The notes beneath the pieces are model-generated. The model was not told the origin of the DNA. It did not search any database and saw nothing but the letters and a program-made list of their open reading frames with translations. Below are positions 1 to 64,000 of a stretch of 64,000 nt of DNA, one piece after another. Every line of letters starts with the position of its first letter. Position 1 is the first letter of the stretch. Source of the DNA: Sabellastarte sp. h YS-2021 (taxonomy: Eukaryota; Annelida; Polychaeta; Sabellida; Sabellidae); assembly GCA_964017235.1 (NCBI GenBank), contig OZ024927.1, positions 50,907,293-50,971,292 of the forward strand. The letters are read 5' to 3'. The position numbers and the translations under genes are program-made.

Positions 1-78
1 GTAATGACACCTAAATTCCTGATTGTGCCATAAGTTAGCACCTACATATTCAGAAAACCTGTCATTACATGAAATGTG

Positions 79-203
79 TTACTTGAATGTTTCATCATAC
101 AGTAACATTTCAAAAGAAGAGCACTCGGTCAGGGTGCTGAATCCAGAATTATTTTTCTTTGTATCCAGAAGGTGATCCAGATCAGTCTCAAAATTTAATG
201 GGG
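79..203 (-). CDS. Candidate last coding exon of small minus-strand gene
   Basis: Minus-strand reading gives 40 codons ending in TAA at 81-79, with an acidic and hydrophobic C-terminus containing FETDLDHLLD and SFEMLLYDE. The acceptor I chose (AACTTAG, AG at 205-204) leaves two bases, which complete the phase-1 codon left by the donor at 443. The polypyrimidine tract is weak, so the acceptor could lie elsewhere. The reading frame itself continues open upstream to about 303. No family was recognised. The exon is supported mainly by phase agreement and by protein-like composition in an otherwise AT-rich stretch. Confidence 0.4.
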
Positions 204-442
204 CTAAGTTGGACCATGACCCGATTCTTCTGATTTTTTTCATGAAGTTCCAACAATAGTATTTGCATAATCCAACTAACAAACAAATGGACAAACAAAT
301 CAAAAACAGTTATGAAAATAACACCTCATTGGCATGATAAGGTATGAATTTGAAATTCTGCCGTTTCTATATAAATGACCACAGCTAGTCTTTTCACATA
401 CGAGGTTAAAAAACTGTAAAACATAAACATGCATGCCCCAAC

Positions 443-707
443 CTGAATCTTTGTCATAATCAAACTTTTCATCCAGCCAGTTCCACTCTGAGTCTGTGTT
501 GATGCTGTGATTAGTGTCGTCATCACTACACTCACTAGACTGAGAAGCTGCAGACTTCACACGACGGTTGTTTCTACTCAGCACCCGCCGGTTTCTGTCA
601 TGTGGCTTTGCATGGCGCTTAATAGACTGGATACGCTTCTGTGTGGCCAACACCAGTGTCCTAGTGTCTGGGATGAAATCCAGTGGGATTGGAGGGATTA
701 TCAGTGT
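443..707 (-). CDS. Internal coding exon of small minus-strand gene, unknown function
   Basis: The exon is bounded on the minus strand by a strong acceptor (TTTACCACAG) and a donor (TTCAG/GTTGGG). It encodes 88 residues plus one base. The N-terminal part is hydrophobic and proline-rich (IIPPIPLDFIPD). A very basic middle (QKRIQSIKRH, RNRRVLSRNNRR) follows, then an acidic/serine stretch (SSECSDDD) and an aromatic acidic end (WNWLDEKFDYD). The exon starts in phase 0, matching the end of the exon at 1524-1654. The basic-then-acidic layout suggests a nuclear or nucleic-acid-associated protein, but that is inference. I do not recognise the family. Confidence 0.65.
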
Positions 708-1523
708 CTGTGGTAAATAGCAGTTTAAATGCTTTAAAGTTAACTTTATTAAATGGAAATTACCAGTACTATAAAGCAGAAGTAAATATCATTTATTTCA
801 AAATTTTAGAAGTTATCCCAGACAATGTCTCAAATTTATCCTGTTATCTGGCACTTCGAGTTGAGGGAAATTAATTTACTAGTATTTTACTTATAAACAG
901 GGTTCCTTCAGATGGCCGTTTTGTACAGAAGCAGTTAAGTAAAAATATGATAATAATAATAAAAAATGGCCATAACATTCATTATTTTAAAATTTTATTA
1001 AAGCTAGCATTAATTTTGACCAGTAAACAGCTTCAAATACAAAGCTCAGTAATTTGTGTGTTAGATTTTGGGACTTTGTTTATTTGAGCATAGAGTGAGC
1101 TGAGTAACAAGAACTGCGAGCATGTCACACTTGCAATGCCTAAGCCTTAAACAATGGTCTTTAATGCTGAGGGAGAACTGAATGAACCAGACTGTAGGTC
1201 TGTTAGAAATACTTCATTGTAAAGGATGCCAAATCATGGATGGAAGGATTTTGCAACCAGTTTTGTAGTTTGTGAAGTTCTTGTAAATTTCAAGTAATTT
1301 GCAGTCCAAACCACTTTAACAAGAACTCTTCTTTGTAGAATTTGTTTTGTTTTTTCTTTATTTTAAGTAAATTTCAAGTCCATGAAATGTTTTTCATTGA
1401 AAATAACATTGAGAATACCTATTAAGGTAATAGCAATTTTTGTGATCTTATATAAAAAACAGCAGCTAGAGTCATATATTGTACAGTAATTAGTAGTTAT
1501 GTTGAAATAGCTAAGCAGTTTAC

Positions 1524-1654
1524 CTGTGTATAGACAACCCTGTTGATGTCATCTTGGTAGTTTTCCTGTAACCTGGGTATACTGGTTCTGGGCCTCTGAA
1601 GAGGAATAAATTCCTTCTCCAGTTTGGCTGCTGGTGTAATTATCATTGTCACAA
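1524..1654 (-). CDS. Upstream, possibly first, coding exon of small minus-strand gene
   Basis: The minus strand reads 43 open codons ending in CAG directly before a donor (CAG/GTAAAC). The frame is phase 0 into the next exon at 707. An ATG at 1646-1644, with A at -3, could be the start; the product would then be about 170 aa over three exons. Alternatively the exon begins at the AG just before 1654 and continues from an unseen upstream exon in phase 1. The peptide carries EKEFIPLQRPRTSIPRLQENY, a proline/arginine linker-like stretch, and matches no family I know. The boundary near 1654 is uncertain because the acceptor is weak. Confidence 0.55.
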
Positions 1655-3569
1655 CTTTTGGTAGAACACAGTTAATTTATCCATGGAATTTGTCTTACTA
1701 AAACAGTCACTGTTTATCATATCTCAGGTTTTTGACCATTTAAACCATTTGTGTAAACATCAATTACGTTATATCATGTAAACCTTACCAACTTAATGTA
1801 ATATCTGTGTTTTATCCATCACATTTCATAAAGTATCCATTTTTAATCCAGCATGAACCAAATTGTTCCTTATAACAAGTGTAACTATTTGGCCTGAATC
1901 TTCAATAAACTTATTGAGAATATCATACTCCAGTGTCTTTTCAATTATTTAAAAAGGAATTAAATCCACAGGTAACAGTAATGTTCAAATTGCAATTTTT
2001 TTTAAAGTATTCAACAATTTTTTCCCTGATCCAGTGGAATAGCTATTACTTATACAAACATCATTTTTCATTTTCTCTTTTCCTTTCTGTGTCTCAAGCA
2101 CAAGTGTCCACAAAACCTTTTATCCAAATATCAATAAACTGCCCTTCCGCTTGATGGGATAACTGCTTAGATCATTTGTTTAAACTACATACTAACTCTG
2201 CATGGATTGACTCACACTTGGGACAAAATAATGAGATATTTCCTGTTTATTTACTTATATTATTAAATAGTATGGTCTGCTTTTGCATAATTATTTTCCA
2301 TTCACTCAGAGCTGAGACAGCCTGGAGATAAAAGCCTGCTAAAAATCCTGTATTCACATCAAAGACATTTCTTGATTGTTCTCAATCCACTATCTGGACT
2401 AATAAAGCTTAGTCTTTTCACAAAGCCTGCCGTATTAAGGACCTAACATAAATTACTTCTTTTAAGTCTGGATCTTGTTATTTATGATGGCTCTTATTAA
2501 ACATCTTTGGCAGGTTTAATTTGTTTTGTTTCCAATAAACACCAAAAAGAAACTGAATACTATGAATTCAAACCATTCTAATTTTTAACGTTTTTAAATG
2601 TTTAAATATTAAAGTTTTTAAATGTTACAATGTAAATGTTTGATAAACATTCTACTTTTTTGACTAATATCATTTTATTATTCATACTGTGAGCTAACTA
2701 ATTGCATGATTTGACACATAAATTCAAAACAGTAAAATTATGTTGTAGCAGAAGACAGTCAAAACACTGATAAAACAAAAGCTTGCACTGATGAGTCAAC
2801 ACAAACAAATTATCATTTAAAGACATTGTAATTAGGCTCTTTATAACTTTATTACATTATTTATTCTGCAAAGTTACTGCTATATTCTCTGAAAATTGCA
2901 TCATTTCATAAGTTCTACTTAATATTTTTCAGCTAAATAGAAAAATATAAATGTCCATGTATTTGTTATAGTTTGGGTCTTCAATCCATGAAACACTATC
3001 TTGAAATATTCAACAGAAGTTACTGATACTGTTCTATTGATTAATTTTCTCTTGTAGTTACATATGAGGTAGGCACAAATCCTGTAAGACGTAATTATCC
3101 TCCAGTTACTTGTCAGATACAAACCAATGAATCATGAATAATCTATTGCACTTGAGGACAGTCATATGGAGACGTCAATTAACATCAAGTAACTTTCAAA
3201 GACTATTGATGACTAGTGATGAATATTTTCTGAGCTTTATGTTTCAATTCATTATAAATTATATCTAGTTTATTCAGCTGCATAAAGACCATAAATACCA
3301 TCAACAATGACATACAACAGATCATACAAAAGTCTTGTGTATATCTTTCAGAGGCAACACAAAGTATCTTTTATGCTGAATGCGTAATGCTGAATGTGTA
3401 TTTCGTCTATCCCTTTTTTAGGGATACTGAAGAATTTTCACCCAATTATTATTTTTTTGTTGTTATTGTTGTTAGAAAAAGAGCAGTAATTTATAAAGGA
3501 TGTTGGGATGAAGAGTACAAGATGCTGAGCACACCCCACCACTGAGCAAACCCCCCTTACTGTATACTA
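1655..3569. other. AT-rich non-coding stretch
   Basis: No exon with convincing splice signals, no long repeat and no RNA gene was found. Short ORFs here have low-complexity AT-driven composition. It may be 5' flank or intron of the gene to the left. Confidence 0.5.
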
Positions 3570-4333
3570 AAGCCCATTGTACACTAGCGCGGCGTGGCAC
3601 GATGCGGCGCAGCTAAATAAAATAGAAATAAAGGAAGTAGTTCACTGCTTATACACATATGCAGCGAGGCAGCTAGCAGTGCGGCACGGATTTTTCCATT
3701 TAGAAAATTTTCTGAAAAACCGCACAGCTTTTTCACTGTTTCCCCCCAAGTTTTCATAGATATTTGGATTTCCCACATGTTTCTACACAACTATTACATG
3801 TAATTGGAAACCAAAATCCAAGTACACAGGCTCATTGTGAAGGGATTAACTACTGGCAGATAGATGACAAAATATGGTGTGTCTATATTGACACATAAAC
3901 GGGTTTAATTTAATGAAGATTGCAATTAACAGTAATTCTAGAAGGGACACACTGGCCCAGGGTTTTGTTTGTAGATAAAGTACTTAAATGGAGGAAGGGA
4001 TGTCAAGCCAGAATTTAATTGAAATCTAATCACCAGTATTATAAAAGGATACTGGCCAAGGGCAAGGCTCTTCATTGTGAAGGGATTAAATTGCATGTAA
4101 GGGTATGACAGGTGTGGAAATGTACTGTGGGGTATTAGATGTTTAATTATATGTGATTAGTTTAACTATTCTAGCCCCTTTCGCTGTAGTTAAAAAAAAT
4201 TTTTTTTTTTCAATTTACTGAAAGCTGCTGGGGAAAATCGCCCAAATGTGCAAAGTAAAGAAAATTCGCCTGCTTAGCATGTAGTAAAAATCGTACCGTG
4301 CCGCACCATGCCGCGCAAATGTGCAACGACCTT
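3570..4333. mobile_element. TIR DNA transposon remnant (non-autonomous), about 764 bp
   Basis: The two ends are imperfect inverted repeats of about 35 bp. Each starts AAG, then reads (A/G)TTG(T/C)ACA, then GCGCGGC followed by a GC-rich TGCGGC-type block. This GC-rich end stands out in AT-rich surroundings. A TA dinucleotide flanks each side, compatible with a 2-bp target duplication. No transposase frame is visible. The interior has two related segments beginning CATTGTGAAGGGATTAA near 3834 and 4073. The superfamily is not assigned. Confidence 0.6.
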
Positions 4334-4911
4334 TATTGTGTACTTTTGATTTCATTTCATTACATCACTGCTTCAGGAGATTTCCTTACCACTCTCTAGT
4401 ATTACAATTATGCTTCTCAAATTCTCAAAATCTCACATATACTGGTAAGTTTCACAGTTCTTGTTCTAGTGACGGGCACATTGGTTTACTAATGGAAATC
4501 CTACAATGCACAGCTACCCTGGGCCAGTATTTACAAACATCAATTAGTGCAGATCCGCTCAAATTTGTAAAGAAAAAAAAGATCAACTTTCATTAGAATT
4601 TTATTTTAGCTTTGATTTGTATTGACAAAATATTTGAGAGGATTCTTGGATTAAAACAGAACATATCTCAGAGCTGATACTATAGAGGCAGGTCTTTTGC
4701 CACCATATGAACCCAAACATTTCCTAATAAATGAAAAACTCTACCAAGTTATGACAGATAAAACACATATTAATTATATAATCTTTTCAAGTTGTTCTTT
4801 TAGTGAATGGTGATTTGATTTGTGACTCGCTTCAAACTTTTAAAGCGTGAGCTCTAGTGAGGCTTGCGCTTCTAATCACTTTTTTCCCCCTTTTTTTTTG
4901 GTCTCCAGACT
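4334..4911. other. AT-rich non-coding stretch
   Basis: There is a T/C-rich run just before 4900 but no gene signal. Nothing else was recognised. Confidence 0.4.
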
Positions 4912-5020
4912 GGTCTCCTCAGGTGTAGCCTGAGGAGTATCTGTCTGTTCACTGAAGTTAAGCAGAAATGGCACACATTAGTACTTGGATGGCTGACCGC
5001 TTCAGTGCACCACTCGTGTC
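4912..5020 (+). repeat. 5S rRNA-like sequence: SINE3-type head or 5S pseudogene
   Basis: Two blocks match the internal control region of animal 5S rRNA genes. One is TCACTGAAGTTAAGCAG at 4949-4965 (box A region). The other is TTAGTACTTGGATGG followed by TGACCGC at 4978-5000 (intermediate element and box C), at the right spacing. The segment between them (AAATGGCACACA) and the 5' and 3' stems diverge from a functional 5S gene, so this is a pseudogene or a 5S-headed SINE. The downstream segment with CTCAAATTTGATCTGGTGTTGATC, repeated in diverged form near 5170, could be the SINE body. Confidence 0.7.
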
Positions 5021-5538
5021 TCTGATGGCTTTACAGCGCACGATAGTTGACTGAAACCCCTTTGGCCTTGCTTTTTCTCAAATTTGATCTGGTGTTGATC
5101 TTAATATTACTGAATACCAGCCTACCTTTGTCAAGAATTATTTCATCTACTGCCCCAGTGTAACTTCTTTCTCAAATTTGAACTCATTTTGATCTGAAGT
5201 TAATCCAAGTAATTAAGGATTGTCTGTATCACCATTAGGTCCATTATTTTACTTTGAATTGGGAATTTTTGGTCAATTGAGGACCAAATTGGTTATATTA
5301 AGTATTTTCTCTGTTGTTGAATGAAGGATTTTGCCATTTTTCGCTAAATTTGAACACCCACAAACTTTAAGACCCAAAAATCTTAAAAGTGTTGCCATGG
5401 AAACAGTTGTTACCGGATACCCCCCAAAATCTAATCAGCTCTAGATCGTTTCGGGGTAAACATGCAGGAGTTTAGGCTGTGGAACACCCACAAGCTTTAT
5501 GCCCGCCGTCGCTGCCTGGACAGTGCTGGGGAACACTA

Positions 5539-5566
5539 TAACCCCAGCCTTTATGGGCTGGGGTTA
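5539..5566. repeat. Perfect 11-bp hairpin, putative terminus of decayed tandem-repeat element
   Basis: The arms TAACCCCAGCC and GGCTGGGGTTA enclose a 6-base loop, followed by AACAT. It sits at the edge of a region of degenerate tandem repeats (5570-7260). It has the same style as the hairpins at 17118-17150 and 29620-29641. The matching opposite terminus was not found, so the element's far end is unresolved. Confidence 0.5.
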
Positions 5567-5569
5567 ACA

Positions 5570-7260
5570 TAAAGCACCCAAAATTCAGAAAATTTCAAAA
5601 TTCAGAAAAATTTAAACAGTTTTCAGTCACTTTACCCAACATTTCTGAAACCCAAAGGGTCCAAAATTTGCTTGAAATCACTCTAGAATGGTTGAGATCG
5701 CATTTTTTTTATTTAAACAAAAAATCAAGGTGGGGACTGAAATTGGAGAAAATTCGATATTTTTTCGGAGGCACTATACCCAAGGTCTTTAACACCCTAA
5801 CAATCCAAAATTTACTCTAAATTGATTTATCTCCGACAGTTTTCAAGATAAAATTTTTGATTTCCGCCAAAATTCAAGATGGTTGCCGAAATTCATGAAA
5901 TCTGACATTTTTTATGGGCACTATATGTAACATCTCTTAAATCCTAAGGGTCCAAAATTAGCTCAAAATTGCTTTTAACAGTTTTGGAGATATTTGTGAA
6001 TTACTCATGTTGATAGCCAAGCACAAATAGCTTCTATTCACATACCTAGTGAGAGATTTGCATAACTTACAGTAAACACATTAAAGCTGGGGAGAACGTA
6101 GCTGAGCCTGTGACCTTTATTTTACAATAACTTGAATAGTTGAAAAATGATAATACATATACTCAAAATAGCCAATTAGCTATCCACAATATAGCTATCG
6201 CCCCTTTAATCATCCATACCAAATATGGTTAAGATATCTCCTGCACTGTGCTCTAAGCAGAAAACGGTTACTGAAAATGGCTAAATAAAGTACCCAAGTG
6301 GCTATTACTCACTTAGATATAGGGCTATGACTCCCAAAAGCAATACCAAGCACATTGTTCACCCAATAATCCTTTATAGGAAATTTGATAAGGATAGCTA
6401 AAATACTTTTTCCTTAAAATGAGAGGAAACAAAGTTCAATGAAAATAGCTAATTAGCTAATAGCATAGCTAAGGAGCTATAGCACCCAAAAGCTATACCA
6501 AGCAAGCTATGGACCCTAAAATCCTCACCAAATTTAGTTAAGATAGCTCTTGCACAGATTCTTAAGTGAACAGAAAATGTATCACTGAAAAATAGCTAAT
6601 TAAGTAGTAAGTGGCTATAACTCAGCTATACAGCTAGGACTCCCAAAAGCAACACCAAGCAAGCTATTCATCCAATATTCCTCCATACCAAATTTGGTAC
6701 AAATATCTTGTACATTTTTCCTTTAAATGAATAGAAATCAAATTGCTACTCAAAACAGCTAATTAGCTATTATTCTGTTACCTACATAGCTATATTAACC
6801 AAAAGCAATACCAAGCAAGCTATTGACCCAATAATCCTACAAAGCAAATTTGGAAAGGAAAACTATCGTATTTTTCCATAAAATGAGCAGAAACAAAGTG
6901 TGATAAAATGTGAGAATACTTAAAATAGCTAATTATCTATTAATACCATAGTTATTGAGCTCTAGCACCCCAAAGCTAGATCAAGCAAGGCATTACCCTA
7001 TAATCCTACTCCCCAAATTTAGTTAAGATAACTTATTAAGATAAATTATTCCCAAAAGCAATACCAAGCAAGCTATTAATCCAATAACCTTCCATACCAA
7101 ATTTTGTACAAATATCTTAAATCCTTTCCCTTTAAATGCACAGCCACCAAACTCCTACTCAAAATATCTAACTAGCTATTACTCTGTTAGCTGTACAGCT
7201 ACAAAAAACCAAAAGCAATTTGGTAAAAAGAGCGAACCTATTTTTCCTTAAAATGAGCAG
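5570..7260. repeat. Old degenerate tandem repeats, about 140-170 bp period
   Basis: Two repeat types occur in order. Up to about 6000, three diverged units carry TCCAAAATT..., then AGTTTT...GAGATAT, resembling the 169-bp unit at 28-29 kb. From about 6150 to 7260, roughly eight units carry AGCTAATTAGCTAT, CCCAAAAGCAATACCAAG and CCATACCAAATTTGGT, resembling the 133/143-bp units elsewhere in the window. Heavy divergence between units marks this as the oldest copy. Orientation appears reversed relative to the elements at 11-17 and 24-30 kb, since the hairpin lies on the left. Confidence 0.65.
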
Positions 7261-7269
7261 TAATGAAGT

Positions 7270-8386
7270 GTGCGGACACCGGAAAATTTAAAAAAAAAAT
7301 TTTTCCACCCCCCAGCGCGGTGGCCATACATATTCAATCATTTTTGGTGGAACAATTGGCACTGCTAAAAACCAATGAGATATAAAATTAAAGCCATGCT
7401 TACACCAAAAAGGAATTCAGCTCAAATCAATTTTTAAAAATCAGCCTCATTTTCATGCTGAGAGCTTAGCAGTATTAAGTTCATAATCTGTGTCAAATTG
7501 TTCTTTTTTTTTTTTTTTTGCAGTAAATGGTAATCAACAGCCATATTTGCAAAGATTCTTATCTGTGAGAAAATATTTTTTATCAAAGAATAACTCTCTG
7601 GAATTGTTCACCTTTCCATCAAACAACTATTGAAAATCTTCAAAAGTCACTGTAACTAAGCGCTTGTTTAATCTTTATTCTTTTGTACAACGTTAACCTT
7701 TGGTGTATAGAATCCAAGTATAAATCCCACTCTAAAAACAGGAGTTCAAACTCAAGGGAAGGGACTTAGTGAGACGGTTGTAGGATATTAAATATTGTAA
7801 TACTTGGATATGACCTCCATCCAGCTGTTCAGTAGGTGTGATAATATAAAGTAACAGAACATCAGTCTTTATTTAGTTTATTAGCCTTTAACATACTGTC
7901 CTATTCTGAAGCCCTTATCTCTACATCAATACAATAAACGATCACAATAATTACAGCCTCACCTATAAACTCTGGTGATTGTCAAAACAGTTACAGAACA
8001 GGATGAAAAAAAAAACACATATTCTGAAATAACAACACTTTCATATACACACCAAATTAGAGCCTTTTATGCTTGTTTTAAATAATATTTTTATTTTCAC
8101 ATTATATATCCTTACATCTATATTCTCCCCAACTATATTGTATTTTTCCCCCAAAAAATTACAATAAAAATTCCAACATAAACAGATAAGTAAAATATAG
8201 AATTTCATGTTGTTTTAAACAAAAGGGTAAACAAACGCCTGATTTTCAAACAACAAGCAAATGCACCTTTAATCTGTGACAAAAGAACCACAGAACCACC
8301 TCTAGTTTTAAACATAATCACATGCTTTAACCTTAAGAACACACATCTTTCACACCAACTCCCTTTGTTCTAGAGGATGCATACAT
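7270..8386. other. Non-coding AT-rich stretch
   Basis: It holds a poly-A/T run near 7290, a 19-base poly-T near 7505-7520 and no recognisable gene or repeat family. Confidence 0.4.
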
Positions 8387-8773
8387 TAGTGGTGGGAATC
8401 AGCCTAAATTATCCAAGTCGATCAAATCATTAACTTTGCAGACTGATAATTGAGTCACAATTATTCACCTATTTTGCGACACTGATGGTCATTACTAAAT
8501 AAATCGCTTTACAAGATGAAGTTTATATAAACCCTGGAAGAATTTTGATGGTTTTTCAGTTTACAAAATTTAATTTCTTCTGAAAATACCCAAAGAAAAA
8601 AAAGTTGTAATAAATCTATCGATTTAATGAATAAAAAACTGCCCAAACTATGCTGAATACATGTTGATAATTATATGAAGAAAGGTAAGATTTGTGAATG
8701 ATTGATTTGCAATTGTCAATGACCAATTGCGACAGGACACAGTCACCAACTGGTAATTGAACCTACACCACTA
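8387..8773. mobile_element. hAT-like MITE, 387 bp
   Basis: The termini are TAGTGGTGGG at the left and CACCACTA at the right, an inverted pair. The flanking 8-mers are GCATACAT and GTATGCAT, an 8-bp target duplication with two mismatches. No coding capacity is present. The TAGTG(G/T)TG end and 8-bp duplication are hallmarks of the hAT superfamily. The left end resembles that of the element at 17486. Confidence 0.65.
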
Positions 8774-9350
8774 GTATGCATCTGAAAGTAAAACTAACAG
8801 AAAACTGCCAGACATCATCAATAAAAACTCTGCATTAGTTCAAGTGTGTTCAGTCTTATGCCTAGGTAATACAACACATCTGTAGTTAAAGCCTAGAATG
8901 CCAAAAATGTACATTTATAATTAGAAAAAAGTAGACTTTTTCAAAGTACTTCTACCATTGTAACTATCATGTATTTATATTTTAAAATTACAAAGCAGAA
9001 AGTATTTCCACTTTTGCCACAAAATTTATATCAAATACTTTTGAACTATCTGCATCAGGTGATCAGTCCAAGTAACTGGACACTAGTGGAAAGGACAGTC
9101 ACATAAATCACTTTAATCTAATCTCAAATTTTCAGATTTTTATCGAAAATATGGACCACTAACTGATCATTCCGTAATAAATGTATCACATTAAGGTTGT
9201 GTTTTAAATGATTGACATTATATGAGAATTTCAGATTTTTCATTCTGAAGAACTTTAAATCTTCAAGCATTTAAATTTAACAAAGGTTGAACCTACTGGG
9301 CCTACTATATTACTATTCTTTCATTAAATATATATAAAAAAAACCCACCT

Positions 9351-9919
9351 GGGTCTGTATTCACAAAGATTCTTAGAATTTTTCTTAGAATTACACTTAA
9401 GTCTAAGAAAAATTCTATGCTAAGAATTTTCTTATTCTTAGAATAAAATCCTATTCACAAAACAATTCTTAGCTAAGAATAATCATAGAAGTAAAAGAAA
9501 ATGTATGCAATTCTTAGAATTTTTCTTAGACTAAGTGTAATTTTAAGAAAAATTCTAAGAATACAGATCTTGGCAATTGTGAACAGAAAGTTAGAAATTT
9601 TGAAATAATGTAAAGTTACTGCATTTCATTACAGTACTCACAATAGACAACTTAATATGTAACACTCTGTTCCAAAACAACTATTTTTCTCAAGCATAGA
9701 ATATTCTAAGAATAAGAATCTTTGTGAATAGAAAATTCTTATTCTTAGATAAATTCTAAGAATAAAAACCATTCTTAGAAAAATTCTAAGAATAGGCATA
9801 ATTATTCTAAGAATAAGAATCTTTGTGAACAGGAAAATTCTTATTCTTAAAATTTTTCTAAGAATAATGACAATTCCAAGAAAAATTCTAAGAATAAGAA
9901 TATTTGTGAATACAGGCCC
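9351..9919. mobile_element. Foldback element with long terminal inverted repeats, 569 bp
   Basis: The ends are inverted copies of GG(T/C)CTGTATTCACAAA followed by a run of TTCTTAGAATT-type words. The whole interior is made of alternating TTCTTAGAAT and ATTCTAAGAA motifs in both orientations, so the element can fold extensively on itself. No transposase and no clear target duplication were seen. Confidence 0.65.
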
Positions 9920-10474
9920 AGATTAAAAATTAGGAAAGGAGTTTTGGTCATTTTGAAGAAATGTTTATTTATAGTTTTTTTTTTACCATGTAAGTTCACT
10001 TGATGTAAGTACATGTACCAATTTCTGATGATCCTGTATTAAAAACATAGACTTAAACTACTCTAACTCTACAACCAACACCATTCAAGTTTAAATAGAA
10101 AAAGTAATCAAAAACAATAAAATAAGCAGTTAACAAACAGTGTGTAATACTCATGTATATACAGTAATTTAATACTTGTTATGTATGGCAACTTATAATT
10201 TACATGGCATTTTATATTACTTCTGCTATATTATTTTTTCGGACCAAGAATGAGATCACACATGGCAACTAAATGGCACTTGCTCATTTCATTTTTGTAA
10301 ATATTTATAGAATTGCCAACATTTAAGCAGAAAATAGTACTTTTTATTTTTAAATACTGCAAATAATCCATTACTCTACTCTTTAACAGTCCTAAAAATA
10401 ACACACAACAGCATTAAAACCAAAAAACACTCCTACTCACAAACAATACACCTGTCATGATTTAACATAGTTTC

Positions 10475-10800
10475 TATTAAGGCTATGATAGGCTACCCAG
10501 TTACCAGAAAACGGTCCAAAGTCTTTTAGAAACGGAGATATAAAGTGGTGAAGCGGGTAACCGAAAAAGTAATAAATATAACATAAACAAATTAAATACT
10601 TGGGTAAACCTTACTACTCTGTCAGATTTTTGGGGATTAATTTTTCACGTAATTTTCCCTATTTATACAGATATTGAACATTATTTCTCATAACGTTTTG
10701 TTTACATCATCTGCCATGTTTGCTTCTTTGATACTTCCACTGGGTAGTGCAGTTACCAAAATTCAGATCGGTTCTGACATCATTTTTTTAATAAAGACAC
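10475..10800. repeat. Diverged direct repeat, left copy (partner 17157-17440)
   Basis: This segment aligns collinearly with 17157-17440. Shared blocks include AAGGCT.T.ATAG, ACTT(AT)TTGGGTAAAC-like, TTTTTCAC followed by AATTTTC, and GTTTACATCATC followed by CCAT. The two copies immediately bracket the 11.4-17.2 kb tandem-repeat element and its flanks. This is either an old duplication or two members of an interspersed family. Confidence 0.55.
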
Positions 10801-11579
10801 AACCTCAATTTCTACAATTGCGAGAAATTAGATCTTAGAAGGATTAAAGTTCGAGCATATATATCACATTGCCTATTTGGAGGTCTTGTCAACAGAAAAA
10901 TAAAAAGGAATACATTCATTCTTAACTTTCAAAAATGTTTTAACTTTACCTTGACCATTTAAAAGAATTTATTTAATGTCTGAAAAGTACCAACAATATA
11001 GTGTCTTTCACCAATCATTTTTTCTCATTGTACATGAATAACCTGAATATGGTTAAAAATCAAAAACCTGCATGTCGGCTACTCTAAGGAGGATTAAAGG
11101 CAAGTCCAAGTTGATTTTTAACATGGAATACAATTGACGTTTTCCATGAGTTTTCATGCTTCAACTGATTTTAAAACAAAAACACCAATTCAATCTACAT
11201 TTGTATTTGTTAAAATAAAAGCTGAGGCAGTTGTAACAAAATAACCTACACAGTATCACATACAGTAGAATGTAAATAAGGTTAACAGGTTGGGGTGACA
11301 ATATCCAACAAGTAGAAGAAATATTTCAACATAAGAATAACTATTAGTAAGATTTTGAGCAGTTTTGAACTAAAACAAAGACCAAACACAGACCCCAGTT
11401 TTTAAAATTAAATAATAAGCATTCTGACACATGCATTTATCTCCCGCCGTATAAATTTGATGTACTAAAGATAGTGGAATATAAATTTTCTTGTGAGATG
11501 GAGGCACATGTAGAAGTGACAAGTTTAATGTTTGATTGCAATACTTTATTATGCAGTAGATCAACCCAAAGTAGGTAAG

Positions 11580-14500
11580 GGCATATTTAGAAAAAATTGT
11601 CTATCTGTAACACTTTTAGAGATAAAAGATATTTACTTATTTTAGTGGCTATTACTCTGCCATCGAAAGAGCTACAGTTCTGCAACTTCACTATGTGGTA
11701 AATCACCCAAAAGCAGGTGAATGACTTATTTAGAAGAAATTGCCTACCTGTAATACTTTTAGAGATAAAAGACATTTACTCATTTTAGTAGCTATTACTC
11801 AGCTATCCAAAGAGCTACAGTTCTGCAACTTCACTATGTGGTAGACCACCCAAAAGTAGGTGAATGACTTATTTAGAAGAAATTGCCTACCTGTAATACT
11901 TTTAGAGATAAAAGACATTTACTCATTTTAGTAGCTATCACTCAGCTATCCAAAGAGCTACAGTTCTGCAACTTCAATATGTGGTAGATCACACAAAAGT
12001 AGGTGAATGACTTTAGACGAAATTGCCTACCTGTAACACTTTTAGAGATAAAAGACATTTACTCATTTTAGTGGCTATTACTCAGCTATCCAAAGAGCTA
12101 CAGTTCTGCAACTTCACTATGTGGTAGTGTTGTTAACGGTTTTCCGGTATGCGGAATATCGTTTCGTTTTAGTAGAAAAAACGAAATCCGCAAAGAATAT
12201 TTGGGAACCGGTTATTGTAAAAGTTATTATTTTAGGCTTTCTAATGGCTGATACTTCATAGAAACACCAAAAAATATACATACTTTGTAAAATATGTCCC
12301 AATTTTACTTTATATTGAGCAAAAATCATTTTTACGTACTTAATAATATCTCGCGAAAGCCACTTCCATTTGCAAGTTATCGCTCATGTACGCCGGCAAA
12401 TAATTTTCAATGCACAGAACAAGTATACGAAATACCGGATTTCGTTTCGTTTCAAAGCCCCGGTAACCGGTTTGGACTTCTGTAAACGATGCCACCACTA
12501 CTATGTGGTAGATCACCCAAAAGCAGGTGAATGACTTATTTTAAAGAAATTGCCTACCCGTAATACTTTTAGAGATAAAAGACATTTACTCATTTTAGTA
12601 GCTATTACTCAGCTATCCAAAGAGCTACAGTTCTGCAACTTCAATATGTGGTAGATCACACAAAAGTAGGTGAATGACTTTAGACGAAATTGCCTACCTG
12701 TAACACTTTTAGAGATAAAAGACATTTACTCATTTTAGTGGCTATTACTCAGCTATCCAAAGAGCTACAGTTCTGCAACTTCACTATGTGGTAGATCACC
12801 CAAAAGCAGGTGAATGACTTATTTAAAAGAAATGGCCTACCCGTAATACTTTTAGAGATAAAAGACATTTACTCATTTTAGTAGCTATTACTCGGCTATC
12901 CAAAGAGCTCCAGTTCTGCAACTTCACTATGTGGTAGATCACCCAAAAGTATGTGAATGACTTATTTAGAAAAAATTGCCTACCTGTAATACTTTTAGAG
13001 ATAAAAGACATTTACTCATTTTAGTAGCTATTACTCAGCTATCCAAAGAGCTACAGTTCTGCAACTTCACTATGCGGTAGATTGCCCAAAAGTACGTGAA
13101 TGACTTATTAAGAAGAAATTGCCTACCTGTAATACTTTTAGAGATAAAAGACATTTACTCATTTTAGTAGCTATTACTCAGTTATCCAAAGAGCTACAGT
13201 TTTGCAACTTCACTATGTGGTAGATCACCCAAAATTAGGTGAATGACTTATTTAGAAGAAATTGCCTATGTGTAATATTTTTAGAGATAAAAGACAATTA
13301 CTCATTTTAGTAGCTATTACTCAGCTATCCAAAGAGCTACAGTTCTGCAACTTCACTAAGTGGTAGATCACCCAAAAGTAGGTGATTGACTTATTTAGAA
13401 GAAATTGCCTACCTGTAATACTTTTAGAAATAAAAGACATTTACTCATTTTAGTAGCTATTACTCAGCTATCCAAAGAGCTACAGTTCTGCAACTTCACT
13501 ATGTGGTAGATCACACAAAAGTACGTGAATGACTTATTTAGAAGAAATTGCCTATGTGTAATATTTTTAGAGATAAAAGACATTTACTCATTTTGGTAGC
13601 TATTACTGAGCTATCCAAAGAGCTACAGTTCTGCAACTTCACTATGTGGTAGATCACCCAAAAGCATGTGAATGACTTATTTAGAAGAAATTGCCTACCT
13701 GTAATACTTTTAGAGATAAAAGACATTTACTCATTTTAGTAGCTATTACTCAGCTATCCAAAGAGCTACAGTTCTGCAACTTCACTATGTGGTAGATCAC
13801 ACAAAAGTACGTGAATGACTTATTTAGAAGAAATTGCCTATGTGTAATATTTTTAGAGATAAAAGACATTTACTCATTTTGGTAGCTATTACTGAGCTAT
13901 CCAAAGAGCTACAGTTCTGCAACTTCACTATGTGGTAGATCACCCAAAAGCATGTGAATGACTTATTTAGAAGAAATTGCCTACCTGTAATACTTTTAGA
14001 GATAAAAGACATTTACTCATTTTAGTAGCTATTACTCAGCTATCCAAAGAGCTACAGTTCTGCAACTTCACTATGTGGTAGATCACCCAAAAGTACGTGA
14101 ATGACTTATTTAGAAGAAATTGCCTACCTGTAATACTTTTAGAGATAAAAGACATTTACTCATTTTAGTAGCTATTACTCAGCTATCCAAAGAGCTACAG
14201 TTCTGCAACTTCTCTATGTGGTAGATGACCCAAAAGTAGGTGAATGACTTATTTATAAGAAATTGCCTATCTGTAAAACTTTTAAAGATAAAAGACATTT
14301 ACTCATTTTAGTAACTATTACTCAGCTATCCAAAGAGCTACAGTTCTGCAACTTCTCTATGTGGTAGATGACCCAAAAGTAGGTGAATGAGTTACGTATA
14401 AGAAATTCCCTATCTGTAAAACTGTTAAAGATAAAAGACATTTACTCGTTTTAGTAGCTATTACTCAGCTATCCAAAGAGCTACAGTTCTGCAACTTCTC

Positions 14501-15330
14501 TATGTGGTAGATGACCCAAAAGTAGGTGAATGACTTATTTAGAAGAAATTGCCTATGTGTAATATTTTTAGAGATAAAAGACATTTACTCATTTTAGTAG
14601 CTATTACTCAGCTATCCAAAGAGCTACAGTTCTGCAACTTCACTATGTGGTAGATCACCCAAAAGTACGTGAATGACTTATTTAGAAGAAATTGCCTACC
14701 TGTAATACTTTTAGAGATAAAAGACATTTACTCATTTTAGTAGCTATTACTCAGCTATCCAAAGAGCTACAGTTCTGCAACTTCTCTATGTGGTAGATGA
14801 CCCAAAAGTAGGTGAATGACTTATTTATAAGAAATTGCCTAGCTGTAAAACTTTTAAAGATAAAAGACATTTACTCATTTTAGTAACTATTACTCAGCTA
14901 TCCAAAGAGCTACAGTTCTGCAACTTCTCTATGTGGTAGATGACCCAAAAGTAGGTGAATGAGTTACGTATAAGAAATTCCCTATCTGTAAAACTGTTAA
15001 AGATAAAAGACATTTACTCATTTTAGTAGCTATTACTCAGCTATCCAAAGAGCTACAGTTCTGCAACTTCTCTATGTGGCAGATCACCCAAAAGTAGGTG
15101 AATGACTTATTTAGAAGAAATTGCCTATGTGTAATATTTTTAGAGATAAAAGACATTTACTCATTTTAGTAGCTATTACTGAGCTATCCAAAGAGCTACA
15201 GTTCTGCAACTTCACTATGTGGTAGATCACCCAAAAGTAGGTGAATGACTTATTTAGAAGAAATTGCCTACCTATAATACTTTTAGAGATAAAAGACATT
15301 TACTCATTTTAGTAGCTCTTGCTCAGCTAT
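11580..15330. repeat. 143-bp satellite array, about 23 units
   Basis: Units share TTTTAGAGATAAAAGACATT, then TAGCTATTACTCAGCTATCC, then GCAACTTC.CTATGTGGTAG and CCCAAAAGTAGGTGAATGA. Successive anchors fall at 143-bp spacing, with an occasional 140. Blocks of units are themselves duplicated: 13501-13786 recurs at 13787-14072 (286 bp, two units), and the variant units near 14212 recur near 14784 (572 bp, four units). One unit is split by a MITE at 12125-12500. Confidence 0.9.
12125..12500. mobile_element. hAT-like MITE inserted in the 143-bp array, 376 bp
   Basis: A perfect 8-bp target duplication, CTATGTGG, flanks it (12117-12124 and 12501-12508), and the CTATGTGG word belongs to the satellite unit. 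The element begins TAGTGTTG and ends CACCACTA, a short imperfect inverted repeat, with inner GGTTTTCCGG/CCGGTAACCGG and CGTTTCGTTT motifs. The interior has no coding capacity. The insertion postdates that satellite unit. Confidence 0.8.
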
Positions 15331-15349
15331 CTACTCACTTAGCTATTGA

Positions 15350-16950
15350 CCTACATCTGCAAAAGCAACAAAAATATAAAGGACACAGGAAAGTAAGCTT
15401 TTGAAAAACTAGATGAATAACAAATGAAAAGATTTGCCTAACTTTGGTACTTGTGAAGGTATTTGACATTTATTTCCATCGTAATTTTGCTTCAAATAAG
15501 GAAATAGCTATTGCTCACTTATGACATGCAACAGAACCCCAAACTATATGCCATCTTATAGTTAAGGACAAAGTAGCTGAATAACATATTTTAGGAAAAT
15601 ACTCTAACTGCAATACTTTTGGAGTTACAATGGATTTACTCAACAGTCACAATTTCAAAGTAGCTATTACTCAGCTATCCAATGTGCAACAGGTTTGAAA
15701 CTTTATTATGTGATAGCTTACCAAAAACTAGATGAATAACATATTTGAAAAGAATTCCCTAACTTTAATACTTTTGAAGATATTTGACATTTACTTATGT
15801 CATTATTTTGCTACAAATAAGAAAATAGCTATTACTCACTTATGGCATGCAATAGAACCCCAAACTATATGCCATCTTATAATTAAGGACAAAGTAGCTG
15901 AATAACATATTTTAGGAAAATACTCTATCTGCACTAGTTTTGGAGTTACAATACATTTACTCAACTGCAGAATTTCAAAGTAGCTATACTCAGCTATCCA
16001 ATGTGCAACAGATCTGAAACGTTACTATGTGATAGCTTATCAAAAAGTAGATGAATAACATATTTGAAAAGAATTCCCTAACTTTAATACTTTTGAAGAT
16101 ATTTGACATTTACTTATGTCATTATTTTGCTACAAATAAGAAAATAGCTATTACTCACTTATGGCATGCAATAGAACCCCAAACTATATGCCATCTTATA
16201 ATTAAGGACAAAGTAGCTGAATAACATATTTTAGGAAAATACTCTATCTGCACTAGTTAAGGAGTTACAATAGATTTACTCAACTGCAGAATTTCAAAGT
16301 AGCTATACTCAGCTATCCAATGTGCAACATATGTGAAACATTACTATGTGATAGCTTATCAAAAAGTAGACGAATAACATATTTGAAAAGAATTCCCTAA
16401 CTTTAATACTTTTGAAGATATTTGACATTTACTTATGTCATTATTTTGCTACAAATAAGAAAATAGCTATCACTTATGGCATGCAATAGAACCCCAAACT
16501 ATATGCCATCTTATAGTTAAGGACAAAGTAGCTGAACAACATATTTTAGGAAAATACTCTAACTGCACTAGTTTTAGAGTTACAATGGATTTACTCAACA
16601 GTCACAATTTCAAAGTAGCTATTACTCAGCTATACAATGTGCAACAGGTTTGAAACTTTACTATGTGATAGCTTATCAAAAAGTAGATGAACAACATATT
16701 TGAAAAGAATTCCCTAACTTTAATACTTTTGAAGATATTTGACATTTACTCATGTCATTATTTTGCTACAAATAAGAAAATAGCTATTACTCACTTAAGG
16801 CATGCAATGGGACCCCAAACTATGTACTGCCTTATAGCTCAGGACAAAGTAGCTGAACAACATATTTGAAGAAAAAGTTGTAACTGCAATACTTTTTGAG
16901 TTATGAGCCCTTTACTCCAAGTAGCTAAGATTGCTATTACTCACTTTTCT
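15350..16950. repeat. 319-bp satellite array, four to five units
   Basis: The anchor ATATTTGAAAAGAATTCCCT recurs at 15741, 16060, 16379 and 16696. Each unit has two halves that both resemble the 143-bp unit (TAGCTATTACTCAGCTATCC in one, TAGCTATTACTCACTTATGG in the other). The 319-bp unit therefore looks like a diverged dimer that then amplified. Flanking partial units lie at 15350-15420 and 16860-16950. Confidence 0.85.
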
Positions 16951-17117
16951 TTAGGCCTAAGTCCATAAAACCAAAAAAATTTTCGAGGGCGTGAAAATTC
17001 ATTGGGACAATTAATTTACAAAAAATCTGTAGCTGTAGTAGTTTTGGAGAAATCTGCGTGACTAACTAACGCATGCACTCACACACGCACGCACGCACAC
17101 ACAGGCATCATTTCATA

Positions 17118-17150
17118 ATCTCCCTCCCGGGCTAAAGCCCGGCGGGAGAT
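17118..17150 (+). repeat. 3' terminal hairpin of the 11.4-17.2 kb element
   Basis: Nested stems ATCTCCC/GGGAGAT and CCGGGCT/AGCCCGG are separated by a small asymmetric bulge and an AA loop. It is GC-rich in AT-rich surroundings and preceded by an ACGCACGCACACAC microsatellite. Subterminal hairpins of this kind mark the 3' ends of Helitron-like elements. Confidence 0.65.
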
Positions 17151-17156
17151 AATTAA

Positions 17157-17440
17157 TAAGGCTGTAATAGATAACCATGTTACCTGGAAACAGTACTCAA
17201 AACAAAGTTTAAATCCATAACTTATTTGGGTAAACTGTACTGTAGTACTGAAGACAGATGTATCTATCAGCCATTAGTTTTTCACACAATTTTCTTTATT
17301 TTCAGATACTTAATATTTTATTTTTGATACATGTGTTTACATCATCCACCATATTTGTTTTTGTCATTAATATACCTCAACCCTAGAATTACAATCAGTT
17401 TTCATCGTCATTCTGACAATGCGTAATAAAATTTAACAAG
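17157..17440. repeat. Diverged direct repeat, right copy (partner 10475-10800)
   Basis: See the partner entry. The order of conserved blocks is the same in both copies, with indels between them. Confidence 0.55.
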
Positions 17441-17485
17441 GATAAAAACTCTTTCCCTATTTTTTTTTTCTACTACATTTGTTAC

Positions 17486-17881
17486 TAGTGGTGGGATCGC
17501 CAGCTTAAATGGCAGATCAAGCATCACTTGTTGGAAACGAGTTGAACTTGAGTAATTTTCGGGATAAAGTATTTTGTTTGTTAGCCATTAATATGGAAAA
17601 TATTTTACATAACCGTACGTGAGGCAAAACTTTGACCTGGAAATGGCTTTCATAATATAATTTAAGTTAAATCTTCATTGATTTAAGCCAGAATAAAGTA
17701 AAAATGCAATATATTTTGGAAAATTTCAGATATTTCTATTGTTTTAGTGAAGTGTCAACCTTAGATGGTGAAAATAATGACGTTTTCAAAAACTCGAGTT
17801 TCACTTGCACAGATTGATGTGACCCCCAATTATCGCCCATCGAGTTACAACTCGAATTTCAGTCAACTCATCCCAGCATTA
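17486..17881. mobile_element. hAT-like MITE, 396 bp
   Basis: The left end TAGTGGTGGGAT and the right end ATCCCAGCATTA are inverted with two mismatches. The flanking 8-mers TTTGTTAC and GTTGTTAC differ at one base. No transposase is encoded. It lies about 280 bp beyond the stop codon of the main gene. Confidence 0.7.
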
Positions 17882-18160
17882 GTTGTTACCATGAAGTGTG
17901 TCAGTATCTTAAATGGGTACATACTGAAGCTTAAAACTAAATGTCTAAATTTTTTAAATAATCAAAAATACATTAAATGCATCAGCTGCATATTATCTTA
18001 ACTTGTACTGTTTTACAGGCAATACTTTTCAGGCTTATTACTTTTTCCAAAGATTTTTAGTGGATTTCAATCTGTTAACTCACTTAAGAACCAAACAAAC
18101 TCACAATTCCTGTGACTCACTTAATGCCAAACCCTGTACTGACTAACTCAGCTCTATAAC

Positions 18161-21100
18161 TCAATAATTCTCTTTATTATCAGGTATCACAGCAGAAGAG
18201 GACACACCAGTGAGTACCCGTGGGCTGACAGGCCCGTACATTTCCAACCAGTGTTTCTTCATCTTGAAACCCTCGGTGTCCTCTGCTCGCTTCTTGCCTG
18301 CCCTGCCTTTACCCTGGTTGATGTTACTGCTGGCCTGCAAGCACTTGATCTCAGAAACACAGGACTTTGGACTGTCTTTAGACTGAGAAGAGATGCCATC
18401 ATTCAAAGACTTCTTCCGACGCTTCTTGTTACTTGAATGCTTAGGTTTATGTCTCTTCTTCAAACATGGCGGCGTTTCTGTCACTGCTGTTGAAGTTAAA
18501 GTCTCCTGTTCAGTTCTTGGTAGAATATGTGACACTGCTGAAATCACATTTGTTGCCCCTAAAGGTACAGTTGTATTCTCACTTGATTGCACTACTTCTG
18601 GATTTACTTTCTTCTCCTTGAGCTTTGCTTTCAATGCTTTACTCTTACCTACTCTGGGACTGGAGTACTGCGTTGGTACAGGTCTTACTAGGAGATGACT
18701 CACCCCATCAGTACAGGATGAGTAGATGTCCTTTAAACTCGACAGATCCTCTGCTGATCTACATTTATCCAAACTGAACTTTGGTTTAATGTGTTCAGAT
18801 ACATAGAAAGGGGACACCGATTTGGGCCTTTCCTTTTCATTTGAGAGGTTTGCCTTGGGGTCGTGTTCATATTTTCTGTGTGGAGATAAGGACTTGGGTC
18901 TTTTATTGCCAGAAACTTGTATTAATTCACCTGACTCAGTATGTTGTCCATCACAAGCAGTTACATTGACTTCTGGTTTTGGTGGGGATTCACTAAGTAA
19001 AGCCTGTTGAGGGATTGCAGGCTTCTTTAAAATGTCACCAACAACAAGATTTAATTTATTGCAATTAAATATCTGTTCTATAGGAAGGCTAACAATGACA
19101 CTGGGACTGATGGACAGAGTAGGGGTTATTCCTACCTTTTCATCAGGTGATTTGATTTCAGATTTGTGAAAATTATCAGTACAATCAGTGCCTGAACTAC
19201 CACTATGTATATCGACTGTCTTCACATGTTCCCCTTCCCAACATAAGTCTCCACTACTTAAACTACTTTGAGCATCCATCACTGTTACTTCTGTCACATT
19301 CTTCCTTACTTTCAAGTCAATCTCAAAACCCGTCTTTATATTCTCATTTCCCACGACATTTTCTTTAAAATTTGCACTTTGCATTGTTTGTTCAACTACA
19401 GTACATTCATCATCGACCTTTTTTAGCTTCAGTTTGTTATCCACAGAGGGGACAACCTTGTCTTTTTCATAACTCTTTAGGGCCTTTTTCCCACTTGCCA
19501 CAGCACCTTTTACCACTGTCGATTTCTTTGGTGTGGTCAGAGGTTTACCAAATTGGCTTTTCTGGCCAGCTGGCTGATGCACCAACAAGTCTGTTTTCTT
19601 GTTCTGTTTTAAGATGGTCTCATTTGACACAGTCCTGAATGGTGGTCTTACAGGTGGCTTTTTACTTGACACCACTGTTACTGTTGTTGGCTTTGCCACT
19701 GGTTTCTTGCACAGTTTACCTGCACTTATACCAGTAGATCTGTTTGTGACTGGCTTTGGTTTATTGACTTTATTCATGTCTTCCTCACGTCTAATTCTCT
19801 TGGAGGGAGTGGACAAGCTGGTCTTGCTGTTGCCAGACATCTGCCTCTTCTTGGAGGTTTTTATCACTGGATCCCTGGGTTCATCAGTCAGTGTGATCAC
19901 ACTGACATCATCCATGTTCACCACCTCAGTCTCAATGTTACCCACTGCTTTCTCTTCAGTTAAGTATGAAATCAGTGGAAAAAACTTTTTGGTTTTCTGA
20001 GGCTTTCGCTTTCTGATGAAGTCTTTTGTGACCTTACCCCTAGCCTGTCTGCTTTGATAGGTATAATTGTGGTCATCAAACCCTTTTGTCTTAGCATGTT
20101 TGGTGATTTTGGGTGTACTTGTCTGTGCCATACCACTTTCTGTATTATTCCCACACGTGTCTTTTTGTATTGGACTTTCACCCGGATCCTGAGATTGCTC
20201 TCCCATAAAGCCTTTGGCACTTGTAGCATCAGGCTTTACTGGACTGAAGTTAGACAAGCTCACAGCCAGGTCATCCAAAGAGGTTTTGGTGATTACACTA
20301 AATCCCTGAGAAGGGACAGGCTCAGTGGTTTTGGGCAACCGTTGAATTTCCTCAGTCAGTAACCCTGAATGACCAGTCTCCTTATGACCATCACACCTGG
20401 TTTTCTCTGAAGTCTGAACTTTGCTTTCTTCATGGCTGCCACCACACACTTTATTTGGACTGTATGCAGTCTGTATATCAAACCCCACACTCTCCATACT
20501 GATGTTGCTCATATTACTATCCTCACTCATCACTTGGACACTAGCCTTCTCAGAACTCTTATGTTTCTGCTTTTGTACTGGAATGGGAGACTTTTTCCGC
20601 AATGGGATATCAATACCTTGCAAGGGCTGCAGCATATCAGGAAGGCTGTCAACATCTGCGAAAGGTAGTATCTTCCAGACTTCATCTGTGTTTTCACTGT
20701 CCTGTGTACTGTCCACTTCGTCCTCTACCTGTAGCGATGAGAGCGAGTCTCGAGGTACAAATGAATGCTCTGCAGTGGAGATATCACAGGTACAGGATAG
20801 GTTGGACTGGTTGGACTCTTCCTCATTCTCCAGATCCAACACACAGTGGTGAGATACACTCTGAATGTCCCCATCACTACAATGAGAGTCCTCATCGAAT
20901 ATGTCTGTGTCTGTATGCTTCTTTCCCTTAACTCTCTCCCCGGCGGGACTGATAACAATGGGTTTGAACACATAAGCAGAGGATGGCAGGTGGATGGAGT
21001 TATTCCCATCATTGATTGTACCATACCTCTCTTTAACATCAAAACAAATGGACATGTCCTTGTCACCATTTTCAACCTCACACTTTATGTCCATTTCAGA

Positions 21101-22155
21101 TATATCTGCAGCTCCCTTTATCAGACAATTTTCATTGAAATCACTCAGCACTGAAGAGTTCTCCTTCAAATCGTAGCCATCATCCATTTTCTCATCTTTG
21201 ATATCTACTTGCGACACAGAAGGCAACTCGTTTGTCACTTTACCAGCGTCCCCAACAACAATGTCCTTCTTAAGTTCCTTTGCAACCCTCAATGCATGCT
21301 GTTTCTTCAGCACCTGTTTTCTCTTGTCACTCTTGGCAGATCGTTTCTCCGTGTGAGTTGGGCTGGTGCTTTTTGTGCTTTTCTTATGCATGTCACTCTC
21401 CTCAGAAACAAACTGTTTAACTAGTTTATCATGCATTACCTTTGCAAATTGACCTTGTTCCACACGATACTTGTCACTGCCAGCAAATGATAGCTTTTTG
21501 TGTTTGGTAATGCCCAGGGCCCCGGAAATGCTACTATCTTTACTGTAACTGTCCACAGTCACACTTTTGTGTGTGCCACTAAGACTCCTTTCACTAAAAG
21601 AAGCACTTGCATCATCCCTTTTGTCTGGAGTTTTTGTTTTAGGGGAGATTAACTGGGTTTTTGACACACTGTCAAGCCCTGGTGGTAAAGGCACACCCAT
21701 AATTCTAGCCTGCAGTGACAACAGCTTGAGAAAGTCTGTAGTCATTGGGGATATCTTTGGATTGGGGGGTGGAGTAGTTCTGCATTCTCTGCCTGATACA
21801 CTTTGGTGGTACTTTATCTTGATGAATTCTTTCAGGGTTTTCTCCAGAAGCTCCCTCTGGCCCTTATCTGTGGTCACAGCCTTAAAAGCTGCATCGAATG
21901 AACACAAATCCCCTGACTTGTGCAGTGGGGCATCATGTAGCAGTGGAGAGGTTGGCAGTTCATATCTCTTTGGACCTGGTGTGGTGGGTTTGTAGAAGGC
22001 ACTAGGTCTGTTGGGACTGTCATCCAGTATAACTCCTGCAGAGCTGGGCCTATTGGGCTGTAGGCGACGGACTTGTGGTGTTCTGAGCTTGGGTAGGGTA
22101 CCATCAGCACTGAATGAACGTTTGCGAAACGATGACTTCACCAGTGGTAATGGTG
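18161..22155 (-). CDS. Terminal coding exon of large nuclear-type disordered protein with C-terminal KEN box
   Basis: An uninterrupted minus-strand frame gives residues 75-1405 of the model, ending in TGA. The acceptor (TTGATTTGTTTAG, just beyond 22155) restores phase with the preceding exon (GAG G / CA CCA). The chain is Ser/Lys/Thr-rich and probably disordered, with no enzyme motif or transmembrane span. Visible features are proline/Arg-rich segments at about 75-145, a possible helix near 175-190 (LLEKTLKEFIKIKY), CDK-type S/T-P-x-K/R sites (TPDK, TPSK, SPHR), basic clusters like nuclear localisation signals (KRIRRE, NKKRRKK) and the last residues DNKENY. KEN is the APC/C-Cdh1 degron, so cell-cycle-regulated turnover is plausible but inferred. 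Its long uninterrupted reading frame also contrasts with the decayed neighbours. The gene family is not recognised. Confidence 0.9.
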
Positions 22156-23484
22156 CTAAACAAATCAAGAAGACAGATACTGATCAGATTTTGTGCATTG
22201 GCTAGAGTAACAAATTTGAAGTTCACCAGTGTGAGGAATAAGCGAGGAAAGAAATCTGTGTATCTTAACTGGAATTTTGGAAAATTTCTGAATTTTTTAT
22301 ATATTTACATTTTTGGAATATTCTGGCCAAAATATAGTTTTTGAGACAATTAAAGTCTATCAATGCAATTTACTTTGAATTTTGTGGCTTGATTAATTTG
22401 AATGCATATTCCCAATCATGAATATCATGTGAGGTAGGAATTAAAATCCAAGATTTTAATTCTGCTATTTGGTTAAACAAGATACTAATGTCTTTAAAAA
22501 ATCAAAAATTTTCACAAATCTATTAACACAAAGACAGTTGGAAATAAAATCCAGTATCAAACTTTTATGTAAATATATCTTACAAATTGACATTATACAA
22601 TTGAATTGTTTCACCATCACCCTTATTGTCTCATTTGACTGAAGAATATTCACACAAAAAGTGTTTGAACTATAGTAATTATTCCAACTAGTGGGTACAT
22701 AGTTTATCAAAAATTGTCAATATTTTTTGTTTTGGGACAGGGTTTCTGACACTGATGTGCAAAGACATATGTCAATATCAGCATTTTATGTACTTCCTTA
22801 AACTTCCTTGTAAGAAATTATAAACTTTTATTTCATATTTTTGTAGATTTTAATGCGTTATTGATCAAAACTGCCATGATTTGTTTTGATAAACTTCACT
22901 TCCAGTTAGCAGGCCTATTCGGTTGGGGATATGGTAGAACAAAACTTGAAAGTATCCTGGAATCGGACTGTTTAGCAGACAACATTATCCCCCAATATTA
23001 GAGCTGAAAGAGAAGACAAAAATCGTGGTCGAATATCCGCATCCCGGAATTCGGAAATTTTCGAATATTCGTTTGGTGTGTTTTAGTACTGTCCATTTAT
23101 TTTGCTGAAATACCCAAATGCGGTTGTTGGTACAACCGCATGAAAGTTGTCATAAAAACTTAAGCAAACGAGGTATATTTTCCTTAATTTTAATTATTTA
23201 TTATGTTATTGGACAAAAATCATACTTAATTGTGCTATTTTGCGTTTTGATGCCCAATTATTATACATATACCGAATATTTGTTTGCTCATGATGAAAGT
23301 CGAATACGGAAAATGCAGAGCGGAGAATGAATAATGCGAATATCCCTTTCAGCTCTACCCAATATCAGCCAATATTGAAATAATTTTACATTCGATATCA
23401 ATATCCACACAACCAAACTATGTACCCACTAAATCCTACACACTAATTTTGAAACATTTAAAGACAAAAAATTGACATATTTAC
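22156..23484 (-). other. Intron 2 of the main gene, containing a hAT MITE
   Basis: The intron is bounded by donor GTAAAT at 23484 and acceptor TTTAG at 22156 on the minus strand, and is 1.3 kb and AT-rich. The only identified insert is the MITE at 22999-23357. Confidence 0.85.
22999..23357. mobile_element. hAT-like MITE in intron 2, 359 bp
   Basis: The termini TAGAGCTGAAAG and CTTTCAGCTCTA are perfect 12-bp inverted repeats. A perfect 8-bp target duplication CCCAATAT lies at 22991-22998 and 23358-23365. The inner regions carry CGAATATCC/GAATATTCG-type palindromic words. The intact ends and duplication suggest a relatively recent insertion. Confidence 0.85.
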
Positions 23485-23602
23485 CCTCCTGTTGTTTTAC
23501 AGGACAATCTAGTCCCTTTTCAACAGAAACATCTTTTAAGACGTCTTGATTGAGCTTTATTGTCAAGGAGGAATCTTTTGAACCATCACATGTTACACAC
23601 AC
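23485..23602 (-). CDS. Exon 2 of the main gene
   Basis: The exon is 118 bp on the minus strand with acceptor TTTTTTGCAG and donor GAGG/GTAAAT. It reads 39 codons plus one base, starting in phase 0 as required by exon 1 and ending in phase 1 as required by the terminal exon. It encodes residues 36-74 and begins VCVTCDGSKDSS. Together with the end of exon 1 it gives an alternating hydrophobic pattern (FSVFGV then VCVT) that looks like beta strands, the only apparently globular part of the protein. No family was recognised. Confidence 0.85.
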
Positions 23603-24299
23603 CTGCAAAAAATATATATATAGATGTTGTGACAGAACTTTAAATCTGACAGAATTGCAAATTTCAGTTCAGAATTAGAAGACTTAAGACTTTTACCAAG
23701 GCTAAAATTGCTTAGTCAAACAATATATTCTTGAATTAAATATCACACTGCAGGACTTTAGGAGACCAAACATACACAGAGATGAATATTATTATTAGCC
23801 ACAGTTAAGCTAGGAATTTCTATAAGCTTATAAATGTGCTTCCCCAGACTGCTTGTAAAAAAAAAAAATTAAAATTTTCCTTCCAATTAATGCCATAATA
23901 ATTTTTACACATAACCGAAAAGAACTATGTATATGTCACATGTCAAATTAAAATTCATGGAGATTTAAAATCTGTCTTGGCCAAATTAAAATTTTGATTC
24001 CAAGCTGATTTTAGTAAAATATTAACCCTTGGCCAGGTAACATTTAATATTTCAATTTTGCCTTAGTAGCATTAAATTGTATAATTCATCTAGTAGACAT
24101 TCCAGTTAGCACTGGTTGATTTTAAAACTTGATTTTATCTGGGTGAAATTTATATCAAAGTTAACTAGAGGATCGCTCGCAAAAAAAAAAGATAATGTTT
24201 TTGCATAGCAAAAACAAAGCGTCCCGAAAAGGATATAAAGGTGAGTGCTAAAGTATTAAGAAAATGCTTCGTTTCTAGCCTTACACTGTTGTGGCAACC

Positions 24300-24665
24300 A
24301 AAGTCAGCGCAGTCTGCTCTATCTAGCACGGTTTTCAAGATATAAGCATTTTTGTGTTTTGCAAAAAATAAAAAAATTAAAAATGTCCGCTATATTTGAC
24401 GAGACAAAAATATTTTGAAAATTGGCATGGCTACTCTGCAGAGATACCCAGCAGGTCCAAAATTTTGTTGAGTTCGCTCCATATAGCACGGTTTTCGAGA
24501 TATAAGCATTTTTGTGTTTTGCAAAAACTTTGAAAATTCAAAATGGCCACCATTTTTGGGGAGACAAAAATTTTTGTCAAGACCACTGCCGTGGTATCTC
24601 CCGCCGAGCATTAAAGCAGAAGAAATAGCTTTTCCGAGATATTCACAATTTTTCATTTTCGTGTG
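24300..24665. repeat. 169-bp-type repeat, two left-hand units
   Basis: Two diverged units carry GCACGGTTTTC(A/G)AGATATAAGC, then AAAATG(G/T)CC, then GAGACAAAAAT and CTCTGCAGAGATACCC. They are separated from the other units of this type by the whole 133-bp array, as if the 133-bp repeats expanded inside a 169-bp array. Confidence 0.85.
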
Positions 24666-27600
24666 TGAAAGGTCTTCCAAAAGTAGGTGAATGAGTTATT
24701 TGAGAAAAATTGGCTATCTGCAATACTATTAAGAGATAATTCACATTTACTCATTTTGAGTAGGTGAATAATTATCTATGGGTCTGAAACTTCACCAAGT
24801 GAAAGCTCTCCCAAAAGTAGGTGAATGAGTTATTTGAGAAAAATTGGCTATCTGCAATACTTTTAGAGATAATTCTCATTTTGAGTAGGTGAGTAATTAG
24901 CTATGGGTCTGAAACTTCACAGAGTGAAAGCTCTCCCAAAAGTAGGTGAATGAGTTATTTGAGAAAAATTGGCTATCTGCAATACTTTTAGAGATAATTC
25001 GCATTTACTCATTTTGAGTAGACGAGTAATTAGCTATGGGTCTGAAACTTCACCAAGTGAAAGCTCTCCCAAAAGTAGGTGAATGATTAATTTGAGAAAA
25101 ATTGGCTATCTGCAATACTTTTAGAGATAATTCGCATTTACTCATTTTGAGTAGGTGAGTAATTAGCTATGGGTCTGAAACTTCACCAAGTGAAAGCTCT
25201 CCCAAAAGTAGGTGAGTGAGTTATTTGAGAAAAATTGGCTATCTGCAATACTTTTAGAGATAATTCGCATTTACTCATTTTGAGTAGGTGAGTAATTAGC
25301 TATGGGTCTGAAACTTCACCAAGTGAAAGCTCTCCCAAAAGTAGGTGAATGATTAATTTGAGAAAAATTGGCTATCTGCAATACTTTTAGAGATAATTCG
25401 CATTTACTCATTTTGAGTAGGTGAGTAATTAGCTATGGGTCTGAAACTTCACAGAGTGAAAGCTCTCCCAAAAGTAGGTGAATGAGTTATTTGAGAAAAA
25501 TTGGCCATCTGCAATACTTTTAGAGGTAATTCGCATTTCCTCATTTTGAGTAGGTGAGTAATTAGCTATGGGTCTGAAACTTCACCAAGTGAAAGCTCTC
25601 CCAAAAGTAGGTGAATGAGTTATTTGAGAAAAATTGGCTATCTGCAATACTTTTAGAGATAATTCACATTTACTCATTTTCAGTAGGTGAGTAATTAGCT
25701 ATGGGTCTGAAACTTCACAGAGTGAAAGCTCTCCCAAAAGTAGGTGAATGAGTTATTTGAGAAAAATTGGCTATCTGCAATACTTTTAGAGATAATTCGC
25801 ATTTACTCATTTTGAGTAGGTGAGTAATTAGCTATGGGTCTGAAACTTCACAGAGTGAAAGCTCTCCCAAAAGTAGGTGAATGAGTTATTTGAGAAAAAT
25901 TGGCTATCTGCAATACTTTTAGAGATAATTCACATTTACTCATTTTGAGTAGGTGAGTAATTAGCTATGGGTCTGAAACTTCACCAAGTGAAAGCTCTCC
26001 CAAAAGTAGGTGAATGATTAATTTGAGAAAAATTGGCTATCTGCAATACTTTTAGAGATAATTCGCATTTACTCATTTTGAGTAGGTGAGTAATTAGCTA
26101 TGGGTCTGAAACTTCACAGAGTGAAAGCTCTCCCAAAAGTAGGTGAATGAGTTATTTGAGAAAAATTGGCTATCTGCAATACTTTTAGAGATAATTCGCA
26201 TTTACTGATTTTGAGTAGGTGAGTAATTAGCTATGGGTCTGAAACTTCACCAAGTGAAAGCTCTCCCAAAAGTAGGTGAATGAGTTATTTGAGAAAAATT
26301 GGCTATCTGCAATACTTTTAGAGATAATTCGCATTTACTCATTTTGAGTAGACGAGTAATTAGCTATGGGTCTGAAACTTCACCAAGTGAAAGCTCTCCC
26401 AAAAGTAGGTGAATGATTAATTTGAGAAAAATTGGCTATCTGCAATACTTTTAGAGATAATTCGCATTTACTCATTTTGAGTAGGTGAGTAATTAGCTAT
26501 GGGTCTGAAACTTCACCAAGTGAAAGCTCTCCCAAAAGTAGGTGAGTGAGTTATTTGAGAAAAATTGGCTATCTGCAATACTTTTAGAGATAATTCGCAT
26601 TTACTCATTTTGAGTAGGTGAGTAATTAGCTATGGGTCTGAAACTTCACCAAGTGAAAGCTCTCCCAAAAGTAGGTGAATGATTAATTTGAGAAAAATTG
26701 GCTATCTGCAATACTTTTAGAGATAATTCGCATTTACTCATTTTGAGTAGGTGAGTAATTAGCTATGGGTCTGAAACTTCACAGAGTGAAAGCTCTCCCA
26801 AAAGTAGGTGAATGAGTTATTTGAGAAAAATTGGCCATCTGCAATACTTTTAGAGGTAATTCGCATTTCCTCATTTTGAGTAGGTGAGTAATTAGCTATG
26901 GGTCTGAAACTTCACCAAGTGAAAGCTCTCCCAAAAGTAGGTGAATGAGTTATTTGAGAAAAATTGGCTATCTGCAATACTTTTAGAGATAATTCACATT
27001 TACTCATTTTCAGTAGGTGAGTAATTAGCTATGGGTCTGAAACTTCACAGAGTGAAAGCTCTCCCAAAAGTAGGTGAATGAGTTATTTGAGAAAAATTGG
27101 CTATCTGCAATACTTTTAGAGATAATTCGCATTTACTCATTTTGAGTAGGTGAGTAATTAGCTATGGGTCTGAAACTTCACAGAGTGAAAGCTCTCCCAA
27201 AAGTAGGTGAATGAGTTATTTGAGAAAAATTGGCTATCTGCAATACTTTTAGAGATAATTCACATTTACTCATTTTGAGTAGGTGAGTAATTAGCTATGG
27301 GTCTGAAACTTCACCAAGTGAAAGCTCTCCCAAAAGTAGGTGAATGATTAATTTGAGAAAAATTGGCTATCTGCAATACTTTTAGAGATAATTCGCATTT
27401 ACTCATTTTGAGTAGGTGAGTAATTAGCTATGGGTCTGAAACTTCACAGAGTGAAAGCTCTCCCAAAAGTAGGTGAATGAGTTATTTGAGAAAAATTGGC
27501 TATCTGCAATACTTTTAGAGATAATTCGCATTTACTGATTTTGAGTAGGTGAGTAATTAGCTATGGGTCTGAAACTTCACCAAGTGAAAGCTCTCCCAAA

Positions 27601-27993
27601 AGTAGGTGAATGAGTTATTTGAGAAAAATTGGCTATCTGCAATACTTTTAGAGATAATTCGCATTTACTCATTTTGAGTAGGTGAGTAATTAGCTATGGG
27701 TCTGAAACTTCACAGAGTGAAAGCTCTCCCAAAAGTAGGTGAATGAGTTATTTGAGAAAAATTGGCTATCTGCAATACTTTTACAGATAATTCGCATTTA
27801 CTCATTTTGAGTAGGTGAGTAATTGGCTATGGGTCTGAAACTTCACCATGTGAAAGCTCTTCCAAAAGTAGGTGAATGAGTTATTTGAGAAAAATTGGCC
27901 ATCTGCAATACTTTTAGAGGTAATTCGCATTTACTCTTTTTGAGTAGGTGAGCAATTAGCTATGGGTCTGAAACTTCACCAAGTGAAAGCTCT
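24666..27993. repeat. 133-bp satellite array with a 1330-bp higher-order repeat
   Basis: There are about 25 units built on CCAAAAGTAGGTGAATGA, GAGAAAAATTGGCTATCTGC and ATTAGCTATGGGTCTGAAAC. Anchors at 24936, 25069 and 25202 give 133 bp; one unit is shortened to 126. Rare variants recur exactly 1330 bp apart: GTAGACGAG (25019/26349), TTGGCCATC (25501/26831), TTTACTGATT (26201/27531) and CATTTTCAGTAGG. Ten consecutive units were therefore duplicated as a block very recently. The unit shares words with the 143-bp unit (AAAAGTAGGTGAATGA, ATACTTTTAGAGATAA). Confidence 0.92.
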
Positions 27994-29257
27994 TTGGGAT
28001 AGCTGCTCTGCAGAGATACCCTGAAGATAAAAAATTTCGTTGAAATCGCTCTATGTAGCACAGTTTTCGAAATATTAGCATTTTTGTGTTTTGCAATTTT
28101 TGCGCAAAAATTCGAAAATTCAAAATGGCCGCCATTTTTGGCAAGAGAAAATTTTTTTGAAAATTGGCATGGCTAGTCTGCATAGATACCCTGTGGGTCA
28201 AAAATTTCGTCGAAATCACTCTATCTAGCACGGTTTTCGAGATATAAGCATTTTTGTGTTTTGCAATTTTGCGAAAAATTCGAAAATTCAAAATGGCCGC
28301 CATTTTTTGCGAGAAATTTTTTGTTTGAAAATTGGCAGCTACTCTGCAGAGATACCCTGCGGGTCAAAAATTTCGTCGAAATCGCTCTATCTAGCAGGGT
28401 TTTCGAGATATAAGCATTTTTATGTTTTGCAATTTTTGCGAAAAATTCGAAAATTCAAAATGGCCGCCATTTTTGGCGAGACAAAAATTTTTTCAAAATT
28501 GGGATAACTACTCTGCAGAGATACCCTGTGGGTCAAAAGTTTCGTCGAAATCGCTCTATCTAGCACGGTTTTCGAGATATAAGCATTTTTGTGTTTTGCA
28601 ATTTTTGCGAAAATTTCGAAAATTCAAAATGGCCGGCATTTTTGGCGAAACAAAAATTTTTTGAAAATTGGGGAAACTACTCCGCAGAGATATCCTGCGG
28701 GTCAAAAATTTTGTCGAAATTGCTCTATCTAGCACGGTTTTTGAGATATAAGCATTTTTGTGTTTTGCAATTTTTGCGAAAAATTCGAAAATTCAAAATG
28801 GCCGACATTTTTGGCGAGACAAAAATTTTTTCAAAATTGAGATAACTACTCTGCAGAGATTCCCTGTGGGTCAAAAATTTCGTCGAAATCGCTCTATCTA
28901 GCACGGTTTTCGAGATATAAGCATTTTTGTGTTTTGCAATTTTTGCGAAAATTTCGAAAATTCAAAATGGCCGGCATTTTTGGCGAGACAAAAATTTTTT
29001 GAAAATTGGGAAAACTACTCCGCAGAGATATCCTGTGGGTCAAAAATTTTGTCGAAATTGCTCTATCTAGCACGGTTTTTGAGATATAAGCATTTTTGTG
29101 AAAATTTCGAAAATTCAAAATGGCCGCCATTTTGGGCGAGACAAAATTTTTTTGAAAATTGGGAAAACTACTCCGCAGAGATACCCTGCGGGTCAAAAAT
29201 TTCGTCGAAATCGCTCTATCTAGCACGGTTTTCGAGATATAAGCATTTTTGTGTTTT
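27994..29257. repeat. 169-bp satellite array, about seven units
   Basis: Units contain GAGATACCCTG(C/T)GGGTCAAA, TCTATCTAGCACGGTTTTCG, GATATAAGCATTTTTGTG and AAAATGGCCGCCATTTT. Spacing is 166-169 bp, with one unit near 29095 shortened by loss of the GTGTTTTGCAATTTTTGCG segment. Frames shift from unit to unit, so the ORFs crossing it are not genes. The central near-palindrome reads AAAATGGCGGCC on the minus strand, similar to a YY1 site. Confidence 0.9.
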
Positions 29258-30195
29258 CCTTTTGGAAAATTCGTAATGATTAATTAATCATTAATTACTC
29301 GGCCATTTCTTGACCAATCAATGCCAAAATCTAATGATTTCCAGATTTTAATACAATGAATGTATTTGCCAAGTTTCAGGTGAATTGATAAAATTCCTTT
29401 CAAGTTATCATCCGGACAAGCTTCCCCATCGAAAAAAGACATTTTTGGTCATGTGACCTCTCTGATTGGTTGAAATGTCACTGCAGCATATTCAAAAAAA
29501 TTCCCCAAGGCTACTGCCTAAACCTGCCAAATTTGAAAAGAATCCGCCTAATGGTTACAGAGTTATAAGGAAAACAAAATGCGGAGCCGGCGGAGCCGGA
29601 AGCTCTCCCATACACAAACAAGCGTCCCTTGCGGGACGCTTAATTAAATATGGAATATAACTGGATATATTTTAAATTGTTGATACAAATTTTCTTTAGT
29701 CCCAAGCAAAACAAAATGTGGTATACCAGTATTACATTAGCAACACTACTTATCATTGGTCCTAGGGCTTAGAAATGTGAAAACTACTTCAAGGAAATCA
29801 TTTGCTATGAATTATTTGCATTTGTTGAAACTATTAACCCTTGTTTTAAGGTCAAATGGAGCCGTTACAGTAAAATGGCCTTTATCTCCCCTATTATTGG
29901 TTCTTGTGCTTCAGAATGAGAAAACAGCTTTTAAGAAACCATGGCCTGCAAATCTTGTCCAAGTATTGCAAATCTTGTCCAAGTATTAAATCTGACCTTT
30001 GACCCCTGTTTCCACTAAAAAGGTCTTGTATATCCATTATTATTGGTCCCTGGGCTTTAAACCCTTTAAGGTCAAAATAAAGCTCTAATATTAACCCAAA
30101 ATTCTATCAGTCTTTTAAATGTTAAAAGGTAGTTTATCAGTGCTTTTAACATCAACTAGTCATGCTATTATCCTGATATGAGTAAATTAACTTAC

Positions 30196-30310
30196 GACAC
30201 CAAACACAGAAAACTTCTCATAACTAAGATGTCTCCGCAGCGACTGTATCAAAAGATCTTCCACACCTTTAACTGTTCTGTCTACATGTACAGACCCCAT
30301 TTTTCAGATT
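30196..30310 (-). CDS. Exon 1 of the main gene (start codon at 30300)
   Basis: On the minus strand a good acceptor (TGTTGATTTTGTAG) precedes ten bases of 5' UTR, then an ATG in AAAATGG context (A at -3, G at +4), then 35 codons and a consensus donor GTC/GTAAGT. The reading frame ends in phase 0 and continues exactly into exon 2. The peptide starts MGSVHVDRTVKG and includes LLIQSLRRHLSYEKFSVF, likely a helix then a strand. The acceptor implies a further non-coding 5' exon upstream, which I could not locate. Other frames across this exon contain stops. Confidence 0.8.
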
Positions 30311-30634
30311 CTACAAAATCAACAAACACAATGACTGAAATGATGGAATTTGATCTGAGGGACAGAGTTCAGACATACTTGTTTTCTGTGTAAATCTTTA
30401 ATGGCATATTTTTCTTCTCCTTGCCAATTTTACTTGTTCCTTTGAATTGATGGTATGTGAAACAAAATATCATGTACAAATTTAGTAAACGTTTCAGACA
30501 TTACAAGAATATACATTCACAGCGAAGGAAAGGATGGTGACATTTTTTACACTTTAAAAATGTGTTGAAATTTACTCATACCAGTTGGACAGATATTAAC
30601 ATTAGTGAATAAGCACAATATATGTATCTCAAAG

Positions 30635-31164
30635 TAGTCTTGGGACTCGCCTCCAACTTTCATGGTCGATAATTTGTCCATTTTTCTGAGTGATGATCGA
30701 CGCCTAATCGATTATTTTACTCCATTGTTGGTCATTATTAAAGAAACACTTTCCGGGATAAAGTATAGGTCAATCATGTAAGAATAACAGTGTTCTGACA
30801 TTTAAAACCTACCAAAAGTACCCACTTCCTGTAAATATGGCAATTGATATAAAAAATTTGAAATGCAAGACAAAACTGTCATTTTATGCAGTAAAAATAC
30901 CTAAAATATGTTAAAAATACGTGGATATTGAGATAAATTAGGAAAGGTAAGGTTTAAGCTGAAAATTCAACTACTAGAAAACGAAAACGACCGACCGTCT
31001 TTCTACACTATCACCAACGATTGGGACTCGCCTCCAACTTTCATGGTCGATAATTTGTCCATTTTTCTGAGTGATGATTGACGCCTAATCGATTATTTTA
31101 CTCCATTGTTGGTCATTATTAAAGAAACACTTTCCGGGACACATGTCTAATCGTCCACCCACTA
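30635..31164. mobile_element. hAT-like MITE with internal partial duplication, 530 bp
   Basis: The ends TAGTCTTGGG and CCACCCACTA are inverted, and the 8-mers TCTCAAAG and CCTCAAAG flank it. About 120 bp beginning TTGGGACTCGCCTCCAAC occurs twice, starting near 30640 and again near 31020, so the first 380 bp are followed by a second copy of the left end. It is the same family as 36675-37113 (shared CATGGTCGAT, ACACTTTCCGGGA, TCGTCCACCCACTA). It lies just upstream of exon 1. Confidence 0.75.
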
Positions 31165-31540
31165 CCTCAAAGAAGGTAAGTAACACTTTATGCTTGTGAT
31201 AATGTGTACAAACATGTCGTTCAAGATTTACACAGAAACCAAGCACATGTGAACTCTGTCCCTCACCATTATACATCGTCTGAAATAACAACAATGCCTG
31301 ATGGGACAGAAACTTGGTCTATCATTTTAACTGCCCATTATAGCAAGTAGTAAATGCATGTTCTAAAAGCAGTTTTGACAAATGTATATGAACATTTGGT
31401 TAAAAAAAAACCCAACAAATTACAGTCACTCAACTTTGATAGATGCATTGACATTCAAATCAATTCTTTCGCTACTTTAATGGCAATGTAATGAAACCGT
31501 ATCGATAAAACAGTGTAATTATCTGAGGAGGAAAAAATTA
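31165..31540. other. Non-coding stretch upstream of the main gene
   Basis: Nothing specific was recognised. It could contain the missing 5' non-coding exon or promoter. Confidence 0.3.
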
Positions 31541-32100
31541 CGTGAAGTGACTCCTGTCACTGCATCCTGGTTTCAATATTCTGTCTAAAGTCACAGCAAC
31601 TCAGTTAATTTAATAGCGGTATATTGGCTTGATAATTGCAAAGAAAATATATGTGGTCACGGAATTCCATGGGGTTTCCCAACAATATTTTCTGCTTCAA
31701 GATCAAATACCTCATATTTGAGGATGGAATATACAACTCATGAAGATTCATGTATATGTACAAAGATTTGATGATTCAATTGGATTTCTTAACAATATTT
31801 TACTTTAAGATGGGCTTTAACACATGGACAACCCGTTAATATTATGAGGTCACAGAATTCCATGGTGTTTCGGTTTCAAAAACAAATTCTTCAAATTTGG
31901 TGATTTTATGGGATTTCTTCAAAATATTTTATTTGAAGATCAAAATTTGTAGATAACTTAATATTCATGAAGTCACGGTAGTCTGGCGTTCCTAACACAT
32001 TTTATTTGAGTGAATCAATGGCATGAAGACTGAATTTGCAATGCTGTGTCTTTAGACAAAAAATTCAAACCATGATATCGTAACAAGAGTCACTTCGAAG
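31541..32100. mobile_element. Putative TIR element, about 560 bp
   Basis: GAAGTGACTCCTGT at the left and ACAAGAGTCACTTC at the right are inverted with one mismatch. The interior repeats a TCAC(G/A)GAATTCCATGG motif near 31658 and 31851. No target duplication was identified and no coding capacity is present. Confidence 0.45.
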
Positions 32101-33960
32101 AAATAAAATTGTTCTTCTGTTTGGACATGGACAACTATAATGTAGTTTTACTAGAGTATCTAGTGTAGACAAATGCGAACATAAATACAGATGATTTCAA
32201 AAGAAGAGGTGAAGTGTCCAGGGCAATTATACTTTACCGGTGTACCATGAAAACCAACCTCCACCCCGGAAATCATCCCACCCAGGGGGATAATTTCCTA
32301 GTAAATCCTACCCCCCCACCCCCCCCCACCCCCCACCCCCCCACCCCCACCCCAAAAAAAAATTCTACCCCACACCCCAAAAATACACAGTTTACATATT
32401 ATAAGTGATTTCTTAACCTTTAAAAGTGTAATTATTATAATCTTACACAAATTCTGGTTATTAGTTATTTATTATAAATAAATAAATAACAAAATGAACA
32501 ATGGATATCTCATACATGTTTGTTTCTATTTCTTCTTGTCTATTCTTAATACATGTGTAGTGATCTAAGTTGATAAATTTGGGATATTAATTCATTTTGG
32601 GATAATAACCCATCAATTAAATAGGTTCTGTCACATATTTTGTTTTCTTTAATGCACTTGTCAAAGTGGGTCATTATTCTACTTTTTTGTACACTATTTT
32701 ATTTATTAAGCTTTACAAGTGCAGTTGTCATAAACACAGATTCTGCTTACATGCCTTTCTTTGATCTGAGAGAACACCCCCCTTTTATTAACTGATCAAA
32801 GGGCACTAGTTTCTGTCCACAGGGCGTCAAGTTAAAAGTGGGTCTCAAAAAATAGGAATAAAATAGGAATATGACTGAAAAAATATAGTGAAAATAGGAA
32901 TATTTTTTAACAACATAATCTCCCAACACCCCTATAACAATCATGAACCACACTTCCCTTTATTTTTTACTTATCTCAGAGTAATGGAAAAAATATAGTC
33001 AAAATGACACATGTGTATCTCAAGTAAGCATCATACTTATTTAATTACATCATAAAAATCTTATAAAAACACATTCTATTGAACCATGTGTGTACACGTA
33101 ACTCGGTTCAAAATCATAACTAGATTGTGCTGACTCAATGCCAACACATCCACAGACAGGCCATTCACATGCCAAAGGCATTCATTGGGTATTTTTGTAG
33201 CACTCATTTTGTGAGAGTCACAATTATAATAAACCATTTTTCATTTTTCAATGATACTGTAAATTTATACTTTATCATGTGAGAAAATTAGTCACTTTCC
33301 ATGTGATATACAAAATTTAGTGAGTTAAAATACACTATCATCAAAAAAAATAGGAAAAAATAGGAATTATCCTGTAAAATAGGAATAAATAGGAATTTGT
33401 CAAAAATAGGAAATAATAGGAAAAAATAGGAACATGATGCCCTGTGTCCACTATTTAACTGTAACCCATATAATTGCAATTGCATACCTCTTACATTAAA
33501 TCTGCTATGTGCTTAGGCCTTTAAAGTGTACTCTGTTACAAATGTGCTTTAAAGTGTAGCCCCTTTTTATGTGAATGAATGAATTACCTGCAAGTCGCTG
33601 ACAGCAACTCGCCTACAGATCATTTAAATACAAAAATGACCCTTGCAGCTTTTATAACACTAAAATATTGCCATAAATTGTTTTAAAATGTATTATATGT
33701 CTGCAATCATTCATTTCTCTTCAATAAAACATGTTATACTATGAAAGTGTGATGAAACTTCTCAAGTTTAAGTATGTGTGTAACTTAACTGACCATTCAC
33801 AACTAGAGATTGCGTCTCGACGCAGTGTATCCCCGGACGGGACATAGTTAAGGTGTGAATATGTCGGTCTTGAGCCTGTTTCCTGGAGCACCAGGTCAGG
33901 ATTCTCCATAGTATCAGATTACTCCCACAAGCTAATCACTAGTTCTTTCACTTATATCTG
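32101..33960. other. Low-complexity, non-coding stretch
   Basis: It contains a C-rich tract (32310-32355: runs of C broken by A) and two AAATAGGAA-type minisatellite patches (32843-32905 and 33343-33432). No gene signal was seen. Confidence 0.6.
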
Positions 33961-35490
33961 TCTTTAAAAATTACACTTCATGGATCCAGAAGATCCATAT
34001 AGTGATCCGGATCACTTCCAAAATTCATATCCTGAAAATTTCATCAAAATCCGTCCATAAGTTTTTTATTTATCTTGTAAACACATCTGGCAGCCTGGAT
34101 CCACATGATCCAGACAGTGATCCAGATCACTCCCAAAATCTCATCACTTGTTCCTTGTACCATTTAGGACATTTCCTGAAAATTTCATCAAAATCCACCC
34201 ATGACTTTTTGAGCTATTTGTCTTTAAAAATTATATTTCATGGATCCAGAAGATCCAGACAGTGGTCTAGATCACTCGCAAAATTGAACCATTTCTTCCT
34301 TTTACCACTTCTTCCTTTTACCATTTGTAACATATCCTAAAAATATCATCAAAATTCATCCTAAAATTCTGTTGCAGATTGGGTCCAGATGATCCAGATC
34401 ACTCCAAAATGTAATCACTTGTTCCTTGTACCATTTAAGTCATTTGCTGAAAACGTCATCACAATCTATCCATAACTTCTTGAGGTATCTGTCTTTAAAA
34501 TTACATTTCATGGTTCCAGAAGATCAATATAGTGATCCAGATCACTTCCAAAATTCAAGCATTTCACCCTGTTACCTTTTCAGACATATCCTGAAAATTT
34601 CATCAAAATCCGTCAATAAGTTTTTCAGCTACATTGTACACAAACACATCTGGCAGCCTGGATCCAGATGATCCAGATCACTCCAAAAATCTAATCACTT
34701 GTTCCTTGCACCATTTAGGTCATTTGCTGAAAATGTCATCACAATCCATCCATAACTTTTTGAGGTATCTGTCTTTAAAAATTACATTTCATGGATCCAG
34801 AAGATCCATATAGTGATCCGGATCACTTCCAAAATTCAACCATTTCATCCTTTTACCTTTTCAGACATATCCTGTAAATTTCACCAAAATCCATCCATAA
34901 GTTTTTGATTTATCTTGTACACAAAACATCTGGCAGCCTGGACCAGATGATCCAGACAGTGATCCAGATCACTTTCAAAATCTAATCACTTGTTCCTCGC
35001 ACCATTTTGGTCATTTGCTGAAAATGTCATCACAATCTATCCATAACTTTTTGAGTTATCTGTCTTTAAAAATTACATTTCATGGATCCAGAAGATCCAT
35101 ATAGTGATCCGGATCACTTCCAAAATTCAATCATTTCATCCTTTTACCTTTTCAGACATATCCTGTAAATTTCATCAAAATCCGTCCTTAAGTTTTTGAT
35201 TTATCTTGTACACAAAACATCTGGCAGCCTGGATCCAGATGATCCCGATCACTCCCAAAATCTAATCACTGGTTCCTTGTCCCATTAAGGACATTACCTG
35301 AAAATTTTATCAAAATGCACCCATAAGTTTTTGAGTTATCAGTCTTTAAAAATTAAATTTCATGGATCCAGAAGATCCAGAGAGAGATCCGGATCACTCC
35401 CAAAATTTAATAATATCTTCCTTTTACCATTTTGGACATATCCTGAAAATTTCATCAAAATCCATCTGTCAGTTTTTGAGTTGCTCATAT
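33961..35490. repeat. Degenerate tandem array of GGATCCAGAAGATCC-type repeats
   Basis: Units of roughly 240-280 bp are composite. Each half has a GATCCAGA(A/T)GATCC block, then GATC(C/A)GGATCACT, CCAAAAT(T/C), TTCCTT..ACCATTT, CATATCCTGAAAATTTCATC and CATAA(C/G)TTTTTGA, joined by TCTGTCTTTAAAAATTACA or by ACACAAACATCTGGCAGCCTG. About five composite units are visible. They are clearly diverged, so the array is old. Confidence 0.8.
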
Positions 35491-35494
35491 ACAC

Positions 35495-35706
35495 GGGTGG
35501 ACACAAAGATAAACGGTCATCAGAATTTTTCAAATATAGATGGTTTAAATGACAAAATTGCACAAACTAAGGAACAAAATGCACTTAAACGAAGCTCATT
35601 ATGATATTTGTTATTTTTTTTCTGCAATTTAATTACTTATACCACTAAGATAAGCCAAACTCGAAGAATGTTTATCTTCGTGTCCAGTTTATCTTTGTGT
35701 CCACCC
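35495..35706. mobile_element. Short TIR element (MITE), 212 bp
   Basis: The termini GGGTGGACACAAAGATAAAC and TTTATCTTTGTGTCCACCC are inverted repeats of about 19 bp, with an inner partial copy TTTATCTTCGTGTCCAG. A TA lies near each end, compatible with a Tc1/mariner-like target. No coding capacity is present. Confidence 0.7.
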
Positions 35707-35966
35707 ATACCGAATGAATAGTGTGCCTAATAATAAAGTGGTTTATTTTTGGTGAATTTAATTTTTCATATGTTGGTTTATGTTAGACCGATTAATCTGT
35801 CTCTCAGCCAGTATTTAAAAGATGGATGTATTGGCGAGAGACAGATGGCATAAGTATGCACAAAACATAAACGTTCTGAAGGGCAACAAATGGCACACAT
35901 CCTGACATTAAACATGTACTAGGCTACCACCTTGAGTATCAAGGATGTGCCCCGCATTAAAAGAAA

Positions 35967-36582
35967 CACAGTGGTTAAATCACGGGACATCCCGATATGT
36001 AAATTACTGGCTAAATTTCGGGAAATAATTTCATTGGTTGATTTTTTATTGTTAGTTTTCCGGGAAATCTGTGACCACATATCTTCCCATGAATATTAAT
36101 GAGTTTGTGCTACTGTCGTAAGTTCTCGAGTTTAAGGTATTTGATCTTCATTGAAGCTTCCATTTTATAAAATATTGTAAGAAAAACCCTGGCATGGTTC
36201 CCACTCCCTTTTCCAATTTAAATTCCCTGTGTTTTCCCTGTGAAGTATATATTTTTCCCTGTGGATTTTATAAATAAAATAACACAATCAAGCCAAAACA
36301 TCAAATGTGACCTGCGAGTCGCGACCCGTGGCGCACGAATGCAAATGACTGTTACTCTTCAAAATCATTCTGAAATTTTCCACGACCTCATATCTTCTCA
36401 TGAATATTAATGTGGGTGCTACTGCCGTGAGTTCTGAGTTTAAAGTACATGATCTTTTTTGAGGCTTTCATATTGTAAAATATTGCTACAATCCTAAAAC
36501 AAGGCATCCCGTGATATAAAGCACTTCCCGACATATAGCCAAAATGTTACATATCGGGACGTCCCGAGACATAACCTTGCCG
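35967..36582. mobile_element. MULE-like TIR element with 9-bp target duplication, 616 bp
   Basis: A perfect 9-bp direct repeat TAAAAGAAA flanks it (35958-35966 and 36583-36591). The ends are inverted, sharing CGGGAC(A/G)TCCCGATATGTAA. The interior has two related direct segments, at about 36069-36186 and 36372-36490 (CATGAATATTAATG, then GAGTTTAA, then TGATCTT). A 9-bp duplication with long inverted ends is typical of Mutator-like elements; no transposase is present. Confidence 0.65.
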
Positions 36583-36674
36583 TAAAAGAAATAAACTTTT
36601 TGCATAGTTAATGGATATCTCTAACAAAATTTATTTCACTTGCAAAATTTCATTATTGTTTATACAAACAGGAA

Positions 36675-37113
36675 TAGTGTTGGGAATTGCCTCCAATTTT
36701 CATGGTCGATTATTCGCCCATTTTTCCCGAGCGATGATCGACCCATAATCGATTATTTTACTCCATTATTTATTACTTAAGAAACACTTTCCGGGATAAA
36801 GTATAGGTCAATCCGGTAAGAATAACGGTGTTCCGACATTTAGAATCTACCGAAAGCACCCACGTAAATATGGCAGTAGACATAAACAAACTTGAAATTC
36901 AAGACAAAACTGTCAGTCTATTAAGTAAAAATATCTAAAATATTTTTAAAATATGTGGATATTGATATAAATCAGGGAAGGTAAGATATAAGCTTAAGTT
37001 TATATATATATAAGTTTTTTAATAATCGATCATTAGAAAACGTCAGTGACCGACCGCGATTCTACATTGTCACCGACGATTAATCGAGCACACATCTAAT
37101 CGTCCACCCACTA
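36675..37113. mobile_element. hAT-like MITE, 439 bp
   Basis: A perfect 8-bp target duplication AACAGGAA lies at 36667-36674 and 37114-37121. The left end is TAGTGTTGGG and the right end CCACCCACTA. The interior matches the element at 30635-31164 (CATGGTCGAT, ATAATCGATTATTTTACTCC, ACACTTTCCGGGATAAAG). Confidence 0.85.
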
Positions 37114-37408
37114 AACAGGAAGTGCAGTAAAAGTGTATATAACTCTATATTACTACAAACACAGAAAATTGTGTTCCTGCATCTAAATGCTTTATACTGT
37201 TAAATTGTTAATACATTTAAGTGGGTATTTAAAGTTTAAAGTGACAGTAATTTTCAGATATTGAAGTTTTTTTTTGTGTGACGTGGAACTCTGTTCCAAA
37301 ATGCCATCCATCAGTTTTAAACAGGCATATTTTGGGACAGAAAACTCGGTCTAGTTTATGTAAAAACAGCTTACCAAGAATTTAAAGACTTTCTTATTTT
37401 ACCATCAG

Positions 37409-38829
37409 TTGCACTACTGCTCAGCCAGTGAAGTTCGTCACCCGCATTTTATGACAAGAATAAAGAGTTTTTACTGTCCAGTCACGGCGAATTACCGGCA
37501 AGTCGCGACCAAAACAACTCGCACCCAACAACTCGCACCCCAAAAACAAATAAATGATATTTAACATACGTCTATTCGAAAATATATACAGTTTCACATT
37601 AGGTTTCCTAGCAATATTTTATAATAAAAAGCAGCTTATACATAACAAAATATGAAGCCACGATGGGTTTCCAGCCATATTTTACAAACAGAAGATCCAG
37701 GCAACCAGTCTACTTTTCGTCTGCAAACGTGATTATTTTAATTAACCAATGAAATCAATTGTTACTGAAACCTCACTCAAGACAAAGTTTTTTTCATCTG
37801 CAAACGTGATTAATTTAATTAAATATTTAACACTGTCTATTCGAAAATATATACAGTTTAACATTAGGTTTCCTAGCAATATTTTATAAATAAAAAAACA
37901 GCTTATACATAAGGAAACATGAAGCCACGGTGGGTTTCTAGTAGCCATATTTTACAAACAGAAGGTCTAGGCAACCAGTCTATTTTCGTGTGCAAACGTG
38001 ATTAATTTAATTAACCAATGAAATCAAGCCATGTCCTAAATAAAAGTGCCGTTTGAAGAGCAAATACTTCAATTTTGGGTGCGAGTTGTGTTTGCGAGTT
38101 GTTGGGTGCGAGTCGTTTTGGTCGCGATTTGCACGCATACCGTCACGGCACATATGTATCAGAGTGTCTTCGGAACCGACAAGGACGGGTCACAATTCTT
38201 TTAATTTCAGAACCGTCACGTTCATATTATAAATATTTGATGTGTGGCTGTTGAATTAAAGCATGCTGCCGATGAAAATAGATACATAAAACCAAGAAAC
38301 CAGTCTACTTTTCATCTGCAAACGTGATTAATTTCATTAACCAATGAAATAATTTGTTACTGTTATTTGTTACAGTTTCACATTAGGTTTCCCAGCAATA
38401 TTTTATAGAGTGAAGGAAATATGAGGTCACGCTGAGTTTCTAGCCATATTTTACAAACAGAAGATCCAGGCAACCAGTCTACTTTTCGTCTGCAAACGTG
38501 ATTAATTTAATTAACCAATGAATAGAAATAGAAATTTTGCGGTTCCGATTTTGTTACGAAAACATTTATAAAATATATCAAGGGTAAAGACATTTTTCTT
38601 TAAAACGGGTCTTAAAGCAAATGACTTGTGAGCCATTTCCATTGGCGGTTCTGAAAGGGATTGTTTTCCGATCCGTCAGTGACTGTTCTGAAGCCACAGC
38701 GTATACCTTGCCGTTAAAAGAAGCTATTCCATTTCTTTAAATGTGAAAAATGCCTGTCCTTAAGCGTTTTTACGGCAAGTGACGAACTTCACTGGGGTGA
38801 CGAAATTCACTGGCCGACCAGTAGATCAA
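37409..38829. mobile_element. Nested inverted-repeat elements, outer about 1.4 kb
   Basis: The outer ends share CTACTG(C/G)TC(A/G)GCCAGTGAA(G/T)TTCGTCACCC in inverted orientation. Inside, 37499-37541 and 38077-38135 form a second inverted pair built on TCGCGACCAAAAC(A/G)ACTCGCACCC. Between and beyond these lie three direct copies of a segment of about 240 bp (near 37560-37750, 37797-38030 and 38280-38520) containing CTAGCAATATTTTATA, GATCCAGGCAACCAGTCTAC and CTGCAAACGTGATTA. No transposase was seen. Confidence 0.6.
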
Positions 38830-39930
38830 TAGCAATTGGCGATGGGACAACTCAGTCTAGTGTACACCATCATCGATGTTCGCACTGACGGCTTGCCATT
38901 ATCTTGTATGATTTTTACAGATTTTCATAAAATATCAAAAATGCAATGTGCACCTGGATTTATGTACCGTATACCAATGTATATATTATCACATAAACAG
39001 ATATGGCTACCACACTGTAACTATTTTTTGTGACTAACCAACGACGATTGAGAACACATCACTTAAATACTGTATGTATATTAAGAATTATATAATATTT
39101 ATTGTGATGAAAAGAACAGTCATAACCTACACTATATTATACAATAATTAAGTTTGGGTGTTAAACAGTATCACAACCAATGTCGTTTCTAGACCATTTT
39201 TTCAAAATATTTCACACCACAGAAAATTCAAATCTCCGCCAAATCATACAACCGGAAGTTTTCATTACATCAAGTGTACCGTAGGTTTAAAGTCGCAAAA
39301 AATAGTTAAATCTGTTGCGGCTGGCGATTCACTAAAATTAATTTTCCTCGACAGTTTGCATTTGCCCTTTCCAAAGTGTAAAAACATCTAACACATTTAT
39401 ACAGTCACCTGTTTACATTAATTTTTTTTTAAAATGTAGAAAAAGAAATTTTTATTTATTTTAATAGTTCAAAATCGATGCCCATTTTGTGACACATTGT
39501 CAAACTAAATCTAAGTTAGCTTCTTGGCATTTTATATTTTAAGACAGAAATCATATAGATTGTAGAAAATTAACTGTAAATTGTTAGCCAGTCCCACAAA
39601 TGTCAGAAAAAGAAATCCCAAGTTTAGCCATGTGGCTTCAATTAGAAAGTCAAATTGACATAAAATCTTTATGTATGGATGGATTTTGATAATCTAGGTA
39701 TCATTGTTTACGGTTTTTAATCATGGATATAATCGAAACACATAATCTTGAAACAGGTTTACACAATAAGAGTAATATGTATAAATGTTTTATCAAATAC
39801 ATTGGTAACATCTTTAATAATGTAGCCATCACTTGTAAAATACTACCTTCTATATATACATTATTAATATATGGTGCATACATAAGAAATATATATTAAA
39901 GACACGATCAATTTATAAACTTCATAGGAT
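38830..39930. other. Non-coding stretch; possible ETS-like site near 39251
   Basis: It is mostly AT-rich. A single ACCGGAAGTT (39251-39260) matches the ETS-family consensus and sits in a locally less AT-rich patch upstream of the main minus-strand gene. A promoter here is speculative. Confidence 0.2.
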
Positions 39931-41440
39931 GCATTCGATGAGGTCATATACAGAATAGTGACCAGCCACAAACCACTCATTTCCACATTCAGCAAACCCA
40001 CAGGAAAACAATCACCTCAGGTTGAAAAGTGTGTGATGGGGCTGCAGGACGTATAGAATACGAGATTGTCTATGAACCTGGGAAGGATAAAAGAAACCTG
40101 TCAAGACACACACTGCCAGAAACAAGACCTGACCACATTGAGAAGAAAAGGCATGCAATTGTGCCAGAGGACATAGCAAGGGCAACCAAGTGTGATCTAC
40201 AACTGCAGAAAATAATTAGGTGCATGAGACTACACATATGGGAACACCACAAAAGAGAACAGATTATCACCCCCTTTTACCCATAGCAGTAATAAGAGAA
40301 TTATATGAAGTGAATGGCATTCTGATGACAATGGACATATCACCAGATAAACTAAAGCTGAAGTCTGTAAAAGCAGTACATAAGCTGGGACACTTGGGCA
40401 TCACTAAGACAAAACAACTCCTCAGACAGAAATATTGGTTCCTGGAGCTCAATAGCCTGGTGGAGGAGACAATTAGGTGCTGCTGTGAGTGCCAGGCCAT
40501 TACGAACAGCAGAGTCAAGGAACCTACAAAAACAGTAGACGCTGAGTGAGGTCTGGGGAGAGGTCTCCGAGGGACCATACCCAGATGATCTTTATAACCT
40601 AGTCCTGGTTAACAAATGTTCAAGGAACCCAGCTGTAGAGGTGGTGCACTCAACATTGTTCAAAGCCACATGAAGGGCTATGAAATAAATATTCTGTGAC
40701 CTAGGAATACTGACAAAAATATGCAGAGAGAACAGTTGCACTGGAAGAAGGGTTTGAACATCACAGGGTGATGCCACTGCACCCACAGACAAAAAGAGTG
40801 GCAGAATCATTTATGTGACCACTCAACAAGTTGGAACGAATCACAAATTTACAAAAAAGGGACCACCAGCTGGCATTAAGTGACCTACTCACAGGATTTT
40901 GCTTTACATCACACCCAGCCATAGGTATCGTGCCATATGACCTCATTGCAAGCCATAAAATAAGATCTAAACTGCGAGACAGCAGGTCATATCAATCTGA
41001 GAGACCCAGAGGTCACACTACATGATGCCCATGACAAGGCTAAACAAAGAGGGTATCATAAAGGACGCCTTACAAAATCCACATGATGTCTGTGTAGGAG
41101 AGTTTGTTTTAGTGAGACAGAAAGCAAACAAAATTATACGCATCCTATGAACCTATAAACTACAGCATCATTGACTTAAATGGCACCAGGTGACAGTCCA
41201 GAGGATGACTGATGGTAGACACATCACCTGACATGCTGACCAACTGAAAAATGCAAACCACCTGCTGGACGAAAGAATGAGACACTACCTCCCAGAGATT
41301 ATCACCCAGCAACCAGTAATGAGTGATATATTGACTGCACAACCAGGAGTGGACCACCTGGTGACAGACCCATCAGAGATTCACCATCCCACACCAGAAG
41401 ACACTAATCATCACAATAGCTAGGAGGCTGACCCCACCAC
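39930..41440 (+). pseudogene. Ty3/gypsy pol fragment (RNase H end and integrase), frameshifted
   Basis: Translated pieces in shifting frames follow the normal pol order. First is an RNase H tail with a HKPLISTFSKP-type motif near 39970. Next is the integrase zinc-binding HHCC region (HKLGHLGITKTKQLL then CCECQ, 40380-40500). Last is the integrase C-terminal segment with HPAIGIVPYDLIASHKIRSK near 40910-40980 and a VRQK.NK motif near 41115. Several stops and shifts separate them, the integrase catalytic core is poorly preserved, and no protease, RT or LTRs were found. It is a dead fragment. Confidence 0.8.
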
Positions 41441-42299
41441 AAGCCCCAACAGGAAGAGGGACAAGGAACACCAACACCAGCCCTTCAATGATCCAACAGA
41501 CAAAGAATGCCACCTAGACACTTGATTACCTCACATAAACATAGACAATTCTGGACAAATACAGTTTGCATAGAGGGCAGAATAACCCCAAGGAGCAGGA
41601 GGGTAGTCCACCCCTGTGAATGTTTTTCATCACATGAAAAAATGTGTGTTAAATGGGTCAATGAGTGCAATGTGATTGGGCAGAAAAAAACCGAGGAGCA
41701 GGAGAGTAGTAGTTAGTCAGTCCAACTACTACTCAGTAGGGTAGTCCAGACCTGTGAATGTTCCCACCACCTAAAATAAATGTGTGTGAAAATATTTTAT
41801 ACCATTATAAAATATGTGTATATAATTTCTATATGATTAGTCAGATGTATAATGGGAACGCCATCCTTACTTGCAAAATATGTATACTCAATTATTAAGT
41901 AAAATAACTTCCTCATTCAAACCAGGAAGATGATACTAGTAACTATATATATTTATACTGTTGATAAATTGGTAAATGAGCTCAGGAGGACTTTAAAAAT
42001 GGCTATGAAACAGTCTATCAGGAAGGACCATAGATTTATTGTTATATGTAATACCATACATAGCAAGTAATAATGTAATACCATACATAGGAGGTAATTA
42101 TGAAATACCATATATTGCACGAAAAAAAGTGGGAGAGAGATGATTTATCCATGCTTCCAAGGTTTAGTACATTCACATTGGACATCTTATCAGATGCTGG
42201 AGAACCCCTTTGTTTGTGTGTTGACCGACCGTGTGGAACAAACATGAGTTTCTGAGTTGACAGATTGTTTCACTGGTATATTATGAACAAATGTCTTTT
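41441..42299. other. Non-coding stretch after the gypsy fragment
   Basis: It has two similar segments with AGGAGCAGGAGGGTAGTCCA and GAGCAGGAGAGTAGTA near 41595 and 41697, and three short direct repeats of AATACCATA(C/T)AT at 42050-42115. It could be the remains of gypsy 3' sequence; no LTR pair was identified. Confidence 0.35.
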
Positions 42300-42560
42300 G
42301 TGGTGTACTCTCATAAGTGAATACCACAACCTTTAGCTTTGTTTGATGCATCAAAAAAATTGCAGACCATGTTAAAGCGAGTGCACAGGTTTGTCAAGAA
42401 GAACATTTGGTTCCCACATGAAGTGAGTGTGTGGCGAGACCTGGAAACAGGAATATTATTCGTCAGGGTCTCAAGCACAGGCCAATTGTTTTCCAGGCGC
42501 CACTGGATTGGTCTCATGGCAGTCACCAGACCTATGAGAGACTTGAGTTGTTGTTCTGAC
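42300..42560 (-). pseudogene. DIRS RNase H fragment
   Basis: The minus-strand translation contains MRPIQWRLENNWPV, then IPVSRSRHT, then DASNKAKGCGIHL, matching the RNase H start typical of DIRS pol (an L-x-T/F-DASN-x-x-W-G-x-H-L pattern). The nucleotide stretch GCGCCACTGGATTGGTCTCAT is related to part of DIRS copy B near 50805-50825. Only this scrap is present. Confidence 0.65.
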
Positions 42561-43199
42561 CAAACTTGTCTTGAGAGCAGAGGTTTTTATTATTCAGCAG
42601 TGATAACCTCAAAGTAGCTATTACTCAGCTATGCAATGAGCTACATGTCTGATTTTTTTATATTTTCATTTTCTTTTTCATAACAGGGTCAAAAAACAAT
42701 TTACATATAAAAAATTTAACACATACTTGTCACTTTTAGGCAAAGAAATAAAAAAGATTCATATAACAAATGAAGCACAATGACTTACCCCTGCATATAA
42801 AAGGGATCAAGAGTAACTTTTCACACACCACAATTTATGATAGTAATTAAAGAGATACCCTATACATTTTCATTTTGCTCAATTTTTTTATAATTCTAGT
42901 GCTCACTCCTAAATACAGATCATCAATCCCAAACATGATAAAACTCTGTTTCTTTTTCATTTCATTTGGCACAATATTCTTTATCTCTTAACAGGCTATT
43001 CAATCTATGTTTTAGTGACTTGAAAATTAGTTTCTTGCCTTTCAAATATACACTTCTTAGTAATGAGAATCAAGCTATTGATTGGAATATGATTCTGGTC
43101 TTTATTAATATATCCAAAATTATTGTAAAAAAAAGAAAATTTTATTTCTAAACTTATCCTATCTTTCAATAGTTATTCAATGTCATTCCATAGTTCCCT
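42561..43199. other. Non-coding stretch with a satellite scrap
   Basis: AAAGTAGCTATTACTCAGCT at about 42611-42630 (the match continues ATGCAATGAGCTACA) is a lone piece of the 143/319-bp satellite family, away from the arrays. The remainder is AT-rich and probably the 3' region of the adjacent LINE. Confidence 0.5.
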
Positions 43200-45520
43200 T
43201 GAATTTGGACATTCATAAAAAAATATGCAGTAAGGATTCTGGCTGTTGACAGAAGCAACAGTTGGGACTATTTCTTATGCATAGTTTATGCAGATAACTG
43301 TTGGCTCCTAAGATCCTATATATCAATTTTAGCTGAAACCATTTTAGATTGTTATTGGACACTGTTTTAAAACACATGAAAATTCTCCAGGTGTCATGGT
43401 CAATGTAAATTTCCAACTCTTGGTTCAATCTGGATTTCAGTTTATGATCATTTTGAAAATTGGTATGAAAAACTCTATAAATTGTTCCAACCCCTTTTTT
43501 TGCTTTTTTAAGATTGACAGGAACAAATGGCCTCTCCAATATAATATTTTCCACTGCATATCCAAATTTTGTCAAAACTATATTTTACATTTCACTGAAA
43601 AATAATTCAGATAGTTAAAGTTGACGGAAAACTTTTGACAAAGTTCATCTTTACTGATCACCTTGTTTTAAGATACAACATCTGCAACTGTTATAACTCC
43701 TTTCTGGAACCAGTCAGGAAGATATAATGGCTGGTCTGAGATGAGTGGGTTATACAATAATGGAATTGTCAATAAGTTTATATTGTTGTAAATTCTTAAG
43801 TTAGCTAACTTGGTGATCCACCCCTCAAAGACATCTTGCCAAAAGGGGTTAAAAGTTCTTATCATTTCTGAAAAACATTGTGGACCAAAGTGAGAGGCTT
43901 TGGTTAAACAAATTGAAGTTTCAGCTTGTAGAAGCTTAATCCAAGGGGCATTGTTGTATCTAAACAGTCTCCTTATCCAAGTAATTTTCAATGATTTCAT
44001 AAATACTTCAATATCTACCATTTTTAACCCCCCTACCAAATATGCCAGTCTCATCACATCCCGATTAATCTTATCTGGTTTGTTCGACCATATAAATCTG
44101 TAAAATATGCCATTAATCTGAATCTTGATTTGAAGTAGAGAGGGTTTAGGATTTGGGAGTGATAAAAGCAAATGGTTTAATTTAGATAACAAGAAAGTCT
44201 TTACAATAGTGATTTTACCAATAGGAGTTAAAGACCTTTTGTTCCAGTTATTAATAATTTTATGAATTTCTGTTATTTGTTTAGAAAAAATGATTTCAGT
44301 GCATTCTGTCAGATCAACTGAAAGTGACAATCCCAACATATTGAAATGAATAGTATCCCACTGGAGATTCAGCCTTAACAGTTTTTTATTTTACTGTATT
44401 TTTGCTCTCCTATCCATACCACTTGAGTTTTTCAGTGTTCACCTGTAGACCTGATAATGATCCAAAAACCTCTAAAACATTTAAAGCAGCCTGCAAGGAC
44501 TGAGATGTTCCATCTAATATTAAAGTTGTGTCATCAGCAAACTGAATGAGCTTGATTTCTTTACTACCGCAGAATATACCCTTTATTTTTTGATTATTTA
44601 ATATAAGTATTGTCAAGACTTGGGCAGCAAATAATAAACAGACATGGGGAAATAGGGTCACCCTGATGACAGCCACGTTCAATATCAATAAATTTTGATG
44701 AAAATCCACACTGAATAATGGTAGTTTTGATGTCTGTATTAAATAATTTTATGCAACTGATAAATGATTTTCCAAATCCAAAAAATTCTAAAGTTTTATA
44801 AATGAAAGTCCATGAAACAGAATCAAAAGCTTTTTCAAAATCAATAAGGACCAACATTCCAGGAAGGTCATGTTTTTCAGTATAATTCATAATGTCAAAT
44901 ACCAGTCGAGTGCACTCACCAATATACCTTCCTGGAACAAATCCATTTTGGGTTTTATAAATAAGATTATCAAGATATGGCTTAAGTCTATTTACTATTG
45001 CAGCAGATGCTAGTTTATAAAGCACTGAAAGCATCAACAGAGGGTGCCAATTCGTAATCATTTAAATTTTTTCCCCTTTTTTGGTAAGCATGATATTACA
45101 CATTAGCGCAGTGGCAATGGTAGTTTTCCTCTGTCTGTTAATACTTTTAAAACACAAGATTTTAAATACTTCCAAAATATTTTATAAAATTCTGATGGAA
45201 AACCATCAATACCTGGAGATTTATTATGTTTCATGTGCTTTAGTACATTCCCTAATTCATTTTCCATAAGGGGACCCTCTAATGCATTAGCTTCAGTTGT
45301 ATTTAATTTATTAATGGAGTACTTTCCTAATATATCTGCGAGATGATAACCTTGAAACTTTTGATCATTTGCTTTACAAAGTGCCTTGTAATACTGAGAT
45401 ATTGAGTCTAATATTTCATTATGGGAAATTAGATAAATTGCCATTAGGATTTTAAGATGTTTAATAGTTTTGCTTAAGTAATTTTTTGTTTCTAGTGAGC
45501 AGAAATATTTTGATGGTTTT
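43200..45520 (-). pseudogene. Tx1/L1-like LINE ORF2 fragment (reverse transcriptase and 3' domain)
   Basis: Minus-strand frames give, in order, an N-terminal RT part (KSPGIDGFPSEFYKIFW), fingers (FVPGRYIGECTR, LIDFEKAFDSVSW), GCHQGDPISP, the catalytic FADDTTLILDG, the thumb region with GGLKMVDIEVFMKSL, and a C-terminal Cys motif (CCFCQQPESLLHIF). This order and these motifs are those of Tx1/L1-clade ORF2. At least three frame breaks and stops interrupt it (near 45060, 44600 and 43640). No endonuclease was seen. The element is dead and 5'-truncated. Confidence 0.85.
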
Positions 45521-45739
45521 TCACCCTCGATGTTCCACTGAGAGTGTGATCAAACCCACTGACCCTTTATTCTTTCATTCCTTATTTCTTCTAATTCCAT
45601 CTTTTTAATTTCAAGAATCCCAATTATGGTGCACAAGTCAAAACCAGAAACTGTAAAAATCCCAAATAGAAGAAAGTACTGTCTGGATATATGATCTTGA
45701 CTTATGAAAGAAGTGAGGGCTATGCTCATTTCACAGGTA

Positions 45740-47770
45740 CTATGAATAGTCCCCCCTTACTTTTTTCTCCGAGGATGGCTACTCTAAGGGGAAGCGTCTA
45801 GGACTTGTTGAGCTGCTACCAGTGGACCTTCGTGCATATTGGGTACATATTGTTGTCGTTATCTCACCAGGTTAGGTCTTTTAGGTAAAAAAATTGTGAA
45901 AGTATTGTGTTCCTTCCAGTGACAAGCTTGCATGATTTGGTCTACCAAAACTGCACCGAAAAAGACCTTTGAGGCCATAAATGCCCTGTTATTGTGAGCC
46001 TTCACTTGGAATAGGTCCAAGGCTTGTTGATTTACTTGTTTATAGGACAAGAGGTTAATTTCTTTTAACCAAGAAGACTGGGTAGCTGATCAGATGCCTG
46101 AGGTATATCCTTTCTTAAAGGAAATGAAAAGTAAGGATCTAGCACCTCTCAGACCCTGAGTGCAGTCAAGACAGTACCTCAGGGTGCAAACTGGACAAAA
46201 GGTCCTGTCTTGTTTGAATTGTCTATCCAACATAGTGGTCAGAGCAGGAATGATCACTGGTGACACATTTTGAGAACCTTCTCTTGCTAGCTGGTTTTTG
46301 GCTAGAAATCTAAAGATGGGAAAACAACTACCCTTTCCCAATGGCCTAAACTGGACACTTTGTTTGCAACCCAGGCATGGATTTCACTGTGGGGCATGCC
46401 ACAGAACGGAGGCCAGAGCCCTAGCAAGAAGGCAGTTTTAAAGGCTAGATGTTTCAGGTCTGTGTATTTCATAGGCTCAAAGGGTGCCTTTGTGAGCTCA
46501 TTCAATACAATGGAAAGGTTCCACTTTGGTAAGTCTCTGGAATTGTTGGATTGATCCCTATGAAAGCTCTAGCCCAACCTGTTAAGGTCTGAGCTTTTAG
46601 AGATATAGAGCCGTGAGGAGCCCAAAGAGTCAAGTCATGGCTGTTCTATAACAATCAATGGTTGATGGACGTCCATCTTGATAAGTATATGTAAATAGAC
46701 TGATACTTGTTTCACAGTGGGTGTGGAGAAATCCACCAAAGTTTCTCTGCCCATTTTTCAAATAGGGCCACTTGACTTATAGACTGTCCTTCTTGATAAC
46801 CTTTCAGGGAGAATAATACACTTTAAGACACCAAGAATGAAGGTTCAGATGTTATGGGTTGTGGAGCACTTGATTGTGGGACTGCTGGGAAAAAAGTGAA
46901 GTGTTGTTGACACTGGTAGTTGGAGTGGGATCGCCGTTTGCACTAGTGCCCCCCTGGAGCTATTAGGATGATGACATCCTGATAAAATTCTGGTAGCCTG
47001 GGATAACAGTTTGTATTAAGTGGGCCAGGAGGGTTTTATAGCATCCTCTTTCTTCTCTTTGAAGGATTCAAGGCATGACCCATGGGTTTGATGGCTTTCT
47101 TCTTCGCCTGGGTGGTGGCTGTGGTTGTGGTGAAGGTGCTGGCTGTAGGGCAGGTGCTGGTCCCGGGTTAAAATTCTTCCTTTTCTGTCTGCAAATCATA
47201 ATGGAAATCAAAATATTAAACTCAATTAAAAACAAAAGTACCCTAAGTTGTAGAAAGTCTGTCTGATGTGTACCTGGCTTCTTCCTGCAGTGATAAATGA
47301 TGATTTACAGCAGCCAGGAGTGTTGATTTGATCCCAACTTGCCAATCCCAAAATTGTTCAGACCAGTGTGGCCTTATACACCTTGTATGATTGACAAAAA
47401 ATGTATGACGATTCCTTCAGTTCTTTATGTAAGCCAGAAAACATAAGTTTCAGGTTACCTAACAATTGCAATTCATTTTGGGATGAATCAGATTTCTGGC
47501 TTGTCATTTGATATCATTTCTGATTTATCCTCTTGTTCTTCTGCTCATCATAAAATGATTCACAAAGTAAACATGGTCTGCTACCAGTAATGCTGAAATT
47601 GTCCCCTTTGCCTGTCTCTCTGCAGGTGGGGCAGTAGTTGTGCAAATCAAAATCAAAACAGATGTGATGACACTCCAATGAACATGTTTTATTGGGGTTC
47701 AAACAAATATTCAAAGAATATAGAAAATTTAATAAGTAAATCAAAGTTTTTATAAGTTAATATCTTATCT
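45740..47770 (-). mobile_element. DIRS retrotransposon copy A: tyrosine recombinase plus 5' gag end, RT deleted
   Basis: The minus strand encodes the recombinase (46505-45859): EIHAWVANKVSSLGHWE, LLFISFKKG and the conserved VKAHNNRAFMASKVFF with the HxxR-type arginine, then QIMQACHWK. A frame break falls just before the expected catalytic tyrosine segment. After a link homologous to copy C near 57430-57600, the sequence jumps to a Cys/His-rich gag N-terminal motif at 47744-47514 (YCPTCRETGKGD). The RT/RNase H region between is missing, so this copy suffered a large internal deletion. Confidence 0.75.
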
Positions 47771-48268
47771 TATAACTTATTTTATGGGGACAAGTAGAAT
47801 CTAAACTATGTGATGCCTGTCTTTGCGTAGACTCCATTGAACATTTTTTCTACTACTGCAATGTTGTCAGTCCTCTCTGCATGTATGTGAAAGAACTAAT
47901 ATTTGAGGCATTTCAGATAAAACTAGATCATACTGTTCTAGAAATTTTATTAGGGATTCCCTGTGACTACAGTTATGTGTGTTATAAACTTTGTAATTTT
48001 GTATGCTAAAAGATATATATACAATTGTAAAATAACCAAAAAAATTACCAAATAATAACTTTCTTAGCAGTCTAAGAAATCAACTTAAAGCAGAAATTTA
48101 CATTTGTAAAATGTCAAGTGAATGTAACATACGTAGATTCAGTTTTGTGTAACTTCTGGAAAATACTTCTTGCAAAATGTAGCTAAAGTTTTTTTATATG
48201 AAATACCTATACTAATATTGTGTCAATTATTCTGTTGTAAAATGAGGACTCAATAAAATTATTTAAAA
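47771..48268 (+). mobile_element. 5'-truncated LINE insertion with 17-bp target duplication
   Basis: The flanks AAGTTAATATCTTATCT (47754-47770) and AAGTTAATATCTTACCT (48269-48285) are a 17-bp target duplication with one mismatch. The insert's plus strand encodes a C-terminal LINE Cys/His motif (CDACLCVDSIEHFFYYC), as in Tx1/L1-like ORF2 ends. It finishes with AATAAAATT and an A-rich tail before the right duplication. It entered the terminal sequence of DIRS copy A. Confidence 0.75.
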
Positions 48269-48285
48269 AAGTTAATATCTTACCT

Positions 48286-48830
48286 AACATACTAATGCCA
48301 TTGGTACGGTGCAAGTTGGCCTCGCCAAATGTCAGAAAAAGATGCCCTGAGTGTTCCTACTCCCAGGTGTCTAGTGTAGCCCTCACTCACCAAGTGGTCA
48401 GTGCTGTTGTTTCCTCTTGATCCTTATTGGTCCCAGTAAATAGATTTCCAGGGTCAGTTGAGAGCTGAGTTGACAATGAATCAGTAAGATAAGGAAAGAA
48501 TATAGAAAAATTTATAAGTAAATTAAATTTTATAAGTTAATATCTTATCTAACAGACTAATGCCATTGGTACGGTGCAAGCTGGCCTCTCCAAAAGTCAG
48601 AAAAAGATATCCTGAGTCTCCTCCAGCGGAACCGGCCTTGGTGCTGCCCCCAGTCACTAGGGGGCTAGTGTATTTTTTCCTCGCCAGTTGGCCAGTGACA
48701 TCATCCTTCCTCTTTTTTTACCCTTTTGAACCCCAGTAAGGTAGATTTGTGGATTTTACTTTTAAATTTTCTATTTTATTACGTTAACATATCTTACCTA
48801 ACAGACTCATGCCAGAATAATTAATTAAAG
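48286..48830. repeat. DIRS terminal repeat remnants in direct array
   Basis: TTAATATCTTA(T/C)CTAACA, then ACTAATGCCATTGGTACGG, then GCAAG(C/T)TGGCCTC, occurs at about 48286-48330 (continuing from 47720-47770) and again at 48535-48590. A diverged start recurs near 48785 (TATCTTACCTAACAGACT). Each is preceded by ATAGAAAA(A)TTTATAAGTAAAT-type sequence. These are probably termini of DIRS elements placed side by side. Confidence 0.6.
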
Positions 48831-48849
48831 GATGGTGGGTAGCTTGCTG

Positions 48850-50880
48850 GAGGGACAAGACAAAACTCTAAGAAGAAATTAGTCACAAAATCCTTCCTAT
48901 TAGACACTAGGTCCTGACTGGTTACCAGACAAAGTAACCCTCCCGTTTTTTCTCCCCTAAACTTGGAAGAAAGTGGAGAAAGAGGTCAGTCCATAGGGAT
49001 TCCCAGAGGAAGGACAGGAAGGCATTGACAGTACTTCTGACTCTACGGCCAGCAAGGTGGAGAGGTGAGAAAAATTGAAAGAACTTCGAGAAGAAAAATA
49101 TCCTACTGATTCATTTTTGAGAAAAACTTTTCCTCCTCGCATATCTAAAACATGATACAACGGGAGGAAAGGATAGGTCTTAGTGGGCAGGCAGTCAATG
49201 ATGAATTTGCTGCATTGCCACTATGGGACACAAGTGATAAAGGTCAGAATCAGCCCAGGCAACATCATGGGACTTCCAGTGACAAGCCGACAGGATTTGC
49301 TCTAAAAAGACTCCTCCTTGAAAGACTTTGGAGGCAGCAAAAGCATGGGCTTTTACCTGATGCACTTGCAAAGGGATATATCCTCTTTCAGATATTTGTC
49401 CAAAATGGGGGCCACTGCTGGGATAATCACTGGGGCCACAATATAAGGACCCTGATGAGACAGTTGATACTTAGAAAGAAAACTGGGGGAGTGGTAAAGG
49501 GAGACTTGAGACCACTCCTCCCTGTGGCGAATGTTCGTATTCACCCAGACATGGATTTCACTTCTGTTTTCCTGATGTCAGAGTCACTATGAAGACAGTC
49601 TTGAAGGTGAGATGTCTTGGCCAACTGATGTAAAAGAAGAGATAGGTTCCAGGCGAGGATACCTCTGTGACCTTTGGGCCTAACTTTGTTGCAACTGTCC
49701 AGTAAATGTGTAAAGTTTTCATCTTTACTTATTCCAACTGAGGAATTGCCAACCTTATCAGCTATGGCAGTTTTGTAACCATCTATTGTGGAGGGCTGAA
49801 GGTTCTTTTCCTGGAACAGGGAGAGAAGGAATTCACCTATTTGGTTTATAGATGGTGCTTTGAAGTCCACCTGATTCGGTTTGCACCATCAAACAAAAAT
49901 GGACCACTTTCCCTCATAGACTGCTCAGGTTGAGTGTCTCTGAGGAGCCTCAAATCATTCTGCCACTTTACCAGAGAAACCTTGGTCAAGGCTCAAGGAC
50001 CCAAGCATGGAGATTCAGATTGAGAAGGTCTCTGCAGGCTCCAGTTGAATGGCTGAGTTAGGTTGGTTTGACAACAGGAGATCTGGGATAACAGGCTCAC
50101 TAGATCCCAAACCCATAAAATGTTGTGCCAAGCTGGAGCTATGACTATCATTGTCCGACAGCCATGGCTGAGGATCTTGTTTATGACATTTGCTATCAGG
50201 GGAGTTGTCAGAAAGGCATAGCCATCCAGGTCCTCCCATGATAGGCTCTTGTTGAACCTTGTGGCAAACAAATCTATTTGAGGTGTGTGCCACCTCTGGC
50301 AAATTTGGTCGAAGATCCCTTGATTAAAAAACCATTCTGTCTAGGTAATTTGGTTATGAAGGGAAAGTTTTAATCACATTCAACTGAACTAGAATATGGC
50401 GGGCCTTTAGGACAATCTTCCTCAGATTGTGCCACAACAGGAGGTCTCCAAAGCAGGGCACAGACCGCTTGATTTCATACCCAATTCAAAGTTTATGTAG
50501 GCACAACAGTAGTGTTGTCTGTGGCTAGGACAGTGTGCTTCGTGCAAAGATGTTTGAAGCACTTCATGGCCAGGACAACTGCCTTCAATTCCAGAAAATT
50601 GATGTTGAGTTTGCTTTCTAGAAGGGACCACAGACCTTTGGCTGTAAAGTCTCCTAAATGAGCTCCTCATCCTGTGTTTGATGCATTGGTAAAGATTTGA
50701 CGTGCATGCTGTAGGGGGTGTAGAGGTTGGATGTTTTCCTGAAGCCAGAAGAGACTTCTGAATGGAAACTGATTTTTCTCTGGTGGGACATGCCAGTTGC
50801 CTTTAAGTGCCACTGGATGGGTCTCATATGTAGACAGCCTGAAGGAACTAGTTTTTGATGGGGGTAAGGAGGCCTGTTGG
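48850..50880 (-). mobile_element. DIRS retrotransposon copy B: recombinase and RNase H portions, degraded
   Basis: The minus strand has a recombinase N-terminal (SAM-like) segment at 49870-49541 with IGEFLLSLFQEKNLQPSTI and GYKTAIADKVG. Further recombinase pieces lie between 49540 and 49150, broken by shifts. From about 49900 to 50850 lie RNase H/connection pieces related to copy C. RT and gag are absent. No intact frame remains. Confidence 0.7.
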
Positions 50881-51464
50881 AGACATTATCTGTCTTTGCC
50901 TATCATGTCATTGAACAAGAGCCTGATGTGATCCTGCATGTCATCATGTACATTGTTGATGCACCTGTTAAAGGCGGCAGCTTGGTTAGTCTGGTTTCCG
51001 TCGACCCTACTCTGCAATATAGGGTCGGGTATCGCCCACCATATTGGGTACTACGCTTCCGTAGTTACCTAACTAAAAAATGTGTACCAGTTTAAGTACT
51101 GTTGATCTTCTATTATCACCCAAATTTTTTGCTTCAAAAGATTATTGTCATTCCAAAATATTTTTAAGTTTAATTCACAATATTTTATGTTATAATTTCA
51201 ATAATAAATGTTTAAAATGTTTTAATACATACAAAAAGCAAAAAAGTAATTAAAATAATGATCGAGATTTCCCGATAGCAATGGTGTAGTTCAAGGCCAT
51301 CATGGCCGATACCAGTCCCTTTATTGTTAAAGGTGGCTGGTTCCCGTCTACAGCTTGGTTAGAAATAATTGTGGCCTCCTTAAAAGACTTCTCCCATTTG
51401 ATATACCTGTGAGACGCTTTGCAATCCTGGTGAACGAGGTGTTGCGTGGGGAGGCCTAATCAGA

Positions 51465-52167
51465 CCAGCAAACATTCTAAATGTTTATAAACGTTTATAA
51501 ACCTTAAAAATGTTTTGTAAACCTAAAATAAACCAATTTTTTCACAAATATTTGCTCTAATGGTTTAGATGGCGTTTCACGGTAATATAAACCTTTCATA
51601 AACATTTATAAACATTTTTAAAGGTTTAGTTGTAAACCAGCTCATTTTGAATTTCGATGCTGACGTCATCATAGCCATTACACCATTTTGTTTTGGAATT
51701 GAGAAAACAACTTTGGTAAGTATATCCTTTTATATCTCACTTTATGTGATCAATCTGTCAAAATGAAATACTATTTTAGTATGAGGTTTTGTTGTAGCTT
51801 TAAAGAAACTGATATTTGACAAATAGTATTTGGTATTTATGTTAATATATGCTATTTTTATAAGTGGCATTGGACTTAAGGTGGGAACTGTGTAAATGTA
51901 TTATCGTACTTTTCTTTGGTTTAAAAATGTTTATATGTTCCATAAATGTCTACAAGTATTTCATTTTAAACCTTATTTCAACCTTATCTAAACCTTTCTC
52001 TTATAGGTTTTAAAATGTTTATAAACGTTAGACATATGGTTTAGAAACGTTTAAAAACGTTAACATAAATGTTTGCAAATATTTTATTTTAAACCTTATT
52101 TAAGCCTTATCTAAACAATTCCCTTATGGGTTTATAAACGTTTATAAACAATTGAAATGTTTCCTGG
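51465..52167. mobile_element. Foldback TIR element, 703 bp
   Basis: The ends are inverted: CCAG(C/G)AAACATT at the tips, followed by TGTTTATAAACGTTTATAAA in both arms (about 42 bp in total). Related TTTATAAACGTT words recur throughout. The interior from 51650 to 51900 is unique and non-coding. No convincing target duplication was seen. Confidence 0.65.
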
Positions 52168-52251
52168 GTATTCGTTCACTGATTTACCTGGATGGGACAC
52201 AGATGGATCTGGGCCTGATGGGTCTGGGCCTGTAGTGTAGAAGTGGCACCT

Positions 52252-52575
52252 GTAGATAACAGGAATTTGAAAATTCTAATTACTTAAATGTAGCTTTTAT
52301 AAGCTACAAGCTTACCATATGGAACTGAATGCTATCTCGGGAGGTCGCAGGTATTGGCCAAAGTCCAAGAAAAATAGATGTATAAAACTGGCCCGATGCC
52401 TACAGTGCTGAAGGTGAACCTCCTAGTGAAATACCACGAGACTTCCTTCTTCTCTTTGAAACTTTAGCCTACAGCCCGTCAGCTGTAATACAGCGGGGAG
52501 GCAGGGAGGGACTCTCTTGAATTCCACGTGTAAGCTACATTTAAGTAATTAAAATTTTCAATTTTATTGTTCTAC
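52252..52575. mobile_element. Short TIR element, 324 bp
   Basis: The arms are inverted copies of GAAAATT(C/T)TAATTACTTAAA followed by TGTAGCTT (52270-52300 and 52530-52560), with outer GTAGA/TCTAC tips. The interior (about 52300-52480) is similar in opposite orientation to 60420-60575 (shared GAAGAAGGAAGTCTC, TGGTATTTCACTA, GGTAAGCT on the reverse strand). Confidence 0.65.
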
Positions 52576-53395
52576 AATAGCGTACTGTTACAAATATTGG
52601 CACTGTGCGAGTGCATTGTTTAATCTAAGCATTATATTAATGTATTAACATTTAAGGTTACGGAGTTTTCTAGAGCTTCCTCACTGCTTCTGGTGACAGC
52701 TGTTACCTTAAAGTTAGTTCTATAACATTCTAGACATTTTCATAGCTATATATAAGTGCTGTACATCTGACCACAGATGAACTTATGTATTCGCTGGCTA
52801 TAAGGAAAGCTAATTTTGTCTTAAAACTACTATCAAGTGGATATAATCTTCTTGTGTTGTGATGAACTCTTGTTGGAGCAAACTGGATACAGTGTCTGAA
52901 TAGATTTGCTGTACTTTGGATTTTGTGCATTGATATACCAGAGAGTGGATTTGCTGTATTGTGGACATTGTTTACCTCTGGATATAGTGTGTGGTTCTAC
53001 CTGAGAGTGGATTTACTGCATTTTGGATACTGTCCATATCTTGGAGCGCACAGTATAGTTGTGCAACTCTCTGAACATCTGTATACAGACATTTTGCGTG
53101 ACTGAACATTGAAAGGATCACAGGATAAGGACATTTTGTTTTATCTGACATTGAACGGATCACAGGATACAGATATCTGTGTGTTAGTGGACACTGGACT
53201 GATCACAGGACAAATCACAGGACAGATTGGTTTCATTATTGTATCATTGCATGTATTATTGAGATCGTACCAGTTGACTGTAATCATTATTTTTAATTGT
53301 TAAATAAATTTGTTTAGTTAAACTTTTTGTCTTTTCCTGTTGCAATCTAAAAGCAATCAGTAATTGCTACTGTGTTGCCCCGAGACTGTAACACT

Positions 53396-55690
53396 TACCA
53401 TGTAGTAATAGTTAGTTCTTATATAGCGCAATTCTAGTCACTGATTGGCTAATAAATGTGCAACTCCAACAAAAGCACTCTTAAATAGAAAGGTTTTAAG
53501 TCTTTTCTTGAAGTCATTTAAATTCAGTTCAATGTTGCGGACATCATCAGGGACGCTATTCCAGTAGCGAGGTGCTGCATCGTGGAAAGATCAGTATCCC
53601 TTACTTTCCATCAATGCTCTTTCAGTTTATACATTTTGTCACCCAAACGTAGTGGTCTTGCTAGTTGGTTTATGGAAAGCAAGGATTGAATGTAGTCTGG
53701 GGCATCACCCTTTAATGCCTTGAACACAATGACGTTCAGTTTGTAGATAATGCGTTGTCTTACAGGTACAAAGTGCAGCTTTATCAGATAAGTTGTTACA
53801 GAGTCGTACTTCTTCAAATTCAGGACAATCCTAGCAGCAGCATTTTGTACATGTTGTAATTTTGTGATAAAAAATCTGGGATGTCAGCAAAGAGAGAGTT
53901 GCAGTAATCCAATTTTGCAGAGATAACTTAATGCACAATGGTTTTAGCTGATGATGTGGTCAAATATGGCCAAACTGTAAGAATATTCCTCAGATAATGA
54001 TAGCAGGACTTGCAGATTTAAGTTATGTGATGATTTAATGTATGCTCCTCATCAATGATAACACCGAAGTTTTTAACACAGGAACTAGCCGGGCAAAAGT
54101 TTTTATAAATAAGCTCAAAACCCTTGCTTTTGAGAAGTGGAGTAATAACAGCATGTTTAAAGTCATTTGGCATCTCACCAGTTTCAATGGACAGGTTAAC
54201 TATTTTAGCAATAATTGGCATCAGTTCAGATGTATATTATTTCAGTAGTGAGGTGGGTATAGGATCTAAAACACATGATTTGGATGGTGACTTCAAAACT
54301 ATTTTTTGGATTTTCTCAACAGACACTTGTGTGAACTGTGACAGCTTGGGTACAACAAAATGTCTAGTATCATATTTATCAAAGGCTTAGGATGTTCCAA
54401 AACTATCTCTAAATTTGTCTCTTCTTTCCACAAAAAAACTGCACTAAATTCTCTGCTAATTCTTCCTTGGAGTCATGTTCAGGTAATGGTGATGCCTTAA
54501 ATGATCTGCAAAAACCTTTACAACTTTAAATAACTGTCTTTGGTCATCTTCATTTTCTTTTATTATGGAATTAAAATGATAAATTTTAGCATTCCTTTGT
54601 ATCTTCATGTAATTTGATCTTTTTGCAGAAAATAACATGTAGTTATCAACATGCTTGATTTCCTCCATTTCCGCTCAGAAATTCTCATTTTCTATTTACT
54701 GGTTTGCACATTTTTATCATATCAAGGCTGTGATTCTCTCATTCTAAGCTTGCAGGTTTTTAGGTGCATGTTTATCCAAAATATTTGACAGGGTATCATT
54801 ACTAAGCCTCCTAGGTCTTCAGTAGGATTCTGCACTATATCATACTCTATAATATCTTTCTTGAATGATGACAGATCAATATATTTTAACTTCCTATAGC
54901 AGAACTCTGTGGGCTCCGGTTTATGTTTAAAAGATTGAAGGTGGCATATGATTGCTGTATGATCTGAAATAAAGTCCTTAACTTTTGGTTTTGCAAGCAA
55001 AATGTCATCAGAGCTTCTGGTCATGACCAAATCAAGAGTGTTGAAGGACTTGCAAGTTGGTGATGTGACGTGCTGCTGCAGAGAAAAATTCTTCCAATAA
55101 TTTACCAACCTTGGTTACATTAGGATCATCATATTTGTTAATATGAAAGTTAAAATCACCAAGTAATAGTTATCTTTGTTTTGTCAAAAACAAGTATTTC
55201 AAATAAATCAGCAATTTGATCAGAAAATGTTCCAACTGAAATTCCATCAATAAAGGGGGTCTGTAAAGTACACATACCCAAAAGTTCAGTGTTTGTAGAA
55301 CTACTAAGATATATTCAAAAGACGTATAAACTAGGAATTTATCCAGCTTAGCCTTGAACACGGTATTAAACAACACTGCAACGCGGCCACCTAGCTTTCC
55401 TTTTCTATCATGATGTAATATATCAAAGCCTTTGGGTGTTAAATGCTTGATGAGCAATTCATCATTCTCCCTCAACCAAATTTTAACAAAACAACCTCAA
55501 AGTCAATCTTCTGTTCCAAAATGCAATTGTGCAAGATGTCTGTTTTATTTCTTACTGACTGTGCATTCACTAAGCCAATGGTTGTTTTAGATTTTTGTCC
55601 ACCCCTCGTGCCTCAGCTGGTTGGTCTTTTCTTGTTTAAGGGCAATTCACACAAAAGCTGGAAAACATCATTTTTCAGTTTCACATAGTT
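53396..55690 (-). pseudogene. CR1/L2-like LINE, RT core deleted
   Basis: Minus-strand frames give endonuclease parts (GKLGGRVAVLF, VLYRPP, TLDLVMTRSSDD, SDHTAIICHL), then an RT start (IETGEMPNDFKHAVITPLLK). The sequence then jumps to the post-catalytic VKNFGVIIDEEHTLNHHI, so the segment that should hold the FADD box is gone. The 3' domain follows (LHFVPVRQRIIYKLNVIVFK, RYWNSVPDDVRN). The 3' end reads GCGCTATATAAGAACTAACT, as in many L2/Rex-type elements. Several frame breaks occur. It cannot be active. Confidence 0.85.
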
Positions 55691-56339
55691 GTTGTGGTTT
55701 TCGATGAGTATAATTTAAGATTTGCTGTAGCTAGTCTTTATTTTTGATTTAGTACTACTCTGATGATCCATAGTTATGCAACACACATATACTAATGATA
55801 AAAAACTTAAAGGAAACTTCATGATGTTTATCCAACAAAATTATTCGGCATCAGCTTGAAAGAGATCAGAGTCTTGAGCAAGGCTATGCTGGATGTGTAC
55901 ATCACTCTAGTATGCCGGGCAGGGAAGTAATATTTTATCACAGACCACAGGATACCTCATTTCTGCTTCCTTGAGCTTGTTTACACAACCTCTGTGTGGT
56001 TCGGGTCTCTGTACAGTAATCAAAAAGCATTGTGTTGCAGTGATGACTATCCACATGTCTGTTTTTTATCCTTTATTTTTTGTACCACTTATACACACTT
56101 ATTCAGATTTTAGACGTGTGCCACTTGTACACACTTATTCAGATTTTAGACTTAATGTCTCAGAAAGTTTGTTAAAAAGTTTGTAGAACCACAGTCTCAC
56201 ACTTTACTATGTCATTTCTTCTATAACCTGATACTAAATTTTTGACATATCCTTTCATAGAAACAGTGTAAAAAGTGCTGTATGCTGGAGTTTCATAGTT
56301 ATGCTTCCACACAGGCACTCACTACCACTACCACTACTA
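55691..56339. other. Non-coding stretch between LINE and DIRS copy C
   Basis: A short direct repeat of TACACACTTATTCAGATTTTAGAC lies near 56090 and 56128 (38 bp apart), and there are CACTACCACTAC runs near 56320. Nothing else was recognised. Confidence 0.4.
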
Positions 56340-56469
56340 TTTAGACTCCTGAAGACTTGGTCATAGTGGATGTGCCCCCCCCCCTTCTTCTCTTTCTGAG
56401 GATGAGGGGAAGGGTCTAGGACTTGATTAGCTGCTACTACTGGACCCAGATATATATTGTTGTCGTTAT

Positions 56470-57210
56470 CGGACTAAGTAAGGTCTTTTAGGTAAAAATT
56501 TGTAAATGTGTTGCGAGTTTTCCAGTGACAAGCTTGCATGATTTGGTCCATCAAAACCCCACCGTAAAAGGCCTTAGAGGCAGCCAATGCCCTAATGTCA
56601 TGAGCTTTAACTTGGACCAGGTCCAAGGACATAGGATAGTTTTTTTTAACCAACAAGAGAGAGTAGCAGGTTTGAGGTATGTCCTTTCTTGAAGGAAATA
56701 AAGAGTCGGGATCGAGACCCAGTCAGGTCTTTGGTTTGATCCAGGTAGTAGATCAGGTCCCATACCAGACACAGGGTCCTGTCTTCTTTAAATTGTCTAT
56801 CCATAATGGTAGTCAAATCAGGGATAGTCACTGGAGACACACTTTGAGAACCTTCTCTTGCTAGCTGGTTTTTGGCTATGAAATCTGAAGAGGGGAACAA
56901 AGCTACCTTTTCCCATTGGCCTAAATGAGATACTTTGTTTGCAACCCAGGCATGAATTTCGCTGCAGGGCTTGCTGAAGGCAAAAGCTAGCATGAAAGCA
57001 GTTTTGAGAGTAAGATGTTACAGGTCTGTGTCTTTCATAGGCTCAATGGGTGCTTTTGTGAGCTCATTGAGTATAACAGAAGGGTTCCACTTTGGAAGAT
57101 TCCTGGAACTTTTGGGACGATCCATGTGAAAACTAGAAAGTAACCTGTTAAGGTTGGAGCTTTGAGAAATATGAAGTCTCACCGGATCCAAGGTGTCAAC
57201 AATGGCCATC
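56470..57210 (-). pseudogene. DIRS tyrosine recombinase of copy C
   Basis: The frames encode LNELTKAPIEPMKDTDL, EIHAWVANKVSHLGQWEK, KDLTGSRSRLFISFKKGHTS, VKAHDIRALAASKAFYGG (the HxxR box), QIMQACHWK and FTNFYLKDLT, which holds the likely catalytic tyrosine. The enzyme would integrate a circular DNA intermediate without target duplication, as known for DIRS elements. Shifts near 57000 and 56650 break the frame, so no active protein is expected. Confidence 0.8.
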
Positions 57211-57299
57211 CTATAACCATCAATGGTTCAGGGGCACCGGTTTAGATCTCGGTACAGGTACATGAAAATGTCTGTTTCACAGAGGGAGTGGAGAAATCC

Positions 57300-58800
57300 A
57301 CAAAAATTTTTCTGCATCATTTCTCAAATAGGGTCTTCTTTGTAGATGCTCCTTGTTGATGACCTTTGAGGTGCAGCAATTCTCTCTGCCACTGGAGCTG
57401 TCCACTCCTAGACACCAGGCGTGGAGGTTCAGATGTTGTGGATTGTTGTAAAATACTTGGTTGTGGGACTGTTTGAAAAGTGTTTTTGAGATTATTATCT
57501 TTAGTGGGATCTCTGTTTAGAGCTGCCCTAGGTCCCCAAACCAGGGCATCCCTGGCCAGCCTGGGGCTACTACAATGATGAGGCAATTGCTTTGCATGAT
57601 TTTTTGGATCACCCTCTGAAGGAGAGCTGTAGGAGGGTAAGCATAAGCAGTGAGACCCAACCAGTTTACGTTCACAGCAGCTATGTCCCAAGCATGTTGG
57701 TCTGGGACTGGAGATACAATGGAACTTTATGGTTCAGACAAGGTAAATAGATCTACATGAGGTGTGAACCACTTCTGACAGATCTGTTTGAACACCTGCA
57801 GATGCAGTGACCATTCTGTTGATTGGACTTATTTCAACCTGGACAGTAGGTCGGCCATCACATTCAGGCAACCTGGAATGTGCCTGGTTCTTTAAGTTAT
57901 CTGGTAATGATGGCAAGAAGTCATGATTTTCCACAGGAGAGCACACATCACCGCTGAGTGGGTTCCTCCTTGTTTATGTAGGCTACTACTGTTGAGTTGT
58001 CTGTAGATTTGTATACTGTGGTCTTTGAGGTGAAGGTCGGCGCCCTTCATCACATTCACAGGGTTTTGCCATAACTCTAGGTGAGCTGAAATGATCTCTG
58101 ACCAAGGAAGGAGGCTCTGTCCAATGACAGCGGATATTTCCATTGCTCCTTGGGGTGAAACTGAAAGGGCCTCATGTGAAGGCGTCCCTTGGGACCATCT
58201 TCTCCATTGAGCGAGCAACCCAATTAGTGACCTCAAACATCTTGTAGTCAAAACATGTCTTGACTTTAAGCATAGGATCAAATCCTGAAGTTTGAGCCAT
58301 CTCTCTTGAGTGAGTCTTACAAGGTGGTATTTCGAGTCCGAAAACAATTGGATGGGTTCGAGTTCGGACTTCTCTTGATTGATTATCCACCCTAAAGACT
58401 GTGTCAGGTCTACCACGGTCTGAGTGTTCACTTGTGCCTCCTCCTGGGATGGGGCCATGATAAGCCAATTGTTCAGGAATTGGTGCAGTCTGACTCCCCT
58501 TGTGAGGGCCATCAGTTTTGATAGGATCCAAAACCCCGATTGTTTTTAGGGGCGCCTTTTTAAGGAAGAGGTCTTCTCCCTCCTTAACCAATTGAGGACG
58601 GAACAAAGGAGTGGGACAAAATGGGGAGCTACTAAGTTCCTGACTCCTGGTATCTCCCAAATGAGGTTGAAGATGGGTCATTTCAGCCTCACCTCTGACG
58701 AGAATTGAATTCCCCATGGTATACATCTCCCTCTGAAGGATGTGGGCTAAGGCCTTACTTTGACAGGGTAAGGCTCTCTGTCTTTTCATGACCATTTGTG
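57300..58800 (-). pseudogene. DIRS reverse transcriptase/RNase H of copy C, catalytic aspartates replaced
   Basis: The minus-strand frame 58512-57892 begins in the RT palm (GVRLHQFLNNWLIMAPS) and runs through LGWIINQEKSEL into the connection and RNase H. The usual L/Y-x-DD box reads FLNNW here (AAC AAT), so both aspartates are asparagine. This change alone would abolish polymerase activity. A second overlapping frame (58795-58172) and a third (57691-57317) show additional shifts. Confidence 0.8.
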
Positions 58801-58959
58801 TACTTTTTCAGGATTGGCGCCCTTTAATATTTGACTTTTGACAGTAGCCTTGATACTGTCCTGGCATTTTTCCATGGTCAGGTTGCATTCAGATGCGACC
58901 TTGGTAAAGGCAGCCAAAAATTAAGGGTACAGAGGTTTTGCCTAGCCTGATGCTCAAAT

Positions 58960-60240
58960 ACTTCAACTACCTGGAGGGGAACCTTACCCATAGGGGGCCC
59001 ATAGGGTTTTGGGGAGATACAGATTTTTGCAAAAATTTGGCAGCCTGAAAGTCTTGTTCAAACTTGTCTAAAGCTTCCTTTAGCTGAGAACTGACTGGCA
59101 TCATAGCTGAAGGGCCCTTTGGCCTAAGCTCCTGTTGGCTGGCTATGTCATTTAGACCCCACACTGTGGTAGAGGACATAGGCATATTGTCCCTAGGGTC
59201 AGGGAGTTTCAAAACCTGCCTGAAGCTCTCAATGTCCTCAGTGTAATGTGAGGGCAAGCCAGACATATCTACTTCCCTGTAAAATTTGGGGTCTGGATCA
59301 AGGTTTGACTTATTTTGTTCAGAAGAATCCCCCTTGGGTTTCGAGGAGTTTTTAACTTGCACAGAAACCTCAGATTCCTCCAAGGAAGATGAGGAAGTAA
59401 TATATTTAGCCTGAGACTTATGTTATATTTTATCCCAGTGTTTCTTGGTTTTGTAGCTGGAAATGCCTCGGATTGTTCATTTACCCTCTGAGGGTATCTC
59501 AGATTTAAATCTCTGGACAAATTGGGGTGGTAAGGGAGGGCCAGCAAACTCGGTCTCCATAGGTTCGTCTGAGGATTTACGACTTTGGTGAATGTGCAAG
59601 TCTGATTGTTGGCTTGTGCCAGGTTTTGGATCCGAGGCAGAGATCTGATCCACCACCACCTCAGAAGGGGTTTTACTACAGATTTAATTTCACCCCTTAA
59701 AGATTGTTGCTGATCTGCCAGTTTATGAAGGGTCTCCAGAATGGAGCCCTAACCCCCCCCCCCCCCCCCCCCCCCCATTTGTTGAACCCAATGGGTTTTC
59801 AATCTTTTCCTGTCGGGCTGTATCTGGAGTAGGTGAGCCATGTTGGGATGTTTTGATAGACAATGCCTCAAAACCTAAGTGTTGGGTCCGAGGAGGGGAG
59901 GAGTATAACTGCTGAGCAGTTTGTTCAGGATTTCATGAGATCCTGAGAAGGCCTCCTCTATATCTGGATCACCTAGTAGATCTAATTCGTCTTTTGATGA
60001 GTCTGACTTATGTTTTCTGGAATAACGTTTCCTATTTCTTATTTTGCAAAGTTATTCCTGGGAGAACAAACTACACAACTGACAAGGTTTTTAATTAGTG
60101 ACACAAGGGTCATCTCTCCTACCTGCCTCTCTACAGGTGGGGCAGTAGCTGTGTAGGTCGAATGTGAAACAAAAATGTCTGCATTTTAATGCATGGGTTT
60201 GTTGGTGTTTGCATTATGAGAAGACATGCTAGCTGTCTGA
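58960..60240 (-). pseudogene. DIRS gag-like region of copy C
   Basis: Fragments include GLPSHYTEDIESFRQVLKLP and LKEALDKFEQDFQAAKFLQ, acidic Ser/Pro-rich parts, and an N-terminal Cys/His motif (60200-60060; YCPTCREAGRRDD, then CQLC) that matches copy A at 47700-47540. A pure C run at 59752-59777 interrupts the region and may be a sequencing-length artefact. Stops occur between fragments. Confidence 0.65.
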
Positions 60241-60419
60241 AGAAAGCTGAAAATATCAAAAAAGAAAATAAGAAAAATACTTATCCTGTCACCAAATAAA
60301 GTGTAACAGTATGATCTATAAATATTAGTGAAAAGCTGGCTAATTTTAAGCATCCAACAATATCACAAAAATATGTGAGAGCAATAATCTGATGCTTCAA
60401 AACAATGTGGTGGCCAATG

Positions 60420-60575
60420 AGAAGAAGGAAGTCTCCTGGTATTTCACTACGGGGTTTACCTTAGCACTGAAGGCATTGGTTCAGTATTATACATCATATT
60501 TCTTGTATGTTGGCCAGTGCCTGCGGCTTCCCAAGATAGGCCCACATGGTAAGCTATTGTAGAACAATGATGTCG
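60420..60575. repeat. Inverted relative of the 52.3-52.48 kb segment
   Basis: On the plus strand GAAGAAGGAAGTCTC, then TGGTATTTCACTA, GCACTGAAGGCAT, TTATACATC and CCACATGGTAAGCT follow the same order as the reverse complement of 52480-52310. This is either a shared element or a DIRS-associated terminal segment next to copy C. Confidence 0.6.
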
Positions 60576-60599
60576 GATGCTAGACAGTTGCGACCTGTG

Positions 60600-61260
60600 A
60601 AAACTGCCATGGAAGTTGGAGTCTGGTTCAGAGGCGTGACAGAACTGGCAACATGAGGCTGAGAAATAGCTGGTGTCCAGGTGCAAAGGTTTGCAGGGCT
60701 GGTTGGTGATGGCTCACTGATCCGGTAACACTACCAGCCGTCCCTGACAAGAATGGTTCCTGATGGTGGTCAGCCACACCAGCTGAGGGAACCACATGAG
60801 AGAAGACCATCATGGCATAATCCAGGCCAATCAAACCGGTTGAAGTAGGAAATTGAGCAGGCGGCTGAGAAGCAGGCCCTGGGGTTTCCGAAGCGGTTAC
60901 ACTAATAAGGGGTAACGGTTGAGAGACTAAGGAAGTGACAGGGACCACCACGCTTGGGGGAATGCGACACTTTCACTTTATCAGGAGACATACCAAGTCT
61001 CGCTTTGGCGGACGGAGGGAGAGCATCCACAAAAGCAAGTAACATTCCCAGCCTAGTAAAGCGTAACAAAATTGATACTTGAATTTTGACAACTCAGAGC
61101 ATGATAGGCGAGAAGTAGAAGGATTAGAAGGTTTAGTGGGTCAAATATCTACAGAGTCTAGTGAATCACTGGCCCTGGCATTAGAGGAGGGCCCAACACA
61201 GACGACACGAGATGACGGGGTCTTCTAATTTCTCCCACTTATCCAGCTTTTCCGATTTTT
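60600..61260 (-). other. GC-richer stretch with weak coding look, unknown
   Basis: A 107-codon open frame (60951-60628) is rich in Ser, Pro, Val and Ala (PVTSLVSQPLPLISV). The minus strand further upstream reads LLAFVDALPPSAKARLGMSP. The composition is unlike the AT-rich flanks and similar to retroelement gag-like DNA. There are no splice signals and no match I recognise. It is most likely transposon-derived. Confidence 0.3.
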
Positions 61261-63939
61261 TTTTATCTTTCCTTTGCTTGTAAGTATGCACACGAGTGAG
61301 TTCATGATGTCCTAGAAATCCTTCGAAATAAACAACGTATAACTATTTAAACAGTTGTTCATGTAATTTGTTTTAAAAGAAACCAAAATACATAAGTAGA
61401 ACTAAATCAATGTATAACACCCTTGAGAAGGTAGGAAGATATTTTTTCTGACAAGCCATTGGTATTATTGGCATAAGTATCTTATCATTAAACTGTCTGA
61501 CTTAAAGTTGGAATGGGGATGAAAATAAAATATGTCATAAGTGTTTCACAGGCCTTTATTCTTTCAATAAATAGTAGTATTTTTGCATTTTGTAGGCATG
61601 ATAAGTAATTTACATCATTTGTGACAATTGTATACACATTAACAAGCAAGACAAATACATGGTAGAAATTTTAAATGTTCCATTTTCCAGCAAATATGAT
61701 AAAGTAATGAAAAATTGACACAATTTTTATCAAAACAGAATGTAATATTTGTACTAAAGTTCATATTGACAACAAGACATAAGTATTCTAAATACTAAAA
61801 AGTGTATCAATAAGCTGTTGGTACTTGATATGCAACAAAATGGGTAATTATTGAAAGTGTGGCTGTTTACAGAAATATTTCCGAATCAAATACCTTTGTA
61901 ATGAAAAGTTATATAATTCAGAACTGAGATAATTGTTAGTTGCAGAAAAACTGAAAACAAAAGAATTTACAAGTAAACAACAATAATAACAAAATTAACA
62001 TTTACATAAGATTTAGTACGTGTCTTGAAAGAATTAACCTTTTACTACATCTAAAATAATCAAATCTTTATTGCAATTAGTGATATGACTGTATGACACA
62101 AGTTCATTTACACTGATATAATTTCACCATACAATATGCTCTAAAGATCTGTAACTTCTTCCGCTAATATTATGATAACTGTCATAACTATTAATCTGAT
62201 AAATGTTCTGGACTGAGAAAAAGACAAAGAAACATAGTTGTAAACTACTGGATTATTCAAAAGATTAAAAACTGAACCATTTCTGATAAAGTAGAATTAA
62301 TGTAGATGCACAATGAAATTAATTAAACTGTTTAAAGTATATGTTTACCAACTGAATAAAGTAAATAGTGCATTTATTATATGACAACAGAGCACTAAAG
62401 ACATCACAAAAGCAACTAATAATGACAAAAGTAAAAGATGTTACTTTAGCCATCCTGAATACAAAAGTTGATATATGTAGTTCTAATGATCAAAATACAA
62501 AGTCTTGAACTATAACATATACAGAGACACTTGTCATAATATAGCTTGATTTATTATCACAGATGAAACAGAACATAGCAAGAAAATGATCCGCATTCTT
62601 GCTACAAGACACAAAAAGCCATTTCACCATTTACACATGTTGCATATCTATTCATACCTTTTATGCAGCATACCAGAGACTTTCTGATAAAACAAAAACA
62701 AAAGGTGTCTGTTCATTTGCAAAATATAAGCACACTATTGTATTCTATGAAATCCTAAAGAACACAACTTGCTAAGGTGAAGAAGACATTTATATTGTAC
62801 ATACAGATATCAAGTGAAATGATCCTGGATATTTTTATGCTTTTACAATCTACAGGCAACAAGTGAAAAAGAATATACAACAGCATGATTAACACAAGAA
62901 CTACATACAAACTTTGCAACAGATATGTTAAGTACAGTGAAAAATATGCAGCAACATTCATGTATGTGGTACGCTAATAGTTTTAATCATTAGTTATTAC
63001 CAATTTGATTTAGTTAATAATATTATAGGATTGGTTGTTAACGACATACTCAAAGGTTTATATTTGACATGAGATTTAATTCTGATAAAACAATAAACAT
63101 CACTGGCAAATGTTGGTGGAGTTTTAGACAATATTGTTTTACCATATACACTTTTGAAATCTGATGTTTGTGGATAAAAATTTAATTTAAAAGTATTTGT
63201 ACATTTTCTTTGGGATGTTGTCCCTGCATTCTGCCATCCAGACAGTTGTTACATTAGTTTCAAACATACTGGTCATTGGTCTTGGCGATGAAGGGAAATA
63301 CAGAAATGCCACAATAAATCACCAGCTGAAGAGTGTGATTAAATCCAATCAATACAGATATGTTGAACTGCCTAATGAAACTGGTGTACACAGATTAGAC
63401 ACTAGCTACAATAAATGTGAAATGTCACATACCTTTTTACTCATCCATAATGTAGAGCAATACATTAACTAGAATGCTTTTATTTTCCACTCTTGTATAA
63501 AGGATTATGACATATATATAACTGAATGAAAAAAATCCTCAAACATATTGGTCATTGGTCTTTGTGATATACAGTTAACTACTGTTTAAAAAGTGACACT
63601 TTTGTATAATTCCATTGACAAAATGGTAAAACTTAATGCTGATTTATGTAACATTCCTCCTTCATGTCACATATCATCCAAAATTACATTTACTTGCAAT
63701 GAGTATCATAATAAATTAATGCACTACCTATTTTCAGCCATTTATGCAAAAAGCCTTATCAGCTTACTATAGCAAGTGGTTTGGACATGTATAGAGAGAT
63801 CATTTAATTTTGGACACCTCAGTGATATTTATACTGTGAAAAACAAACCGAGTCATGCATTAAAACCAATCATAAGTATCCATATTTTTTTACCAAAGTG
63901 TCACAAATTTAAACTGTTGTTAAATTTCCTCACATTTAG
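61261..63939. other. AT-rich non-coding stretch
   Basis: No repeat family or exon was recognised. Poly-A/T-rich composition and scattered AATAAA words would suit an untranslated region or an intron. GGTCATTGGTCTT words occur at 63269 and 63549, not enough for a repeat call. Confidence 0.4.
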
Positions 63940-64000
63940 AGACCCAGTGAGGAAAAGAAAAACATTGACTTCAAAGCCACCAGACACTTACTCCTCAAGG
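63940..64000 (+). CDS. Possible plus-strand exon running off the window
   Basis: A good acceptor, TTAAATTTCCTCACATTTAG, is followed by 61 bases fully open in frame 1, beginning RPSEEKKNIDFKATRHLLLK. The composition is coding-like compared with the preceding AT-rich DNA. The opposite strand offers a GTAAGT donor-like word in the same place, so the strand is not certain. Confidence 0.35.

Follow-up and report, generated by a model that had tools for sequence, protein, structure and literature searches.

Organization of the locus

The window, i.e., the whole analyzed stretch of 64,000 nucleotides from Sabellastarte sp. h YS-2021, holds two satellite-carrying elements (A and B), the 3′ terminus of a third family (C) within B, and the hairpin end of a fourth family (D) beside an older satellite. 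In the list below, 5′ and 3′ follow our reading of polarity, in which the hairpin end would be the 5′ end.

5539–5566, minus strand: family D putative 5′-terminal hairpin, right end of an element that extends leftward from it; 2,388 copies, fold z −5.05
5567–7260, no strand: older satellite repeat, not part of D; similar to the B 169-bp (z 16.5) and A 319-bp (z 4.4) satellites
11415–17152, minus strand: element A, probably HINE-type, 5′ end on the right; the terminal 1–2 A's at either edge may be target
11416–11449, minus strand: A 3′ end; repeat ~21 bp inside the terminus, downstream hairpin a weak 4-bp stem
11556–15331, no strand: A 143-bp satellite array, interrupted by an insert; homologous to the B 133-bp satellite (z 40.8)
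15396–16903, no strand: A 319-bp satellite array; homologous to the A 143-bp array (z 29.8)
17119–17152, minus strand: A putative 5′-terminal hairpin, including the 5′ inverted repeat TTATCTCCCGCCG; genome copies, DNA fold z −4.92
24163–29641, minus strand: element B, probably composite HINE-type, 5′ end on the right; multicopy, paired ends
24163–24226, minus strand: B 3′ end; repeat 54 bp in from the terminus, then hairpin 24197–24215 and a tail ending CTAGTT; fold z −3.56
24315–24576, no strand: B own 169-bp satellite, left piece; 79–82% identity to 27994–29257
24577–24606, minus strand: nested 3′ terminus of family C (TCAAGACCACTGCCGTGGTATCTCCCGCCG); 11,898 genome copies, present in 8/8 B left-end loci
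24665–27993, no strand: 133-bp satellite array that probably came with family C; homologous to the A 143-bp array
27994–29257, no strand: B own 169-bp satellite, right piece; tandem repeat, by sequence comparison
29620–29641, minus strand: B putative 5′-terminal hairpin AAGCGTCCC-GCAA-GGGACGCTT; genome copies, DNA fold z −4.72

Ends and genome copies of elements A and B

As originally predicted, both elements carry matched short inverted repeats: a perfect 13-bp pair in A (11437–11449/17140–17152) and a 10-bp pair in B (24217–24226/29632–29641), the latter within a 17-nt pair (88%). Searches of the host genome detected 3,690 right and 3,450 left ends of A, and 8,277 right and 9,894 left ends of B, while reversed-pattern controls gave 0. 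The hairpin described at each right repeat was confirmed by single-strand DNA folding, in which none of 200 shuffles was equally good for either A or B. It had been taken for the 3′ end; by Helitron2/HINE rules it would be the 5′ end, and the polarity would have been read backwards. The left repeats, reported as termini, proved to be internal. Conserved sequence continues about 21 bp further out in A, reaching ~11415 with the edge kept in 20/20 fetched left ends, and 54 bp further out in B, where the edge at 24163 is kept in 8/8 left-end loci. These eight loci represent five independent places, because L093–L096 form one tandem cluster; L014/L015 are likewise duplicates. The loci examined are the first ones on contig C1.

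The genome search upheld multicopy, paired ends, with left boundaries different from the repeats first reported. Among exact matches listed (100 right ends and 51 of 100 left ends, those below 75 Mb), 38 of 51 A left ends were paired with a right end in correct order and strand (shift control mean 0.49, maximum 5; opposite strand 0). Thirteen of the 51 lacked an exact right end within range, and two had one on the wrong side; four of the 38 pairs form a single tandem cluster near C1:16.99 Mb and share one right end. For B, likewise among exact matches listed (99 of 100 left ends and 74 of 100 right ends, up to 29.4 Mb), 46 of 99 left ends were paired (shift control mean 1.3, maximum 6; opposite strand 0), 53 lacked an exact right end within range and 8 had a wrong-side right end.

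The predicted AATTAA flank follows directly after the right ends of both elements, and right flanks were A/T-rich in 30 A and 30 B loci (the first two A's belonged to the search pattern). The base preceding the A left edge was A in 37 of 44 flanks. A site check for insertion gave one A copy within a satellite array, which looks like a clean insertion with no target duplication (1–2 A's are ambiguous). A landing preference beside other hairpins was also considered and rejected, the set criterion being reached in 1/44 left flanks vs. 18/2000 control stretches. Microsatellites are found near both 5′ modules: an ACGC-type array in A (17069–17102) and a GGAGCCGGC-type repeat in B (29583–29597) whose length varies among copies.

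These data bear on two simpler explanations. Formation of the satellites in place, with inverted repeats by chance, can practically be dismissed; a single 13-bp inverted repeat over 5.7 kb is by our estimate not very rare, but thousands of copies per end, sharp edges with unrelated flanks and paired ends contradict such an origin. Cut-and-paste terminal-inverted-repeat transposons or fold-back elements would be expected to show short inverted repeats on both ends, high copy number and no coding sequence, all of which we observed. Yet the repeats do not lie at both termini and the one A insertion lacks a target duplication, which makes this reading highly improbable.

Family D hairpin and the adjacent satellite

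The region 5539–7260 had been described as a decayed third element with its hairpin on the left. We found that it joins two unrelated things, the right end of a family D element extending leftward and a separate, older satellite. The D hairpin has 2,388 genome copies (control 0), and none of 200 shuffles folded equally well. With a query spanning 5420–5660 (hairpin at query 120–147), all 39 other places that reach the hairpin hold the left-side sequence and end at query 136–156, and none of them runs into satellite (best 40 of 1,354 candidates scored). With query 5560–7330, none of 117 other matches starts before query 18; this is a weaker test, because only the last 7 hairpin bases are included. 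Genome relatives of the satellite at 5567–7260 (about 64–83% identity) do not include the hairpin. A single unit at 5539–7260 is rejected, as hairpin and satellite do not co-occur in the other copies compared. Nor do A, B, C, and D, which have separate termini, represent three generations of one family, as had been proposed.

Satellite arrays of A and B

The bodies of A and B were originally regarded as purely satellite. Instead, A holds an unrelated insert at about 12128–12500, the end modules of both elements are not satellite, and the C terminus lies within B at 24577–24606. Of 30 A right-end loci, 29 have the 319-bp satellite adjoining the right module; of 30 B right-end loci, each viewed over 1.5 kb, 21 have the 133-bp array labeled beside the B 169-bp satellite. 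As to the words said to be shared by the satellite cores, AAAAGTAGGTGAATGA is indeed common to both (10 in A, 23 in B); TAGCTATTACTCAGCTAT occurs 14 times in A, once at 42615 and not at all in B, while GAGATAT (18 + 8 occurrences) is spread across the whole window.

A foreign 3′ terminus within element B

The outer ends of A and B differ, in agreement with the original prediction that their terminal sequences are completely different. That claim does not extend to the interior of B, where A's repeat TATCTCCCGCCG occurs at 24595; family C uses A's inverted repeat. The C 3′ terminus has 11,898 genome copies (control 0), and the 133-bp array starts directly behind it in 8/8 B left-end loci (five independent places). 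Among 100 exact C ends in the matches listed, 60 lie 331–380 bp after a B left end, and two more at 234 and 993 bp. On contig C1, 80 of these 100 exact C 3′ ends were classifiable: 73 nested in B and 7 free, the latter with unrelated flanks. Of the 20 unclassified ends, 18 are followed by a B right end no more than 12 kb downstream. Thirty-eight C ends had no exact B left end; the 18 that were fetched all came from the 20 that also lacked a B right end, so free C copies are over-represented among them. In the copies seen, nested C is without its 5′ end, and its 3′ hairpin folds no better than shuffles (z −1.13; 31/200 equally good).

The satellite common to A and B is accounted for by nesting: the family C 3′ terminus, together with its array, sits inside B's own satellite. 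The original prediction that a core moves between elements with different ends is supported in that different termini can come to flank a satellite; the sharing between A and B is explained by nested C and not by a freely exchanged core. Alternatively, recombination or gene conversion among arrays would have swapped the core from family to family, and the presence of a C terminus in B would be incidental. Arrays do recombine: of 30 B right-end loci, only 15 have the same junction on the far side of the nested array and at least 8 have a different one. One A right-end locus (L010) joins the 133-bp type to the 319-bp type. Outside B, the two satellite types also co-occur in a C copy (L065) and in the old repeat at 5567–7260, so some satellite sharing is not due to the nesting in B. 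Array exchange, however, does not predict a terminus before the array, and the C terminus precedes the 133-bp array in 8/8 left-end loci; we thus regard exchange as an unlikely main explanation.

Coding content and search for an autonomous partner

The interiors of A and B contain no frame of 220 aa or more. Pfam searches with the 1,340-aa and 240-aa frames returned 0 families each, and Rfam gave 0 matches at gathering scores. The genome contains 24 Rep-type matches, and a Rep-helicase(-endonuclease) gene exists there. The original prediction suggested looking for an autonomous Rep/helicase element that shares a terminus; none was seen at the 10 of 24 Rep loci viewed, where terminus words of A, B, C, and D are absent within about 3.5 kb. 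In 19 kb around one Rep locus, the sole word found was a 9-base word of the A 3′ end, at the far edge. A D hairpin at C1:19229824 with a Rep match 8.4 kb rightward was dropped as a candidate link, as D lies on the opposite side of its hairpin. At the Rep loci viewed, nothing ties the Rep-helicase(-endonuclease) gene of this genome to A, B, or C.

Classification and comparison with known elements

The predicted Helentron/HINE/pearl-type architecture is supported. As in HINE/Helitron2 elements, the inverted repeats are asymmetric, terminal on one side and 21 (A) or 54 (B) bp inside on the other, and a 5′-terminal hairpin contains the 5′ repeat (folding of A, B, and D). Between the 3′ repeat and the terminus, a hairpin is clear in B (z −3.56); the A (z 0.02) and C hairpins fold like shuffles. 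One A copy and the flanks of A and B indicate a T-rich (here read as A-rich) target without duplication, and both elements are non-coding, with internal tandem repeats and a microsatellite beside an end module. Canonical Helitrons (Helitron1), which have 5′-TC and CTRR-3′ ends and lack terminal inverted repeats, do not fit: inverted repeats are present and the hairpin ends of A and B do not begin with TC. As for a canonical CTRR-3′ end, A ends …GCTTGT and B ends …CTAGTT, holding CTAG two bases from the edge.

Helitron2 elements, as described in PMC3627910, share the short asymmetric inverted repeats, the 5′ repeat in a terminal hairpin, and the internal 3′ repeat upstream of a hairpin (as in B). 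Their 3′ repeat lies about 20–30 bp inside the terminus, whereas that of B is 54 bp inside and the 3′ hairpin of A is weak; in mite HINEs it lies 38–60 bp inside. The Cg_HINE elements of the Pacific oyster (PMC7492417) are described as non-coding and Helentron-type. They are said to have subterminal repeats and a hairpin, along with a microsatellite, 138–181-bp satellite arrays and a T-rich target without duplication, and no autonomous partner was found for them; in described architecture, all this is as here. According to that account, 2 of 11 elements carry two arrays, ascribed to recombination, junction fragments or filler DNA. Here, in contrast, one array directly follows the 3′ terminus of another element, and the two arrays of B are interleaved (169, 133, 169). 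HINE/DINE-1 elements (PMC4067079) are portrayed as similarly non-autonomous, with subterminal repeats, a T-rich or TT target and, in some copies, tandem repeats or microsatellites. Shared sequence links those copies to an autonomous Helentron, and no such tie was found at the 10 Rep loci viewed here. A review that covers rearranged oyster Helitron loci (PMC12628747) mentions Helitron structures inside other elements and the same arrays in different Helitron elements; there the loci are presented as rearranged, whereas here the nested structure belongs to a family with thousands of ends. The pearl elements CvA, CvE, and CvG, as mentioned in PMC7492417 and PMC11136912, have end modules around short arrays of ~160-bp repeats, a likeness by described architecture only.

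Proposed origin and implications

Taken together, A, B, and D are very probably non-autonomous Helitron2/Helentron-type elements (HINEs, including the bivalve “pearl”), with satellite arrays in A and B, and B is a composite holding the array of family C. Multicopy ends, edges, pairing, one clean A insertion site, the C terminus inside B and free C copies were observed directly. A and B would insert into A/T-rich DNA without target duplication, presumably by rolling-circle replication with an enzyme supplied by an autonomous Helentron. A family C copy would have landed in the 169-bp satellite of B; nested C, without its 5′ end there, may then have been spread by B, such that the C satellite, homologous to that of A, travels under B ends. 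We infer a single origin of this nesting and, likewise, the manner in which C lost its 5′ end. Several observations run against this explanation: the A and C 3′ hairpins resemble shuffles, the B repeat lies deeper than the 20–30 bp of Helitron2, no terminus is shared with an autonomous element at the 10 of 24 Rep loci viewed, 13/51 A and 53/99 B left ends are unpaired, and far-side junctions vary.

A, B, C, and D are new families, while the HINE kind itself is already known. The oyster work (PMC7492417) left open how two arrays come to lie in one element, or one array in two elements. B retains a readable trace of one answer, a foreign 3′ terminus directly before an array; a process of this kind had been suspected in oysters. 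We tentatively suggest, as a possibility somewhat short of even, that HINE satellite arrays serve as landing pads for other HINEs, nesting and subsequent joint mobilization being a main route by which satellites change carrier. If so, nested C has outgrown free C (73 vs. 7 of 80 classified ends on contig C1), and since the nested copies seen lack a C 5′ end, they would spread solely by way of B ends. Internal 3′ termini at array junctions provide a simple test for nesting, usable in any HINE-rich genome.

Ends and boundaries of the window elements

The genome counted comprised 1.786 Gb in 647 contigs, with the window at positions 50907293-50971292 of its contig (C1). At 11437-17152 and 24217-29641 the inverted repeats, the hairpins at the right ends, the arrays and the AATTAA flanks were confirmed. 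The terminal sequences of the two elements, here A and B, were searched in the host genome with up to 2 mismatches. For A, 3,690 right and 3,450 left ends were counted and for B 8,277 and 9,894, respectively, while reversed-pattern controls for each end gave 0 matches. Because thousands of copies stand against empty controls, the terminal sequences are indeed ends of multicopy elements. The left repeats, originally taken as left boundaries, lie inside the elements: conserved sequence continues about 21 bases further out in A, to the edge between an A and CAAGCATTC (20/20 fetched left ends; the window's own copy has T in place of C in CAAGCATTC), and 54 bases further in B, up to AACTAGAGGATCGC (8/8 left-end loci). 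At the right ends of 30 A and 30 B loci similarity between the flanks is lost directly behind the hairpin, where the sequence is A/T-rich; the first two A's of this stretch belonged to the search pattern. The conserved edges therefore give the spans of A and B listed here.

11415 (approximately) to 17152, minus strand: A, a non-coding element of HINE type (Helentron/Helitron2-like)
24163-29641, minus strand: B, a composite HINE-type element enclosing the 3′ terminus and 133-bp array of family C
5539-5566: hairpin of family D
5567-7260: old satellite repeat

The repeats of A and B are asymmetric, the right one being terminal and within the hairpin, and the left one subterminal. In Helitron2, as described in excerpts of PMC3627910, the 5′ repeat is part of a hairpin and sits 0-2 bp from the terminus, and the 3′ repeat is set back from its terminus by about 20-30 bp, with a hairpin downstream of it; the right end of A and B is laid out like the former and the left end like the latter. 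By this layout A and B thus read on the minus strand, which reverses the orientation first proposed. The 3′ hairpin of B is clear (fold z -3.56 vs. shuffles); for A (z 0.02) and for C (z -1.13) the folding is no better than that of shuffles.

A decayed third element with its hairpin on the left had been proposed at 5539-7260. The hairpin occurs in 2,388 genome copies (up to 3 mismatches; control 0). Among the best 40 of 1,354 candidates for query 5420-5660, which were scored, all 39 non-self places reaching the hairpin extend to the left and end at query 136-156 (hairpin end 147), and none of the 117 non-self matches to query 5560-7330 starts before query 18. As D copies stop at the hairpin and relatives of the satellite start beyond it, 5539-7260 was rejected as one element: the hairpin belongs to family D, as its right end, and the adjoining satellite is a separate, older repeat.

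A third family nested in element B

Homology links the 143-bp and 319-bp arrays of A and the 133-bp array of B (z between 24 and 41 relative to shuffles), and B's own 169-bp satellite shows distant likeness at best to these arrays (z 1.6 to 4.9). Read from its 3′ end, B consists of 169-bp satellite, a terminus CAAGACCACTGCCGYGG..TATCTCCCGCC with the 133-bp array, again 169-bp satellite, and the 5′ end. The internal terminus is laid out like the 3′ end of A and has A's repeat, with different sequence outside the repeat, and is that of a third family, C; the nested C has lost its 5′ end. Allowing up to 3 mismatches, 11,898 genome copies of the C terminus were counted, and none in the control. 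An exact B left end precedes 62 of the 100 listed exact C copies, in 60 cases at 331-380 bp. Eighteen further C ends were fetched, 11 lying within B and 7 free-standing with unrelated flanks (L110, L112, L114, L117, L118, L119, L125); of the 20 unclassified ends, 18 are followed by a B right end no more than 12 kb downstream and 2 are not.

In one form (L090, L093-L096), the B satellite runs as ...TTTTTGAAAA as far as the end of C and restarts on the far side at TTTGGGATAG, so that the flanks of the nested C nearly restore a 169-bp monomer. Of 30 B right-end loci, 15 have this far-side junction; at least 8 others differ, and in the rest it lies beyond the 1.5 kb seen or is unrecognisable. Since the junctions vary, we conclude that the arrays in B were reshaped later. 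A C copy abutting a B right end (L065) carries the terminus, 169-like and then 319-like satellite, and the old repeat at 5567-7260 resembles both satellite types (z 16.5 and 4.4); C-like elements thus already combined both satellites earlier than the nesting in B, or independently of it. The sharing between A and B is better explained by the C terminus in front of the array in B than by the originally suggested core exchange between elements with different ends, an idea that still has room at this deeper level.

Mobility of the elements

For 38 of 51 exact left ends of A, a right end follows within 15 kb in correct order and strand (4 of these pairs come from a single tandem cluster); 1,000 shifts gave 0.49 on average and 5 at most. 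None paired on the opposite strand, and 2 had a right end on the wrong side. For B, 46 of 99 left ends have a partner within 12 kb (1.3 on average and 6 at most in shifts; opposite strand 0; wrong side 8). One A copy (L072/L022) sits within an array of the 133-bp type; once joined, its flanks match a neighbouring monomer with no duplication, and the insertion point is uncertain by one or two A's.

At L063:1500-1560 a second hairpin copy lies behind B's 5′ hairpin, with AATTAGATAT recurring after each; this may be a remnant of rolling-circle read-through. At C1:16972645-16997713 (L027-L029) a HINE has turned into a large satellite: units of about 3.05 kb, all of which contain an A end and repeats of the 133-bp type, form a higher-order tandem array. 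In the flank of a B copy (L092:1470-1500), a hairpin with a perfect 13-bp stem, GTATCCACCGGATGCTATCCGGTGGATAC, adjoins B's 3′ edge and may mark the 5′ end of a further HINE; across 44 flanks, hairpins abutting element edges were not above control.

Candidate autonomous partners

Helitron_like_N, the Helitron replication-type (Rep) domain, gave 24 genome matches. In a two-piece scan, a 2,245-aa frame matched DUF6570, Helitron_like_N and PIF1 above cut-offs and an endonuclease slightly below (22.3 vs. 24.5 bits); a second frame nearby has an endonuclease match above cut-off (28.3). By domain content, this set is compatible with a Helentron. An autonomous Rep/helicase element sharing an A or B terminus did not emerge: repeats and 3′ termini of A, B, C and D were not found in about 3.5 kb around 10 of the 24 Rep loci or in 19 kb around one, with the sole exception of a 9-base word from the 3′ end of A, located at the far edge of L108. 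The stretch L107:1778-3555, which precedes the Rep-helicase frame, combines a GTCC/GTCT microsatellite with satellites of 187 and 164 bp and a hairpin with a perfect 11-bp stem, TAGGCGGGTTGCGTGTAACCAACCCGCCTA (2992-3021), and is possibly yet another HINE.

Other features of the window

The 143-bp array of A contains an insert of about 370 bp (12128-12500) with TAGTG...CACTA-like ends, which is perhaps a hAT-like MITE; part of the insert shows 67% similarity to 17593-17793 read on the reverse strand. A repeat at 9346-9917 has palindromic TTCTTAGAAT-type motifs, inverted ends CTGTATTCACAAA...TTTGTGAATACAG and a tandem part (9694-9896). Positions 4900-5050 resemble a 5S-rRNA-derived SINE (AGTACTTGGATGG.TGACCGC), with no Rfam match at gathering scores. 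Between A and B, a minus-strand open frame of 1,340 aa (18161-22183), with no Pfam match, is apparently an exon of a host gene. Another satellite array (34026-35482; 145/280-bp period) showed no relation to the A/B satellites in the shuffle-based test.

Relation to known elements

The closest literature concerns bivalves. Excerpts of PMC7492417 describe 11 oyster HINEs of the same architecture as A and B, two with double arrays ascribed there to recombination, junction fragments or filler DNA, the partner not being found. Helitron structures inserted into others, and arrays common to several Helitrons, are mentioned in PMC12628747; the comparison also covered excerpts of PMC4067079, PMC5148889, PMC11136912 and PMC5139131. 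Neither in these excerpts nor in the literature-search listings did we meet a multicopy HINE that encloses the terminus of a different HINE, which does not prove its absence. The families are new and their kind is known; one composite element, B, is informative.
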